The notes below the pieces were generated by a model. It searched no databases. It was not told the DNA's origin and saw only the letters and a list, made by a program, of their open reading frames with translations. Below are positions 1 through 64,000 of a stretch of DNA of 64,000 nt, one piece after another. This DNA is from Lineus longissimus. Lineage: Eukaryota; Nemertea; Pilidiophora; Heteronemertea; Lineidae. The translations under genes and the position numbers were made by a program. Numbering within the stretch: the first letter of the stretch is position 1; every line of letters starts with the position of its first letter. The stretch covers positions 4,593,001 through 4,657,000 of the forward strand of contig NC_088326.1 of the NCBI RefSeq assembly GCF_910592395.1, in the 5' to 3' direction.

Positions 1-2640
1 TCATATTATGACGTTTTTTGAAGCATGTTGCTGAAAATAATACGATTATTTCGAACTCGATTCTTAAACTTTCACACAGTGATCGGTGAGGAAACTGCAC
101 AACAAAACCTGCCAATAGAGGGCCCTGCAGGCAAGCAGACAATGGTTGTAATGAGAAAGCCTTGTCCCGGGTCAATGATTATTGAATACTTCATCCCTTA
201 ATCACTCTAGATGGGGAAATAGCACCAACATTTTTGTTTTATTGGTCCTTATTCTATTTTGATGAGTTTTAAGGAGAAAATCAACAAAACCTAATTTTAA
301 TGGAAAATGCACTGGAATTGTACCTTTTAGTACTGGTGCCGCCATCTGGATTTTTAGTTCTGCAGGTTCCTCATTGTATGTGAAAGTTTCGCCACCGGAG
401 ATTAGTGTTTTAGATTACAGTTTATTAACAAGCGCTTGTCGCAAGGAAAATTATCCAAGTTTCTAAACTCATTCGAATCTTTGGCACGAGAGACGTTATT
501 AACTGAGATATTGATTAAAACCTCGTTCTCCCTGCCATTCATTATCATGCCGGAGTTTTCTTGGCAAGATAAGAAGTTCATCTGAGTAGATGACACTCGA
601 TTAAAAAACTGCCGAAAAAAAGGATAATTTTTTTTGCACGTACAAGATACAAATACATGCGCAATAAGACGAGAGAACAAAATATTGAACTACTTTGTTT
701 TACTGGTGTTAAAGTTTTAAAAGTGCTTAAATTGACAAATGATTGATGGAAATGTCCGGGGGATTCTGATATGCGCTGTTAATTTCTGATATACTGACGG
801 TTCATGGTTTCTATAGAACCATAGGAAGCGATAATGTACCATAGTAGGCGGCACTTTTTGTCCACTAAAAAATAAAACAATAATCCGTCATAATGATATA
901 AGAACGGACATTCCAAAAGGGACTTTTAAAAAACGAAAAATCCTTGATCCTTAGGCATGTAATCTGTGTGGGTTAGGTTAAATTTTTTACACATTGATAT
1001 GCAGGATGTTTTGCAGTAGAATTTTAAGAGTAATGTCATTAGTATCCCTAAAAATTTCATGATCATGGTGCGATGACGGATTGAGGAGCTTTGCTATAGA
1101 GGTTCTTCACGTGACATCACGTCGTGACGTTTTGACGGCCACCTGTCAATGCATTTCCTTACGTCGTGACCACGTGTAATCATGTGACGTCAGTGAAGAA
1201 GCTCTATAGACACTGCGGACACAGTTTTTACAGGGACAGATTTTTGGACCCGCGGATGTGACATGGTCTCTATACATTGACCGTATAGCCAGAGAAAGTA
1301 CGGAAAATGACCGACATGACAAAACGCAGGAGTACCGCCGTCACTGAAAGCCAGTTTCGGGCCGACGTACCATTCGGCAGGAAAAACGAACCATAAGGGA
1401 AAGAAGACTAATTTTCCAGTGGAGTGAAGTCACAAACTTATACTTTGGAATACCTGTGGTATATTATTGTAGTTGATTACCCTACCCCGCTTCTAACCCT
1501 GATTGGCTCTAAACACGACATTTCATCTTATCCCAAACTTGATATGGATTAGCCACTAAGGACCAAATTCATCACTGTCGTTTCCATTGCAGATATTATC
1601 TTTTTAAAAGCATTAGTTTGGAGATTAATCGTATCGGGGAAACAGAGAATCCAGGGCACATAGCGATGCCGCCTTACGGTGACCATGTTGCACGTCGTAT
1701 GAATATTCAGTGGTCTTTGATTTGAATTTGCACACAACTTATCTTATTGATAATGGTGAAAACTAAAATCAGAATGTCGGAATAAGACCATTTTAAACGA
1801 CATTTTTTAAACAGCGTAGTTAACGGATAACATAATTATTGGTAAAACAATTACCATGACCACACATTCGAGCACTTATAAAGTTGAGTTCTTGGTTTTT
1901 AGGCTTTATTTAGTGAAAAATGCCATTCACGTATTTCAATTTTACTGTAAACTTCACAATGGCCATTATTTCATAATTTACATTAATCACAACAATTTGT
2001 AATTTTCTCCATTTATGTCATTGAATCATAGGCATTGCATTTACGAACATATACTGTCGATAGACTTAGCGTCATCGTCGTCGCATTGCATAAGGAGACA
2101 TTGTCGAATCATGACCAAATTTATATTGTTCTTTCAATTAAGCCAATTATCGCGTTAGTTTGACACTCACAAATGACGATTAGTATGCTGATGAAATTAA
2201 ATGCGATTCAACTCTCATATACGATTCAAATGTAAACCTTCATGAAATCGATTTTAAATCACGAACATATCATTTTGATACTAACAATTGTTTTGTGCGG
2301 CATTGCCAAACAGACAAAAAAAGATGATATATCAAATCACCATGACATGATTCGGACAATACTCATTGTACTTAGCCTCTGTTGAGTACGAATAAACATA
2401 TATGTACATATATAAAACTAGAATTATCAGTCATCCAATTAAGAAAGAGATCACCAATCACTTTTGGTAATTAACACAAGTAATTAGTCAACACAGAAAA
2501 TGAGTTTAGCAGTGACGGCCTGCTTGTGTCAATCGCTTTGAGAATACTCGGGGCAATTAAGGATAGTTTGGAGTATTGTTGATAATTGGTTGAAAAGTTT
2601 GTGAGTGAGTTAGGGAACGCGGTACTCAAATGACAGGGTG
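1..2640. other. Intergenic DNA without a recognisable gene
   Basis: AT-rich unique sequence. The open frames at 402-680 and 1549-1737 (minus strand) are short, have no family resemblance and lack coding-like composition, so I do not call them. The one structured item is the inverted repeat at 1094-1210, listed separately. Confidence 0.6.
1094..1210. repeat. Imperfect inverted repeat (MITE-like) with CACGTG/TGACGTCA words
   Basis: The left end CTATAGAGGTTCTTCACG returns at the right end as the reverse complement of GTGAAGAAGCTCTATAG, giving about 25 bp arms around a core of about 65 bp. The core is rich in GTGACGT, CACGTG and CGTCGTGAC words. The size and end structure fit a small non-autonomous DNA element. 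I could not define a target-site duplication. Confidence 0.5.
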
Positions 2641-2656
2641 TCAAATGAGGGTTTGG

Positions 2657-2813
2657 TATAAAACCTGACCGCAGGATGGGGAGTCAGTATCACTTCAAGT
2701 TTGCCTTGGTTAAAGAAGGATTTGGAAATCCTTAGATGGAGTGCCCAGGTTTCGCTTCAGCAAGTTGACACAATTGGTGCTGGAAAGACGGGTGTTGAAT
2801 ACTAGGATTATAA
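2657..2813 (+). promoter_or_regulatory. Predicted TATA/initiator promoter, non-coding first exon and 5' splice site
   Basis: TATAAAA at 2657-2663 is followed about 29 bp later by an initiator-like TCAGTAT (2684-2690), the standard spacing for a TATA promoter. The next 125 bp have no long frame (the first ATG at 2738 stops after a few codons) and end in TAAG/GTAAGA, a good 5' splice site at 2813/2814. About 600 bp further on, a TTTATAAGG word, a TCAGTTGG and the donor ATAAAAT/GTAAGTAG (about 3345-3425) look similar. No coding exon is evident downstream. The next sequence is the satellite field, so a transcript from here would run into it. This rests on motif and spacing only. Confidence 0.35.
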
Positions 2814-2829
2814 GGTAAGAGTTTCTATA

Positions 2830-3589
2830 GCTTGCAGTCATGAACATCCCCTTGTTTGCGTTTTGAACCCTTTAGCCATGTTAGCTCAGATAATATTTCG
2901 TTATTATAACGTTAAATATATATTATAACATTTAATTCCATTCTAAATATTAATATCAATTCACATGCATATTACTATCAAGTGTAGCATTTAGCGCATG
3001 ATGCGTTATATAGGCCTATAATTGTGATATTCTGATTGATATTCACATGATCTAGAGCTAATGTTTTTTTATTGTGATTTTTGATAGGCATACCATGCTA
3101 CACAGAAATTCTCATAGTTTGCTGCATCACTTCAAAACAAACACAGTTGCATAAATGCTAATTAGGCGGCAAGAGTCATAACAGAGACTGACACGATTAC
3201 CCTGCGTCATCCACGCTGCTTAAGAGACATAACTGTCTCTTTAAAGTATCATATCGGTTGTCATCAAGGGTATATTCGACAAACTGTCTGCTGGCAAAGA
3301 AACAGCTTGGCATGCCTGTGATTTGTTTAGGATATAGGCCTGTTTATAAGGCGCAGTTATCAGTTGGCATCACATGAGGCGTGGCTTTCAATCAGATTAG
3401 AATACGCTTGCAGAGATAAAATGTAAGTAGGTTCCTTGTTAATTTAATAATGTCCAATTGCGAAAATACATACTTGATATAAATTTCAACATTGTGTAGA
3501 TTGATATTTGTGAGATGTAAGAAATGTTTCAATTTCTGGTTTTTAAAAATTGTCTATCAAGACCCTAGGCTCATTAGTATGAACCGGAA
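2830..3589. other. AT-rich non-coding stretch
   Basis: It contains A/T-rich words, a TAGGCCTATA word near 3012 and the weaker promoter-like cluster near 3345-3425 mentioned above. I see no gene or clear repeat. Confidence 0.5.
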
Positions 3590-4010
3590 TCTTGGACGCT
3601 TCTGGTCCTCGGTACCATGTCGCTTGGTGTTTCAATCCTAGCACATGTTGTACCAGGGAATCGGATCGTCCTGACGTCACTGGAGATGACCGCCATAGGA
3701 CAATGTAGGACATTATCCAAAAGCAACATCTGTAACTCCAATTTCTGTAACTCTGCGTAAATTGTGGTAGTGATGGTTTTTACAAATTAGCACCATGGTA
3801 TACCAGTACTTGCGGATGAGTGGCGATGAACACACGTAACGGAAAGGTACACTGACCGTAACATTGACTGAATATAACCTTGTCCTCAACCTGGCACTGT
3901 GTGTTGTTTGGTTTTAATTCCTAGCACATACAGTACCAGGGTATAGGATGAGGTTCGATTCATCGTCAATGATTGAGATGAAGATCATGGACCGCAGCTA
4001 GAAGGAAGCA
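3590..4010 (+). repeat. Two diverged C-type satellite blocks at the left edge of the satellite field
   Basis: Blocks with CCTAGCACATGTTGTACCAG (about 3638) and CCTAGCACATACAGTACCAG (about 3921) match the core of the C family that dominates 27.9-30.2 kb, more than 24 kb away. The second block (3890-3941) has the best hairpin of the window: CCTGGCACTGTGTG pairs with CATACAGTACCAGG over 14 positions, with one mismatch and one G-T wobble. C-type units therefore flank the A array on its left as well as the far right side. Confidence 0.65.
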
Positions 4011-7000
4011 AGGATAGGCCTACTAAGTAGATTTATTCCAGTTGCTTTTCTTTCGTTGTTATTATGCAATTTCAATTGCAAGAATCACATTTCTTTTCCT
4101 GATATTTGTCTGTGCTTGTTGTCAATCATATACTAGCACATACCGATACTGGGGCAGGCGGTGGCATGGTCAACAACATCAGCAGTTCAGCTTATTAAGG
4201 TCTTGCTTTATACGAATCACCAGAAATACTTCTTTTCCTGATATTTGTCTGTGCTTGTTGTCAATCATATACTAGCACATACCGATACTGGGGCAGGCGG
4301 TGGCATGGTCTACAACATCAGCAGTTCACCTGCTTTAGGTCTTGCTTTAATACAAATCAACAGAAATACTTCTTTTCCTGATATTTGTCTGTGCTTGTTT
4401 TCAATCATACTAGCACATACCGATACTGGGGCAGGCGGTGGCATGGTCCACCACATCAGCAGTTCACCTGATTTAGGTCAGGTTTTGCTTTGATTCGAAT
4501 CAAAAGAAATACTTCTTTTCCTGATATTTGTCTGTGCTTGTTGTCAATCATATACTAGCAAATACCGATACTGGGGCAGGCGGTGGCATGGTCTACAACA
4601 TCAGCAGTTCACCTGCTTTAGGTCTTGCTTTGATACGAATCACCAGAAATACTTCTTTTCCTGATATTTGTCTGTGCTTGTTGTCAATCATATACTAGCA
4701 CATACCGACACTGGGGCAGGCGGTGGCATGGTCTACAACATCAGCTGTTCAGCTGATTTAGGTCAGGTTTTGCTTTGATACGAATCACCAGAAATACTTC
4801 TTTTCCTGATATTTGTCTGTGCTTGTTGTCAATCATATACTAGCACATACCGATACTGGGGCAGGCGGTGGCATGGTCTACAACATCAGCAGTTCACCTG
4901 ATTCAGGTCTTGCTTTGATTCGAAATACCAGAAATACATGTACTTCTTTTCCTGATATTTGTCTGTGCTTGTTGTCAATCATACACTAGCACATACCGAT
5001 ACTGGGGCAGGCGGTGGCATGGTCTACAACATCAGTAGTTCAGCTTATTTAGGTCAAGTCTTGCTTTGATACGAATCAACAGAGATACTTCTTTTCCTGA
5101 TATTTGTCTGTGCTTGTTTTCAATCATATACTAGCACATACCGATACTGGGGCAGGCGGTGGCATGGTCTACAACATCAGCAGTTCACCTGCTTTAGGTC
5201 TTGCTTTGATACGAATTACCAGAAATACTTCTTTTCCTGATATTTGTTTGTGCTTGTTGTCAATCATATACTAGCACATACCGATACTGGGGCAGGCGGT
5301 GGCATGGTCTACAACATCAGTAGTTCACCTGATTTAGGTCTTGCGTTGATTCGAAATATCAGAAATACATGTACTTCTTTTCCTGATATTTGTCTGTGCT
5401 TGTTGTCAATCATATACTAGCACATACTGATACTCGGGCAGGCGGTGGCATGGTCTACAACATCAGTAGTTCAGCTTATTTAGGTCAAGTCTTGCTTTGA
5501 TACGAATCACCAGAAATACTTCTTTTCCTGATATTTTTATGTGCTTGTTGTCAATCATATACTAGCACATACTGATACTGGGGTAGGCGGTGGCATGGTC
5601 TACAACATCAGCAGTTCATCTGATTTAGGTCAAGTCTTATTTTGATACGAATCACCAGAAATACTTCTTTTCCTGATATTTTTATGTGCTTGTTGTCAAT
5701 CATATACTAGCACATACCGATACTGGGGCAGGCGGTGGCATGGTCTATAACATCAGCAGTTCACCTGATTCAGGTATTGCTTTGATTCGAAATACCAGAA
5801 ATACATGTACTTCTTTTCCTGATATTTGTCTGTGCTTGTTGTCAATCATATACTAACACATACCGATACTGGGGCAGGCAGTGGCATGGTCTACAACATC
5901 AGCAGTTCACCTGATTCAGGTCTTGCTTTGATTCGAAATACCAGAAATACATGTACTTCTTTTCCTGATATTTGTCTGTGCTTGTTTTCAATCATATACT
6001 AGCACATACCGATACTGGGGCAGGCGGTGGCATGGTCTACAATATCAGCAGTTCACCTGCTTTAGGTCTTGCTTTGATATGAATCAACAGAGATACTTCT
6101 TTTCCTGATATTTGTCTGTGCTTGTTTTCAATCATATACTAGCACATACCGATACTGGGGCAGGCGGTGGCATGGTCTACAACATCAGCAGTTCACCTGC
6201 TTTAGGTCTTGCTTTGATACGAATCACCAGAAATACTTCTTTTCCTGATATTTGTTTGTGCTTGTTGTCAATCATATACTAGCACATACCGATACTTGGG
6301 CAGGCGGTGGCATGGTCTACAACATCAGTAGTTCAGCTGATTTAGGTCAAGTCTTGCTTTCACACGAATCACCAGAAATACTTCTTTTCCTGATATTTGT
6401 CTGTGCTTGTTGTCAATCATACACTAGCACATACCGATACTGGGGCAGGCGGTGGCATGGTCTACAACATCAGTAGTTCACCTGATTTAGGTCTTGCTTT
6501 GATTCAAAATATCAGAAATACATGCACATGTACTTCTTTTCCTGATATTTGTCTGTTCTTGTTATCAATCATATACTAGCACATACCGATACTGGGGCAG
6601 GCGGTGGCATTGTCTACAATATCAGCAGTTCACCTGCTTTAGGTCTTGCTTTGATACGAATCACCAGAAATACTTCTTTTCCTGATATTTGTATGTGCTT
6701 GTTGTCAATCATATACTAGCACATACCGATACTGGGGCAGGCGGTGGCATGGTCTACAACATCAGTAGTTCAGCTGATTTAGGTCAAGTCTTGCTTTCAC
6801 ACGAATCACCGAAATATTTCTTTTCCTGATATTTGTCTGTGCTTGTTGTCAATCATATACTAGCACATACCGATACTGGGGCAGGCAGTGGCATGTTCTA
6901 CAACATCAGCAGTTCATCTGATTTAGGTCAAGTCTTGCTTTGATACGAATCACCAGAAATACTTCTTTTCCTGATATTTGTCTGTGCTTGTTGTCAATCA

Positions 7001-8993
7001 TATACTAGCACATACCGATACTGGGGCAGGCGGTGGCATGGTCTACAATATCAGCAGTTCACCTGCTTTAGGTCTTGCTTTGATACGAATCACCAGAAAT
7101 ACTTCTTTTCCTGATATTTGTATGTGCTTGTTGTCAATCATTTACTAGCACATACCGATACTGGGGCAGGCGGTGGCATGGTCTACAACATCAGTAGTTG
7201 AGCTGATTTAGGTCAAGTCTTGCTTTCACACGAATCACCGAAATATTTCTTTTTCTGATATTTGTCTGTGCTTGTTGTCAATCATATACTAGCACATACC
7301 GATACTGGGGCAGGCAGTGGCATGTTCTACAACATCAGCAGTTCATCTGATTTAGGTCAAGTCTTGCTTTGATAAGAATCACCAGAAATACTTCTTTTCC
7401 AATATATTTGTCTGTGCTTGTTGTCAATCATATACTAGCACATACCAATACTGGGGCAGGCAGTGGCATGTTCTACAACATCAGCAGTTCATCTGATTTA
7501 GGTCAAGTCTTGCTTTGATACGAATCACCAGAAATACTTCTTTTCCTGATATTGGTATGTGCTTGTTGTCAATCATATACTAGCACATACCGATACTGGG
7601 GCAGGCGGTGGCATGGTCTACAACATCAGCAGCTCACCTGATTCAGGTCTTGCTTTGATTCGAAATACCAGAAATACTTCTTTTCCTGATATTTGTCTGT
7701 GCTTGTTGACTATCATATACTAGCACATACCATTACTGGGGCAGGCGGTGGCATGGTCTACAACATCAGCAGTTCACCTGATTCAGGTCTTGCTTTGATT
7801 CGAAATACCAGAAATACATGTACTTCTTTTCCTGATATTTGTCTGTGCTTGTTGTCAATCATATACTAGCACATACCGATACTGGGGAAGGCGGTGGCAT
7901 GGTCTACAAAATCAGCAGTTCAGCTGATTTAGGACAAGTCTTGCTTTGATTCAAAATACCAGAAATACATGTGCTTCTTTTCCTGATATTTGTCTGTGCT
8001 TGTTGTCAATCATATACTAGCACATACCGATACTGGGGCAGGCAGTGGCATGGTCTACAACATCAGCAGTTCACCTACTTTAGGTCTTGCTTTGATACAA
8101 ATCACCAGAAATACTTCTTTTCCTGATATTTGTATGTGCTTGTTGTCAATCATAAACTAGCACATACCGATACTGGGGCAGGCGGTGGCATGGTCTACAA
8201 CATCAGTAGTTCAGCTGATTGAGGTCAAGTCCGCTTTCACACGAATCACCGAAATATTTCTTTTCCTGATATTTGTCTGTGCTTGTTGTCAATCATATAC
8301 TAGCACATACCGATACTGGGGCAGGCAGCGGCATGTTCTACAACATCAGCTGTTCATCTGATTTAGGTCAAGTCTTACTTTGATACGAATCACCAGAAAT
8401 ACTTCTTTTCCTGATATTTGTATGTGCTTGTTTTCAATCATATACTAGCACATACCGATACTGGGGCAGGCGGTGGCATGGTCTACAAAATCAGCAGTTC
8501 AGCTGATTTAGGACAAGTCTTGCTTTGATTCGAAATACCAGAAATACATGTACTTCCTTTCCTGATATTTGTCTGTGCTTGTTGTCAATCATATACTAGC
8601 ACATACCGATACTGGGGCAGGCAGTGGCATGGTCTACAACATCAGCAGGTCACCTGCTTTAGGTCTTGCTTTGATACGAATCACCAGAAATACTTCTTTT
8701 CCTGATATTCGTATGTGCTTGTTGTCAATCATAAACTAGCACATACCGATACTGGGGCAGGCGGTGGCATGGTCTACAACATCAGCAGTTCACCTGCTTT
8801 AGGTCTTGCTTTGATACGTATCACCAGAAATACTTCTTTCCCTGATATTTGTCTGTGCTTGTTGTCAATCATATACTAGCACATACCGATACTGGGGCAG
8901 GCGGTGGCATGGTCTACAACATCAGTAGTTCAGCTTATTTAGGTCAAGTCTTTCTTTTACACGAATCACCAGAAATACTTCTATTCCTGATAT

Positions 8994-11900
8994 TTGTCTG
9001 TGCTTGTTGTCAATCATATACTAGCACATACCGATACTGGGGCAGGCGGTGGCATGGTCTACAACATCAGTAGTTCAGCTTATTTAGGTCAAGTCTTTCT
9101 TTTACACGAATCACCAGAAATACTTCTATTCCTGATATTTGTCTGTGCTTGTTGTCAATCATATACTAGCACATACCGATACTGGGGCAGGCGGTGGCAT
9201 GGTCTACAACATCAGCTGTTCAGCTGATTTAGGTCAAGTCTTGCTTTGATACGAATCACCAGAAATACTTCTTTTCCTGATATTTGTCTGTGCTTGTTGT
9301 CAATCATATACTAGCACATACCGATACTGGGGCAGGCGGTGGCATGGTCTACAACATCAGCAGTGCAGCTCATTTAGATCAAGTCTTGCTTTGATTCGAA
9401 ATACCAGAAATACATGTACTTCTTTTCCTGATATTTGTCTGTGCTTGTTGTCAATCATATACTAGCACATACCAATACTGGGGCAGTAGGTGGCATGGTC
9501 TACAAAATCAGCTGTTCAGCTGATTTAGGTCAGGTCTTGCTTCGATACGAATCACCAGAAATACTTCTTTTCCTGATATTTGTCTGTGCTTGTTGTCAAT
9601 CATATACTAGCACATACCGATACTGGGGCAGGCGGTGGCATGGTCTACAACATCAGCAGTGCAGCTCATTTAGATCAAGTCTTGCTTTGATTCGAAATAC
9701 CAGAAATACATGTACTTCTTTTCCTGATATTTGTCTGTGCTTGTTGTCAATCATATACTAGCACATACCGATACTGGGGCAGGCGGTGGCATGGTCTACA
9801 ACATCAGCAGTTCAGCTGATTTAGGACAAGTCTTGCTTTGATTCGAAATACCAGAAATACATGTACTTCTTTTCCTGATATTTGTGTGTGCTTGTTGTCA
9901 ATCATATACTAGCACATACCGCTACTGGGGCAGGCGGCGGCATGGTCTACAACATCAGTAGTTCAGCTTATTTAGGCAAATTTTACTTTCACACGAATCA
10001 CCGAAATACTTCTTTTCCTGATATTTGTCTGTGCTTGTTGTCAATCATATACTAGCACATACCGATACTGGGACAGGCGGTGACATGGTCTACAACATCA
10101 GCAGTTCAGCTGATTTAGGTCAGGTTTTGCTTTGATACGAATCAGCAGAAATACTTCTTTTCCTGATATTTGTTTGTGCTTCTTGTCAATCATATACTAG
10201 CACATAACGATACTGGGGCAGGCGTCGGCATGTTCTACAACATCAGCAGTTCGGCTTATTTAGGACAAGTCTTGCTTTGATTCGAAATACCAGAAATACA
10301 TGTACTTCTTTTCCTGATATTTGTCTGTGCTTGTTGTCAATCATATACTAGCACATGCCGATACTGGGGCAGGCGGTGGCATGGTCTACAACATCAGCAG
10401 TGCAGCTCATTTAGATCAAGTTTTGCTTTGATTCGAAATACCAGAAATACATGTACTTCTTTTCCTGATATTTGTCTGTGCTTGTTGTCAATCATATACA
10501 AGCACATACCGATACTGGGGCAGGCGGTGGCATGGTCTACAACATCAGCATTTGAACTGCTTTAGGTCTTGCTTTGATACGAATCACCAGAAATACTTCT
10601 TTTCCTGATATTTGTCTGTGCTTGTTGTCAATCATATACTAGCACATACAGATACTGGGGCAGGCGGTGGCATGGTCTACAACATCAGCATTTGAACTGC
10701 TTTAGGTCTTGCTTTGATACGAATCACCAGAAATACTTCTTTTCCTGATATTTGTCTGTGCTTGTTGTCAATCATATACTAGCACATACCGATACTGGGG
10801 CAGGCGGTGGCATGGTCTACAACATCAGTAGTTCAGCTTATTTAGGTCAAGTCTTTCTTTTACACGAATCACCAGAAATACTTCTATTCCTGATATTTGT
10901 CTGTGCTTGTTGTCAATCATATACTAGCACATACCGATACTGGGGCAGGCGGTGGCATGGTCTACAACATCAGCTGTTCAGCTGATTTAGGTCAAGTCTT
11001 GCTTTGATACGAATCACCAGAAATACTTCTTTTCCTGATATTTGTCTGTGCTTGTTGTCAATCATATACTAGCACATACCGATACTGGGGCAGGCGGTGG
11101 CATGGTCTACAACATCAGCAGTGCAGCTCATTTAGATCAAGTCTTGCTTTGATTCGAAATACCAGAAATACATGTACTTCTTTTCCTGATATTTGTCTGT
11201 GCTTGTTGTCAATCATATACTAGCACATACCAATACTGGGGCAGTAGGTGGCATGGTCTACAAAATCAGCTGTTCAGCTGATTTAGGTCAGGTCTTGCTT
11301 CGATACGAATCACCAGAAATACTTCTTTTCCTGATATTTGTCTGTGCTTGTTGTCAATCATATACTAGCACATACCGATACTGGGGCAGGCGGTGGCATG
11401 GTCTACAACATCAGCAGTGCAGCTCATTTAGATCAAGTCTTGCTTTGATTCGAAATACCAGAAATACATGTACTTCTTTTCCTGATATTTGTCTGTGCTT
11501 GTTGTCAATCATATACTAGCACATACCGATACTGGGGCAGGCGGTGGCATGGTCTACAACATCAGCAGTTCAGCTGATTTAGGACAAGTCTTGCTTTGAT
11601 TCGAAATACCAGAAATACATGTACTTCTTTTCCTGATATTTGTGTGTGCTTGTTGTCAATCATATACTAGCACATACCGCTACTGGGGCAGGCGGCGGCA
11701 TGGTCTACAACATCAGTAGTTCAGCTTATTTAGGCAAATTTTACTTTCACACGAATCACCGAAATACTTCTTTTCCTGATATTTGTCTGTGCTTGTTGTC
11801 AATCATATACTAGCACATACCGATACTGGGACAGGCGGTGACATGGTCTACAACATCAGCAGTTCAGCTGATTTAGGTCAGGTTTTGCTTTGATACGAAT

Positions 11901-12509
11901 CAGCAGAAATACTTCTTTTCCTGATATTTGTTTGTGCTTCTTGTCAATCATATACTAGCACATAACGATACTGGGGCAGGCGTCGGCATGTTCTACAACA
12001 TCAGCAGTTCGGCTTATTTAGGACAAGTCTTGCTTTGATTCGAAATACCAGAAATACATGTACTTCTTTTCCTGATATTTGTCTGTGCTTGTTGTCAATC
12101 ATATACTAGCACATGCCGATACTGGGGCAGGCGGTGGCATGGTCTACAACATCAGCAGTGCAGCTCATTTAGATCAAGTCTTGCTTTGATTCGAAATACC
12201 AGAAATACATGTACTTCTTTTCCTGATATTTGTCTGTGCTTGTTGTCAATCATATACAAGCACATACCGATACTGGGGCAGGCGGTGGCATGGTCTACAA
12301 CATCAGCATTTGAACTGCTTTAGGTCTTGCTTTGATACGAATCACCAGAAATACTTCTTTTCCTGATATTTGTCTGTGCTTGTTGTCAATCATATACTAG
12401 CACATACAGATACTGGGGCAGGCGGTGGCATGGTCTACAACATCAGCATTTGAACTGCTTTAGGTCTTGCTTTGATACGAATCACCAGAAATACTTCTTT
12501 TCCTGATAT
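8994..12509 (+). repeat. 1,758 bp higher-order duplication inside satellite A
   Basis: 8994-10751 and 10752-12509 are nearly identical, including rare variants such as CAGCATTTGAACTGC, GGCGTCGGCATGTTC and GCTACTGGGGCAGGCGGCGG. One visible difference is TTTTGC at about 10420 against TCTTGC at about 12178. About a dozen units were copied as a block. This is the pattern left by recent unequal exchange or amplification of several units together. Confidence 0.85.
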
Positions 12510-14157
12510 TTGTCTGTGCTTGTTGTCAATCATTTACTAGCACATACCAATACTGGGGCAGTCGGTGGCATGGTCTACAAAATCAGCTGTTCAGCTGATT
12601 TAGGTCAGGTCTTGCTTCGATACGAATCACCAGAAATACTTCTTTTCCTGATATTTGTCTGTGCTTGTTGTCAATCATATACTAGCACATACCGATATTG
12701 GGGCAGGCGGTGGCATGGTCTACAAAATCAGCAGTTCAGCTGATTTAGGACAAGTCTTGCTTTGATTCGAAATACCAGAAATACATGTACTTCTTTTCCT
12801 GATATTTGTCTGTGCTTGTTGTCAATGATATACTAGCACATACCGATACTGGGGCAGGCAGTGGCATGGTCTACAACATCAGCAGTTCACCTGCTTTAGG
12901 TCTTGCTTTGATACAAATCACCAGAAATACTTCTTTTCCTGATATTTGTCTGTGCTTGTTGTCAATCATATACTAGCACATACCGATACTGGGGCAGGCG
13001 GTGGCATGGTCTACAACATCAGTAGTTCAGCTTATTTAGGCAAATTTTACTTTCACACGAATCACCGAAATACTTCTTTTCCTGATATTTGTCTGTGCTT
13101 GTTGTCAATCATATACTAGCACATACCGATACTGGGGCAGGCGGTGGCATGGTCTGCAACATCAGCAGTTCAGCTGATTTAGGTCAGGTTTTGCTTTGAT
13201 ACGAATCAGCAGAAATACTTCTTTTCCTGATATTTGTTTGTGCTTCTTGTCAATCATATACTAGCACATAACGATACTGGGGCAGGCGTCGGCATGTTCT
13301 ACAACATCAGCAGTTCGGCTTATTTAGGACAAGTCTTGCTTTGATTCGAAATACCAGAAATACATGTACTTCTTTTCCTGATATTTGTCTGTGCTTGTTG
13401 TCAATCATATACAAGCACATACCGATACTGGGGCAGGCGGTGGCATGGTCTACAACATCAGTTGTTCAGCTTATTTAGGGAAGTCTTGCTTTGATACGAA
13501 TCAACTGAAACACTTCTTTTCCTGATATTTGTCTGTGCTTGTTGTCAATCATATACTAGCACATACCGATACTGGGGCAGGCGGTGGCATGGTCTACAAC
13601 ATCAGCAGTGCAGCTCATTTTGATCAAGTCTTGCTTTGATACGAATCACCAGAAATACTTCTTTTCCAGATATTTGTCTGTGCTTGTTGTCAATCATATA
13701 CTAGCACATACAGATACTGGGGCAGGCGGTGGCATGGTCTACAACATCAGCATTTGACCTGCTTTAGGTCTTGCTTTGATACGAATCACCAGAAATACTT
13801 CTTTTCCTGATATTTGTCTGTGCTTGTTGTCAATCATATACTAGCACATACCAATACTGGGGCAGTCGGTGGCATGGTCTACAAAATCAGCTGTTCAGCT
13901 GATTTAGGTCAGGTCTTGCTTCGATACGAATCACCAGAAATACTTCTTTTCCTGATATTTGTCTGTGCTTGTTGTCAATCATATACTAGCACATACCGAT
14001 TCAGGGGCAGGCGGTGGCATGGTCTACAACATCAGCTGTTCAGCTTATTTAGGTCAAGTCTTGCTTTGATTCGAAATAACAGAAATACATGTACTTCTTT
14101 TCCTGATATTTGTCTGTGCTTGTTGTCAATCATCTACTAGCACATACCGATACTGGG

Positions 14158-15110
14158 CAAGGAGGATACCGCGGTGACGTCACGGCTTTTCCAAGATGGC
14201 GCTGCATATTGTAAACAAACTCGATCCACGGCCAAGGGAAAATCAAGTCATCAAAAAAGTTAGATTTTTCGCATCAAATCAGAGTTATTAGTACTTTTCT
14301 GCTATGAAATAAGTCTTCAGACAATAAGCTATCATTTGAATAATGAAAAGTGCTGTTTTGATGGGGAAAAATAGGGTTTTTTAAACCAAATAGCCGGCAC
14401 CGATCTTCCAAAATTAGCGATGGTTTCAAAACAGTCTCCCAGATATGGGGCAATCTCTTCATTATCATAATGGGATTTGGAGGCATGTTTACAGATTTTA
14501 CAAGTTCGAGACCTGTAATACCTAAAACTTGCATAGATCCCCATAGATCCCCTCTATTTGTCGAGTTAGCGCCCCTGTAAGATCATGCATTTTCGGACAC
14601 TAGAACGAAATCTTCCTGCGGATATCGCGGTTTCGGTGATGATTTAAGGAGAAATTGACTGTTCTTAGAGTTGTATGGGACAGAAATGAGTTCATACTTC
14701 ATGAATACATGAATATATTATGATATGGGCGGGCTTCTAAGTCAAAACAATAACAAACTCAACTGCATCTCTACCGTGTATCGCGTAGTGCATTGCCTAG
14801 TGTATTTCGTAGTGTATTTTAGCGGAGACATTATTTCCCATTATTTCCGCACTTTGGCCACGCCAAACGTCTTTTTTATTCGTGGAAGTTAATCTGCTCT
14901 GTAAATTTTATTCTACACAGGAAGAATCCATACTAGGTATTGCAATATTTCATGTCTATTGGTGTTTTTGTGTACAGGAGCGCACCAGACAGTGGGACGT
15001 GGAGATGTGTTCAGTGCTGGTGCTGTCAGTAGACTGAATCTGATTGGCCATAGCGATCACTAATATGGGTCGGGATCACGTGATGTGACGTCACCGCGGT
15101 ATCCTCCTTG
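14158..15110. mobile_element. 953 bp non-autonomous DNA transposon with 9-bp target duplication, inserted in satellite A
   Basis: Perfect 26 bp terminal inverted repeats begin CAAGGAGGATACCGCGGTGA (14158-14183 and 15085-15110). The satellite word GATACTGGG is duplicated on both sides (14149-14157 and 15111-15119), which marks insertion into an existing unit. Nine-bp duplications are typical of Mutator-like elements. No transposase is visible; the overlapping minus-strand frames at 14274-14544 resemble nothing I know. The inner termini contain CRE-like TGACGTCA and a CCAAGATGGCG word that resembles a YY1 site. The satellite unit just right of the element is scrambled: a short GCTGTTCAGCTGATTTA segment is repeated at 15146-15190. 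Confidence 0.85.
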
Positions 15111-15419
15111 GATACTGGGGCAGGCGGTGGCATGGTCTACAAAATCAGCTGTTCAGCTGATTTACCGCCACCGCTGTTCAGCTGATTTAGGTCAGGTATT
15201 GCTTCGATACGAATCACCAGAAATACTTCTTTTCCTGATATTTGTCTGTGCTTGTTGTCAATCATATACCAGCACATACCGATACTGGGGCAGGCGGTGG
15301 CATGGTCTACAACATCAGCTGTTCAGCTTATTTAGGTCAAGTCTTGCTTTGATTCGAAATAACAGAAATACATGTACTTCTTTTCCTGATATTTGTCTGT
15401 GCTTGTTGTCAATCATATA

Positions 15420-18400
15420 CTAGCACATACAGATACTGGGGCAGGCGGTGGCATGTTCTACAACATCAGTAGTTCAGCTTATTTAGGTCAAGTCTTGCTT
15501 TGATACGAATCAACAGAGATACTTCTTTTCCTGATATATGTTTGTGCTTGTTTTCAATCATATACTAGCACATACCGATACTGGGGCAGGCGGTGGCATG
15601 GTCTACAACATCAGCAGTTCACCTGCTTTAGGTCTTGCTTTGATACGAATCACCAGAAATACTTCTTTTCCTGATATTTGTTTGTGCTTGTTGTCAATCA
15701 TATACTAGCACATACCGATACTGGGGCAGGCGGTGGCATGGTCTAAAACATCAGCAGTTCACCTGATTTAGGTCTTGCTTTGATTCGAAATATCTGAAAT
15801 ACATGTACTTCTTTCCTGATATTTGTCTGTGCTTGTTGTCAATCATATACTAGAACATACCGATACTGGGGCAGGCGGTGGCATGGTCTACAACATCAGC
15901 AGTTCACCTGATTTAGGTCTTGCATTGATTCAAAATATCAGAAATACATGCACATGTACTTCTTTTCCTGATATTTGTCTTTGCTTGTTATCAATCATAT
16001 ACTAGCACATACCGATACTGGGGCAGGCGGTGGCATTGTCTACAACATCAGCAGTTCACCTGATTTAGGTCAGGTTTTGCTTTGATACGAATCAACAGAT
16101 ACTTCTTTCCCTGATATTTGTCTGTGCTTGTTGTCAATCATATACTAGCACATACCGATACTGGGGCAGGCGGTGGCATGGTCTACAATATCAGCAGTTC
16201 ACCTGCATTTTGTCTTGCTTTGATGCGAATCACCAGAAATACTTCTTTTCCTGATATTTTTATGTGCTTGTTGTCAATCATATACTAGCACATACCGATA
16301 CTGGGGCAGGCGGTGGCATGGTCTACAACATCAGAAGTTCAGCTGATTTAGGTCAAGTCTTGCTTTCACACGAATCACCGAAATATTTCTTTTCCTGATA
16401 TTTGTCTGTGCTTGTTGTCAATCATATACTAGCACATACAGATACTGGGGCAGGCGGTGGCATGGTCTACAACATCAGCAGTTGACCAGCTTTAGGTCTT
16501 GCTTTGATACGAATCACCAGAAATACTTCTTTTCCTGATATTTGTCTGTGCTTGTTGTCAATCATATACTAGCACATACCGATACTGGGGCAGGCGGTGG
16601 CATGGTCTACAACATCAGCAGTTCAGCTTATTTAGGTCTAGTCTTGCTTTGATACCAATCAACAGAGATACTTCTTTTCCTGATATTTGTTTGTGCTTGT
16701 TTTCAATCATATACTAGCACATACCGATACTGGGGCAGGCGGTGGCATGGTCTACAACATCAGCAGTTCACCTGCTTCAGGTCTTCCTCTGATACGAATC
16801 ACCAGAAATGCTTCTTTTCCTGATATTTGTCTGTGCTTGTTTTCAATCATATACTAGCACATACCGACACTGGGGCAGGCGGTGGCATGGTCTACAACAT
16901 CAGCAGTTCAGCTGATTTAGGTCAGGTTTTGCTTTGATACGAATCAACAGAAATACTTCTTTTCCTGATATTTGTCTGTGCTTGTTGTCAATCATACACT
17001 AGCACATACCGATATTGGGGCAGGCGTCGGCATGGTGTACAACATCAGTAGTTCAGCTTATTTAGGCAAGTCTTGCTTTGATACGAATCACCAGAAACAT
17101 TTCTTTTCCCGATATTTGTATGTGCTTGTTATCAATCATATACTAGCACATACCGATACTGGGACAGGCGGTGGCGTGGTCGACAACATCAGCAGTGCAG
17201 CTCATTTAGATCAAATCTTGCTTTGATACGAATCACCAGAGATACTTCTTTTCCTGATAATTACCTGTGCTTGTTGTCAATCATATACTAGCACATACCG
17301 ATACTGGGGCAGGCGGTGGCATGGTCAACAACATCAGCAGTTCACCTGCTTTAGGTCTTACTTTGATACGAATCACAAGAAATACTTCTTTTCCTGATAT
17401 TTGTCTGTGCTTGTTGTCAATCATATACTAGCACATACCGATACTGGCGCCGGTGGTGACATGGTCTACAACATTAGCAGTTCACTTGATCTTGGTCTTG
17501 CTTTGAAATTATCACCAGAAATACTTCTTTTCCTGATATTTGCCTGTGCATGTTTTCAATCATATGCTAGCACATACCGATACTGGGGCAGGCGGTGGCA
17601 TGGTCTACAACATCAGCAGTTCAGCTTATTTAGGTCAAGTCTTGCTTTGATTCGAAATAACAGAAAAACATGTACTTCTTTTCCTGATATTTGTCTGTGC
17701 TTGTTGTCAATCATATACTAGCACATACCGATACTGGCGCCGGTGGTGACATGGTCTACAACATTAGCAGTTCACTTGATCTTGGTCTTGCTTTGAAATT
17801 ATCACCAGAAATACTTCTTTTCCTGATATTTGCCTGTGCATGTTTTCAATCATATACAAGCACATACCGATACTGGGGCAGGCGGTGGCATGGTCTACAA
17901 CATCAGTAGTTCAGCTTATTTAGGTCAAGTCTTGCTTTGATACGAATCAACAGAGATACTTCTTTTCCTGATATTTGTCTGTGCTTGTTTTCAATCATAT
18001 ACTAGCACATACGGATACTGGGGCAGGCGGTGGCATGGTCTACAACATCAGTAGTTCAGCTTATTTAGGTCAAGTCTTGCTTTGATACGAATCAACAGAG
18101 ATACTTCTTTTCCTGATATTTGTCTGTGCTTGTTGTCATTCATATACCAGCACATACCGATACTGGGGCAGGCGGTGGCATGGTCTACAACATCAGCTGT
18201 TCAGCTTATTTAGGTCAAGTCTTGCTTTGATTCGAAATAACAGAAATACATGTACTTCTTTTCCTGATATTTGTCTGTGCTTGTTTTCAATCATATACTA
18301 GCACATACCGATACTGGGGCAGGCGGTGGCATGGTCTACAACATCAGTAGTTCAGCTTATTTAGGTCAAGTCTTGCTTTGATACGAATCAACAGAGATAC

Positions 18401-19660
18401 TTCTTTTCCTGATATTTGTCTGTGCTTGTTGTCAATCATATACCAGCACATACCGATACTGGGGCAGGCGGTGGCATGTTCTACAACATCAGTAGTTCAG
18501 CTTATTTAGGTCAAGTCTTGCTTTGATACGAATCAACAGAGATACTTCTTTTCCTGATATATGTCTGTGCTTGTTTTCAATCATATACTAGCACATACCG
18601 ATACTGGGGCAGGCGGTGGCATGGTCTACAACATCAGCAGTTCACCTGCTTTAGGTCTTGCTTTGATACGAATCACCAGAAATACTTCTTTTCCTGATAT
18701 TTGTTTGTGCTTGTTGTCAATCATATACTAGCACATACCGATACTGGGGCAGGCGGTGGCATGGTCTAAAACATCAGCAGTTCACCTGATTTAGGTCTTG
18801 CTTTGATTCGAAATATCTGAAATACATGTACTTCTTTCCTGATATTTGTCTGTGCTTGTTGTCAATCATATACTAGAACATACCGATACTGGGGCAGGCG
18901 GTGGCATGGTCTACAACATCAGCAGTTCACCTGATTTAGGTCTTGCTTTGATTCAAAATATCAGAAATACATGCACATGTACTTCTTTTCCTGATATTTG
19001 TCTTTGCTTGTTATCAATCATATACTAGCACATACCGATACTGGGGCAGGCGGTGGCATTGTCTACAACATCAGCAGTTCACCTGATTTAGGTCAGGTTT
19101 TGCTTTGATACGAATCAACAGATACTTCTTTCCCTGATATTTGTCTGTGCTTGTTGTCAATCATATACTAGCACATACCGATACTGGGGCAGGCGGTGGC
19201 ATGGTCTACAATATCAGCAGTTCACCTGCATTTTGTCTTGCTTTGATGCGAATCACCAGAAATACTTCTTTTCCTGATATTTTTATGTGCTTGTTGTCAA
19301 TCATATACTAGCACATACCGATACTGGGGCAGGCGGTGGCATGGTCTACAACATCAGAAGTTCAGCTGATTTAGGTCAAGTCTTTCTTTCACACGAATCA
19401 CCGAAATATTTCTTTTCCTGATATTTGTCTGTGCTTGTTGTCAATCATATACTAGCACATACAGATACTGGGGCAGGCGGTGGCATGGTCTACAACATCA
19501 GCAGTTGACCAGCTTTAGGTCTTGCTTTGATACGAATCACCAGAAATACTTCTTTTCCTGATATTTGTCTGTGCTTGTTGTCAATCATATACTAACACAT
19601 ACCGATACTGGGGCAGGCGGTGGCATGGTCTACAACATCAGCAGTTCAGCTTATTTAGGT
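15420..19660 (+). repeat. Duplicated satellite A block at a 3,023 bp offset
   Basis: About 15430-16636 matches about 18453-19659 unit for unit. The shared rare variants are CTTCTTTCCTGATATTTG, ACTAGAACATACCG, CACCTGCATTTTGTC and CAGTTGACCAGC. The two copies diverge after the CAGTTCAGCTTATTTAGGTC step. Between them, 17401-17690 and 17691-17980 form a further two-unit (290 bp) duplication marked by the GGCGCCGGTGGTGACATG variant. Confidence 0.75.
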
Positions 19661-20849
19661 CAAGTCTTGCTTTGATTCGAAATAACAGAAATACATGTAC
19701 TTCTTTTCCTGATATTTGTCTTTGCTTGTTGTGAATCATATACTAACACATACCGATACTGGGGCAGGCGGTGGCATGGTCTACAACATCAGCAGTTCAC
19801 CTGCTTCAGGTCTTCCTCTGATACGAATCACTAGAAATGCTTCTTTTCCTGATATTTGTCTGTGCTTGTTTTCAATCATATACTAGCACATACCGATACT
19901 GGGGCAGGCGGTGGCATGGTCTACAACATCAGCAGTTCACCTGCTTTAGGTCTTACTTTGATACGAATCACAAGAAATACTTCTTTTCCTGATATTTGTC
20001 TGTGCTTGTTGTCAATCATATACTAGCACATACCGATACTGGCGCCGGTGTTGACATGGTCTACAACATTAGCAGTTCACTTGATCTTGGTCTTGCTTTG
20101 AAATTATCACCAGAAATACTCCTTTTCCTGATATTTGTCTGTGCTTGTTATCAATCATATACTAGCACATACCGATACTGGGGCAGGCGGTGGCATGGTC
20201 TACAACATCAGCAGTTCAGCTTATTTAGGTCAAGTCTTGCTTTGATACGAATCAACAGAGATACTTTTTTTCCTGATATTTGTCTGCGCTTGTTGTCAAT
20301 CATATACTAGCACATACCGGTACTGGGGCAAGCGGTGGCATGGTCTACAACATCAGCAGTTCACCTGCTTTAGGTCTTGCTTTGATACGAATCACAAGAA
20401 ATGCTTCTTTTCCTGATATTTGTCTGTGCTTGTTTTCAATCATATACTAGCACATATCGATACTGGGGCAGGCGGTGACATGGTCTACAACATCAGCAGT
20501 TTAGCTGATTTAGGTCAGGTTTTGCTTTGATACGAATCAACAGAGATACTTCTTTTCCTGATATTTGTTTGTGCTTGTTGTCAATCCTATACTAGCACAT
20601 ACCGATACTGGGGCAGGCGGTGGCATGGTCTACAACATCAGCAATTCACCTGATTTAGGTCAAGTCTTGTTTTGATACGAATTACCAGAAATACTTCTTT
20701 TCCTGATATTTGTCTGTGCTTGTTGTCAATCATATACTAGCACATACCGATACTGGGGTAAGCGATGGCATGGTCTACCACATCAGCAGTTCAGTTATTT
20801 TTCGGTCGTGTCTTGCTTTGATACGAATTACCAGAAACAAGTCTTTTCC

Positions 20850-22190
20850 TGATATTTGTCTGTAGATGCCAAAGGATACAATGGCTGACAAGGATTTGAA
20901 ATTTTTATCACACTCCCGCCCTGATATCGGCCAGTGCTTGTGGTAAATAACAACTAGCACATACCGATAGTGGTGCGGGCGGTGATCGTAGCACATACTG
21001 ATGTCTGGCAACATTTGAGAAAGGTTTCTATTAACTGCTCGCCAGTTCTTGTGGTATGAAAAATTAGTACATACCGATAATGGGATGGTGATTGCCTTAT
21101 CAACAGCAGACAGGCACACGGCCTGCAGATAAAAAGCAATAACTGCCCCCCTTTGCGATTCCTAGCATCCTATAGATTCCGTTTCCAATTGAAGCTTGAT
21201 AGCGCGAAACAAACACCAGTCCTGATCTAGGTCAGTGTTTGTGTGTTAAGAAATAAAACTTGAACTTATATACCGATACAGAGGGCAGCGAATTTAGCTC
21301 CTAAGAATTCTGCTCGTCACGGCTATTTGGGTGGCTATATTAACCACGTGTTTGTGAATCCTAGTATTCTCTGTGTTCTAGAAAGTTTGATTGTAGCACC
21401 ATCGGATACCAGGGCTGACGGGATATTTACGACATAGAGTTACTCTTTTCGCTAGTCTAGTGACCTGTCCCTCATACTCCCGCCCTGCAGGTCATAAAGT
21501 AGAACTGCAAAATAATGACTGATTTAACTATCACAAACCACTCTTTGTGAATCCTAACATCCTTTGTGTTCTAGAAGGTTTATAGCACCATAGGATACTA
21601 GGGCTGACTGGGAATCGACAACGATACTTTTTGAGACGAGCTTAAGCGAGAGTCGCATCCCCTTCCTAATAACAGTCAGAGCCTTTGCGTGATAATATTA
21701 CTCGCACATGCCGATACCGAGGGCGGGCAATGATTGTAGCTCGTATCGAATTATGCCCATATTACTAGTATTATTTGGGGTTTGACCATAGGATACCAGG
21801 TCAAGCGGGGAACCAACTTCCCGTAGACAAATCAAGCCCCGACTTGAGTAACATAGTCTGAGCACGGTTTGATAGCGAGCATCACCATCCTGTCCTGATA
21901 TTAGCCAGTGCATGTTGAAAACTAGCACATACCAACAGTGGCGCGGGCGGTGATTAAAGCAACAACAAAAGGACACATTGTCTGCAGTAAAATGATTCCT
22001 AGAATTCTTTACGTTCTAGAAGGTACGATTCTGGCACCATATGATACTAGGGCTAACGGGGAATTTAAAACAACAAATTCCGGAGCCATAGGTCATAAGT
22101 CCGGATATCGGTCGGCACCTGCGGTAACTTGCACCTACAGATACTGATGAGGCAGTCGTTGTAGGTCAACCAGTCTTTTTGATTCCCTTG
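20850..22190 (+). repeat. Transition zone of alternating A-type and B-type satellite blocks
   Basis: Diverged A blocks (CCTGATATCGG, then ACTAGCACATACCGATAGTG) lie near 20955, 21067, 21270, 21700, 21925 and 22120. Diverged B blocks (AATCCTAGTATTCT, then GTAGCACCATCGGATACCAG) lie near 21395, 21580, 21785, 22040 and 22225. From about 21580 they alternate strictly, with a period near 200-225 bp per A+B pair. Sequence between blocks is mostly unrelated. The A blocks here are closer to a perfect hairpin than those of the homogenised array. Confidence 0.75.
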
Positions 22191-25100
22191 TGAATCCTAG
22201 TATTCTTTGTGTTCTGGAGGGTTTGATTCTAGCACCATAGGATACCAGGGCTTACGTAGGATCATCCACGAAGCTATTTTGAGACAAGCCTGTGTTTGAA
22301 GCTCAGTTACTTCGGCTATTAGCAAAAACTACTCCTTTGTGAATCCTTGTATTCTTTGTGTTCTAGACGGTTTGATTCTAGCACCACAGGATACCAGGGC
22401 TTACGTAGGATCATCCACGAAGCTATTTTGAGACAAGCCTGTGTTTTAAGCTCAGTTACTTTGGCTATTAGCAAAAACTACTCCTTTGTGAATCCTAGTA
22501 TTCTTTGTGTTCTGGAGGGTTCGATTCTAGCACCATAGGATACCAGGGCTTACGTAGGATCATCCACGAAGCTATTTTGAGACAAGCCTGTGTTTGAAGC
22601 TCAGTTACTTCGGCTATTAGCAAAAACTACTCCTTTGTGAATCCTTGTATTCTTTGTGTTCTAGACGGTTTGATTCTAGCACCACAGGATACCAGGGCTT
22701 ACGTAGGATCATCCACGAAGCTATTTTGAGACAAGCCTGTGTTTTAAGCTCAGTTACTTTGGCTATTAGCAAAAACTACTCCTTTGTGAATCCTAGTATT
22801 CTTTGTGTTCTGGAGGGTTCGATTCTAGCACCATAGGATACCAGGGCTTACGTAGGATCATCCACGAAGCTATTTTGAGACAAGCCTGTGTTTTAAGCTG
22901 GGTTACTTCGGCTATTAGCAAAAACTACTCCTTTGTGAATCCTAGTATTCTTTGTGTTCTAGACGGTGTGATTCTAGCACCATAGGATACCAGGGGTTAC
23001 GTAGGATCATCCACGAAGCTATTATGAGACAAGCCTGTGTTTGAAGCTCAGTTACTTCGGCTTTTAGCAAAAACTACTTCTTTGTAAATCCTAGTATTCT
23101 TTGTGTTCTGGAGGGTTCGATTCTAGCACCATAGGATACTAGGACTAACGTAGGATCATCCACGAAGCTATTTTGAGACAAGCCTGTGTTTTAAGCGGGG
23201 TTACTTCGGCTATTAGCAAAAACTAATCCTTTGTGAATCCTAGTATTCTTTGAGTTCTGGAGGGTTCAATTCTAGCACCATAGGATACCAGGGCTTACGT
23301 AGGATCATCCACGAAGCTATTTTGAGACAAGCCCGTGTTTTAAGCTCAGTTACTTCGGCTATTAGCAAAAACTACTCCTTTGTGAATCCTTGTATTCTTT
23401 GTGTTCTGGAGGGTTCGATTCTAGCACCATAGGATACCAGGGCTTACGTAGGATCACCCACGAAGCTATTTTGAGACAATCCTGTGTTTTAAGCTCAGTT
23501 ACTTTGGCTATTAGCAAAAACTACCTCTTTGTGAATCCTAGTATTCTTTGTGTTCTGGAGGGTTCGATTCTAGCACCACAGGATACCAGGGCTTACGTAG
23601 GATCATCCACGAAGCGATTTTGAGACAAGCCTGTGTTTTAAGCTGGGTTACTTCGGCTATTAGCAAAAACTACTCCTTTGTGAATCCTAGTATTCTTTGT
23701 GTTCTGTAGGGTTCGATTCTAGCACCATAGGATACTAGGGCTTACGTAGGATCATCCACGAAGCTATTTAGAGGCAAGCCTGTGTTTTAAGCTCAGTTAC
23801 TTTGGCTATTAGCGAAAACTACTCCTTTGTGAATCCTAGTAATCTGTGTGTTCTGGAGGGTTTGATTCTAGCACCATAGGATACTAGGGCTTACGTAGGA
23901 TTATCCACGAAGCTATTTTGAGACAAGCCTGTGTTTTAAGCTGGGTTACTTCGGTTTTTAGCAAAAACTACTCCTTTGTGAATCCTAGTATTCTTTGTGT
24001 TCTGGAGGGTTCGATTCTAGCACCATAGGATACCAGGCCTTACGTAGGATCATCCACGAAGCTATTTAGAGACAAGCCTGTGTTTTAAGCTCAGTTACTT
24101 TGGCTATTAGCAAAAACTACTCCTTTGTGAATCCTAGTATTCTTTGTGTTCTGGAGGGTTCGATTCTAGCACCATAGGATACCAGGGCTTACGTAGGATC
24201 ATCCACGAAGCTATTTTGAGACAAGCCTGTGTTTTAAGCTGGGTTACTTCGGCTATTAGCAAAAACTACTCCTTTGTGAATCCTAGTATTCTTTGTGTTC
24301 TAGACGGTGTGATTCTAGCACCATAGGATACCAGGGGTTACGTAGGATCATCCACGAAGCTATTTTGAGACAAGCCTGTGTTTGAAGCTCAGTTACTTCG
24401 GCTGTTAGCAAAAACTACTTCTTTGTAAATCCTAGTATTCTTTGTGTTCTGGAGGGTTCGATTCTAGCACCATAGGATACTAGGACTAACGTAGGATAAT
24501 CCACGAAGCTATTTTGAGACAAGCCTGTGTTTTAAGCGGGGTTACTTCGGCTATTAGCAAAAACTAATCCTTTGTGAATCCTAGTATTCTTTGAGTTCTG
24601 GAGGGTTCAATTCTAGCACCATAGGATACCAGGGCTTACGTAGGATCATCCACGAAGCTATTTTGAGACAAGCCCGTGTTTTAAGCTCAGTTACTTCGGC
24701 TATTAGCAAAAACTACTCCTTTGTGAATCCTTGTATTCTTTGTGTTCTGGAGGGTTCGATTCTAGCACCATAGGATACCAGGGCTTACGTAGGATCACCC
24801 ACGAAGCTATTTTGAGACAATCCTGTGTTTTAAGCTCAGTTACTTTGGCTATTAGCAAAAACTACCTCTTTGTGAATCCTAGTATTCTTTGTGTTCTGGA
24901 GGGTTCGATTCTAGCACCACAGGATACCAGGGCTTATGTAGGATCATCCACGAAGCGATTTTGAGACAAGCCTGTGTTTTAAGCTGGGTTACTTCGGCTA
25001 TTAGCAAAAACTACTCCTTTGTGAATCCTAGTATTCTTTGTGTTCTGTAGGGTTCGATTCTAGCACCATAGGATACTAGGGCTTACGTAGGATCATCCAC

Positions 25101-25985
25101 GAAGCTATTTAGAGGCAAGCCTGTGTTTTAAGCTCAGTTACTTTGGCTATTAGCGAAAACTACTCCTTTGTGAATCCTAGTAATCTGTGTGTTCTGGAGG
25201 GTTTGATTCTAGCACCATAGGATACTAGGGCTTACGTAGGATCATCCACGAAGCTATTTTGAGACAAGCCTGTGTTTTAAGCTGGGTTACTTCGGTTTTT
25301 AGCAAAAACTACTCCTTTGTGAATCCTAGTATTCTTTGTGTTCTGGAGGGTTCGATTCTAGCACCATAGGATACCAGGGCTTACGTAGGATCATCCACGA
25401 AGCTATTTAGAGACAAGCCTGTGTTTTAAGCTCAGTTACTTTGGCTATTAGCAAAAACTACTCCTTTGTGAATCCTTGTATTCTTTGTGTTCTAGACGGT
25501 GTGATTCTAGCACCATAGGATATTAGGGCTTACGTAGGATCATCCACGAAGCTATTTTGAGACAATCCTGTGTTTTAAGCTTGGTTACTTCGGCTATTAG
25601 CAAAAACTACTCCTTTGTGAATCCTTGTATTCTTTGTGTTCTGGAGGGTTCGATTCTAGCACCATAGGATACCAGGGCTTACGTAGGATCATCCACGATG
25701 CTATTTTGAGACAAGCCTGTGTTTTAAGCTGGGTTACTTCGGCTATTAGCAAAAACTACTCCTTTGTGAATCCTTGTATTCTTTGTGTTCTAGACGGTGT
25801 GATTCTAGCACCATAGGATACCAGGGGTTACGTAGGATCATCCACGAAGCTATTTTGAGACAAGCCTGTGTTTGAAGCTCAGTTACTTCGGCTTTTAGCA
25901 AAAATTACTTCTTTGTGAATCCTAGTATTCTTTGTGTTCTGGAGGGTTCGATTCTAGCACCATAGGATACTAGGGCTTACGTATT
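22190..25985 (+). repeat. Satellite family B, about 25 tandem units of 149 bp
   Basis: The unit contains TTTGTGAATCCTAGTATTCT, TTGTGTTCTGGAGGGTTCGA, TTCTAGCACCATAGGATACC, AGGGCTTACGTAGGATCATC, GAAGCTATTTTGAGACAAGC and TTAGCAAAAACTACTCC. Period is very regular: 298 bp for the pair beginning near 22190, repeated near 22488. The 60-77 residue frames seen in it come from this regularity and do not look like protein. The core aligns with the A and C families around CTAGCAC and GATACYRGGG. Confidence 0.95.
22790..25470 (+). repeat. 1,341 bp (9-unit) higher-order duplication inside satellite B
   Basis: Positions from about 22790 recur 1,341 bp later (nine 149 bp units). They carry the same rare variants in the same order: the TTCAATTCTAGCACC unit, the GGATACTAGGACTAACG unit, the GGATCACCCACGAAGC unit and the CTATTTAGAGGCAAGCC unit. 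Few differences separate the copies (for example GGATCATCC against GGATAATCC, GGCTTACG against GGCTTATG), so the duplication is recent. Confidence 0.85.
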
Positions 25986-25989
25986 ATAT

Positions 25990-26340
25990 GATTGTGCGAA
26001 TCATTCTCCCGTCCTGATATCGGTGAGTGATAGTGTGTAATAACAACTAGCACATACCGACACTGGGGCGGGCGGTGATTAAAAGCATAGACCAATGGGC
26101 ACTTAGATAGCGGAAAATATTACCAAAATAGATTTGTATCTGAAACACGACTATTTGTTATAGTTTCACAGTGGTTTTAAAACTTTGATCACAACATGAA
26201 TACTGAAAATAGTCTTCGTCAGCTAGAGTAAAATTCCATTGATATGTTGGAAAAAATCGGCACATCCCGATGTTGACATTCAAAAAAGTCAGTTACTGCG
26301 AGTAATTCGATCTTCCGTCGTAGAAACATCTACATGCTGT
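25990..26340 (+). repeat. A-type satellite block on the far side of the B array, then non-repetitive DNA
   Basis: CCTGATATCGGTGAGTGATA followed by ACTAGCACATACCGACACTG and GGGCGGGCGGTGATTAAA (about 26012-26085) is the same A variant as in the transition zone left of the B array. The B array is thus bracketed by A-type blocks. From about 26090 to 26340 I see nothing recognisable. Confidence 0.65.
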
Positions 26341-27690
26341 TCATCCCAGGTACACCTGGCTGCTTGGTTGTAAAATCCTAGCACATGCTGTACCAAGGTC
26401 TGAACGGATGGAAGTGCCGCCACGACGCCAACTGCATGTACGTGTAGTCGGAAGTGCGTTTTCGACCAGGCCTGGTTCTGAATGCAGTTGCCATTGCCTA
26501 CGCGCAGTGAGACCCTACGTCAAGAACCCACGGCTGCAATAACCGTTGCTGTTCACCTCCGGTACACTATGCTGCTTGGCTATCAATTCCTAGCACATTC
26601 TGTACCAAGGTCTGAACGGGCGGGCGTGCAACCGATCGATCGCGAGGCAATTCAGTGTAGCCTTCATGGTCACTTCTTGTTACAAGTTGTTACGAGGGCG
26701 AGTCCCCGTATGTTGAAACAATTTAAAAAATGGGTTTGACGACAGTTTCAAAGTAGAGTTTTGACGTAATCTAGGAGTCTTAGCCAGAAGACAGTGTTAT
26801 AGATTCAGTTACAAATCACTGTCAACCATATAAATACACGCAGCTAATAGCGGCGTCCATAACCGTTGATGTTCATTCCCGGTACTCCCTGCTGCTTGGT
26901 TTGCAAATCCTAGCACATTTTGTACCAGGGTTTGAACGGGGCGGAAATGCTACCGATGCTGTCACCTAGCATTTTTCTTTGCTGAGCATCAGTTATATCC
27001 CAACCTTATCATCATCTGAGCAACATGCCCGCCCCTGTACCAAGGTCTGAACGGATGGAAGTGCCGCCACGACGCCAACTGCATGTACGTGTAGTCAGAA
27101 GTGCGTTTTCGACCAGGCCTGGTTCTGAATGCAGTTGCCATTGCCTACGCGCAGTGAGACCCTACGTCAAGAACCCACGGCTGCAATAACCGTTGCTGTT
27201 CACCTCCGGTACACTATGCTGCTTGGCTATCAATTCCTAGCACATTCTGTACCAGGGTCTGAACGGGCGGGCGTGCAACTGATCGATCGCGAGGCAATTC
27301 AGTGTATCCTTCATGGTCACTTCTTGTTACAAGTTGTTACGAGGGCGAGTCCCCGTATGTTGAAACAATTTAAAAAATGGGTTTGACGACAGTTTCAAAG
27401 TAGAGTTTTGACGTAATCTAGGAGTCTTAGCCAGAAGACAGTGTTATAGATTCAGTTACAAATCACGGTCAACCGTATAAATACACGCAGCTAATAGCGG
27501 CGTCCATAACCGTTGATGTTCATTCCCGGTACTCCCTGCTGCTTGGTTTGCAAATCCTAGCACATTTTGTACCAGGGTTTGAACGGGGCGGAAATGCTAC
27601 CGATGCTGTCACCTAGCATTTTTCTTTGCTGAGCATCAGTTATATCCCAACCTTATCATCATCTGAGCAACATGCCCGCTTTTGTCATGA
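26340..27690 (+). repeat. Diverged C-type blocks in a tandem 647 bp duplication
   Basis: Positions about 26391-27030 recur at about 27038-27677, nearly identical over 640 bp. Each copy contains C-type cores (ATTCCTAGCACATTCTGTAC and AATCCTAGCACATTTTGTAC) plus longer unrelated DNA with TTGTTACGAGGGCGAGTCCC. The 85-residue frames at 26482 and 27129 lie across these repeats and look incidental. From 27690 to about 27900 is AT-rich DNA with an AATAAA near 27820 and no gene. Confidence 0.8.
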
Positions 27691-27899
27691 CTGTCGTTGC
27701 AGCTTTTTTGATTGGCGCAACAGAACTGCCCTGAGGATGAGGTTGGTCACTGGTAATATATAAGATGATTAAATCCGGCACAATCGCAAGTTGTAGGCCA
27801 TTGTAGATGAAGTTTACAATAAAGAAACTCAAGGAAATTTAATCATACATCATGATAAGTAAGAAACAAGTAACAATTAATTTATCATACATCTCTTCA

Positions 27900-30225
27900 C
27901 GACCGTTTTTTTCCCCTTCCCGGTACACCTTGTTCCTTGGCACATGCTCTACCAGGGTCTGAACCGGCGGGAGTAACACCAAGACGCCACCTGTGGCTGC
28001 AACCGAGGCTGCAATAACCGTAACTGTTCCCCGATACAATTTGCTGCTTGGTTGTTGTTCTAGCACATGCTGTACCAGGGTCTGAACGGGTGAAACTACC
28101 ATCCTACCAGGGTCTGAGCGGGCGGAGGTGCCATCAAGACGCCACCTGTGGCTGCAATAACCGTTACTGTTCAACACCGATACACTTGGCTGCTTGGTTG
28201 TCGATTCCTAGCACATGCTTTACCAGGGTCTGAACGGGTGGAACTACCATCCTACCAGGGTCTGAGCGGGTGGAGGTGCCATCAAGACGCCACCTGTGGC
28301 TGCAATAGCCGTTACTGTTCAACACCGGTACACTTTGCTGCTTGGTAGTCGATTCCTAGCACATGCTTTACCAGGGTCTGAACGGGTGGAACTACCATCC
28401 CACCAGGATCTGAGCTGGCGGAGGTGCCATGAAGACGCCACCTGTGGCTGCAATAACCGCTACTGTTCAACACCGGTACACTTTGCTGCTTGGTAGTCGA
28501 TTTCTAGCACATGCTTTACCAGGGTCTGAACGGGTGGAACTACCATCCTACCAGAGTCTGAACGGGCGGAGGTGCCATTAAGTCCCCACCTGTGGCTGCA
28601 ATAACCGTAACTGTTCCTCCCCGATACACTTTGCTGCTTGGTTGTCGATTCCTAGCACATGCTGTACCAGGGTCTGAACGGGTGAAACTACCATCCTACC
28701 AGGGTCTGAGCGGGCGGAGGTGCCATCAAGACGCCACCTGTGGCTGCAATAACCGTTACTGTTCAACCTCGGTACACTTTGCTGCTTGGTTGTCAATTCC
28801 TAGCACATGCTGTACCAGGGTGTGAACGGGCGGAAGTACCATCCTACCAGAGTCTGAACAGGTGGAGGTGCCAGCAAGTCCCCACCTATGGCTGCAATAA
28901 CCGAAACTGTTTCTCCCCGATACACTTTGCTGCTAGGTTGTCAATCCTAGCACATGCTGTACCAGGGTCTGAACGGGCGGAACTACCATCCTACCAGAGT
29001 CTGAACGGGCGGGGGTGCCATTAAGTCCCCACCTGTGGCTGCAATAACGGTAACTGTTCCTCCCCGATACACTTTGCTGCTTGGTTGTCAATTCCTAGCA
29101 CATGCTGTACCAGGGTCTGAACGGGTGAAACTACCATCCTACCAGGGTCTGAGCGGGCGGAGGTGCCATCAAGACGCCACCTGTGGCTGCAATAACCTTT
29201 ACTGTTCAACACAGGTACACTTTGCTGCTTGGTTGTTGTTCCCTAGCACATGCTGTACCAGGGTCTGAACGGGTGGAACTACATTCAAGCCAGGGTCTGA
29301 GCGGGCGGAGGTGCCATTAAGTCCCCACCTGTGGCTGTAATAACCGTTACTGTTCAACCTCGGTACACTTTGCTGCTTGGTAGTCGATTCCTAGCATATG
29401 CTTTACCAGGGTCTGAACGGGTGGAACTACCATCCTACCAGGGTCTGAGCGGGCGGAGGTGCCATCAAGACGCAACCTGTGGCTACAATAACCGTTACTG
29501 TTCAACCTCGGTACACTTTGCTGCTTGGTTGTCAATTCCTAGCACATGCTGTACCAGGGTCTGAACGGGTGGAACTACCATCCTACCAGGGTCTGAGCGG
29601 GTGGAGGTGCCATCAAGACGCAACCTGTGGCTGCAATAACCGTAACTTACCTCCCCGATACACTTTGCTGCTTGGTTGTCGATTCGTAGCACATGCTGTA
29701 CCAGGGTCTGAACGGGTGACACTACCATCCTACCAGGGTCTGAACGGCTGGAGGTGCCATCACGACGCCACCTGTGGCTGTAATAACCGTTACTGTTCCT
29801 CCCCGATACACTTTGCTGCTTGGTTGTCGATTCCTAGCACATGCTGTACCAGGGTCTGAACGGGTGGAACTACCATCCTACCAGGGTCTGAACGGGTGGA
29901 GGTGCCATCACGACGCCACCTGTGGCTGTAATAACCGTTACTGTTCCTCCCCGATACACTTTGCTGCTTGGTTGTCGATTCCTAGCACATGCTGTACCAG
30001 GGTCTGAACGGGTGGAACTACCATCCTACCAGGGTCTGAACGGGTGGAGGTGCCATCACGACGCCACCTGTGGCTGTAATAACCGTTACTGTTCCTCCCC
30101 GATACACTTTGCTGCTTGGTTGTCGATTCCTAGCACATGCTGTACCAGGGTTTGAACGGGCGAAACTACCATCCTACCTGGGTCTGAGCGGATCGAAGTT
30201 TCATCCAGACGCCAACTATGCCTTC
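27900..30225 (+). repeat. Satellite family C, about 15 tandem units of 148 bp
   Basis: Unit: CCCCGATACACTTTGCTGCT, TGGTTGTCGATTCCTAGCAC, ATGCTGTACCAGGGTCTGAA, CGGGTGGAACTACCATCC, then a second shorter TACCAGGGTCTGAACGGG, then GGTGCCATCAAGACGCCACC and TGTGGCTGCAATAACCGTTA. The core is therefore internally duplicated in each unit at a 32 bp spacing. The 29774-30150 units repeat exactly at 148 bp. Frames of 60-126 residues occur on both strands, as expected when 148 bp units happen to lack stops. No start context or domain supports coding. Confidence 0.95.
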
Positions 30226-30668
30226 ACCAGTGGCGACAGTTTAGGGTAAGACATGAATTTGGAACTAATATGGCATGATTCTTTTGTCATGACCACACTC
30301 TAATAATGACAGCCAGTTTTGCTTAACACACATTTACCTCATACATCAACATTCGTTATGCCATAACCGAGCCATCAGCCCTACATACTATTTGTTATCA
30401 GTATTAAGAAGTGGAATGTGTTCTGCAGAAGGGCCATATCTTCTTATTTCCTGCTGGCACACACAATGCAAAACAAGACAGCACGGTCCGAAAAAACGTT
30501 ATACGAGTCATGTCAACAAAAGATTTATTCACAGAAATGTTAAACCAGTTCTTTGAGTTTGTGATAAACCTTGGAAGTCTTTTTCAATTGCCAGCAAATC
30601 CCTGGAGGTGCAACTCAGGACTCTTATTTTTAGGAGTGCAGTGTATAGAGCATGGTCAGTTTATAGAG
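30226..30668. other. Space between satellite C and the membrane-protein gene; probable 3' UTR
   Basis: This stretch carries the presumed 3' UTR of the minus-strand gene that ends at 30669. The plus-strand 93-codon frame at 30411-30692 overlaps its last exon and has no recognisable feature. Confidence 0.5.
30524..30529 (-). terminator. Polyadenylation signal AATAAA
   Basis: TTTATT on the plus strand reads AATAAA on the minus strand, about 140 bp past the predicted stop codon (30669-30671). The position is suitable for 3' end formation of the membrane-protein gene. Confidence 0.45.
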
Positions 30669-33600
30669 TTATCGATGGTAACTGACGAATGAGCTATTCG
30701 TTTGGCGCGTGCCATCGGTTGTAGTTCCGACGCCAACATCCTCAACTACAGGCGTTGTTGCCGTGATACTAGTATTTCCGGCTATGACATCACCCCCAGT
30801 AACACTTCCAGCGGATTCATTTCTTGTTGGAGTCATTCCCTTCGCCTCGGAGGGGGCTTGAAGTACGGGGGCGCTACTGTCGCCATTACGTACGGATGCA
30901 GTGATCGTTGAATTAGCTTCAGAAAAAAAAGGATATATTGAGTGGATAAAAGAAATTTAAGAGTGAATAAGATATCAATCTATGGCAATAAGATTTAGTG
31001 ACTAATAGGCCCTCTTTGTTCCTAATATCATCCTAAATTTTGCTTCAGGCTGGATGGTCTTAGACTCATTGTAGAAATTATAAAAACGATGGGTCAAAAT
31101 ATGCAGTGTCCAACCTCTTCTACCGTGCACCAACAGATGGAAATATCATTTCAGGCTACAAAGCGTTCTGCACCAAATTTTCCGAATAAGCACAAAATAC
31201 CAGGGGCCGGTTGCACAAAAGAAAAAAATAGTTAAAAATCACTGTTAGTTTATCTTGGCGTTAACTTAACTCCAAAAAGTTAATTTGGGTTGCAAGAAAG
31301 AAAATTATTTAAAAGTAGCGTTAAGTTAACGCTAACTTTAACTGACCTCCTAACCCCAAGATAAATCCCTATTTTGGAGTTAGTTGAAACAAAATGGTGG
31401 ACAATCAGGCCCTGTTTGTGGCTTTCCAGCCATTTTTTCAACCTCCACGGCATTTTAGAGAAAGAATCAACCACTTGGAGTTCTTCAATGACAAAAAACT
31501 TTTTAAAAGATACCGTTTTTGCAGAGAAACCATTGTTTTGATAGTTGATATGCTCAGGGAGGACATTGAAAGTGCGACCAACAGAAGCCATGCAATTTCG
31601 CCTGAGGTGCAAGTCTTGATTGCTCTCCGTTATTTTGCATCTGGAGCTTTCTTTGAAGTTATTGGGGACACTTTCGGTGTAGACAAAGCTAGTGTAAGTC
31701 GTGTGGTGCACAGGGTGGCTGGCCTGTTAGATGCTGCACGGGACGATTTATATTGTGTGGCCCCAGTCGGTGGAGGAGAGGCGTCGAATTCAAGCTGGAT
31801 TCTATGGGATCTCACATTTTCCCAAAGTATTGGGATGCATCGACGGCACGCACATCAGAATAATATGCCCCAGTGAGCCACGTCCTGATGCTGATCACAT
31901 CCCAGAACCAGCCAATGCTGCTGAGAATGACCAGGAGATGCGAGATGACCAGATAGGCCTACATGCTCCTGATCCTGCACATGCACCTGCACTGCCCATG
32001 CCTGCAGATCGCGAAGGCGAAGCCATGGAAGAAGCAGAACAACCCGCGCAAGTTCCTCCAGCTCCAGCCTACGAAGCATCTTTTGTAAACAGGAAGGGAT
32101 ATCACTCCATCAACGTGCAAGCAGTGGTTGACGATAAGGGTAATTACTTTTATAATTATACCTGAAAACATGCTAAATACTAGGGCCAATATCCATGATA
32201 TCACAACAAGCGCCACATCCTCGACATCATGACATGCACCATGACTGACATGCCTTTTTTGGTAAACGAACGTTGACCAATTCCATGATTGCCTGACCAA
32301 CAAAACATATGGAATGCCATTTATGCAAAAATTATCTCTTGTACACTGTTGCTCATAAAGATAGAATACGCATAGTTTTTGTATTTTTTCATCGTTAATT
32401 GCATAGAAACTTGTTGATGCTGAAATATGTTGAATATAATAAAATACGGAGTGGTCGTGTAATAATGATCAATAGCCCTCCTAACTAAAATGATACATTT
32501 CCTTTTCAGGAAAATTCACCAATGTAGTTGCACGTTGGCCAGGGGCAACCCATTATGCCTTTATTTGGAGGAACAGTGACCTTAAAGAGCACCTGGAACT
32601 GACAAACCCCAGAGGTGAAGATGGACTGTTGCTAGGAGATAGTGGATACCCTTGTATGCCGTATCTCATCGTCCCGTACGGAGCACCCACAACAGAAGCC
32701 CAGCAGAGATTGAACACTTCGTTATGTGCCACAAGAGTGAGGATAGAACATGCCTTTGGAGTGTTAAAGAGGAGGTTCCATGTTCTCCATGGGGAGATTC
32801 GTATGCAGCCAGACCGTGTAGTTAAGATCATCTCTGCCTGTTTTGTCCTGCATAATATTGCAAAGATGAGAGGAGAACGTGACCCCCGGCCAGAAGACGA
32901 CGACAGTGATGACGAAGAAGATGATGAAGATGATGATGAGGAGTATGCTGGCCCAAACTCTGGCAGTGTTTACAGGGACTACCTCGCCAATCGCTACTTT
33001 GCTTAATTGACTGTGATCCACTGCAACCTGAGTGAGGGGAAATATCAAAACAGTGGAAGCTACAGCCAGTGAATTTTCCAATTTCAAACTTAAAAACTAT
33101 AACTTATGTATTGCATAATCAACACTCGCGTAAGAAATATACCATAACATTTTCATCATGTCACTGACACTGTAGCTTCTAATTTTGATACATTCCCTTT
33201 GTGTTTTAAATAACTTGATATTTACTATATATTTACTATTTAATATATTTAATATCTAAAAAATTCAAATCCTATAAACATAGATACTATTTACACATAA
33301 ATTTACAGTTCAATGCCCGACAGACCCAAGAACTCCTTTTCCTTCAGCAGAGCAATCTCCAGCTGTAGCTTTTCTATTCGAAGGCCAGCCTCTTTCTGAA
33401 GAACTTCCTGAGTACGTGTTGTGGCATTCTGCGTAACAAGAGTTGCCTCAAGGACCTCAAGCTGCATGTTAAATACATCCTGCTGAGTCTTCTGTCGGCA
33501 CATGGCGTCTGTCAGCAGACCCTTCGCATGTGCTTTCCTGGCACCTAGGAGAGAATGAAACAAATTATGACGGGTTAAATGGATCACAAAGCACTTCAAT

Positions 33601-36600
33601 TTTGTCACTTTGTGAACGGCCAGAGCTCATTTTAGCACATTTGATTGATTCATGTAGGGACTGCTTAAAATCAAGAAAGGCTTTCGCCATTCTAGAGTCC
33701 CAACTACTCACCAGTGACTTTGCACAGTTTGGCCTTCTTTTTGGCTGGAGATTTTGGGGCAGTCATTGCAGTGGCTGTCATCGTCTGTTGAGAATCTAGA
33801 ATAAAAATGACAGTTCGGCCTATATGATGATAAATATCAAATCACGAAAGGTCACAAAATGTTTTGCAACCAAAACTCTGGCAAATATAGATTCAAATAT
33901 CCAAAATGCAAATGCCTTGATATATGAGGTGTGGGCCAGGCTATCAGCATCGATACAGTATTAGACCCCGGGCCTGATAGCCTACTGAAAGACCGAACCT
34001 GTATCTAATAGCATACCAAGAATTATTGTGGCTCCCTCTATGTGTGTTTCGTGTGGTTGACGATCAAAGGTTGCCACAACCACTGCATCTGAGCAGTCGA
34101 CATCAACATCTGCAGCTTGATTTACTGAAAAATTAAATGAAATTATCATAAAAAATAATTTTACTATTTCTAAATTAAAGACGCATGATGTCTAACCGGG
34201 TCACTACAGTCGCTTTCTGTTTCTCAGTAGGCCTACTTGTATTTCTTCCATTGTATACCGGTACCAATGTAATGTATCATAGTCTAAGAAATACTCGGCT
34301 CTTAATTGACATGGGCATATTTATCATCGAGCTTCCAGCACCTTTAAATTAAACTTACCAGGAGTCCAACCAGCCAGATCAGGTAATGTAGCAGGGAGGG
34401 AGACTGCTGCTGTAGCCTTTATAGGTGTGGTTACTGAAAATATTAACAAATGAAAGTTTTAAAGTTTAAAGGGAATGAATCACATAAATTGGCGGGAAAA
34501 ATCAATAAATTCTAATTAAATCCATTGAAAATCCAAATTTCTATGATATTCCATTAAAACAGGGTGATGTCAGCTTAACAATAGGCCTAATGTGTACAAT
34601 TGCGATCATTTTGTTAATTCTTTGAGGTAATTCACATGCATCATGATGCATGACTTATTGAATAAATTAAAAGTATTAACAAAATATTTATATTGGAACT
34701 TATTTCTGTTTCACCCTGTATAGTACTATTTGCAAACTTTGCGTTCCATACACTTACTGGGCATGCTCAGTGCGTTTAGAAATATGGAGTCGGGAAATTT
34801 GCAAGCGCGTATTTGGAGCAGCGAATAACCACATTTTCTGTACTTTTGTGCAGTTGAACTACCTTATCTGCTGATGAATTTGATTTATAGAGCTATGAAG
34901 TCAACTACTATGGTACTATTTCTAAGTGACGGTCATGAAAAGCTGTACTTTCGGCCGCTTGAAAAATTCATGCATGCACTGTCATGTCAGCATGTACACA
35001 TGGTCGCTATACACACAGGAAGTCCAACAGAAATGGCTGGCAGAGTGCCAATATCGATGCAGGCACCAGACGACATACTTTGAACTTAGCCAGGGTAGGG
35101 CCGAGTTGAGCTTAATTCCACCAATATTTTTGAAGATTGACATCAGGCTATGAAATCTAGACCTATGTAAGGCTTAGGCCTATGTTCAGAAATATATGCT
35201 GGTAGAAGTAGATAGCGTTTTATGGCCTAATTAGGCTAAATCGGAGCCTGGTGTACCTACCTGCAGACTCAAATCCACCAGTGATGCCTCTGAATGCTGC
35301 GTCTTTTTCGAATGTTTCTATTATTCTCTGCAGTGTAGGGTCGGCCTGTGGCATCTTTCCCCCTCCGCCAGTCCCTCTCTGGTGTTTTTGCTGCAGGGAA
35401 TGGATCTCTTTCGCCTTTGAAAGCTGCTGGTTCCATTTTTCCCTGCAGTTATCCCCGGTCCTTGTGGCCACTCCCAAGGAACTAACCATTAGGGCAATTT
35501 CATCCCATTTGTTTTTTTTCATTTTGTTTGTCACATCTGACGAAAACTTGGATCGCAAGATCCCAAGTTCATTTATGACAACATCGGCTAAAACTTCGGC
35601 TTCTGAGTGTGAAAAATTTGGTTTTCTCTCCCTTTTTGTCTTTTGAGATGAATGATTCTCTATGGAGGCAGCCATCTTGCATGTCTTGCTTTCAATATGA
35701 GGACCAAATGCATTATGGGAAATGTCCCTAGCAACTAACATTGATTTACTTAAAAGTAGTGTTAGTTAACATTGGGCCTAACATTGATTTGTGAAACTCA
35801 ATTTTAGCGTTATGTTAGCTAACGCTAAGTTAGGGACTTTAACATAAAAAGATAAACTAACATACTTTTATCACCATAACTTTTGTGCAACCGGCCCCAG
35901 ATCTATAAACGGAACAAATTTCGTTTAATCGCACAAAAAAAGAATCAGAGGTTTTATTGGCGCGTTTTTTATTTCGCCAGAAATTTTATCGGCTTTGCCA
36001 ATTATAGAAATCACATGTCATGATTTTTATTTTCGGCAATCTCATTTATTCGCAAGGTCCGCAAAAATTAAACTGACGGTTTTCTTATAAGAGGTCACTG
36101 CCGGTGTGACTGATTCATTTAAATTCTTAGTCTCTGCATTGGATATAATGTATATTATGTAGTCCTGGCGATTAAGTACTTTATTATGTACTAAACAATT
36201 TAAAGGACGGGTGACATTCGAAAAACACCCCATGGTGGTCTTGAATTTCAAAATTTCCGCCATAGCAGTACCCCTTGACTGTTTTTTTACAATAACTTTT
36301 GTTCTAGAGACGATGATTTAAATGACCACTGGGATTATTATTGCAGTATGTTTGTTCTTCTGTTGGTTCATCAGTAAACTATTTTTCTGAACGTGTTGAC
36401 GCTTTTCAAATTTTGTTTCAGTTCTTAGCTGGTAGAAAACGCGTTATTCGTTATTTTCAGTACGCGCAAGTCCTGGCGCGAAATACCTTTCCCGCCACGT
36501 GATCCCCGCTATTAAGACGCAACGTCATTTCCATTTATCGTCGAAGTTGCGGGGTCATCAAGCGCCATCAGCGTGACGTCGGAAAATTGATACCAGCACC

Positions 36601-39600
36601 ATGACGTCAAGGGGTAGCTCCGGGAAACGCCTTACTAGTGCATCGTTCACGTGGAAAGAGTCGATGCGTGGAGAGCCAAGTCGTGTCAAATCGGAGTCAA
36701 CGTCGGAAATGCGGAATAATTCGGCTTACTGTATTTAGCGCAATATTACGGTAGTATGTAAACACTGAAACGTTTCAAAAGAAACAGGTCAAACGAAACG
36801 AGTCAAAAATAAGATATGGCATAAAAATGAATATTACTGAATAATTATACTCATGATCTGTTATAATGATTACAATAATTATGTTTGCGTACTTAGATAA
36901 TCTGGATCGATTTTTAAGGGAAATTGAATTTGGTAAATTGTTTGCAAGACGGCGACCCACCTTGGCATTCCACATTTTCAGCGCAATAAGTAAATCGGCC
37001 TCGTCCCCGTGCCAATCTCCAAAAGAAGAGTTAATATTCAAAATATTATCTCTGCCCGAATTGGCTTCCATGTTGGCGAATCACTGTACATTATGCATTG
37101 CGATCGCGCAGTGTAATTGAACTGACAATGGCCGCGGCCACAGATTCGTACTCACTGTGGGGACGAAATAACAAAAGGTTATGGCGTTTAAAATTAAACA
37201 ATTACAATTGAAATGTTTGAATGAACCACCCTTGTCATGTCTTAAAGTTTCGCATCAATATATGCCTTGAACATCTTGTAATAATGAAATGAGTGGATCC
37301 AGCACATTCGGCAATAATGGCGGCCAATTAGGTCAGGGAAATGCCAGATGAAATGCGGAATAACATGATTAATGCTATGACCTCTGATCTGCTGATGCTC
37401 CGTGTCTGAGTGCTACATTCGAAAGAGTTCAAGGCAAAATTGGACATAAAGTATACGATAGCGCTAAATATTGGGGCAGGGTACGAGGTTACGTGGGGAA
37501 ATACCGGTTTATTTAAATTGTGAAAGAGCTGAACGGACTGTGGTAAATCTATTTATAATTAATCGCTTTCTGTTTGAATTTCTGTGGCTTTTATGCGGTA
37601 AAAATACAAAACAGAGCCTTGAGAAACGACACATCCAAATAGTGCATTTTCAATTTCACGTTTTGACCATTTATTTGACGCGTTTCGTTTGACCTGTTTC
37701 TTTTGAAACGTTTCAGTGTTTACATACTACCCAATATTACGCCTATTTAGCGCAATATTACGCCTCGGGATCAATCATTATTTTCTGACACTAAAAAATA
37801 CAATGGAACAAGGGTAGATGTCAGTTATTGTATCATCTCATAGATGGCGCGCCTATTGATCTACTATTATATACTAGTAGTAGTACATGGTGTGGTGGCG
37901 GTGACCTATAAGCTTGAATATCATGTCTGTTTTGCTTTGGGATAATAAAGATTACCTTAAAGAGACAATATAGGCAGCAAGATAAAGTTACACAAAGTCG
38001 CCAAAAGGGTTCTCTCACATCTCACGCTTGTGTAAGGAATATATTTAGTGCTGAATCGGACATGGCCCAGCGCCCTCACTGTGCAAAAGTCGCCTGAAGA
38101 TGGCCAAATTAGCACCTCTGCTCCTGCCTAGGCCTATAGTCCCCCTTTAATAAGCTCCAGGGGAGTAGGCATTTACTAATGGATTGGCCTTGGTGAGAAG
38201 AGGGTGTGGTGAGCGGAGAAGGCCAGTGATGGTATTGATCATGGGCTAGTAACCGCACCAGGCATAGGGCCTTTAGGCTAGCAGAATACATAGGACCGGA
38301 CACTTTTTTTCAGGGGACATTTTCTACTTCTACACCCGGTCGGCCTGTGGCATTGCAGTGGCAATGGCTGCTGACCAGTTTGCATGCAACCATGCAACAC
38401 ATTACACTAGGCCTACATTGTACATCATCATGATCATGTATAGCGTCTTCCCACTGGCACTGTACCGCGGGCATGGCGATTTAGCGGATCCTGCGGATTC
38501 TGCGGAACCTGCGGAATCTGGGCTGAATCAGCATAAAAACAGCTCGAGAATATCGATATTATGATAAATTATCCTTATAATAAATATTTGTAATATTCCA
38601 TAACTGTTAAATTGTCTAAACCGCTAAGATTATCAAGCATTTCGGAAAAACCCCAACATGCATGAAAAAAATGTCTGCATTCTATTATCGGACGATTTCC
38701 ACATTGGTCTCGTTAGGGAGTTTTTCCCAAATGTACGCGATGATGACGTGCCCCATTAACAGGACGTAACATCTATTTTAAAATGCGTTTCCAAAGTGAA
38801 TGCATGAGGACAACCCATTTGTGTCGTATATCACTGGAAAGGCCCGATGCCCCTGATTCTGCAGGATGTTAAATCGGGTATTTTATTTCTTTAAATAAAT
38901 CATAAGCGTCGCATTTGCTCCTAGCTCTGTTCACCATCCCAAATGGCAATATTGCCAATTGGGCCGGACAATCACGAAAAACCCCAAATATTATACATTT
39001 TTTCCTGAATAATTCTTACAGTGACCATTCTCCCATGAAAGACAGTTGCTTACGCTACACAAAAATCAAAAAAAAATCGAGGGTCAACCATTGAACTTTT
39101 GAGATATGTTGAATTTTGCATAAATCAGCGAAAAACGCACCAACTGGCACTGGACGGCATTTCAAGATGGGGCCGACGCACATCCCAAGTTCAGTGTACA
39201 CATACGTCGGCAACAACAGTATAAATGCGTAGTTTCTTGTTAGCCGCCTGTTGAGTAGCGCTCTAGGTTTCAGAAACTCCAAAAAAACATGTCTTTGCCA
39301 AAACAACTGCTGAATCAACACTGACATACTGTAAGGACCGAGAAATCAATGATTTTAGGAACTACGGGGGCGCGCATGAATAAAAAAAAACCTCCCTAAT
39401 GAGAACATTGACCGTGATCTATAACCCAGGCCGAGTTGGTAATAGGCCGAGTCACACGTCATTTTCGCTCATTCGTTAATTTGTTAATATCGTGCAGAAT
39501 ACAATAGGGATGATGGACACTTTTTCCAGGGGACATTTTAAACTTCTACACTGGCCTGGTTGACACGTCTCTCTTTATTTCACAACATCGCAAAATTGTG

Positions 39601-42600
39601 CACGAGCAACATACGATTGCCTTGATGATCCATCATTAAGATATTCAAGTCACATGATGACTGATGATGTCCAGGACTCCCAGATGACAAATCAGTTTAA
39701 ACAGAGAATTTCCCACTCTCATGATAATAAATAAAGATTTTTCTAAAACGTCCACCGGAGTCAATCATCCCACTCTTGATGACCAAACAGCCAGCAAGAT
39801 CATGCGATGACAGGTGACAAGCCCGAGATCCTGGCAACGATCCTTAAAACACCCAAGTCCCAGGAGGCGAAACGACTAATATTTGGGTAGAGTGACTCTC
39901 AGACACTCTCTTGATTTTAGCTTGATTACATTACATCACGGCAGCGGCCACCTTCAGTGCCACCACGTGGGGCCTAATGGTATTAGGCTAAGTTTGGGGG
40001 CGAAAATAGTGGGGGCGAAAACGTCAGGGAGCGAAACGACCGGATACCAATCCGCTGCAGACCAGATTCCGCAGAATCCGCAGAATCCGCAGGATCCGCT
40101 AAATCGCCATGCCCCTGTACCGCCGGGCTGGAACACACGCCGACATGCATGACATGCTGCCATGCGAGTGACTGAACTCATTGACATTGATGGAACAGAG
40201 CACGAAAGTGTGTCTTTCACGGAAGAAAATCGCCTATCAAACCTATCCAATCATTCCGGGGATGACACATATCAGGTTTATCAGGTCAAAATCTACTTAC
40301 ACCACTGAATGCAGACAATCAACACTATTACGTTAACGTACGATAAACCACCCTGTGTACTGTACAGTTCGGGACGGGTGCCGGTTGGCTGGTCGGGGAA
40401 CTAAGTCTACCTACCACCCTGCCATCTTACGACGATTATGGAACCAAGGTAAACACAAACTCACACTCGCGAAAGTCGTCGACCTCACAGTACCCGTACT
40501 TCAGTTTTTTGTTATACTACAATCAAGATGTACAGACCGGGGGAGCTGGCGATACGTACCCATAAGTCTTTGCGGTAGTTTCGCGCGTACCGGATATAAC
40601 CTATCAAGCTTTTCTCCTTCAGAGAAATACTGCGTTGCGCTCAACTGCCAATTATGCATTAGTCTGGTGGACACGAGGTTGGCCTTAAACTTGCTTGAAA
40701 TCGAAAATTTGGACAACACACGTGTACTACAGCGCAAACGGCAGCATTCTGACATAGAAACATGTGGTCTGATTCTATTTTTACTTGTCACTAAGTGATC
40801 ACGCGTCCAACCTCGTATGCAGGGTAATGTGGCTTTCTCATTGGTCGAACGTTAATTTTGTTCACAGCCTTTTAAGGCACTTGAGCGCAACGCAGTATTT
40901 CTCTGAAGGAGAAAAGCTTGATGGGTTATATCCGGTACGCGCGAGACTACCGCAAAGACTTATGGGTACGTACCGCCAGCTCCCCCGGTCTGTACATCTT
41001 GATTGTAGTATTGGATTAGTAGTGTTAGTATACATCGAAAATATCGGAGCTACAGGTCCGTCCTCGAACGTTTATCCATGGTAAATCATCATGTGTGGGT
41101 AAATGTATTAAACCAAATAATGAACACTCCCTAAGCGGAAGTAGTTGATCTCGTGCCCTATGTCCAATTACATGCATTTCATCGTGTTTCTCAATAGGCA
41201 GAGAAATAGGTACCACATTTTGGGTTTTCCCCCCATTCATTGCGCTAAGCGTAATGATTGCGCTAAATACAGTAAGCCGAATAATTCAGTCAGATTTTGA
41301 ATATTTCCTTTTTTGTGCAATTTGTTAATGGGAACTACTTATGTAGAATAGGAGGTGACTGGGCAGCCGATAGCTGGGTAATATTGCCCTTAATAATGCC
41401 AATGGTCCTTTATACTTCTAACCCCATGTTCTAGGGAACGGCCAATCAAAATAATGGTATCGTCAGATGTCCGCAATTTTGGATTTCAAGATGGCGGATG
41501 GAAAGTGGTACCATTTTAGATGTGCCCAATACTTTGTAGTAAAAAAACAGATTTTGAAATCGATTTGACATCAACTGTAAGGCTCCCGCATTACTAGTAT
41601 TCAAAAGTGGGTTACAGTGAAAGTGTTGGAGAAATGAGGATGGAGTATATGCTTTGGATTGGACTATACTTACGGACGTTGTCATTCCTGTTCGAGGCGG
41701 CTGAAGAGAAAAGAGCGTCATCAAAATTTGGTTAAACTGTAAAAACTCATGATCAAAATTGTAATAAATAATGAAATAATGGGAAAGCACGTGAGCTAAT
41801 CGAAATGGGCACCAATCGGAACATTTTTCATATTGTAAACAATTTTCCATGGCGAAGTGCCTCACAACCAGCGAGGTTCGATCATATGCCAACTTCTGCT
41901 CGCTGTCAAATACAAGATTGCCACAGATATGTCTACCGTAGTGAAGCTGAAAGGGTGGATGTCGTCCTGGGTGCCGACAAATGGTACCAAGGTTCGAGAT
42001 CGACTGGACAATAAGCACCCTGGGTGCCATTACACTAGACAAACAGCACCCAGCTTCTTTTGCCTGGCTTACGGATCTTAGGGACGAGGACGTTTCTTGC
42101 AATCGCGTTTTATCTCGCGCCGTGGTACTTGCGGCCTTAGCAGTGCGCGAAAAGAAAGAACAGATAAACAGAAAAAAACGCGTTTAGGCCTATAGGTCTT
42201 TGAAAGCACATTTCGGATGATTTATTCAGAAAAGGAATGTAGGGGGGATATATTCAGAGAATGAAAAAAATTGTGTGATGACAAAATGAATGGATTTGCT
42301 GCATATTTTTCTTGACATTCAGTCGATATGCAAAATGATGGTTATCGTGAAACGTGACCTCCGTGAGCGTGGGGCCAACCTCGGTTGTAGGTATAGAAAA
42401 AGTGTAGAAGAAGAAGCTGGGTGCTGTTTGTCTAGTGTAATGGCACCCAGGGTGCCTATTGTCCAGTCGATCTCGAACCTGGGCACCATTTGTCGGCACT
42501 CAGGACGACATCCACCCTTTCAGCCGTGGTGTAGGCCTATATCATTGCAAGCAAATTCTGACATCGAACCCAAAGGGGTCAATCTATCCAATAATACCAC

Positions 42601-45501
42601 AATCATCTGCCGAAATTATGGCGATGGCAGCAGATTTTACCCACTTTACACTCCTTTTGAGGACAGTGAGTCAGGGCCGTGGTCGGCAAGTCGGCTAGAA
42701 CAAAACTTCCTGTATTTGCATCCGGTTACGCATGCGCATTGATAAGTAACCAATGTCTAACCGTAGTTCCTAAAAAATCATTGATTTCTTGGTCCTCAGT
42801 GTATGCCAGTGTTGATTTAGCAATTGTTTTGGTGAAGGCATGTTATTGGGAGTTTCTGAAACCTGGAGAACTGCTCAATAGGCTGATAACAAGAAACTAC
42901 ACATTTTACTGCTCTGTTGCCGACGTATGTGTAAACAGATCGTGGGATGTGCGTCGGGCTTGTGTTGAAATGCGTGCCGACAGTTGTCAAAAATGCATTG
43001 AAACTGTGTGTCTTATAAAAATGTCTGGTATATTGCTAACGTTGCGCGATATTGTATCGCCACTTCTGCGTTATATCGCCATTTCAAGTCATGACGTTAA
43101 TTCCTATTAAAAGGTGGCGATATGCATTTAACGCACAATGATCTCACGACGTGGCAATACACAGAATATCGCGCAACGTTAGCTACAATAACACAAAACA
43201 TTCGACTTGATGACATCAACCACAGAAAATACAACTCGTTCTCCTTCACGTTCGTGCATCGATATCGTAACTTCTCTATCACTCACTTACCCGCTGTGTA
43301 GATAATGGTAGAGATTACGGTCACACCCACGAGGACAATAAATGTGATGGCGATCGAGACGCCGATGTTGGCGTTGCTGTCTTTGGAATCCTCATCATCC
43401 GATTTATCGCTATAGTCGGACACCTCGTGCGAACCCAATTCCGAGGCAACAGACTTGACTGACTTTCGTGATTGAATCTTCCGTTTTGTACCTCCGATTC
43501 GAGTTAAACCTGGAAATATACAGATGGATATCTTTGTTTACAAATTGTCGTCATTCTGACGTCATGCAAAACTTATTGCGCGTACACGCATACGCATACA
43601 CATACACATTAGAGGATGGTGTATTAAGGTAACAATAAGGTAACAATATCAGTGATAACGTCGCAAGATCGTTCGAGGAGTTTTTGCGCCTATCTCCTGA
43701 CTTACAGGATATTCAAGAATAAAACCTGAATACGATTTTGATGACAGGAATAGTTAAGCATCATCGGTTCAGGGCCGTATTTAGAGGGGAGGGGGGCAGG
43801 GGGGCAGCTGCCCCCCCTGTGCAATAAATGTTGAAAAAAAAATTTTCAGACAGTAATAAAAAGACAAACTAATCTTAGCCATAGCTTTACCAGCATGATA
43901 GCAGCATATGGATAGCAGATGTTATCAACTCAGGTGCAACCCTTATAATCTGACCAGTCGAGTGCCCTGACCCTAGTCTTCTATGGTTAAACACAATGAT
44001 GCAACATTAGGTAAAGACTAGCTGTGAAAAACTATGAAAATTAACATTAGCTGTCCAAATGTGGTATTTTCGTAAAATACTTCATAAAAGTGGTCCTTTT
44101 TTAGAGTAAAAATACTATTGATTCACACTTCCAAATGCCAGGAAAATGCCATTTCAGACCTTTTATTTTCAAATTTTTCTGGGGGAGGGCCACCAGACCC
44201 CCCCCGTTCGGATGCGCCTGCGGCGCATGCAGATCACCTTCGGCGATCTATCCCACTGCCCCCCCTGGACAAAAAAGTTAAATACGGCCCTGCGGTTATG
44301 CATCATTATGATATCGAGAGAAATATCAACAGGAGACCAGTTTATCGCATCTTTTTTTGAAAGGAACCGTTGTTTCCATTGAATTTAGTCTCTAATCAGG
44401 ACACCTCTTTATTAAGAACAACACTTACCGGTCCCGAGGGTGTCCTTCATAGAATGGTTCTATTTCATATCTATTCATACTTACTAAGTACTGTCTTAGT
44501 TGTGCTACTTTGCTTGACCTTGATACTACGTCCCTGGCCGGCACTCGCCGAAGACCCAGCCTGTGTTTCCTGTGGGAAGTCATCCGTCGACTCCGTCGCC
44601 GCGCTGGCATCCTTCGATGGCCCCTCTTGTTCAGCGTTTACCTCATGCAAGTTGCCATCGATCGCCTCACCGTCTTTTGCATCACCGGTACTGTCGGGGG
44701 TCCCGTTCTCTGCAGCTTGAGTATCTTGTTGAAGGCTACACTGAGAAAACTCCGGCAGCGGGTCCGTAACATTTTCCGCAGCCGGTTTTGGCGCCTGGTC
44801 GTTCTTTATATCGTCCTTTGCACCCTCCTTTTTGCGGTTGGTGTCTACTTCGTCGACAAACCCGAAGTTGACCTGTAATTTTTCAAAGATAATAATAAGT
44901 TCTTCTCCGATTAACAAGACGGGTGTATATCTTTTATAAGGATGTCAAAAACACGCCGCGTGCACTTCTGAAAAAGACATTGTAATAAAATTGGACTGAA
45001 ATTTCATTCTCGTCAAAAAAGTTGTTTCTGCGCTTTGTCCAACGTGCCATCCAGCCGTGTGAAATCTTGATGTCATTAATTATATTCGCGCAAAGTGATA
45101 GTTTTGGTTACAAAAAGAGACAACTGACCTAAAACGTTCTTGGTAATTGGCTTTTGTACAGTGGCTCCTGCAATGACGGAACGTCGGCTTCATGGCTGGT
45201 CAATGCCTGGTTATCCGACTGGACAACCTCAAATTACATGTAGCGGCTTTTCGGACCAAAGGACGTTTTCTCTCTCGAAGAAGATTCTGAAGACCCTTTA
45301 TTAACATCGAAAAGTCGAAAACCCCGTTTTTTTAAAAAGCTCATTCAGATTTTATTTCTAAGAGTGTACCAGGATAGAATGGCAATCTTCAAACATGCCA
45401 AAAGCTCCTACGTCACTGAATAACATTGAAGAGACAATGAAATACAATTATCTTACCTTGGGCTCGAGATCGCCATTTTCCTTTCCTCCTTCCACTGTCA
45501 T
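30669..45501 (-). CDS. Predicted single-pass membrane protein, 299 residues, four exons
   Basis: Exons: 45501-45457 (ATG, starts MTVEGGKENG), 44872-44485, 43509-43291 and 30916-30669. Every junction has a GT donor and AG acceptor (GTAAGA, GTAAGT, GTAAGT; the last acceptor follows TTTTTTTTCTG). Phases 0, 1 and 1 are all consistent, and the total is exactly 900 nt. Residues 1-190 are hydrophilic, rich in D, E, K, S and A, with a basic stretch TKRKIQSRKSVK just after the exon 2/3 junction. A hydrophobic helix at about 193-216 (IGVSIAITFIVLVGVTVIST) is the only membrane segment, and I see no signal peptide. The tail of about 82 residues is Ser/Thr-rich with four N-glycosylation sequons (NST, NES, NTS, NSS), which suggests a cytoplasmic N-terminus and glycosylated outer tail (inference). 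I do not recognise the family. The last exon is 12.4 kb away across transposons, so its linkage is the least certain step. Confidence 0.6.
31394..33006 (+). pseudogene. HARBI1-type DDE transposase with one frameshift
   Basis: The frame starts at ATG 31394 (MVDNQALFVAFQP) and runs through a helix-turn-helix region (SPEVQVLIALRYFASGAFFE, then VDKASVSRVVHRVAGLL). Near 31747-31754, in the stretch GATTTATATTGTGTGG, the family-like sequence moves to another frame, which fits a single extra base. The catalytic motifs are all present: CIDGTHI (Asp codon 31842-31844), LLGDSGYP (Asp 32638-32640) and RIEHAFGVLKRRF (Glu 32746-32748). An intron at 32140-32509 (AAGG/GTAATT to CTTTTCAG) keeps phase. The C-terminus is an acidic tail (DDDSDDEEDDEDDDEEYA) ending at TAA 33004-33006. 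It would cut and paste the element together with the Myb-like partner. With one lesion it is a recent pseudogene, unless the base is a sequencing error. Confidence 0.9.
33303..35675 (-). CDS. Harbinger Myb/SANT-like DNA-binding accessory protein, five exons, intact
   Basis: Exons: 35675-35261, 34433-34359, 34124-34017, 33795-33712 and 33544-33303. All four introns are GT-AG and every junction is phase 1, giving an uninterrupted frame to TAA at 33303. I chose the ATG at 35675 (AAGATGG context) over the one 66 nt upstream (35741). The N-terminal half holds a Myb/SANT-like trihelix domain: KPNFSHSEAEVLADVVINEL, then KKNKWDEIALMVSSLG and GDNCREKWNQQLSKAKEIHS. The middle is low complexity, with a basic SPAKKKAKLCK stretch that could direct nuclear entry. 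The last exon is a heptad-like coiled coil (TRTQEVLQKEAGLRIEKLQL, IALLKEKEFL). In known Harbingers this protein binds the element ends and brings the transposase into the nucleus. It ends about 300 bp from the convergent transposase gene. Confidence 0.88.
36460..36738 (+). CDS. Small Ser/Arg-rich frame behind a CpG-rich, CRE-containing region, cut by a transposon
   Basis: The segment 36460-36600 is richer in CpG than its surroundings and holds CACGTG and GTGACGTCG. TGACGTCA directly overlaps the ATG at 36601 (CAGCACCATGA context). The frame (MTSRGSSGKRLTSASFTWKE, then SMRGEPSRVKSESTSEMRNN) runs 40 codons of host sequence, then enters the Mutator-like element at 36723 and stops at TAG 36736-36738. 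Without the element it would stop four codons later. It may be a first exon, a small protein or chance. I recognise no family. Confidence 0.25.
36750..37731. mobile_element. 982 bp non-autonomous DNA transposon nested in the Mutator-like element
   Basis: Terminal inverted repeats of about 51 bp begin GGTAGTATGTAAACACTGAA. They are perfect, with weaker similarity for about 10 bp more. CAATATTAC is duplicated at 36741-36749 and 37732-37740, so it landed 18 bp inside the left end of the older element. A minus-strand frame (about 37071-36875; MEANSGRDNILNINSSFGDW, then HGDEADLLIALKMWNAKVGR) is more protein-like than its surroundings, but I cannot assign it. It could be a captured fragment. Size, long termini and 9-bp duplication fit a Mutator-like superfamily. 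Confidence 0.88.
38462..40127. repeat. Inverted arms built from TGCGGATTC 9-mers
   Basis: GGCATGGCGATTTAGCGGAT and CCTGCGGATTCTGCGG (about 38470-38525) recur inverted at about 40060-40120. The arms are about 60 bp with a short 9-bp minisatellite (TGCGGATTC, TGCGGAACC and TGCGGAATC) of slightly different copy number in each arm. The 1.5 kb between them has no gene, and neither does 37732-38460. One end also shows a GGACACTTTTTTTCAGGGGA word that belongs to the MITE family seen at 59.1 and 61.0 kb. Confidence 0.6.
39130..39380 (-). repeat. Diverged dispersed repeat, inverted partner of 42757-42995
   Basis: The reverse strand here parallels 42757-42995. Shared landmarks, in order, are a TAGTTCCTAAAATCATTGAT stretch, TGTTGATTCAGCA, a TTTCTGAAACCTAGAG stretch, AACAAGAAACTACGC, GCCGACGTATGTGTA and GGGATGTGCGTCGG. 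Similarity is clear but with many substitutions and small gaps, so this is an old pair. Neither copy keeps a shared frame. Confidence 0.6.
40515..41010. repeat. Foldback: 130 bp inverted arms around a 236 bp spacer
   Basis: 40515-40644 (ends CTGCGTTGCGCTCAA) and 40881-41010 (starts TTGAGCGCAACGCAG) are inverted copies with only a few differences, such as ACCTATCAAGC against GCTTGATGGGT. The arms lie near the right end of the Mutator-like element. The spacer has no recognisable feature. Confidence 0.85.
41947..42523. repeat. Foldback: 113 bp inverted arms around a 351 bp spacer
   Basis: 41947-42059 (CTGAAAGGGTGGATGTCGTC to CCAGCTTCTT) is matched inverted by 42411-42523, with about six differences (ATGGTACCAAGG against ATGGTGCCCAGG, for example). 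Each arm contains a smaller CACCCTGGGTGCC palindrome. Either arm can be read as a short frame, but no start or domain supports coding. The minus-strand 218-codon frame at 41446-42102 is a by-product of this arm plus AT-rich DNA. Confidence 0.85.
42757..42995 (+). repeat. Diverged dispersed repeat, partner of 39130-39380
   Basis: This is the opposite-orientation copy of the repeat at 39130-39380. It includes GTAGTTCCTAAAAAATCATT and CGTGGGATGTGCGTCGG. It lies outside the Mutator-like element while its partner lies inside, so the two were dispersed independently or the element copied host DNA. Confidence 0.6.
43035..43183. repeat. 149 bp MITE-like element with 19 bp termini
   Basis: GCTAACGTTGCGCGATATT (43035-43053) and its perfect complement (43165-43183) bound a core with further imperfect symmetry (TATCGCCACTTCTGCGTTAT against ATGCATTTAACGCA). 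It lies about 110 bp past exon 3 of the membrane-protein gene, in the last intron. No clear target duplication is visible. Confidence 0.65.
43770..44292. mobile_element. 523 bp hAT-like non-autonomous element in intron 2 of the membrane-protein gene
   Basis: The ends read CAGGGCCGTATTTAGAGGGG on the left and TTAAATACGGCCCTG on the right. Inner runs GGGGGGCAGCTGCCCCCC and CACTGCCCCCCCTGG resemble the common CAGGGCCGTATTTA class of invertebrate hAT elements. The flank CGGTT is present on both sides (43765-43769 and 44293-44297), shorter than the 8 bp usual for hAT. The duplication may have decayed or my boundary may be off. There is no transposase. Confidence 0.6.
44893..45456. other. Intron 1 of the membrane-protein gene
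   Basis: Mostly AT-rich sequence between the first exon (45457) and the exon 2 acceptor (AAAAATTACAG at 44873). I see no repeat or RNA gene in it. Confidence 0.5.
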
Positions 45502-45540
45502 CGTCTGTTTCAATTTAAATGATTCCCTTCAAAGATGTGC

Positions 45541-45574
45541 TGAGTCACAGTCACGGGGAACGGATCCCTTTATA
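45541..45574 (-). promoter_or_regulatory. TATA box and start region of the membrane-protein gene
   Basis: On the minus strand TATAAAG (45574-45568) lies 33 bp upstream of a GACTCAGC initiator-like site (about 45541). That site is about 40 bp upstream of the predicted ATG at 45501. Normal TATA-to-start spacing supports the chosen first exon. Confidence 0.5.
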
Positions 45575-45712
45575 TCATCATCTATAATATTACAAAATGC
45601 GTGAAATTATATCGAAGAAAAATAACGAGCCAGTTACTATGACAATATTCGTTCACATGATAAGTTAAGCATTTAGGTTACGTCATAGTAAGTGTTGTGG
45701 TCTTCTAGATAG

Positions 45713-45834
45713 TAGTGAGGTTTCGCAACCGCCCGGTTAGGCCCTTCGACGACGTTTATCTATTGTTCAGGTAAACTCACACAATAGATAAACGTCGTCG
45801 TAGGGCCTAAACGGGTGGTTGCGAAACCTCACTA
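45713..45834. repeat. 54 bp hairpin palindrome, 51 of 54 paired
   Basis: 45713-45766 (TAGTGAGGTTTCGCAACCGC to TTTATCTATTGT) and 45781-45834 are inverted copies with three mismatches and a 14 bp loop. It is too symmetric to be old. It lies about 140 bp upstream of the TATA box of the membrane-protein gene. Confidence 0.9.
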
Positions 45835-46607
45835 GTGTTATAATATAAAAAATGTGTTAACATGATTTTGGTCTAACATATATTTAAAATCGAAGGTGGT
45901 TCATCCACCCGCCTAATGAAGTTCATGAAGAATCTTTAAACTTGAACCACCACGTCAGGAGAGATATATGGCAACTTTAAGGTTTTGTTTACATACGAAA
46001 GCTATCAAAGTGAAGACAGGAGGCTGGTTTTCTGACACAGATAATCAAGGCCAATATAGTGAAATTGATCATAGAAATTTATCTGCACCACCTATTGCAC
46101 TGCTTTGAACTATAAAGACTTGATAATTTAAAGGCCTACGCCGTTCGTTAAGAAATGGAATTTGTTATTGAATTTGAAAATTTCCTTTTGCGTAAATACG
46201 TAACCAAATAGGCCTATAAATTTCAGCATTGCCGTTGTAGAAACAGTATACAAACACTGCAAGCACCAAAATTCGCATGCTGTATGATAATAATGCACGA
46301 TTGAGACGTAGGCACCCCCCCCCCGAGACCGCTGACGTATATTCTATACGGAGATGTACGTGACACCGGAGACTTGTAAGGTACTGGCTGTGAACTGCAT
46401 ATAGCCTTTACATAATAATACCCAAGGCAGGGAATGAGATTCTGAGAATGTCACACTGAAATGTGACTCTAATTGCTGGGCTGATATGGACGGTACATGC
46501 ATATCATCCAATGTGCGTACATATATACGCATATATGTAATTTATCGTGTCAGAAGGCAACTAGATATAAACTGTTTTTACACAACCCCTTGTCTCTTTC
46601 TCAAAAA
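45835..46607. other. Non-coding, AT-rich stretch
   Basis: It contains an AATAGGCCTATAAAT word near 46205 and a C-run near 46316-46325. No gene is seen. The short frames here lack any support. Confidence 0.5.
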
Positions 46608-46725
46608 CAGCGTATTATCTCTGCCAGTATTGGCTTCCATTGCACGTGTATTACATGTATAATGTACACAAATGTACGCTGCAAGAATGCTCGAACAGAA
46701 TGCCGTAAACGTGGCGATTTACTAA
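46608..46725 (+). repeat. Dispersed repeat, same orientation as 61561-61680
   Basis: The shared order is ATTATCTCTGCC, TATTGG, GCACGTGTATTA, ATGTACACAAATGTACGC, AATGCTCGAACAGAATGCC and GATTTA. A short related piece (ATTATCTCTGCCCGAATTGG, 37046-37065) also occurs in the nested element at 36.7 kb. The origin is unknown. Confidence 0.6.
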
Positions 46726-46798
46726 AAGAACTAATAGGGGGCGCTACCTTTGACACCGCCTAGATCCGAAAAACGATAAAAACTACGCTCGATTCGCC

Positions 46799-46824
46799 CG
46801 ACTTGGGATCTATATCCCAAGTCG
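46799..46824. repeat. Short perfect hairpin
   Basis: CGACTTGGGAT, the four-base loop CTAT, then ATCCCAAGTCG: an 11-bp perfect stem. It is not followed by a T run, so it does not look like an RNA polymerase III end. The region 46825-47050 holds nothing recognisable. Confidence 0.6.
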
Positions 46825-47058
46825 AGAGGGCTCATACCATGTGAATGAGATTTTTTTGGCCACATCATGATCTGGCCCCCGGTCCTTAAGATAGCCAAAT
46901 AGATTTACATCGGAGATTTATTGCCAGAAGTGTACCCCATTACATATATTTTTTTCACTGTGAGGCCCAGAACACGAACCAAGGAAACTAGCACTCGTTG
47001 AACTCGTTAAACAAGGTCAAACCTCGCACCGCGGTTTGGACATCATGTTGATGCAAAC

Positions 47059-47987
47059 GGCTTACTGGACTTTGCGCAATATTTCACCAAAAAAGTATTC
47101 TACGCAACGGTCCCTTGGTGACTTTTCCAATTCATAATACACAGCCTGTCCATCCTAGATCGTGGTTACATGGGGAGTAATCGTTGTAAAATTAGGCCAA
47201 ACGCAAAGACAGTTATGATGCGAACAAGCCGTGTAAGTCATTATCAGCATTTTTTTCATTGAACATTTGCGGGTACAGCGTCACAGGGAGCAGCATTGAA
47301 CGGTAAACAGGTTCACATCATATTCAGACAATGGCCATACAGGAAACGATTCGTATCAACAAAACTATGGGCTGTATCGTCTGTTTCATGTTTTTTTGCA
47401 TTACGCCCCCTGGTGCCAAACAAAGAATAATTTTGAAACGAAATTTGGTGTGAATTTGTAAACAAAGTTTTAAGTCCAGACCTCAAGCGGTTACGGGTAC
47501 ACACTACATTTATTATCAAATTGCTAATGCATTAAAAAGTTGAATTGGTCAAGTTTAGCGCCCCATATATTTTTCCCAGACATGCCGATGAAAGTCAATT
47601 TCCGGCAGATAATACAGCCCGGGGTTAGATCTTCAAACCATAGAAATTTTGTTGTGGGCTGACCGTGATATTTACCAGGTTGGGGGTCTGAAGTTTTGGG
47701 GGTCATTTTCGACCATTTGTGACCGGTGAATCGACTTTTCAGCCAACGAGGGGTTAATTTGGCCATGGACAACAAAACTTAGGCTCCTAAACTGAAACGT
47801 CGTCATCGTTTTCTTCTAATGGAAAGGAAATTCATGATTTTGATTTTTAAAAACACGTATTCATAATGGAAAACACATCCATACTGGTGACTGACATCAT
47901 GTATCGAACTTGACGTACCGCGGTAAAACATAATGGTCGCTCCCCCATTTCGCTCGTTTCGTTTCGTTGCGCAAAGTCCAGTAAGCC
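47059..47987. mobile_element. 929 bp Mutator-like non-autonomous element (GGCTTACTG termini)
   Basis: Perfect 21 bp termini begin GGCTTACTGGACTTTGCGCA. The 9-bp word GATGCAAAC is duplicated at 47050-47058 and 47988-47996. The termini match those of the 4.56 kb element at 36723-41278 at nearly every position, so both belong to one family. No coding frame of note is present. Confidence 0.88.
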
Positions 47988-48014
47988 GATGCAAACAGTA
48001 TGTGAAACACGTTA

Positions 48015-48041
48015 GTCCACCAGCGGGGCTCGCTGGTGGAC
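48015..48041. repeat. Short GC-rich hairpin
   Basis: GTCCACCAGCG, the loop GGGCT, then CGCTGGTGGAC: an 11-bp perfect stem starting 19 bp past the right target duplication of the Mutator-like element. The role is unknown. 48042-48640 holds no gene that I can support. Confidence 0.55.
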
Positions 48042-48640
48042 CATTTCGTCTCCACTGGCTGGTGAGATCTAGGGGGCGCCTTTTCCATCATCACCACAAC
48101 CGTGATCAGCAGATATTCTAATCGCAAAAGTTGTGTCGAATTCAAGATTTCCATTTCAATGAATATTCGCGAAATCCCTAAAATCAGACGAGTACAAGTT
48201 TTGAGTACAAAGTGTAGATTCGATCAAAACAATCTGATCAACGTCATTCTTCACTTTGAGAGGTCAAAACTAAACATTGTATCTTCTTTATAGACAGTCT
48301 GTTCCATATTTTTATCTTGAGACTTGTCGAAAAAAAGGTCTTTAATTATTGCTGTCGCGCCGGGCACTCCAAAATAGTGAAGGGTCTAAAAAGATACTAC
48401 ACATGGTCGAACTATGTCGTGTGTACACTTGTAGAAATAGGAATTTGATTGATTTATAACTTTGCTGTTATGATTATCAACGACGACATTATCTAATAAA
48501 CATTGTATCCTCCATATATTGATTGCCCTATCGATCCCGGAACTGTTATACCCCTTGTCAACCTTTCGGTACAATAAAACTATATGCCTCAGATACTGTT
48601 TAAAACAATCGTTCCCATCTTCAGTCATGATTCATTGGCA

Positions 48641-48927
48641 TACTTTATTCTCGGTTTCAAACGACCAGTCTCTTAGCGATTATAGCACTGCATAGCCACA
48701 TCATGTCTTCAAGCGCGAATTTTGTCTGGATTGGCTAGTTCAGCAATGAATTGACAGATTCTGGTAGTCTGACTAATCACTAGTGATCGACACCATTTCT
48801 TCAATGAGCAGCAAAGCTGAGGCCTATGCTCCTGATTGGCCTGAGTGCTATTATGACCGCCTCATTGTTGAAAAGGGGATGGATAAACTACACTCTGAAC
48901 TGGTCGTTTAAAACCGAGAATAAAGTA
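48641..48927. mobile_element. 287 bp MITE with 29 bp termini, probably TA-flanked
   Basis: The termini start TACTTTATTCTCGGTTT and match over 28 of 29 positions. If the outermost TA is the target duplication, the element would be Tc1/mariner-like. An inverted, one-end-truncated copy lies at 60235-60483, sharing GACAAAATTCGCGCTTGAAG and GCAGTG-TATAATC landmarks. Confidence 0.8.
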
Positions 48928-50109
48928 TATACATATATGGACTTCTAACCTATGGATTAATGTAAAACTGAGATAAATGTTGTCTCGGTGATGGTTGCAT
49001 CATGCACAACCTCCAAGATATCTTTTTTTGTTCTTAACAAGAATTAACGGACAACATGAGAACCAGGTGACATTGCATATTAGGCAGTTTGAAAAGCGGT
49101 TTTCCTCTCAGAACCACCAAAGTTAGAGTTTCTGAGAGGGAAATCTTGGTTGCGTACCCTAATGCCGCTCAATTGATCGGTGTAGTCTCTTTTACACATT
49201 AAGAGGTCAGTCCCCAAGAGTGTACAGAAAACATGACTGACAGGTAACACAGCCCAATTCTATGTTCCTTTAGCTACTAGAATTGTACATTTCCAATGGT
49301 GGTCATTACTAAGAGGTGGTTATCAATCTTTTCAGAGACTTTCAGAGAATTTTTGACCAATCGGGCTTAGTATAGGACCTATATTGGTATATTTGACCTT
49401 CCTATATTGATAGTGGGTGGAATTACCAAGTTTACAAGGACTGGCTTTATGTGTAAAACAGAGTATCTACGTATATTTTTATGTCGAAGTTATCCTATTT
49501 ATAGGTGGCTTATATTGGTAAAGAGGCGTCTTCAACTATTAACACAATACGAATGGTCCGAATATCAAGGAAATTATGTTGTCATTATGCTGCTCGACGC
49601 CATGAGGTTGGCGAAGGACGCAACAAAGACGTTATTAAATAAATTCTCGGGGAAAAGAAAAAAGAAAATCGCTTTCATGTGATTCGCATGTTAACACGGG
49701 TTGAGGGGCCCAAACTTGGCTCCATACAGCATTATTTCAAGCTGCCTTTATGTAGGCTCGCTGGATGGATGTTGTAGCCCGCGATGCAGAGAGCGCAGGA
49801 GTTGCAAGAGGGGTAATGAAAGAGGCGGCTCAGGACCGTGGTGCCTGGAGGGATGTGGTGGCATAGTTGACATAGAAATGTCAAGTTGCTGGCGTGAGTG
49901 AGTGAGTGTATATAGTAAACTGTAGGAGAAGAGTGGTTCATCTGTGATGTTTGTAAAAACACAACCCAAAACTGTGGTTCTAAAAAGGAAAAATATTGAT
50001 CAAGGTAATTAATGCTCTCTGGCTGTAACGTTTTCCTCAACACATCGATTTGGGATAAAGAATGTTTTATAAAATGCCAATGAATGTCTCTCCCTGTGCC
50101 ACACAATGG
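48928..50109. other. Non-coding stretch
   Basis: The frames at 49407-49682 (plus) and 49701-49901 (plus) have no family resemblance and no splice or start context that I trust. A GAGAGG/CTCTCAGAAACTC symmetry near 49105-49140 is the only local structure. Confidence 0.45.
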
Positions 50110-50300
50110 TGTGTTATGCCTTGCCATCACAACATGAGTTAAACCGCACATTTTCCTTGCCATCATCACATCATGAGTGATAATACACCTTTTCCTTGCC
50201 ATGATCGGAACATGAGTTATACTGCACATCTTTCTTGCCATCAGAATATGAGTTATGCTGCTCCTTTTCCTTGCAATCACGTCATGACTGAGTTATATAC
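50110..50300. repeat. Minisatellite, about four copies of a 40-45 bp unit
   Basis: CATGAGTTATACTGCACATC, TTTCTTGCCATCA-type units repeat imperfectly (ATGAGTGATAATACACC, ATGAGTTATACTGCACAT, ATGAGTTATGCTGCTCC, each followed by TTTCCTTGCCAT). The minus-strand frame across it reads as an ARKMCSITHV-like repeat, but that is only the minisatellite. Confidence 0.7.
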
Positions 50301-50466
50301 GAAAACCTTTCCTTGCAAGAAAGGATTATGAAACACCGACATTTACTTGTTCCTATTAATTCTTTCTATTGCAATGACACTATTTATACTCTGACAATCA
50401 GGAAGCCTCAGAAAATGAATACATTATGAATACATGAATACATCATGTAGTATCGCACCTATTCCA

Positions 50467-51468
50467 TTATTTCATTCCGGGGAAAAAATCAGAGAATAAC
50501 CCCCGAAGCTCCGATCTAAAACGTTTGCATCCTAAAATGTAGATATAGAAATTCATACTAAAATTTATACCGTCAAACCTCTTAGCAATGTGAAACGCCA
50601 ATGTCTTCTGAAGCGCCACTAATTCACTAATTTTCCCAACGTCTATAAAACGGAGGTAAAGGTACACTCGGAATGGGATGCTGGAAATGGTATAGGTCAA
50701 GCAAACAAGAATCATCATCTTTGTGACCGACGATTCCTTGTCGCAGGTTGGTTTTTCAGACAGCTTCATCGCTTGCCGGCGTTTTCCAGCTTCCTGCACT
50801 GCAAGGACGGTTCCAACACTAAACATTGTAAGAGCGACAATTGGGACATAGGTCACGTAGACAGCTCTAGACTGTTGATACACGTATTTCCAATTATTGT
50901 GTCCATACGGACAAATAGAGTATTTGATACTTGGAGCATAGTGTCGAAGAATTTCGATAAGCGCCCACGAGATAGATACTGTGTAGATCACACCCGTTAG
51001 AAACCACGCTTTCTTCATCGTGCAAAATAATCTCGCTTTCAGCGGCCATCTTACTGCCACAAAGCGGTCGATCGACATCACGACAAGAAGCAAGGGCGAT
51101 ATACCGCCACTGAATGTGAGGCCAACAAAGTAGAAAATGCATATTTCTCGCCTGTTGCTTGATTGGACAATATGCCTGCGTAATAATTCTAAAATAAACG
51201 AAAAAATTACATCAAAAAATATAAACAACGTGTCTCCCAGCGATACACAGCGCATGTAAAAACAAGTCGTTGAAGTGTTGTACTTTTCATTTGTCATCAA
51301 TCTGTAGCTTAGATAGTTTCCAACTAGGCCGACGATAGCAAGCAACGGAGGTATCACGAACTGAAAGATATACTTTAGACTTCGCAAAATATCAATCAAA
51401 CTTCTATGTGCAGTATCATAGTCAATGGCTGCGGTCGAATGATTATTCGGGATCATCGTCATCGTCAC
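50467..51468 (-). CDS. Orphan rhodopsin-class G-protein-coupled receptor, 333 residues, intronless
   Basis: One uninterrupted frame encodes seven hydrophobic helices. Family positions are present: GNYLSYRLM in TM1 (N51 = N1.50), SLGDTLFIF in TM2 (D79 = D2.50), C110 at the top of TM3 with partner C186 in the second outer loop, and MSIDRFVAVRWPLKA after TM3 (DRF in place of DRY). P209 lies in TM5, SSIPFRVY in TM6 and NFSMNFYIY in TM7 (NFYIY in place of NPxxY), followed by an amphipathic KRFRSELRGLF helix 8. TM6 lacks the usual CWxP. The N-terminus has one sequon (NHS, N9), and three in-frame ATGs lie within five codons. It would sit in the plasma membrane and signal through G proteins. The ligand cannot be told from sequence. 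The overall pattern resembles the large peptide-receptor-like groups of invertebrates. I see no polyadenylation signal close by. Confidence 0.93.
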   Translation of the reverse strand: MTMTMIPNNHSTAAIDYDTAHRSLIDILRSLKYIFQFVIPPLLAIVGLVGNYLSYRLMTNEKYNTSTTCFYMRCVSLGDTLFIFFDVIFSFILELLRRHIVQSSNRREICIFYFVGLTFSGGISPLLLVVMSIDRFVAVRWPLKARLFCTMKKAWFLTGVIYTVSISWALIEILRHYAPSIKYSICPYGHNNWKYVYQQSRAVYVTYVPIVALTMFSVGTVLAVQEAGKRRQAMKLSEKPTCDKESSVTKMMILVCLTYTISSIPFRVYLYLRFIDVGKISELVALQKTLAFHIAKRFDGINFSMNFYIYILGCKRFRSELRGLFSDFFPGMK

Positions 51469-52944
51469 TTATGTAACATTTTGATGAAAACCACTAAAAG
51501 CAACAACATTTTAACAAGCATCCTGAGTTTCAGCATTCTTTCACTCCTATAACGTCACATGCAGAGCTTGACGCCCCCGTAGTGATGTATAATTTGATAA
51601 CAGTGCAGTTCAATCGCAGTATACGGACGCATGTCTTCTCCTCCGTCGACAGGATAACAATCAATGAAAAATCATGTTTGAGTTACGTTGCTAACAATAT
51701 TCATGAAACTCCAAAAATCGGTGACTTGCGACGCTCTGATTGAATGGACACGTTTTTCCCGACCACTACAAAAACACGTCTGAAGGGAACCCCTTTCACC
51801 AGGGGTTTGAAATATTGAGAGGTGCTGTGTATTAAAACCACTGGTTATATGAGGATGCTAAAAACGGCCACGAGCCGAGTGCGCATTTCTGGTCATACAA
51901 GTGATGTATTGGAGTGACAGAACATGAGAACTTTGGAACGTGGTGATGGTGGTTTTGGTGGATGTGTTGGTGGTGGGAGATGGGGTTATCCATGCATTAT
52001 GTTTATCTTAACTCTTCTACTGTGTTAAAAACAAAGTCATTATTGTGTGAGCCTATATTAATCCTCTAGCCCAGGGTCTCTGCTGGACAGTGACTTTGGA
52101 GCTGTATCTGTCGCAAATCATCAAAGGGTTACATCCTCAAAGGGAAAAAACTTCAGTCAAAATTAAAACAATAGGTACTAAATTGTCATCAAGTGTTTCA
52201 AGTTCTCTTATTTTTCAGTCAATTAAAAATTTCATAGAACTATTTGTCTACAGTCGGACATTCCTGTTCTCAAAAGCATCCCCGCAGAAGATTTTTGAAC
52301 CTCTTCTCTTTCTTTTGCAGGCAGGTAGAATTCCGAAGATACTTACAATGAACGGCTTATCTGTGGGTCATCAAGGCAAAGACAATGCCGACCCCATGAA
52401 GCGCGCTTCATGGAGGTCGGACGGGCTAAAGTCAGCAAAGGCAAATATATACGCAATGTGTTGTTGCGGTAAATGATATTGGCGGACGCAGTTCCCCGGC
52501 GAGTTTTAATTGGATCAAGCTGTGACAGGAACACAGTACTACTTTTGTGTATACTTCGAACAAAGGTCATTTTTCCAGGCGTCTACGATGATTTTATTTT
52601 CTTTCTCAGAACAGGACCTTTATTCCTCCTCGATCATTTCGAACTTTTTCCTACGATGCCCATTCTGAACCATCAAAGGTACGTGGCCTCTCCTCGTGCT
52701 ATACATGGTGTAACGGAGTCGTCCGGGTCAGGGTAATGGATCCAAAACTTGAGGGTCAAGATGTTGATACTCTTCTTGGTGTGAACAGCTTGCCTAACAT
52801 AAGTCCTACCCATGAACAGGGTGAATGTTGGATGTCCAAAGTACTTAATATGACCAGCTGACTTCAGATATCTTTATGGCACCCCTGAAACATTTCAGGG
52901 GAATTCAAAAAGCTGCTCATAGATCAGATCTCTATACATTGTAC
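51469..52944. other. Non-coding space upstream of the GPCR
   Basis: No clear TATA box precedes the GPCR. The plus-strand frames at 52090-52476 and 52473-52736 have no recognisable feature. A 20-bp perfect palindrome CCATGAAGCGCGCTTCATGG (52394-52413), flanked by CCGACC/GGTCGG, is the only striking element. Confidence 0.5.
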
Positions 52945-53125
52945 TCTCCGACTGACACTAAATCATACTCCTGGTTGAGAGGCGTAACTGCTTTGTAAAA
53001 GTGTCTGGTTCAAGGACACTGATGAATCAGTTTGTGGTTCTATACCGGGCGTCAAACCCACGACCTTCTAATCGGGAACGAGCCAGGGATCCTCACCATT
53101 ACTCGAATAATCAACCACAAACATA
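52945..53125 (-). mobile_element. tRNA-derived SINE
   Basis: On the minus strand, an A-box-like TGGTGAGGATCC (about 53098-53087) is followed, at normal tRNA spacing, by GATTAGAAGGTCGTGGGTTT and GACGCCCGG, which form a T-arm/B-box-like region (53060-53045). The 3' part, TGTCCTTGAACCAGACACTT and GCCTCTCAACCAGGAGTAT (53020-52968), resembles the conserved tail seen in many marine-animal SINEs. Internal changes (GGTTTGAC rather than GGTTCGAA) suggest an old, inactive copy. Confidence 0.6.
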
Positions 53126-53775
53126 GTATTTGAACGCTGCACGATAGTTTTAATCATCGACTGGAAATGAAGTGCGAAATACAATTTAGTGTATATCAAA
53201 GTATAACAAAACAATTGTTGCTATTTACTCACATTGATATTGCCTCTGTAATGGAAACTTGAAACAAGTTCAAGAAACACTAAGAGTATGCACATCAAGA
53301 TGAATAAAATTATGTAAAGGAAAAATTGTGCGCGTATCGTGTTCACCAAGTATGAAATGTGATGTCAGGAAAAGAATAATATTACTTACAAAAGAACACA
53401 CGGCAGATCTAGACCGAACATTATAAATCATTTTCTTATCATAATCTCGTCGAATTCACCAATTCCCCACCGTAGACCTGTGGCGCGGTACACAACACCA
53501 AAGCATAACCACGTGGTCTTTTTTGCTCGTTACTGATCGCTATCAAACAAAATTGTCAACAAACTTGTCATTCAATTCAGGAAATTGACCTCTGTAATCG
53601 CTTAGGACACCTCTTTATCAAAACATCATTGATCAGTCCCAATGCCGTCCTTGATAAAGAAGATCTACTGTCATGACTGTAAACAAAAAATGGATCATTT
53701 AAAAAAGCTTTTTTCGTTTTATTGGTAAACGTTTTGTCAGTAAACACAGTACGCAATTTCGACCAAATAATGGTA
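53126..53775. other. Non-coding stretch
   Basis: AT-rich, with no gene. It includes a GGACACCTCTTTATCAAAACA stretch near 53606-53626 that loosely resembles AGGACACCTCTTTATTAAGA at 44398, so a minor dispersed repeat is possible. Confidence 0.4.
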
Positions 53776-53945
53776 CAGGTGTGGCGGAGATAGTAGTCCT
53801 AGGGCTGATAGTCCGTGTAACAATAGCCCGCATTGCTAAATGTTTTGGTTAGGGTTAGCGGTACAATAGATCATGCTGCTTAATTGGTCAAATACAATGC
53901 TACCGGACTATGACTCCAGGGGGACTATATCCGCTGTCACACCGG
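53776..53945. mobile_element. 170 bp MITE, inverted partner at 60858-61027
   Basis: The ends read CAGGTGTGGCGGAGATAGTA on the left and the complement of CCGGTGTGACAGCGGATATA on the right, with GTCCTAGGGCTGATAGTCCG inside. The copy at 60858-61027 is nearly identical in reverse, including the core TAGGGTTAGCGGTACAATAG. Two nearly identical copies 7 kb apart suggest recent movement. Confidence 0.85.
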
Positions 53946-55183
53946 CTAAACTTTGGCCAGTGCTACGTGGCGCTGTCTATTACTGAGTAATTGGCCTGTT
54001 GTGACAACGCGCGACACGGCATGGCCACTGATAGGTTTTCTTTGCTAAACTTGTGGGCGTCACATTATAAGCTTATCACCTGCAAATTTTACGGTTGACT
54101 AAAAAAATTAAAGGTCACCTGGGCCGGATGATCAGTATTCCCGCATTCCGCGTCGAACACCATGAAAATGGGATGGCACCCATTCTCCCCGCCAAAGGCC
54201 TGTTCCGTACCGGGCTTTGTGAAATCATCAGATAATCGTCAAAATGATCTGTTTACAATCATGGTGCTACCAAAAAGAACGTACTGAGTCTATCCATTTT
54301 GAATAAAGGACACCATCTGTAGATTTTAGAAAGAAATGAACCCGCAGCTTATTGGCGAAAGTTGTGCAGTTCAAGAAAATGCTAAGCTTTAATTCGTTCG
54401 ATTTCCAGAGAGAAATTTAAACATTTTTAACATTTTTGATTCAAATTATTTTACAATGTGAAAAAATGGAACAGCTATCATTTGTACCTTCTTAAATCTT
54501 ACGAAAACGAATTCAAAGGCCAGTCATTTTCCCGAGCCCTGTTGGTTATCGGTGGGAAGTCGAGTGTCGGCGGGGAAAGAAGAAGCTGATTTGCCAGGGT
54601 GAAGATGTCCATGGAACAAAATGACCTGCTGTTGTGAGGTCTTGGTTTGTGACCTTCCGTAATCAAACAGCCTGGATTAACTACTATATCGCGTGACAAT
54701 TTTGACGACATATGCATGCAAAAAATCCCTAGTTAGCTGCCAAGTTACAAACACAAACGCTCGACCATAAAACGACAAACTTGAAATATGTTGAAACAAG
54801 GTGACCACCCCACGCAACTGGTAGACCACAAGCATGTAGTCTTGTTTAACCACAAAGCTCCTTGGCAAAGCTAGTGGAGAAAAGGGGAAGGATAATGTCG
54901 ATGATCCCAAGTTCAAGCACGTTGGGATATTTATCGCTCGTCCTTTTCACAGGAGTGTATCTGTGACACATCTCGTCAATAAACTTGTTCCTTGTATACT
55001 GTAAACAGGTCTTCCTGACTCTAAAAACTATCGAAATCGTGTCATTTATATCAGTGATCTCAAAACATTGCGGATCAAGATGCAAACGGGTGAGACCGGT
55101 TTGTCGTTTGATGGTGGGGCATTTGCGTTTTCTAACTTGGCCGCTGGGACATTTTTGTGCATGCCAGCTTTAAAATAAATCGG
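53946..55183. other. Non-coding space downstream of the ankyrin gene
   Basis: The frames at 54499-54717 and 54677-55085 (minus) overlap each other and lack any feature. No repeat is recognised. Confidence 0.45.
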
Positions 55184-55189
55184 TTTATT
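55184..55189 (-). terminator. Polyadenylation signal AATAAA
   Basis: TTTATT on the plus strand (AATAAA on the minus strand) lies about 190 bp past the ankyrin gene stop codon at 55378, a plausible 3' end. Confidence 0.5.
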
Positions 55190-55377
55190 GATCAGCAAAA
55201 GACAATTCCCTCTTTTTCTCGGCAACATTAAGGTTATTTCTGGCCCGTGGTAATGCGATGGAGCCCTCGCTATGGACCCACAGGGTAAATCTACCTCTCG
55301 CAATGCTGCTGCCTAAATTCAATGTCCCTCTGAGGAAGGACTAGGCATCAGTCAGGTAATAGTAACAATTGTACATT

Positions 55378-58337
55378 CTACATTTTGGCGCCGTGTTTGT
55401 TCAGTATCGGCGTAATGTGATATTGTCCGTGACTGAAGGCATAGTAGAGCAATGAGCCGCCGCTTAGGTCCCTGGCGTTGACATCAGCTCCGTGGTTGAT
55501 CAAAAGCTGGCACGTGCTGTCATGGCCGCGGATTATGGCATAGTGCAAGGGAGTACGACCACTTTCGTCCTTAATATTGGGGGACGCATTGTGGTTGAGT
55601 AAAGCTTGCGCTATCTCATAATGGCCGACTTCACTTGCGTAATGCAAGGGGGTCCAGCGCTGCGCGTTCCTTATGTTCACATGTGCGCCACTGTTTATTA
55701 AAATCTTTACCGAGTTCGTGTAGCCTTCTCCCGCGGCGTAGTGAAGAGGGGCCATGCAGGAATCATCCATTGGGTCAAGGTCACATCCATGGGCGACAAG
55801 GAATCTGGTGAGAGCCTCATGATCGCATCCGTGGTGAAGCATCGATAGTCCTTCTTTGTCCCGCGTAAATAAGTCAGCGCCGCGATCATGGAGTAACTTC
55901 ACAACTTCAAAATGACTGAACTCACAAGCTGTTGAGAGGGCCGTTTTGCCCTCTTTGTCCCTCAGTTCCAAGTCCTGTCCGGCGCCATGCTCTAGAAGGT
56001 CGTTCACCATCTCGGGTAGTCCGCTCTGACATGCGCGGTGAAGTGAATTCCTTGCCTTGTCATCCATGAGCGTTGGGTCCGCACCGTGACGAAGTAAAAG
56101 ACTGACACATTCGCTAAACCCTTTCGCAGTCGCCAGGTGGAGTGGTGTGCGGCCCCGTTTGTCTCTCGGGTCGCATTTGTGACCGGATCGCAACAGCAAT
56201 TCTGTGACGTCAGAAAAACCGTAGAAACACGCTAAGTGCAACACAGTCAATCTCTTACAATTACATGCATCTAAGTCCACTCTTCCAGTAGATAGGAGAA
56301 TCTGACAGCATTCAAGGTGACCACTTCCAGCCGCTAGGTGCAGTGGTGTCTGAAGTGTCGGGGTAGAAGCTGTGACGTCACATCCCTGCTCAATCAGCCG
56401 AGAGAGAACGTGACTGTGGCCGTACTTGCAGGCATCAAACATGGTTGCTAAGTTGAAATCTAGGCCCGAAAGGTCATCACTGTTCGTGTCGGACCAATCA
56501 CTGTCTTGGCCTGAAAGAATAGAAAAGAGAAGTTCGAGATTGGAAAGTGCTGTGTATCAATCACAATTAAATCCATTTGCATCTTAGAGAATCATAATTA
56601 TAGATGCGGCAAAATGTGAATTCTTTACCTCCCTCTATCCAACTCAGATTTCTGAGCAATCTGACATTTTTAATAGAGCACCAATCGCGAAAGCCCGTTA
56701 CAACTGCCGTTTTATCAAATGCCCGAAATTAATTATTTTCGGCTGTCCATGTTAAATACGTAGCTTAAAGTGCGGGCTTAAGATTGCATGAAATCATACA
56801 ATGACCTGACCAATCTCACTTGGCCTATTCTCCGTAATTACTGATGCATTATTATACCAAAGGCAAACATGTTTTGGTGTTTATTTTGATAAATATGAAA
56901 AACGGAGATATTATATATATGGTTGTTAGAGATGCCACTCAATGATCAATTTGGACAGACAAATTGGTTGGCGACAACGAGGAGTTGGCCAAGGGTCGTG
57001 ACGTCATATATCAGCTTTGCATTTCGTTTTGATTCGTACTAATCGATCAAAAGGTCTGAGACCGGTGAATGTAGAGAACTTAAATGACGAAGCATTTCCT
57101 GTTTTCGAAGTCGTAGTAATTCTCAACGAGATAAATTCTGATAAATTTGCATACGCCAATAATATGACATTGTATGATTGACGTTTGTCCCATGCAGGGT
57201 ATGATCCCATGTAGGATATGATCGATATCGTCCCATGTTCAAGAAGCTTTGAGACATAGGCACGTGCGTAAGCATAGAGGGCTCTTGAGCTTGATAGTCA
57301 AAGATAACACCCATACCGCTGCACGGTTATGAACTCGTAGATCAATACTATTGACAGTTTGGCCGTTGTGCTTAATACATGCATTGCATCGCACGGGTGT
57401 AATCAAATCTCAAGTGATGACATTGTGACATTAAAAACAAACCCGAGTCAGACAGAAATGTAGCACTTTTATATTGTTATATTTGGTCAAAGCTCGGGGG
57501 TTGGTTCACGTTCATTCAGTACGAAGACCAACAGCCTTTTCAAATGCTTGATTGCGTTAATCGTGGAACTATACATCCTACATGTCCTCTGGTAGATGCG
57601 ACTTTGTCGGAAGACCAAACAGGTTGTGTGCACTATCTATGTTCCTCGGGTTCGATGTTCCCCGGGTCCCAGATTCCCATACAGAACTGGTGTGTTTCTG
57701 TTTCAATAAAATCACATGGTCCTAGTTTCCAGATGAACACATGTCCAGGTGATTTCAATGAAGTTACCAACGAGTGCACAATTCGGCTATTTGTCGTGTG
57801 ATGCAAACACTTTTACAGTGCACCATTTATAGCATGTGTAGGCTGAGCTGCTCGATATGTTGGAAAGCTTGTCTTGAATATACACAAGATTGATTCAAGA
57901 CTCTCAGTCAGTGGGGAAACTGATTCTCCAAGGTGTGTCCCTTATTCATGCTTTCGGCCCTGACCGATCCCTACCCTCAATTTTCCCCTGTGGCACTGTC
58001 GATGTGTAAAGCTGTTTGCGTGGTGGTCGTTACAAACCCCGCACGGGCCCTTAGATCGAACGGGTACGTGACTCACTGCACCATCTACAGGGCTACATGG
58101 ATCAAAAGTCCGGTTCTTCGTGTACAATGAAAGGGTTTACTCTGAAGGAAATGACTTGATCCACATAGCATTAACTCGCAATTATTACTACATGTAAATG
58201 ATTTCGATGCGATAGTTGCTAGAAACACTTTAGTCACACTTACGATTTGTACCAAAATCTGCCCTTAGTTCCAATATCCTCTTATGGATTGGAGAGAGTC
58301 GCCTCTCGCGTATCTCTTTAGTGTTACTTCCTCCCAT
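55378..58337 (-). CDS. Ankyrin-repeat protein, 408 residues, with predicted N-myristoylation; two exons
   Basis: Exon 1 is 58337-58244 (MGGSNTKEIRERRLSPIHKR) and exon 2 is 56510-55378. The donor AAATC/GTAAGT and acceptor ATTCTTTCAG join in phase 1 to give Arg32 and leave no stop between exon 1 and the acidic linker DSDWSDTNSDDLSGLDFN. From about residue 55 to the end run some eleven ankyrin repeats with the usual TPLHLAA and LLxxGADxxxxD signatures (TPLHLATAKGFSECVSLLLR is a good example). MGGSNT fits the N-myristoylation consensus (Gly2, small residue at 3, Thr at 6), so the protein may be tethered to membranes as an interaction scaffold. The function is unknown. A shorter start at 56442 would begin inside the first repeat, and the spliced form explains the sequence better. 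Intron 1 (56511-58243) has no clear repeat but contains the plus-strand frame at 57544. Confidence 0.85.
57544..57801 (+). CDS. Possible last exon of a small Cys-rich secreted protein (CBM14-like spacing)
   Basis: An 85-codon frame lies inside the ankyrin gene intron on the opposite strand. It has eight cysteines. TGCVHYLCSSG and NTCPGDFNEVTNEC recall the central and last cysteine pairs of peritrophin-A/CBM14 chitin-binding domains (C-P-x-F-N-x-x-T-x-x-C), but the spacing of the middle cysteines is irregular. The frame stays open upstream through GGWFTFIQYEDQQPFQ, where TTCATTCAG/TACGAAG could be an acceptor. No signal peptide or polyadenylation signal is visible, so chance is a real alternative. 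Confidence 0.25.
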   Translation: MLDCVNRGTIHPTCPLVDATLSEDQTGCVHYLCSSGSMFPGSQIPIQNWCVSVSIKSHGPSFQMNTCPGDFNEVTNECTIRLFVV

Positions 58338-59097
58338 GATGTTGTGCTAGGAAAGTCGTTGTGAAATCAAGTTCTGAAAATAATAACCAAAACAGAACAT
58401 TAGTACACAAATCTTGTAATTAGAAATAGAAACGTCGGGCGTTTTTTGCTTTTGTAGTATGGCAATACAAATGTACAGCCGACTCATGTTCATATTAACA
58501 TTCATTAACATCAACATCAGTCCCTCAACTTAAACTATTCAACATACACATACACAGTAGTTGATAAAGCTTGCACTGGTTTGCCACAAACCTTCTTGTC
58601 TGTACGCATATGATTATTATGCTTAAAATAAAATAAGAATACTGCTCGAGTGTGTGGTCCGAGTCACCAGACTGCACGAGTTGGTTTGACCTTAGGCCGC
58701 AGGTCGAGAGCTTTCTGGCCGGAGAAAATTCACGAGTGCAATCTCGTGACGAGGAGACTTAAGGAGACTAATGTTTGAAAGAAAAAATGTGAATGAAAGT
58801 TGAAAAAACACCCCTCTTAATAATTCCTACCTCTTTTTTTGTCATACATATCTTCAACAGTAGTATTGCAATGTGTGATATGTATATGGTTATATCATGC
58901 GTTGTTAATAACCCAATTAAAGTAATCACGATTTTGATAAATTCATGTCTCGCCTCTCTTGAATGAAGATTATCTGTTGTGTCGTAGTAATGAAATAATC
59001 TGAATTACTATAACCACAAAACATGAGGTCTCTGCATGTGTTGCTAACACGAACACTACACATTGGCCCCTTGGCGCCTAATAACACTTGTATAATA
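58338..59097. other. Upstream region of the ankyrin gene
   Basis: Non-coding, with no TATA box at a useful distance. The minus-strand frame at 58926-59159 overlaps the MITE and has no feature. Confidence 0.45.
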
Positions 59098-59270
59098 CCG
59101 GTGTAACAGTAACAAATGTCCCCCCTGGAAAAAGTGTCCGGCCCTATTGTATTCTGCAATATGGTTCTATAGAGACCCTGACCGTCAATAGCTCAGAGAT
59201 TGAAGCACATAATAGAATCCTTTGTTTCCCGGGCATTCTATCCTAGGACATTTTTAAACTTATACACCGG
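59098..59270 (+). mobile_element. 173 bp MITE (CCGGTGTA termini), copy 1
   Basis: The left end CCGGTGTAACAGTAACAAAT and right end GGACATTTTTAAACTTATAC plus ACCGG form imperfect inverted termini. The core AAAAAGTGTCCGGCCCTATT, then CTGCAATATGGTTCTATAGA, is shared with 61023-61198. Right-end fragments (GGACATTTTAAACTTCTACA) also occur near 39530, 61500 and, weaker, 38310. A 12-base G run follows at about 59292. Confidence 0.8.
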
Positions 59271-59279
59271 CAATGGCAT

Positions 59280-60234
59280 ATAAATGTTAGGCGGGGGGGG
59301 GGGTGGCGGGAGGAGATCAGAAGACAATAGTAATACGATAAATAGTCTTAATTCTTGCTGCACTCGACACACGTTACTTTTGGTATTTTTTCCTTACATA
59401 CGAGTCTTAAGAGTTCTTTTTGTTGACCTTTTTTGAATGGTCAATTACAAAATGAAGATAATAAAACACTTTAATGTCATCCTGGTGCATGATGAAAGGG
59501 AAAACTCAGCGCAACTCACATTAAAAGAGCTTTTGATGAGCTTAAGCTCTGCCAAGCTTATGTTTGAGGGTTATGTTATCGGATGCCATCTTGGATTTTT
59601 GGAAAGGAAATTTTGGCTTCAATTTTTGCCAACAATTTCTTGGCCCCGTATATTTTTGGCAAGGCAATTCCTGGAAATTCTAGAAAAATGTGTACAGGAC
59701 GTGCATGTTTGTAATTCATGGCCAATAATTGCTTTCGAAAGGTGTTGTCAAGTGCATGAAGTATACATCAAGAACAATGCAATATGCAACATTCTCCAAA
59801 AGGCAAAATTCTACTACAAAATTTGTGTGCATACCTCCTATGTTCTCTTAGAGCATCCGAGTATTGAAGTACTTGGATTTGACCATAACAATCAACATTA
59901 CCCACAAGCTCGCATATCCAGGTGAAAGGTGAATGAAATGGAACACTGGTCAAGTTGGTTTGCATAGAATCATGCCATGCATCAGCCTGTAAACGATATC
60001 CTTTGTTGATGTGGCCCTGCGTCCAAGACATGGGGGGCCATACAAAGTGATGTACATTTCATTTAGCTTCCACCTGAGGGCGAGCTTGTATGTAATGTTG
60101 TTTGTGATGTCCAAATCAATTGTATTGGTTTATTTTAATATCAACACCGATTTCATGTATTGTCACCCAAATTAGGATATAGTGCATACATTAGGGGGTG
60201 ATATCAATGCAAACCAGACTGTACATGTATGACA
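59280..60234. other. Non-coding stretch
   Basis: The 162-codon plus-strand frame at 59437-59925 is AT-rich, has no domain, signal or start context, and is probably chance. No repeat is recognised. Confidence 0.4.
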
Positions 60235-60483
60235 TACTTTATCCTCGGTTTTAAACGACCAGTTCAGAGTGTAGTTTGTCCAGCCCCTTTTCATAGTTAC
60301 AATCCGGAGCAAAGGCCTTAGCTTTGCCGCTCATTGAAGAAATGGTGTCGATTACTAGTGATTAGTCAGACTAGAATGACAACCAGTCGGTTACGTCAAA
60401 TCTGTCAATTCAATGCTGAACTAGCCAATCCAGACAAAATTCGCGCTTGAAGACATGATGTGGCTATGCAGTGTTATAATCAT
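60235..60483. mobile_element. Truncated, inverted copy of the MITE at 48641-48927
   Basis: It begins TACTTTATCCTCGGTTTTAA and follows the reverse strand of the 48.6 kb copy to GGCTATGCAGTGTTATAATC, where similarity stops about 30 bp short of the far terminus. It therefore has only one terminus. 60484-60857 has no feature apart from an A run. Confidence 0.75.
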
Positions 60484-60857
60484 GCACTGATTAAAAGAAT
60501 AGCAAAAATAGCAAAAATATAGCAAAATAACAATGCACAATGGTGCCGGAAAAAAACAAGTCAAAATTCGCGTCCCATCTCATTTACCTGTTCTCATTGA
60601 AGTAGTAAGTCGTGAAACTCAGTTCTCAATATTCAGAGCTGAAATGCAGCCTTGTTGATGAAACGATGACCATCCGCGATGAAATCCCACGTCAAGAAAG
60701 AACACTCCGAGTCTAGTGCGTGTATAAATACATAAACATACAAAGTATTTATTAGAATCTAGGCATTTAGGCCAATTTAACTCGATTACGTCGATTACAA
60801 AAAAAAAATGCCACGGAAGTAGTCAACTATGTCATGTAAATATCACTTGGCAGAGGA

Positions 60858-61027
60858 CCGGTGTGACAGCGGATATAGTCCCCCTGGAGTCATAGTCCGG
60901 TAGCATTGTATTTGATCAATTAAGCAGCATGATCTATTGTACCGCTAACCCTAACCAAAACATTTAGCAATGCGGGCTATTGTTACACGGACTATCAGCC
61001 CTAGGACTACTATCCCTTGCACACCTG
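60858..61027. mobile_element. 170 bp MITE, inverted partner of 53776-53945
   Basis: It starts CCGGTGTGACAGCGGATATA and ends GCACACCTG. Its right end overlaps or abuts the left end of the next MITE (61023), which has a similar CCKGTGTA terminus. Confidence 0.85.
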
Positions 61028-61198
61028 TGTAACAGTAACAAATGCCCCCCCCCTGGAAAAAGTGTCCGGCCCTATTGTATTCTGCAATATGGTTCTATAG
61101 AGACCATGACCGTCAATAGCTCAGAGACTGAAGCGCATAATAGAATCCTTTGTTTCCCGGGCATTCTATCCCAGGACATTTTAAACTTCTACACCGGG
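61023..61198 (+). mobile_element. 176 bp MITE (CCGGTGTA-type termini), copy 2
   Basis: Near-identical to 59098-59270, sharing AGAATCCTTTGTTTCCCGGG and the GGACATTTTAAACTTCTACA end. It shares about five bases with the MITE to its left. Confidence 0.8.
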
Positions 61199-62185
61199 AC
61201 CTCAGTGGCCACAGGGCCATGTTCTCATTGCTCTACTTTACTCCAACATACCCTGATGAGGTATTAAATAACATATATACAATACGGAAGGACATTTTTA
61301 CAGGGGAGGGGCATACCAGACTGCTACACTGGCGTTAACTCGCGCTACATGTATTCCCCTATGTTTGAAGGCTGTGCCAGTCACCAATTGCATCATTTTA
61401 CCAGCTTTGTTTCGATGTTCCATCGTGTGGTTCGTGAATATCACGAATTCCAAACAACTCCTTTAGAAACGTTGTCTGGACAACAAACATCTATCCTAGG
61501 ACATTTTAAACTTTTACACCAGACTCACTGGTTCACTCTCCAAAGCAGGCATGGTATTCAAGCATATTATCTCTGCCACGTATTGGTACTGTCCATTATG
61601 CACGTGTATTAATGCATGTATGATGCACACAAATTTACGCAGCAAAAGTGCTCGAACAAAATGCCATAAATGTCATGATTTCATAAGATATTTCGAGTCT
61701 GCTCTAACTGTCAAGCGAAAAATGAAATCAACGACGTCTCGCGGTGAAGCGATTTATTAAGGCCCCGTAGGCCTGAGCCTCAATTCAAAATAACAAAATT
61801 TACAGAAGAAAGAAATGTTTTATCATATTAAAGATAGATGTCGCAGTGTGTTCGCGTGTAGACAGGATAACTCGAAGAAGTTGGTCGTCTCCGCGACACT
61901 ATCGAAACCCGATTGAATATTATTAATGTGAATAGTTAGTTCTGTTCTGAGCCCATTATAGTTAGTGAGTAATCACGAATAATGCTTTTTTCGACCTTGC
62001 GTCTCAAAACAAGTTAGAATAGACAGTCTACCTTTCTATACAGTACTGATGATAAACATATTAGATTTTAGCCGATGCACATACCATGGCTAATGTAAGA
62101 ACGGTCATCAGTTTGCCCTTTAGTACTTGCTCGAACACGTTATACCTGCAGTGCTATGAGCGCGAAAGGTTTTCATGTGTTCAAC
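61199..62185. other. Space downstream of the protease gene, with repeat fragments
   Basis: It holds MITE right-end fragments near 61290 and 61497-61520, and the partner (61561-61680) of the repeat at 46608-46725. An AATAAA on the minus strand (61753-61758), about 430 bp past the protease stop, could end that transcript. No gene is seen. Confidence 0.5.
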
Positions 62186-63863
62186 CTAGTTGTACCGCAT
62201 GATGTGGTTTATCCAGTTGACATATGCGGTTACCCTTGTGAATGCTCCTGGGTAGTCCTGTGGATTACTCTTGCTAGTGAAAGAGGCGACTCCAGACAGC
62301 GTCCACTGGTTGTTTCCTCTTGGGCACATCAGGGGTCCACCGCTGTCTCCCTGAAAACATGCCACACCGACATTAACCGCGAGGATCGAGAGAAACATAA
62401 TTTACAGGAGCTGTCGACTTTGTTGTATCTTTTGAAGACGTTTCCAGACTCGACCAATCTGCAAGGTTACAGTGCGCAGTGGTCGACTGGGCGATTACCA
62501 TGTAACATATCACCCAGGCTAGAACAATCTGCAAGGTTACAGTAAAAACAGTCGACTTGTTGATTGCTGTGTAATATATCCAGACTGCACAGTGACAGTG
62601 CGCGTGGCGATCCCTGAGGCATTCCCAAAGCAAGACCCATCTGAAAGGTAACAGTGGATAAAGCCTTGGCCGAGATTTGAGTCGAAGAGCTAATTCTATG
62701 GCAAAAACACATTTTGCAGATGCACTTGTTGACTTTGGGGAAATCTATATTATGTAACGATTACACACAAGCTAACAGCGTACCGGACATATGCCTTTCC
62801 CCTTCAGGTTGTGTCCAGCACAGATTCTTGTGTCTGTTGATACGACGTAGATGGCGCGACAGGTCCTGTTGCTTACTATAGGTAAGATCACCTCGTGGGC
62901 CTGGGAGGACACTTTACCACCTTGAGAGAGACGAGGAAAACTCACTTTCAACTCTTACCACCTTTTAAACATAAAAACGATTAAAGAGGTCCAACCATGA
63001 GTCCAAAGCCGCCAGTATTGACATCTACCAGGAAATCTCAGTTTCAACTCTCGCCACATTTTTAACATTTGAAATTATTAACCTAGGGCGGATAGGGAAT
63101 ATTCTTCTCTTGGTTTTTCTTATCAATTGTTACAACGTTGTTTGCTGGGGAGAGCATTGTTGAGGGGACTCACTGCAACGTCCATATAAGAAAGAGTTAA
63201 GGACAGTAAAAGGTCAGTCAGAAGCAAACCTACATCGGGAACAATATTCCGTAGCTATGCCCAGTGGGGTGTATCGGACTAGGCATTCTATTGCCAAACC
63301 ACTCAATCTTACCTCCTGAAATGCATCCCCAGCCAGCCATGACACAATGGGTCCCGTCACCAGGATATCCCTCCCCACCCCATCTTACCTCCTGAACTGC
63401 ATCCCGAGCCAGCCATGACACACTGGGTCCGATCCCGTCACCAGTGAATCCCTCCCCACCCCCATCTTACCTCCTGAACTGCATCCCAAGCCAGCCATGA
63501 CACAATGGGTCCCGTCACCAGGTAATCCCTCCCCAACCCATTTTACCTCCTGAACTGCATCCCCAGCCAGCCATGACACACTGGGTCCCGTCACCAGGGA
63601 ATCCCTCCCAACCCCATCTTACTTCCTGAATTGCATCCCCAGCCAGCCATGACATACTGGGTTCCGTCACCAGGGAATCCCTCCCCAATCCATTTTACCT
63701 CCTGAACTGCATCCCCAGCCAGCCATGACACACTGGGTCCCGTCACCAGGGAATCCCTCTCCTTGTTGTGGGAGTTGGATGGTTTGTATTTTCTCTACCG
63801 TAGCGCGACCCGCTGGCACTTTCTTCTTCAGCTTCACGAGAGCCAAGTCGTTACTCCATGTGT
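62186..63863 (-). CDS. Chymotrypsin-fold (S1) serine protease, last three exons; 5' end outside the window
   Basis: Exons 63863-63699, 62920-62784 and 62350-62186 join in consistent phases (1, then 0) with GT-AG introns, ending at TAG 62186. They encode the Asp102 region (SNDLALVKLKKKV), QCVMAGWG (C136), GGKVSSQAHEVILPIVSNRT, RICAG (C182) and the Ser195 motif CPGDSGGPLMC, then NQWTLSGVASF and YPGAFTRVTAYVNWI. The His57 exon and the signal peptide must lie beyond 64000. Residue 189 is Gly, not the Asp of trypsins, so cleavage after Lys/Arg is unlikely; a chymotrypsin- or elastase-like preference is an inference. C191 is present but the usual C220 is Asn, and Cys143 (GWGC) is extra. It is probably secreted. 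Confidence 0.88.
62405..62690. repeat. Intronic minisatellite, about four copies of a 65-70 bp unit
   Basis: AATCTGCAAGGTTACAGTGC and AATCTGCAAGGTTACAGTAA units, each with GTCGACT and a TGTAACATATC or TGTAATATATC end, repeat imperfectly in the last intron of the protease gene. The minus-strand frames across it are incidental. Confidence 0.65.
62921..63307. other. Intron of the protease gene
   Basis: Non-coding. CACTTTCAACTCTTACCACC and CAGTTTCAACTCTCGCCACA (about 62943 and 63040) are a diverged direct repeat of about 100 bp. No exon is seen between the two coding exons. Confidence 0.5.
63308..63770 (-). repeat. Six tandem copies (about 76 bp) of an exon end with its 5' splice site
   Basis: Each copy reads, on the minus strand, GAGGGATTCCCTGGTGACGG, CAGTGTGTCATGGCTGGCTG, GGGATGCAGTTCAGGAG/GTAA plus a short intron piece. 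Only the copy nearest the acceptor (ending at 63699) is in frame with the protease exon. Five more donors follow near 63621, 63545, 63469, 63387 and 63311. Copies differ by few bases (CAGGAA/GTAAG in the second; an extra GATCCC in the fourth). The repeated exonic part encodes the C136-W141-C143 segment. Confidence 0.9.
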
Positions 63864-64000
63864 CTGTCAACAAATAGACACATACATTTAGTGTTTCTTA
63901 TATCTTAGTGACCAGCGATATCCCGTGACCAAGTGCCCATAAAGCTCGCAGCACACTAGCCGCTAACTTCGGCGTTCACAGGCGTTTTTTGCCGCAAGAG
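63864..64000. other. Upstream intron of the protease gene, to the window edge
   Basis: The acceptor TTTGTTGACAG lies at 63873-63864 (minus). I could not find the His57 exon in the remaining 130 bp. Confidence 0.5.

Follow-up and report, generated by a model that had tools for sequence, protein, structure and literature searches.

Our analysis suggests that a locus in the window, i.e. the whole stretch of 64,000 nucleotides that was analysed, is probably a giant polycistronic cluster of miR-29-like microRNAs, made up of three tandem arrays and diverged single copies. This reading is drawn from the sequence. A seed-like constraint, the position of a CNNC motif and the matches of one hairpin type to the miR-29 family point to primary microRNA hairpins, an option absent from those listed in the original prediction. 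That prediction was correct on two points, the importance of the folded form and the likelihood of a structured RNA.

Layout of the hairpin locus

The block CTAGCAC, around which a hairpin had been predicted, occurs 147 times as an exact match in the window, against a mean of 5.70 and a maximum of 12 in shuffled sequences, and the hairpin around it is real. All but two of the copies (145) lie within 3638-30136, every one on the plus strand and none on the minus strand; the outlying two are at 46988 (+) and 58344 (-). Contrary to the original claim, it is not strictly invariant, given that units 4555 and 5853, among others, are changed within the block. Covariance models give a total of about 165 hairpins (114 of type A, 29 of type B, 20 of type C, and the single hairpins 3638 and 3921), spanning 26.6 kb of a single strand (+); if they are precursors, their number falls within the tens to thousands that characterise a giant tandem microRNA array. 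The features are listed below, where a sequence that served to build a covariance model matches that model by construction.

3594..3672, +, single hairpin 3638; E=1.1e-5 with a model built from type C only and not from 3638; z=-3.3; predicted 3p strand from 3639
3740..3821, +, weak, probably diverged hairpin 3787, with TAGCACCA; 8.9 bits and E=0.27 in 2.5 kb with model R1, filters off; z=-1.9; outside the 165
3875..3957, +, single hairpin 3921, the outlier of the original prediction and the strongest fold; E=4.7e-8 (C-only model) and E=0.0021 (B-only model), neither built from 3921; z=-7.8
4082..14157, +, first part of array A, units of ~145 bp with one type A hairpin each, seed AGCACAU; TRF (4091-14157) and model R2
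15194..20863, +, second part of array A; TRF and model R2; 109 array hairpins of type A in the two parts together
20904..22065, +, mixed zone of diverged single hairpins; R1 and R2, both built partly from these copies
20904-20994, 21015-21104, 21649-21742 and 21878-21962, +, type A hairpins in the mixed zone; R1 and R2
21347-21427, 21540-21616 and 21985-22065, +, type B hairpins in the mixed zone; R1 and R2
22183..25988, +, array B, units of 149 bp, 26 hairpins, seed AGCACCA as in miR-29; TRF, R1, Rfam mir-83 and mir-29 matches
25997..26087, +, single type A hairpin adjoining the end of array B; R2 E=3.6e-17, the hairpin being in R2's own set; z=-4.6
26327..27595, +, five single type C hairpins (26327, 26540, 26860, 27187 and 27507); R3
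27900..27974, +, degraded type C hairpin; R3 E=1.4e-4; outside the 165
28010..30167, +, array C, units of 148 bp, 15 hairpins, seed AGCACAU; TRF and R3

The three arrays lie where they had been placed, as TRF finds the same locations. They had been described as otherwise different satellites, and three arrays there are, but they are better read as local amplifications of one mixed hairpin cluster, with the diverged copies between them as its probable remnants. Large recent copies are present inside the arrays, at lags of 1758, 1341 and 647 bases with ungapped identities of 94.8, 98.2 and 98.4%; a fourth lag tested, 3023, gave 70.1%. At the lag of 647 bases, hairpins 27187 and 27507 repeat 26540 and 26860 (98.4% identity over 560 bases). 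The hairpin arms written out in the original prediction are present, although the type A example given there combines different copies: CCTGATATCGG belongs to two single hairpins, 20954 and 26047, in which the 3' arms are CCGATAGTGG and CCGACACTGG.

Folding, pairing and constraint

When pieces of 93 nt were folded, 28-34 pairs were obtained for the single copies 3638, 3921, 20954, 26047 and 26910, with energies from -34 to -43 kcal/mol and z from -3.3 to -7.8. The predicted stems exist, but in the best single copies, with their 28-34 pairs, they are longer than described. The precursor form, in which two ~22-nt arms sit on a lower stem roughly one helical turn long, is seen in the best single copies, in the three array B units folded and in C28800 (28-34 pairs), yet only 13 of the 32 folded candidates have a z of -2 or lower. 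Five array units of type A (z from -0.1 to -1.1) are hardly more stable than shuffles, and some decayed copies and some type C copies have z above 0.

The original prediction had also claimed compensating arm changes between families and proposed RNAalifold as a check. Per-family alignments do fold, but the joint alignment of 22 hairpins yielded no predicted pair, we think because small bulges in the 5' arm shift the columns; an arm-swap test was therefore used. It comprised 18 hairpins, leaving out the degenerate 21065, 21162, 21270, 21701, 22128, 26262 and 27938, the duplicates 27237 and 27557, and further array units. The true pairing ranked first among 720 family permutations for the whole stem and for the upper stem, and second for the outer stem, which backs the compensating changes. 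Covariance models link type A to the other types weakly. Model R1, built from type B only, found no type A or C hairpin in the whole window with an E of 1 or lower; once the filters were switched off, its top matches had E=0.014 for type C and E=0.55 for the type A array, and the best match tying type A to the other types had E=0.19 (R3). Since these scores are weak for A against B, it is the anatomy of the hairpin, together with a common TAGCAC start and agreement in position and strand, that supports the homology of the two types.

When the arrays are pooled, variation among 79 seven-base windows is lowest at positions 2-8 of the predicted 3p strand, as would be the case for a microRNA seed. 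The rank of this window per array is 5 of 133 in A, tied first with six others of 141 in B, and tied 8-31 of 141 in C, while the whole 22-nt 3' arm ranks 43 of 118, 58 of 126 and 7 of 126 windows, respectively, and is not unusual in A and B. These profiles comprise 109 of 117 matches for A, 25 of 29 for B and 14 of 26 for C, the rest being partial or outside the arrays; the matches are to whole-unit HMMs made from alignments whose units were picked by their 3' arm, which is a bias. A CNNC motif starting 15-18 nt beyond the predicted Drosha cut was present in 13 of 16 distinct hairpins, against 16% expected, the range having been widened from 16-18 after the data were seen. Within the 16-18 nt given in the cited part of PMC9905709, the motif, which is common and not obligatory, was found in 9 of 16 (13% expected), likewise counted from the predicted cut. 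The 16 hairpins include 21065 and leave out 21162, 21270, 21701, 22128, 26262, 27938, two duplicates and further array units.

An alternative that we consider rather unlikely, and yet the most serious one, is that the locus is a satellite derived from a microRNA gene and now mostly inert, i.e. DNA amplified by unequal exchange with few or no copies processed. The variation within the arrays gives it some ground: hairpins and linkers vary alike in array B (4.1 and 3.5%) and array C (6.0 and 5.6%), and of the 46 derived alleles in array A, 15 preserve pairing, under the 43% expected without selection, so that substitutions there do not spare it. Many copies fold no better than shuffles, as noted above, and homogenisation, of which the large recent copies are a sign, could by itself keep the units alike. 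An inert satellite would not, however, readily account for the variation minimum at the seed in the pooled arrays, for linkers in array A that vary 3.5 times as much as the hairpin core (7.9 against 2.3%), or for the CNNC at 15-18 nt in 139 of the 150 TAGCAC units, even though array copies are not independent.

It is improbable that the hairpins are an inverted-repeat DNA element (a foldback, a MITE or a recombination site), with arms kept alike by conversion and no function as RNA. Arm conversion or a fresh inverted duplication would also make self-pairing better than swapped pairing, and the strong single copies fold about equally on both strands. The latter also counts against the microRNA reading, as does the relatively better folding of the minus strand in three of four array C units. 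Against such an element, plus-strand RNA of the three array B units gives much lower z values (from -2.7 to -3.4) than the complement (-0.1 to -0.8), and G.U pairs exceed A.C mismatches, 37 to 21 in 16 hairpins, although a T-rich composition could add to this excess. All 145 blocks share one orientation, and a palindrome predicts neither the seed window nor the CNNC. The earlier suggestion of a DNA hairpin used in amplification finds no support.

A source locus for hairpin siRNAs or piRNAs is hardly to be expected either. The one-strand layout over 26 kb and the repeated units would suit either class of small RNA, but the hairpins are short (28-34 pairs for the best copies) and carry one fixed block, and the variation minimum matches a seed. 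Retrozymes are tandem monomers with a structured core, a description that the monomers of 145-149 bp share, but a self-cleaving or circular satellite RNA of this kind, also among the options of the original prediction, is extremely improbable, given that no ribozyme family reached the Rfam threshold and that the only ribozyme in the E-value searches was RAGATH-13, on the minus strand (16.4 bits, E=2.6), the search of array A at 5000-20500 being confined to the gathering threshold.

Resemblance to the miR-29 family

A search with 4227 Rfam families at E up to 5 over 20500-30300 returned mir-83, mir-29 and mir-995 only. The mir-83 family matched 26 copies, the best at 43.8 bits (E=1.2e-5), just short of its cut-off of 44; mir-29 reached 29.7 bits (E=0.0054; gathering score 46.7) and mir-995 22.5 bits (E=0.94). 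As no family attained its gathering score, mir-29 and mir-83 included, the hairpins are called miR-29-like. According to the cited parts of PMC2486268 and PMC4109884, the three families form one seed family, and their matches are not independent because they share CTAGCACC. The Rfam E-value searches gave no miR-29-family match in the type A units of 3000-5000 or in the C region; for the part of array A at 5000-20500, the search used the gathering threshold alone.

Compared with the miR-29 precursors (RF00074 mir-29, RF00812 mir-83 and RF01996 mir-995), type B has the same seed, AGCACCA, and carries at the start of its 3' arm UCUAGCACCAU, common to the mir-83 and mir-29 consensus; its 5' arm also aligns to mir-83. 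Further along the mature strand, however, type B departs from the Rfam consensus, and types A and C differ in having the seed AGCACAU. The miR-29 seed is found in 29 of the 150 TAGCAC units, namely type B and the weak copy 3787 only, and AGCACAU in the remaining 121. Few copies of miR-29 are known in vertebrates, and the copy number here is far above that. Exact-pattern scans of viral contigs and of bacterial and archaeal genome contigs gave 0 and 0, as expected for an animal locus. An origin from a tRNA or SINE was rejected, as no tRNA was found; the type B loop contains GGTTCGATTC, which we take to resemble a B box.

Comparison with giant microRNA arrays

In its organisation, the cluster is best read as similar to the miR-427 arrays of Xenopus tropicalis and the miR-430 arrays of zebrafish. 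Several variants in one array system are also described for miR-430 in the cited part of PMC10417697. The microRNA family is a different one, and mir-427, mir-430 and mir-302 had no match in the Rfam searches (array A, 5000-20500, at the gathering threshold only). Furthermore, the present cluster consists of three separate arrays on one strand with diverged single copies between them, whereas the 33 copies of mir-427 reported for X. laevis in the cited part of PMC10569791 lie on both strands. What is cited here of PMC10569791 and PMC10417697 ties the very large tandem microRNA arrays of fish and frogs to maternal mRNA clearance. No report of a tandem miR-29 array appeared among the literature titles searched, which is weak evidence of absence.

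If the locus is a microRNA cluster, a long plus-strand transcript would run across it, and each hairpin would be cut by Drosha/DGCR8 ~22 nt after the T of TAGCAC and then by Dicer. The 3' arm would be loaded, giving UAGCACCAUAGGAUACCAGGGC from B, UAGCACAUACCGAUACUGGGGC from A and UAGCACAUGCUGUACCAGGGUC from C; B would act on sites of the miR-29 type (UGGUGCU), and the sites of A and C would be shifted to AUGUGCU. Having so many copies may serve dosage or fast accumulation, as is thought for miR-427, and the arrays may have grown from a small mixed cluster by unequal exchange. We put forward more tentatively, as a serious possibility, that this is a lineage-specific mega-cluster derived from miR-29, outside the miR-430/427/302 family and an independent solution to very high dose, split into the seed classes AGCACCA and AGCACAU, each amplified as its own satellite, with satellite-style concerted evolution driving the evolution of the seed. 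A miR-29-like array on this scale would mean that giant arrays have arisen repeatedly and from different microRNAs, and, if the source animal is an invertebrate, that they extend beyond vertebrates. The three adjacent arrays would then allow seed and hairpin constraint to be measured against concerted evolution, and would serve as a warning that some satellites regarded as inert are microRNA genes.

Extent and history of the hairpin series

The locus is probably a polycistronic pri-miRNA holding a miR-29-like cluster. The structure of its better copies, the seed constraint, the CNNC element and the resemblance to miR-29 relatives are observed at the locus itself. A one-strand series of hairpins spans 3594-30167. 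The window as a whole has 147 matches to CTAGCAC against 5.7 expected; 145 of these lie within 3638-30136, every one on the plus strand. Single-family models recovered type A hairpins at 114 places, 109 of them within the array and 5 standing alone; for type B the count is 29 (26 in its array, 3 single) and for type C it is 20 (15 in its array, 5 single). These counts include some sequences from which the models were built. The C-only model also recovered single hairpins 3921 (E=4.7e-8) and 3638 (E=1.1e-5), neither of them in its building set, which brings the total to 165. The rest of the window gave no convincing further copy, the best match outside having E=4.7.

Tandem arrays delimited with Tandem Repeats Finder
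4091-14157 and 15194-20863, array A, 145-bp unit
22184-25983, array B, 149-bp unit
28007-30191, array C, 148-bp unit

Between arrays A and B, single hairpins alternate between A-like and B-like across 1.2 kb; one more single A copy lies directly 3' of array B, and array C is preceded by single C copies. These interspersed copies suggest that the three units were amplified out of one small mixed cluster. Of four block-repeat lags tested, those of 1758, 1341 and 647 bases gave ungapped identities of 94.8%, 98.2% and 98.4%, indicating that exchange was recent in places; the lag of 3023 bases gave 70.1%. Array A is split by a non-autonomous DNA transposon of 953 bp (14158-15110), which has 26-bp inverted ends CAAGGAGGATACCGCGGTGACGTCAC, sits inside a type A hairpin and is flanked by the 9-bp direct repeat GATACTGGG (14149-14157 and 15111-15119).

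Folding and joint change of the arms

The original prediction described three satellites sharing one imperfect hairpin. That hairpin is present, with a stem longer than proposed, since the best single copies (3638, 3921, 20954, 26047 and 26910, folded as 93-nt pieces) fold into stems of 28-34 pairs with energies of -34 to -43 kcal/mol and z against shuffles of -3.3 to -7.8. Three array B units gave z of -2.7 to -3.4, five type A array units -0.1 to -1.1, and three of the four array C units folded -0.5 to +1.0; several diverged copies between arrays A and B at best equal their shuffles, and z <= -2 was reached by just 13 of 32 folded candidates. The poor folding of many copies favours the chief rival, a satellite of microRNA origin that is now mostly inert, as do arrays B and C, where the hairpin is as variable as the linker; we consider this reading rather unlikely. 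The complementary strand of array B units folds far more weakly (z -0.1 to -0.8), an asymmetry expected of plus-strand RNA. In the strong single copies both strands fold similarly, and in array C units 28060, 28208 and 29834 the minus strand is relatively better folded. Under strand-symmetric scoring of 16 hairpins, G.U pairs numbered 37 vs 21 mirror-image A.C mismatches, an excess that may be partly due to T-rich composition.

Compensating changes between the arms had also been proposed, and they were borne out between families when all 5' arms of 18 hairpins from six families were combined with all 3' arms, under a null of independent drift. Among the 720 family-level permutations, the true pairing takes first place when scored on the whole stem or on the upper stem alone, and second place on the outer stem. 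The 5' arms of all six families pair best with their own 3' arm, and the 3' arms of four with their own 5' arm; for B and for the weak, probably diverged hairpin 3787, the 3' arm has its better partner in the 5' arm of 3638. For individual hairpins, pairing with the own partner beats the mean pairing with arms of other families in 17 of 18 cases viewed from the 5' arm and in 14 of 18 viewed from the 3' arm. Hairpin b21393 is an exception from either side; A4272, b22031 and C28208 are exceptions from the 3' arm only. The arms of the hairpin families did not drift independently. Within families the pairing excess is slight, being reached by 968 (outer stem) and 1702 (upper stem) of 20000 permutations. 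Two results count against covariation: the joint alignment yields no predicted fold, and in array A the pair is kept by 15 of 46 derived alleles vs 43% expected. Taken together, pairing has been kept between families, with recent array mutations showing no visible filtering for it.

Seed, CNNC and miR-29 resemblance

When the three arrays are pooled, the seed (positions 2-8 of the predicted mature strand, from the T of TAGCAC) is the least variable seven bases among 79 windows. The next minimum distinct from it shares bases with the 5' segment to which the seed pairs in array A. Within single arrays, the rank of the seed is 5 of 133 in A, a tie for first of 141 in B and a tie for 8-31 of 141 in C. 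The complete 22-nt 3' arm is outstanding for its conservation in C, where it ranks 7 of 126; in A and B it does not stand out, with ranks of 43 of 118 and 58 of 126. The seed reads AGCACAU in 121 of 150 units and AGCACCA in 29. According to a passage of PMC9905709, many pri-miRNAs carry a CNNC element some 16-18 nt away from the 3' cut made by Drosha. Measured from the predicted cut, 9 of the 16 distinct hairpins have CNNC at 16-18 (13% expected) and 13 have it at 15-18 (16% expected), a range widened after data inspection; the position profile peaks at about the pri-miRNA distance. Related hairpins are not independent, and a reduced set gave 8 of 11. Seed constraint and CNNC are two signatures that would not be expected of a mere palindrome.

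No Rfam family reached its gathering score. In 20500-30300 three families alone came up at E<=5, all confined to array B. The strongest was mir-83, with 26 matches and a best score of 43.8 bits (cut-off 44, E=1.2e-5); mir-29 matched 22 times, at up to 29.7 bits (E=0.0054), and mir-995 twice (22.5 bits, E=0.94). No miR-29-family match came from the C region or from the type A units between 3000 and 5000. In the alignments, UCUAGCACCAU is found again in the consensus of mir-83 and in that of mir-29, and mir-83 can be aligned along the 5' arm too. An excerpt of PMC2486268 places cel-miR-49/83, dme-miR-285/995/998 and hsa-miR-29a-c in one group, most of which a section of PMC4109884 assigns to the miR-29 seed family; the three matches are therefore not independent of one another. 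The C model matched array B at a best E=6.7e-4 and array A weakly (best E=0.19). Judged by sequence, the locus would be miR-29-like and fall short of miR-29 itself: its best matches lie 0.2 bits under the curated score for mir-83 and much further under that for mir-29, and the miR-29 seed is found in type B only.

The closest known arrangement is found in two arrays whose precursors are counted in a passage of PMC10569791: miR-427 of X. tropicalis, with 171, and miR-430 of zebrafish, with >2000. If expressed, the locus would function like these arrays, the likeness shown being one of arrangement and not of family membership. It would be transcribed as a polycistronic pri-miRNA; we infer all the steps from transcription through loading to targeting.

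Other features of the window

31388-33006, plus strand, DDE_Tnp_4 transposase frame (E=5e-24), shortly 3' of array C
35220-35765, minus strand, Myb/SANT-like frame (E=4.5e-15), opposite in strand to the transposase frame
50467-51468, minus strand, uninterrupted 333-aa rhodopsin-type GPCR frame (7tm_1, E=1e-19)
55378-56556, minus strand, 392-aa open frame of ankyrin repeats (Ank_2, E=1.3e-82)
63306-63759, tandem repeat, 76-bp unit, 5.9 copies

The first two frames together presumably represent a PIF/Harbinger-type transposon. The rhodopsin-type receptor frame, together with the hairpins themselves, suggests that the DNA is probably of animal origin. The type B hairpin loop (22183-25988) often carries GGTTCGATTC, which we take to resemble a tRNA B box; tRNA prediction across the window found none. 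The 76-bp unit is no multiple of three, and its minus strand has segments resembling GDGTQCVMAGWGCSSGGKM in all three frames, presumably akin to the trypsin-type VAGWG motif.
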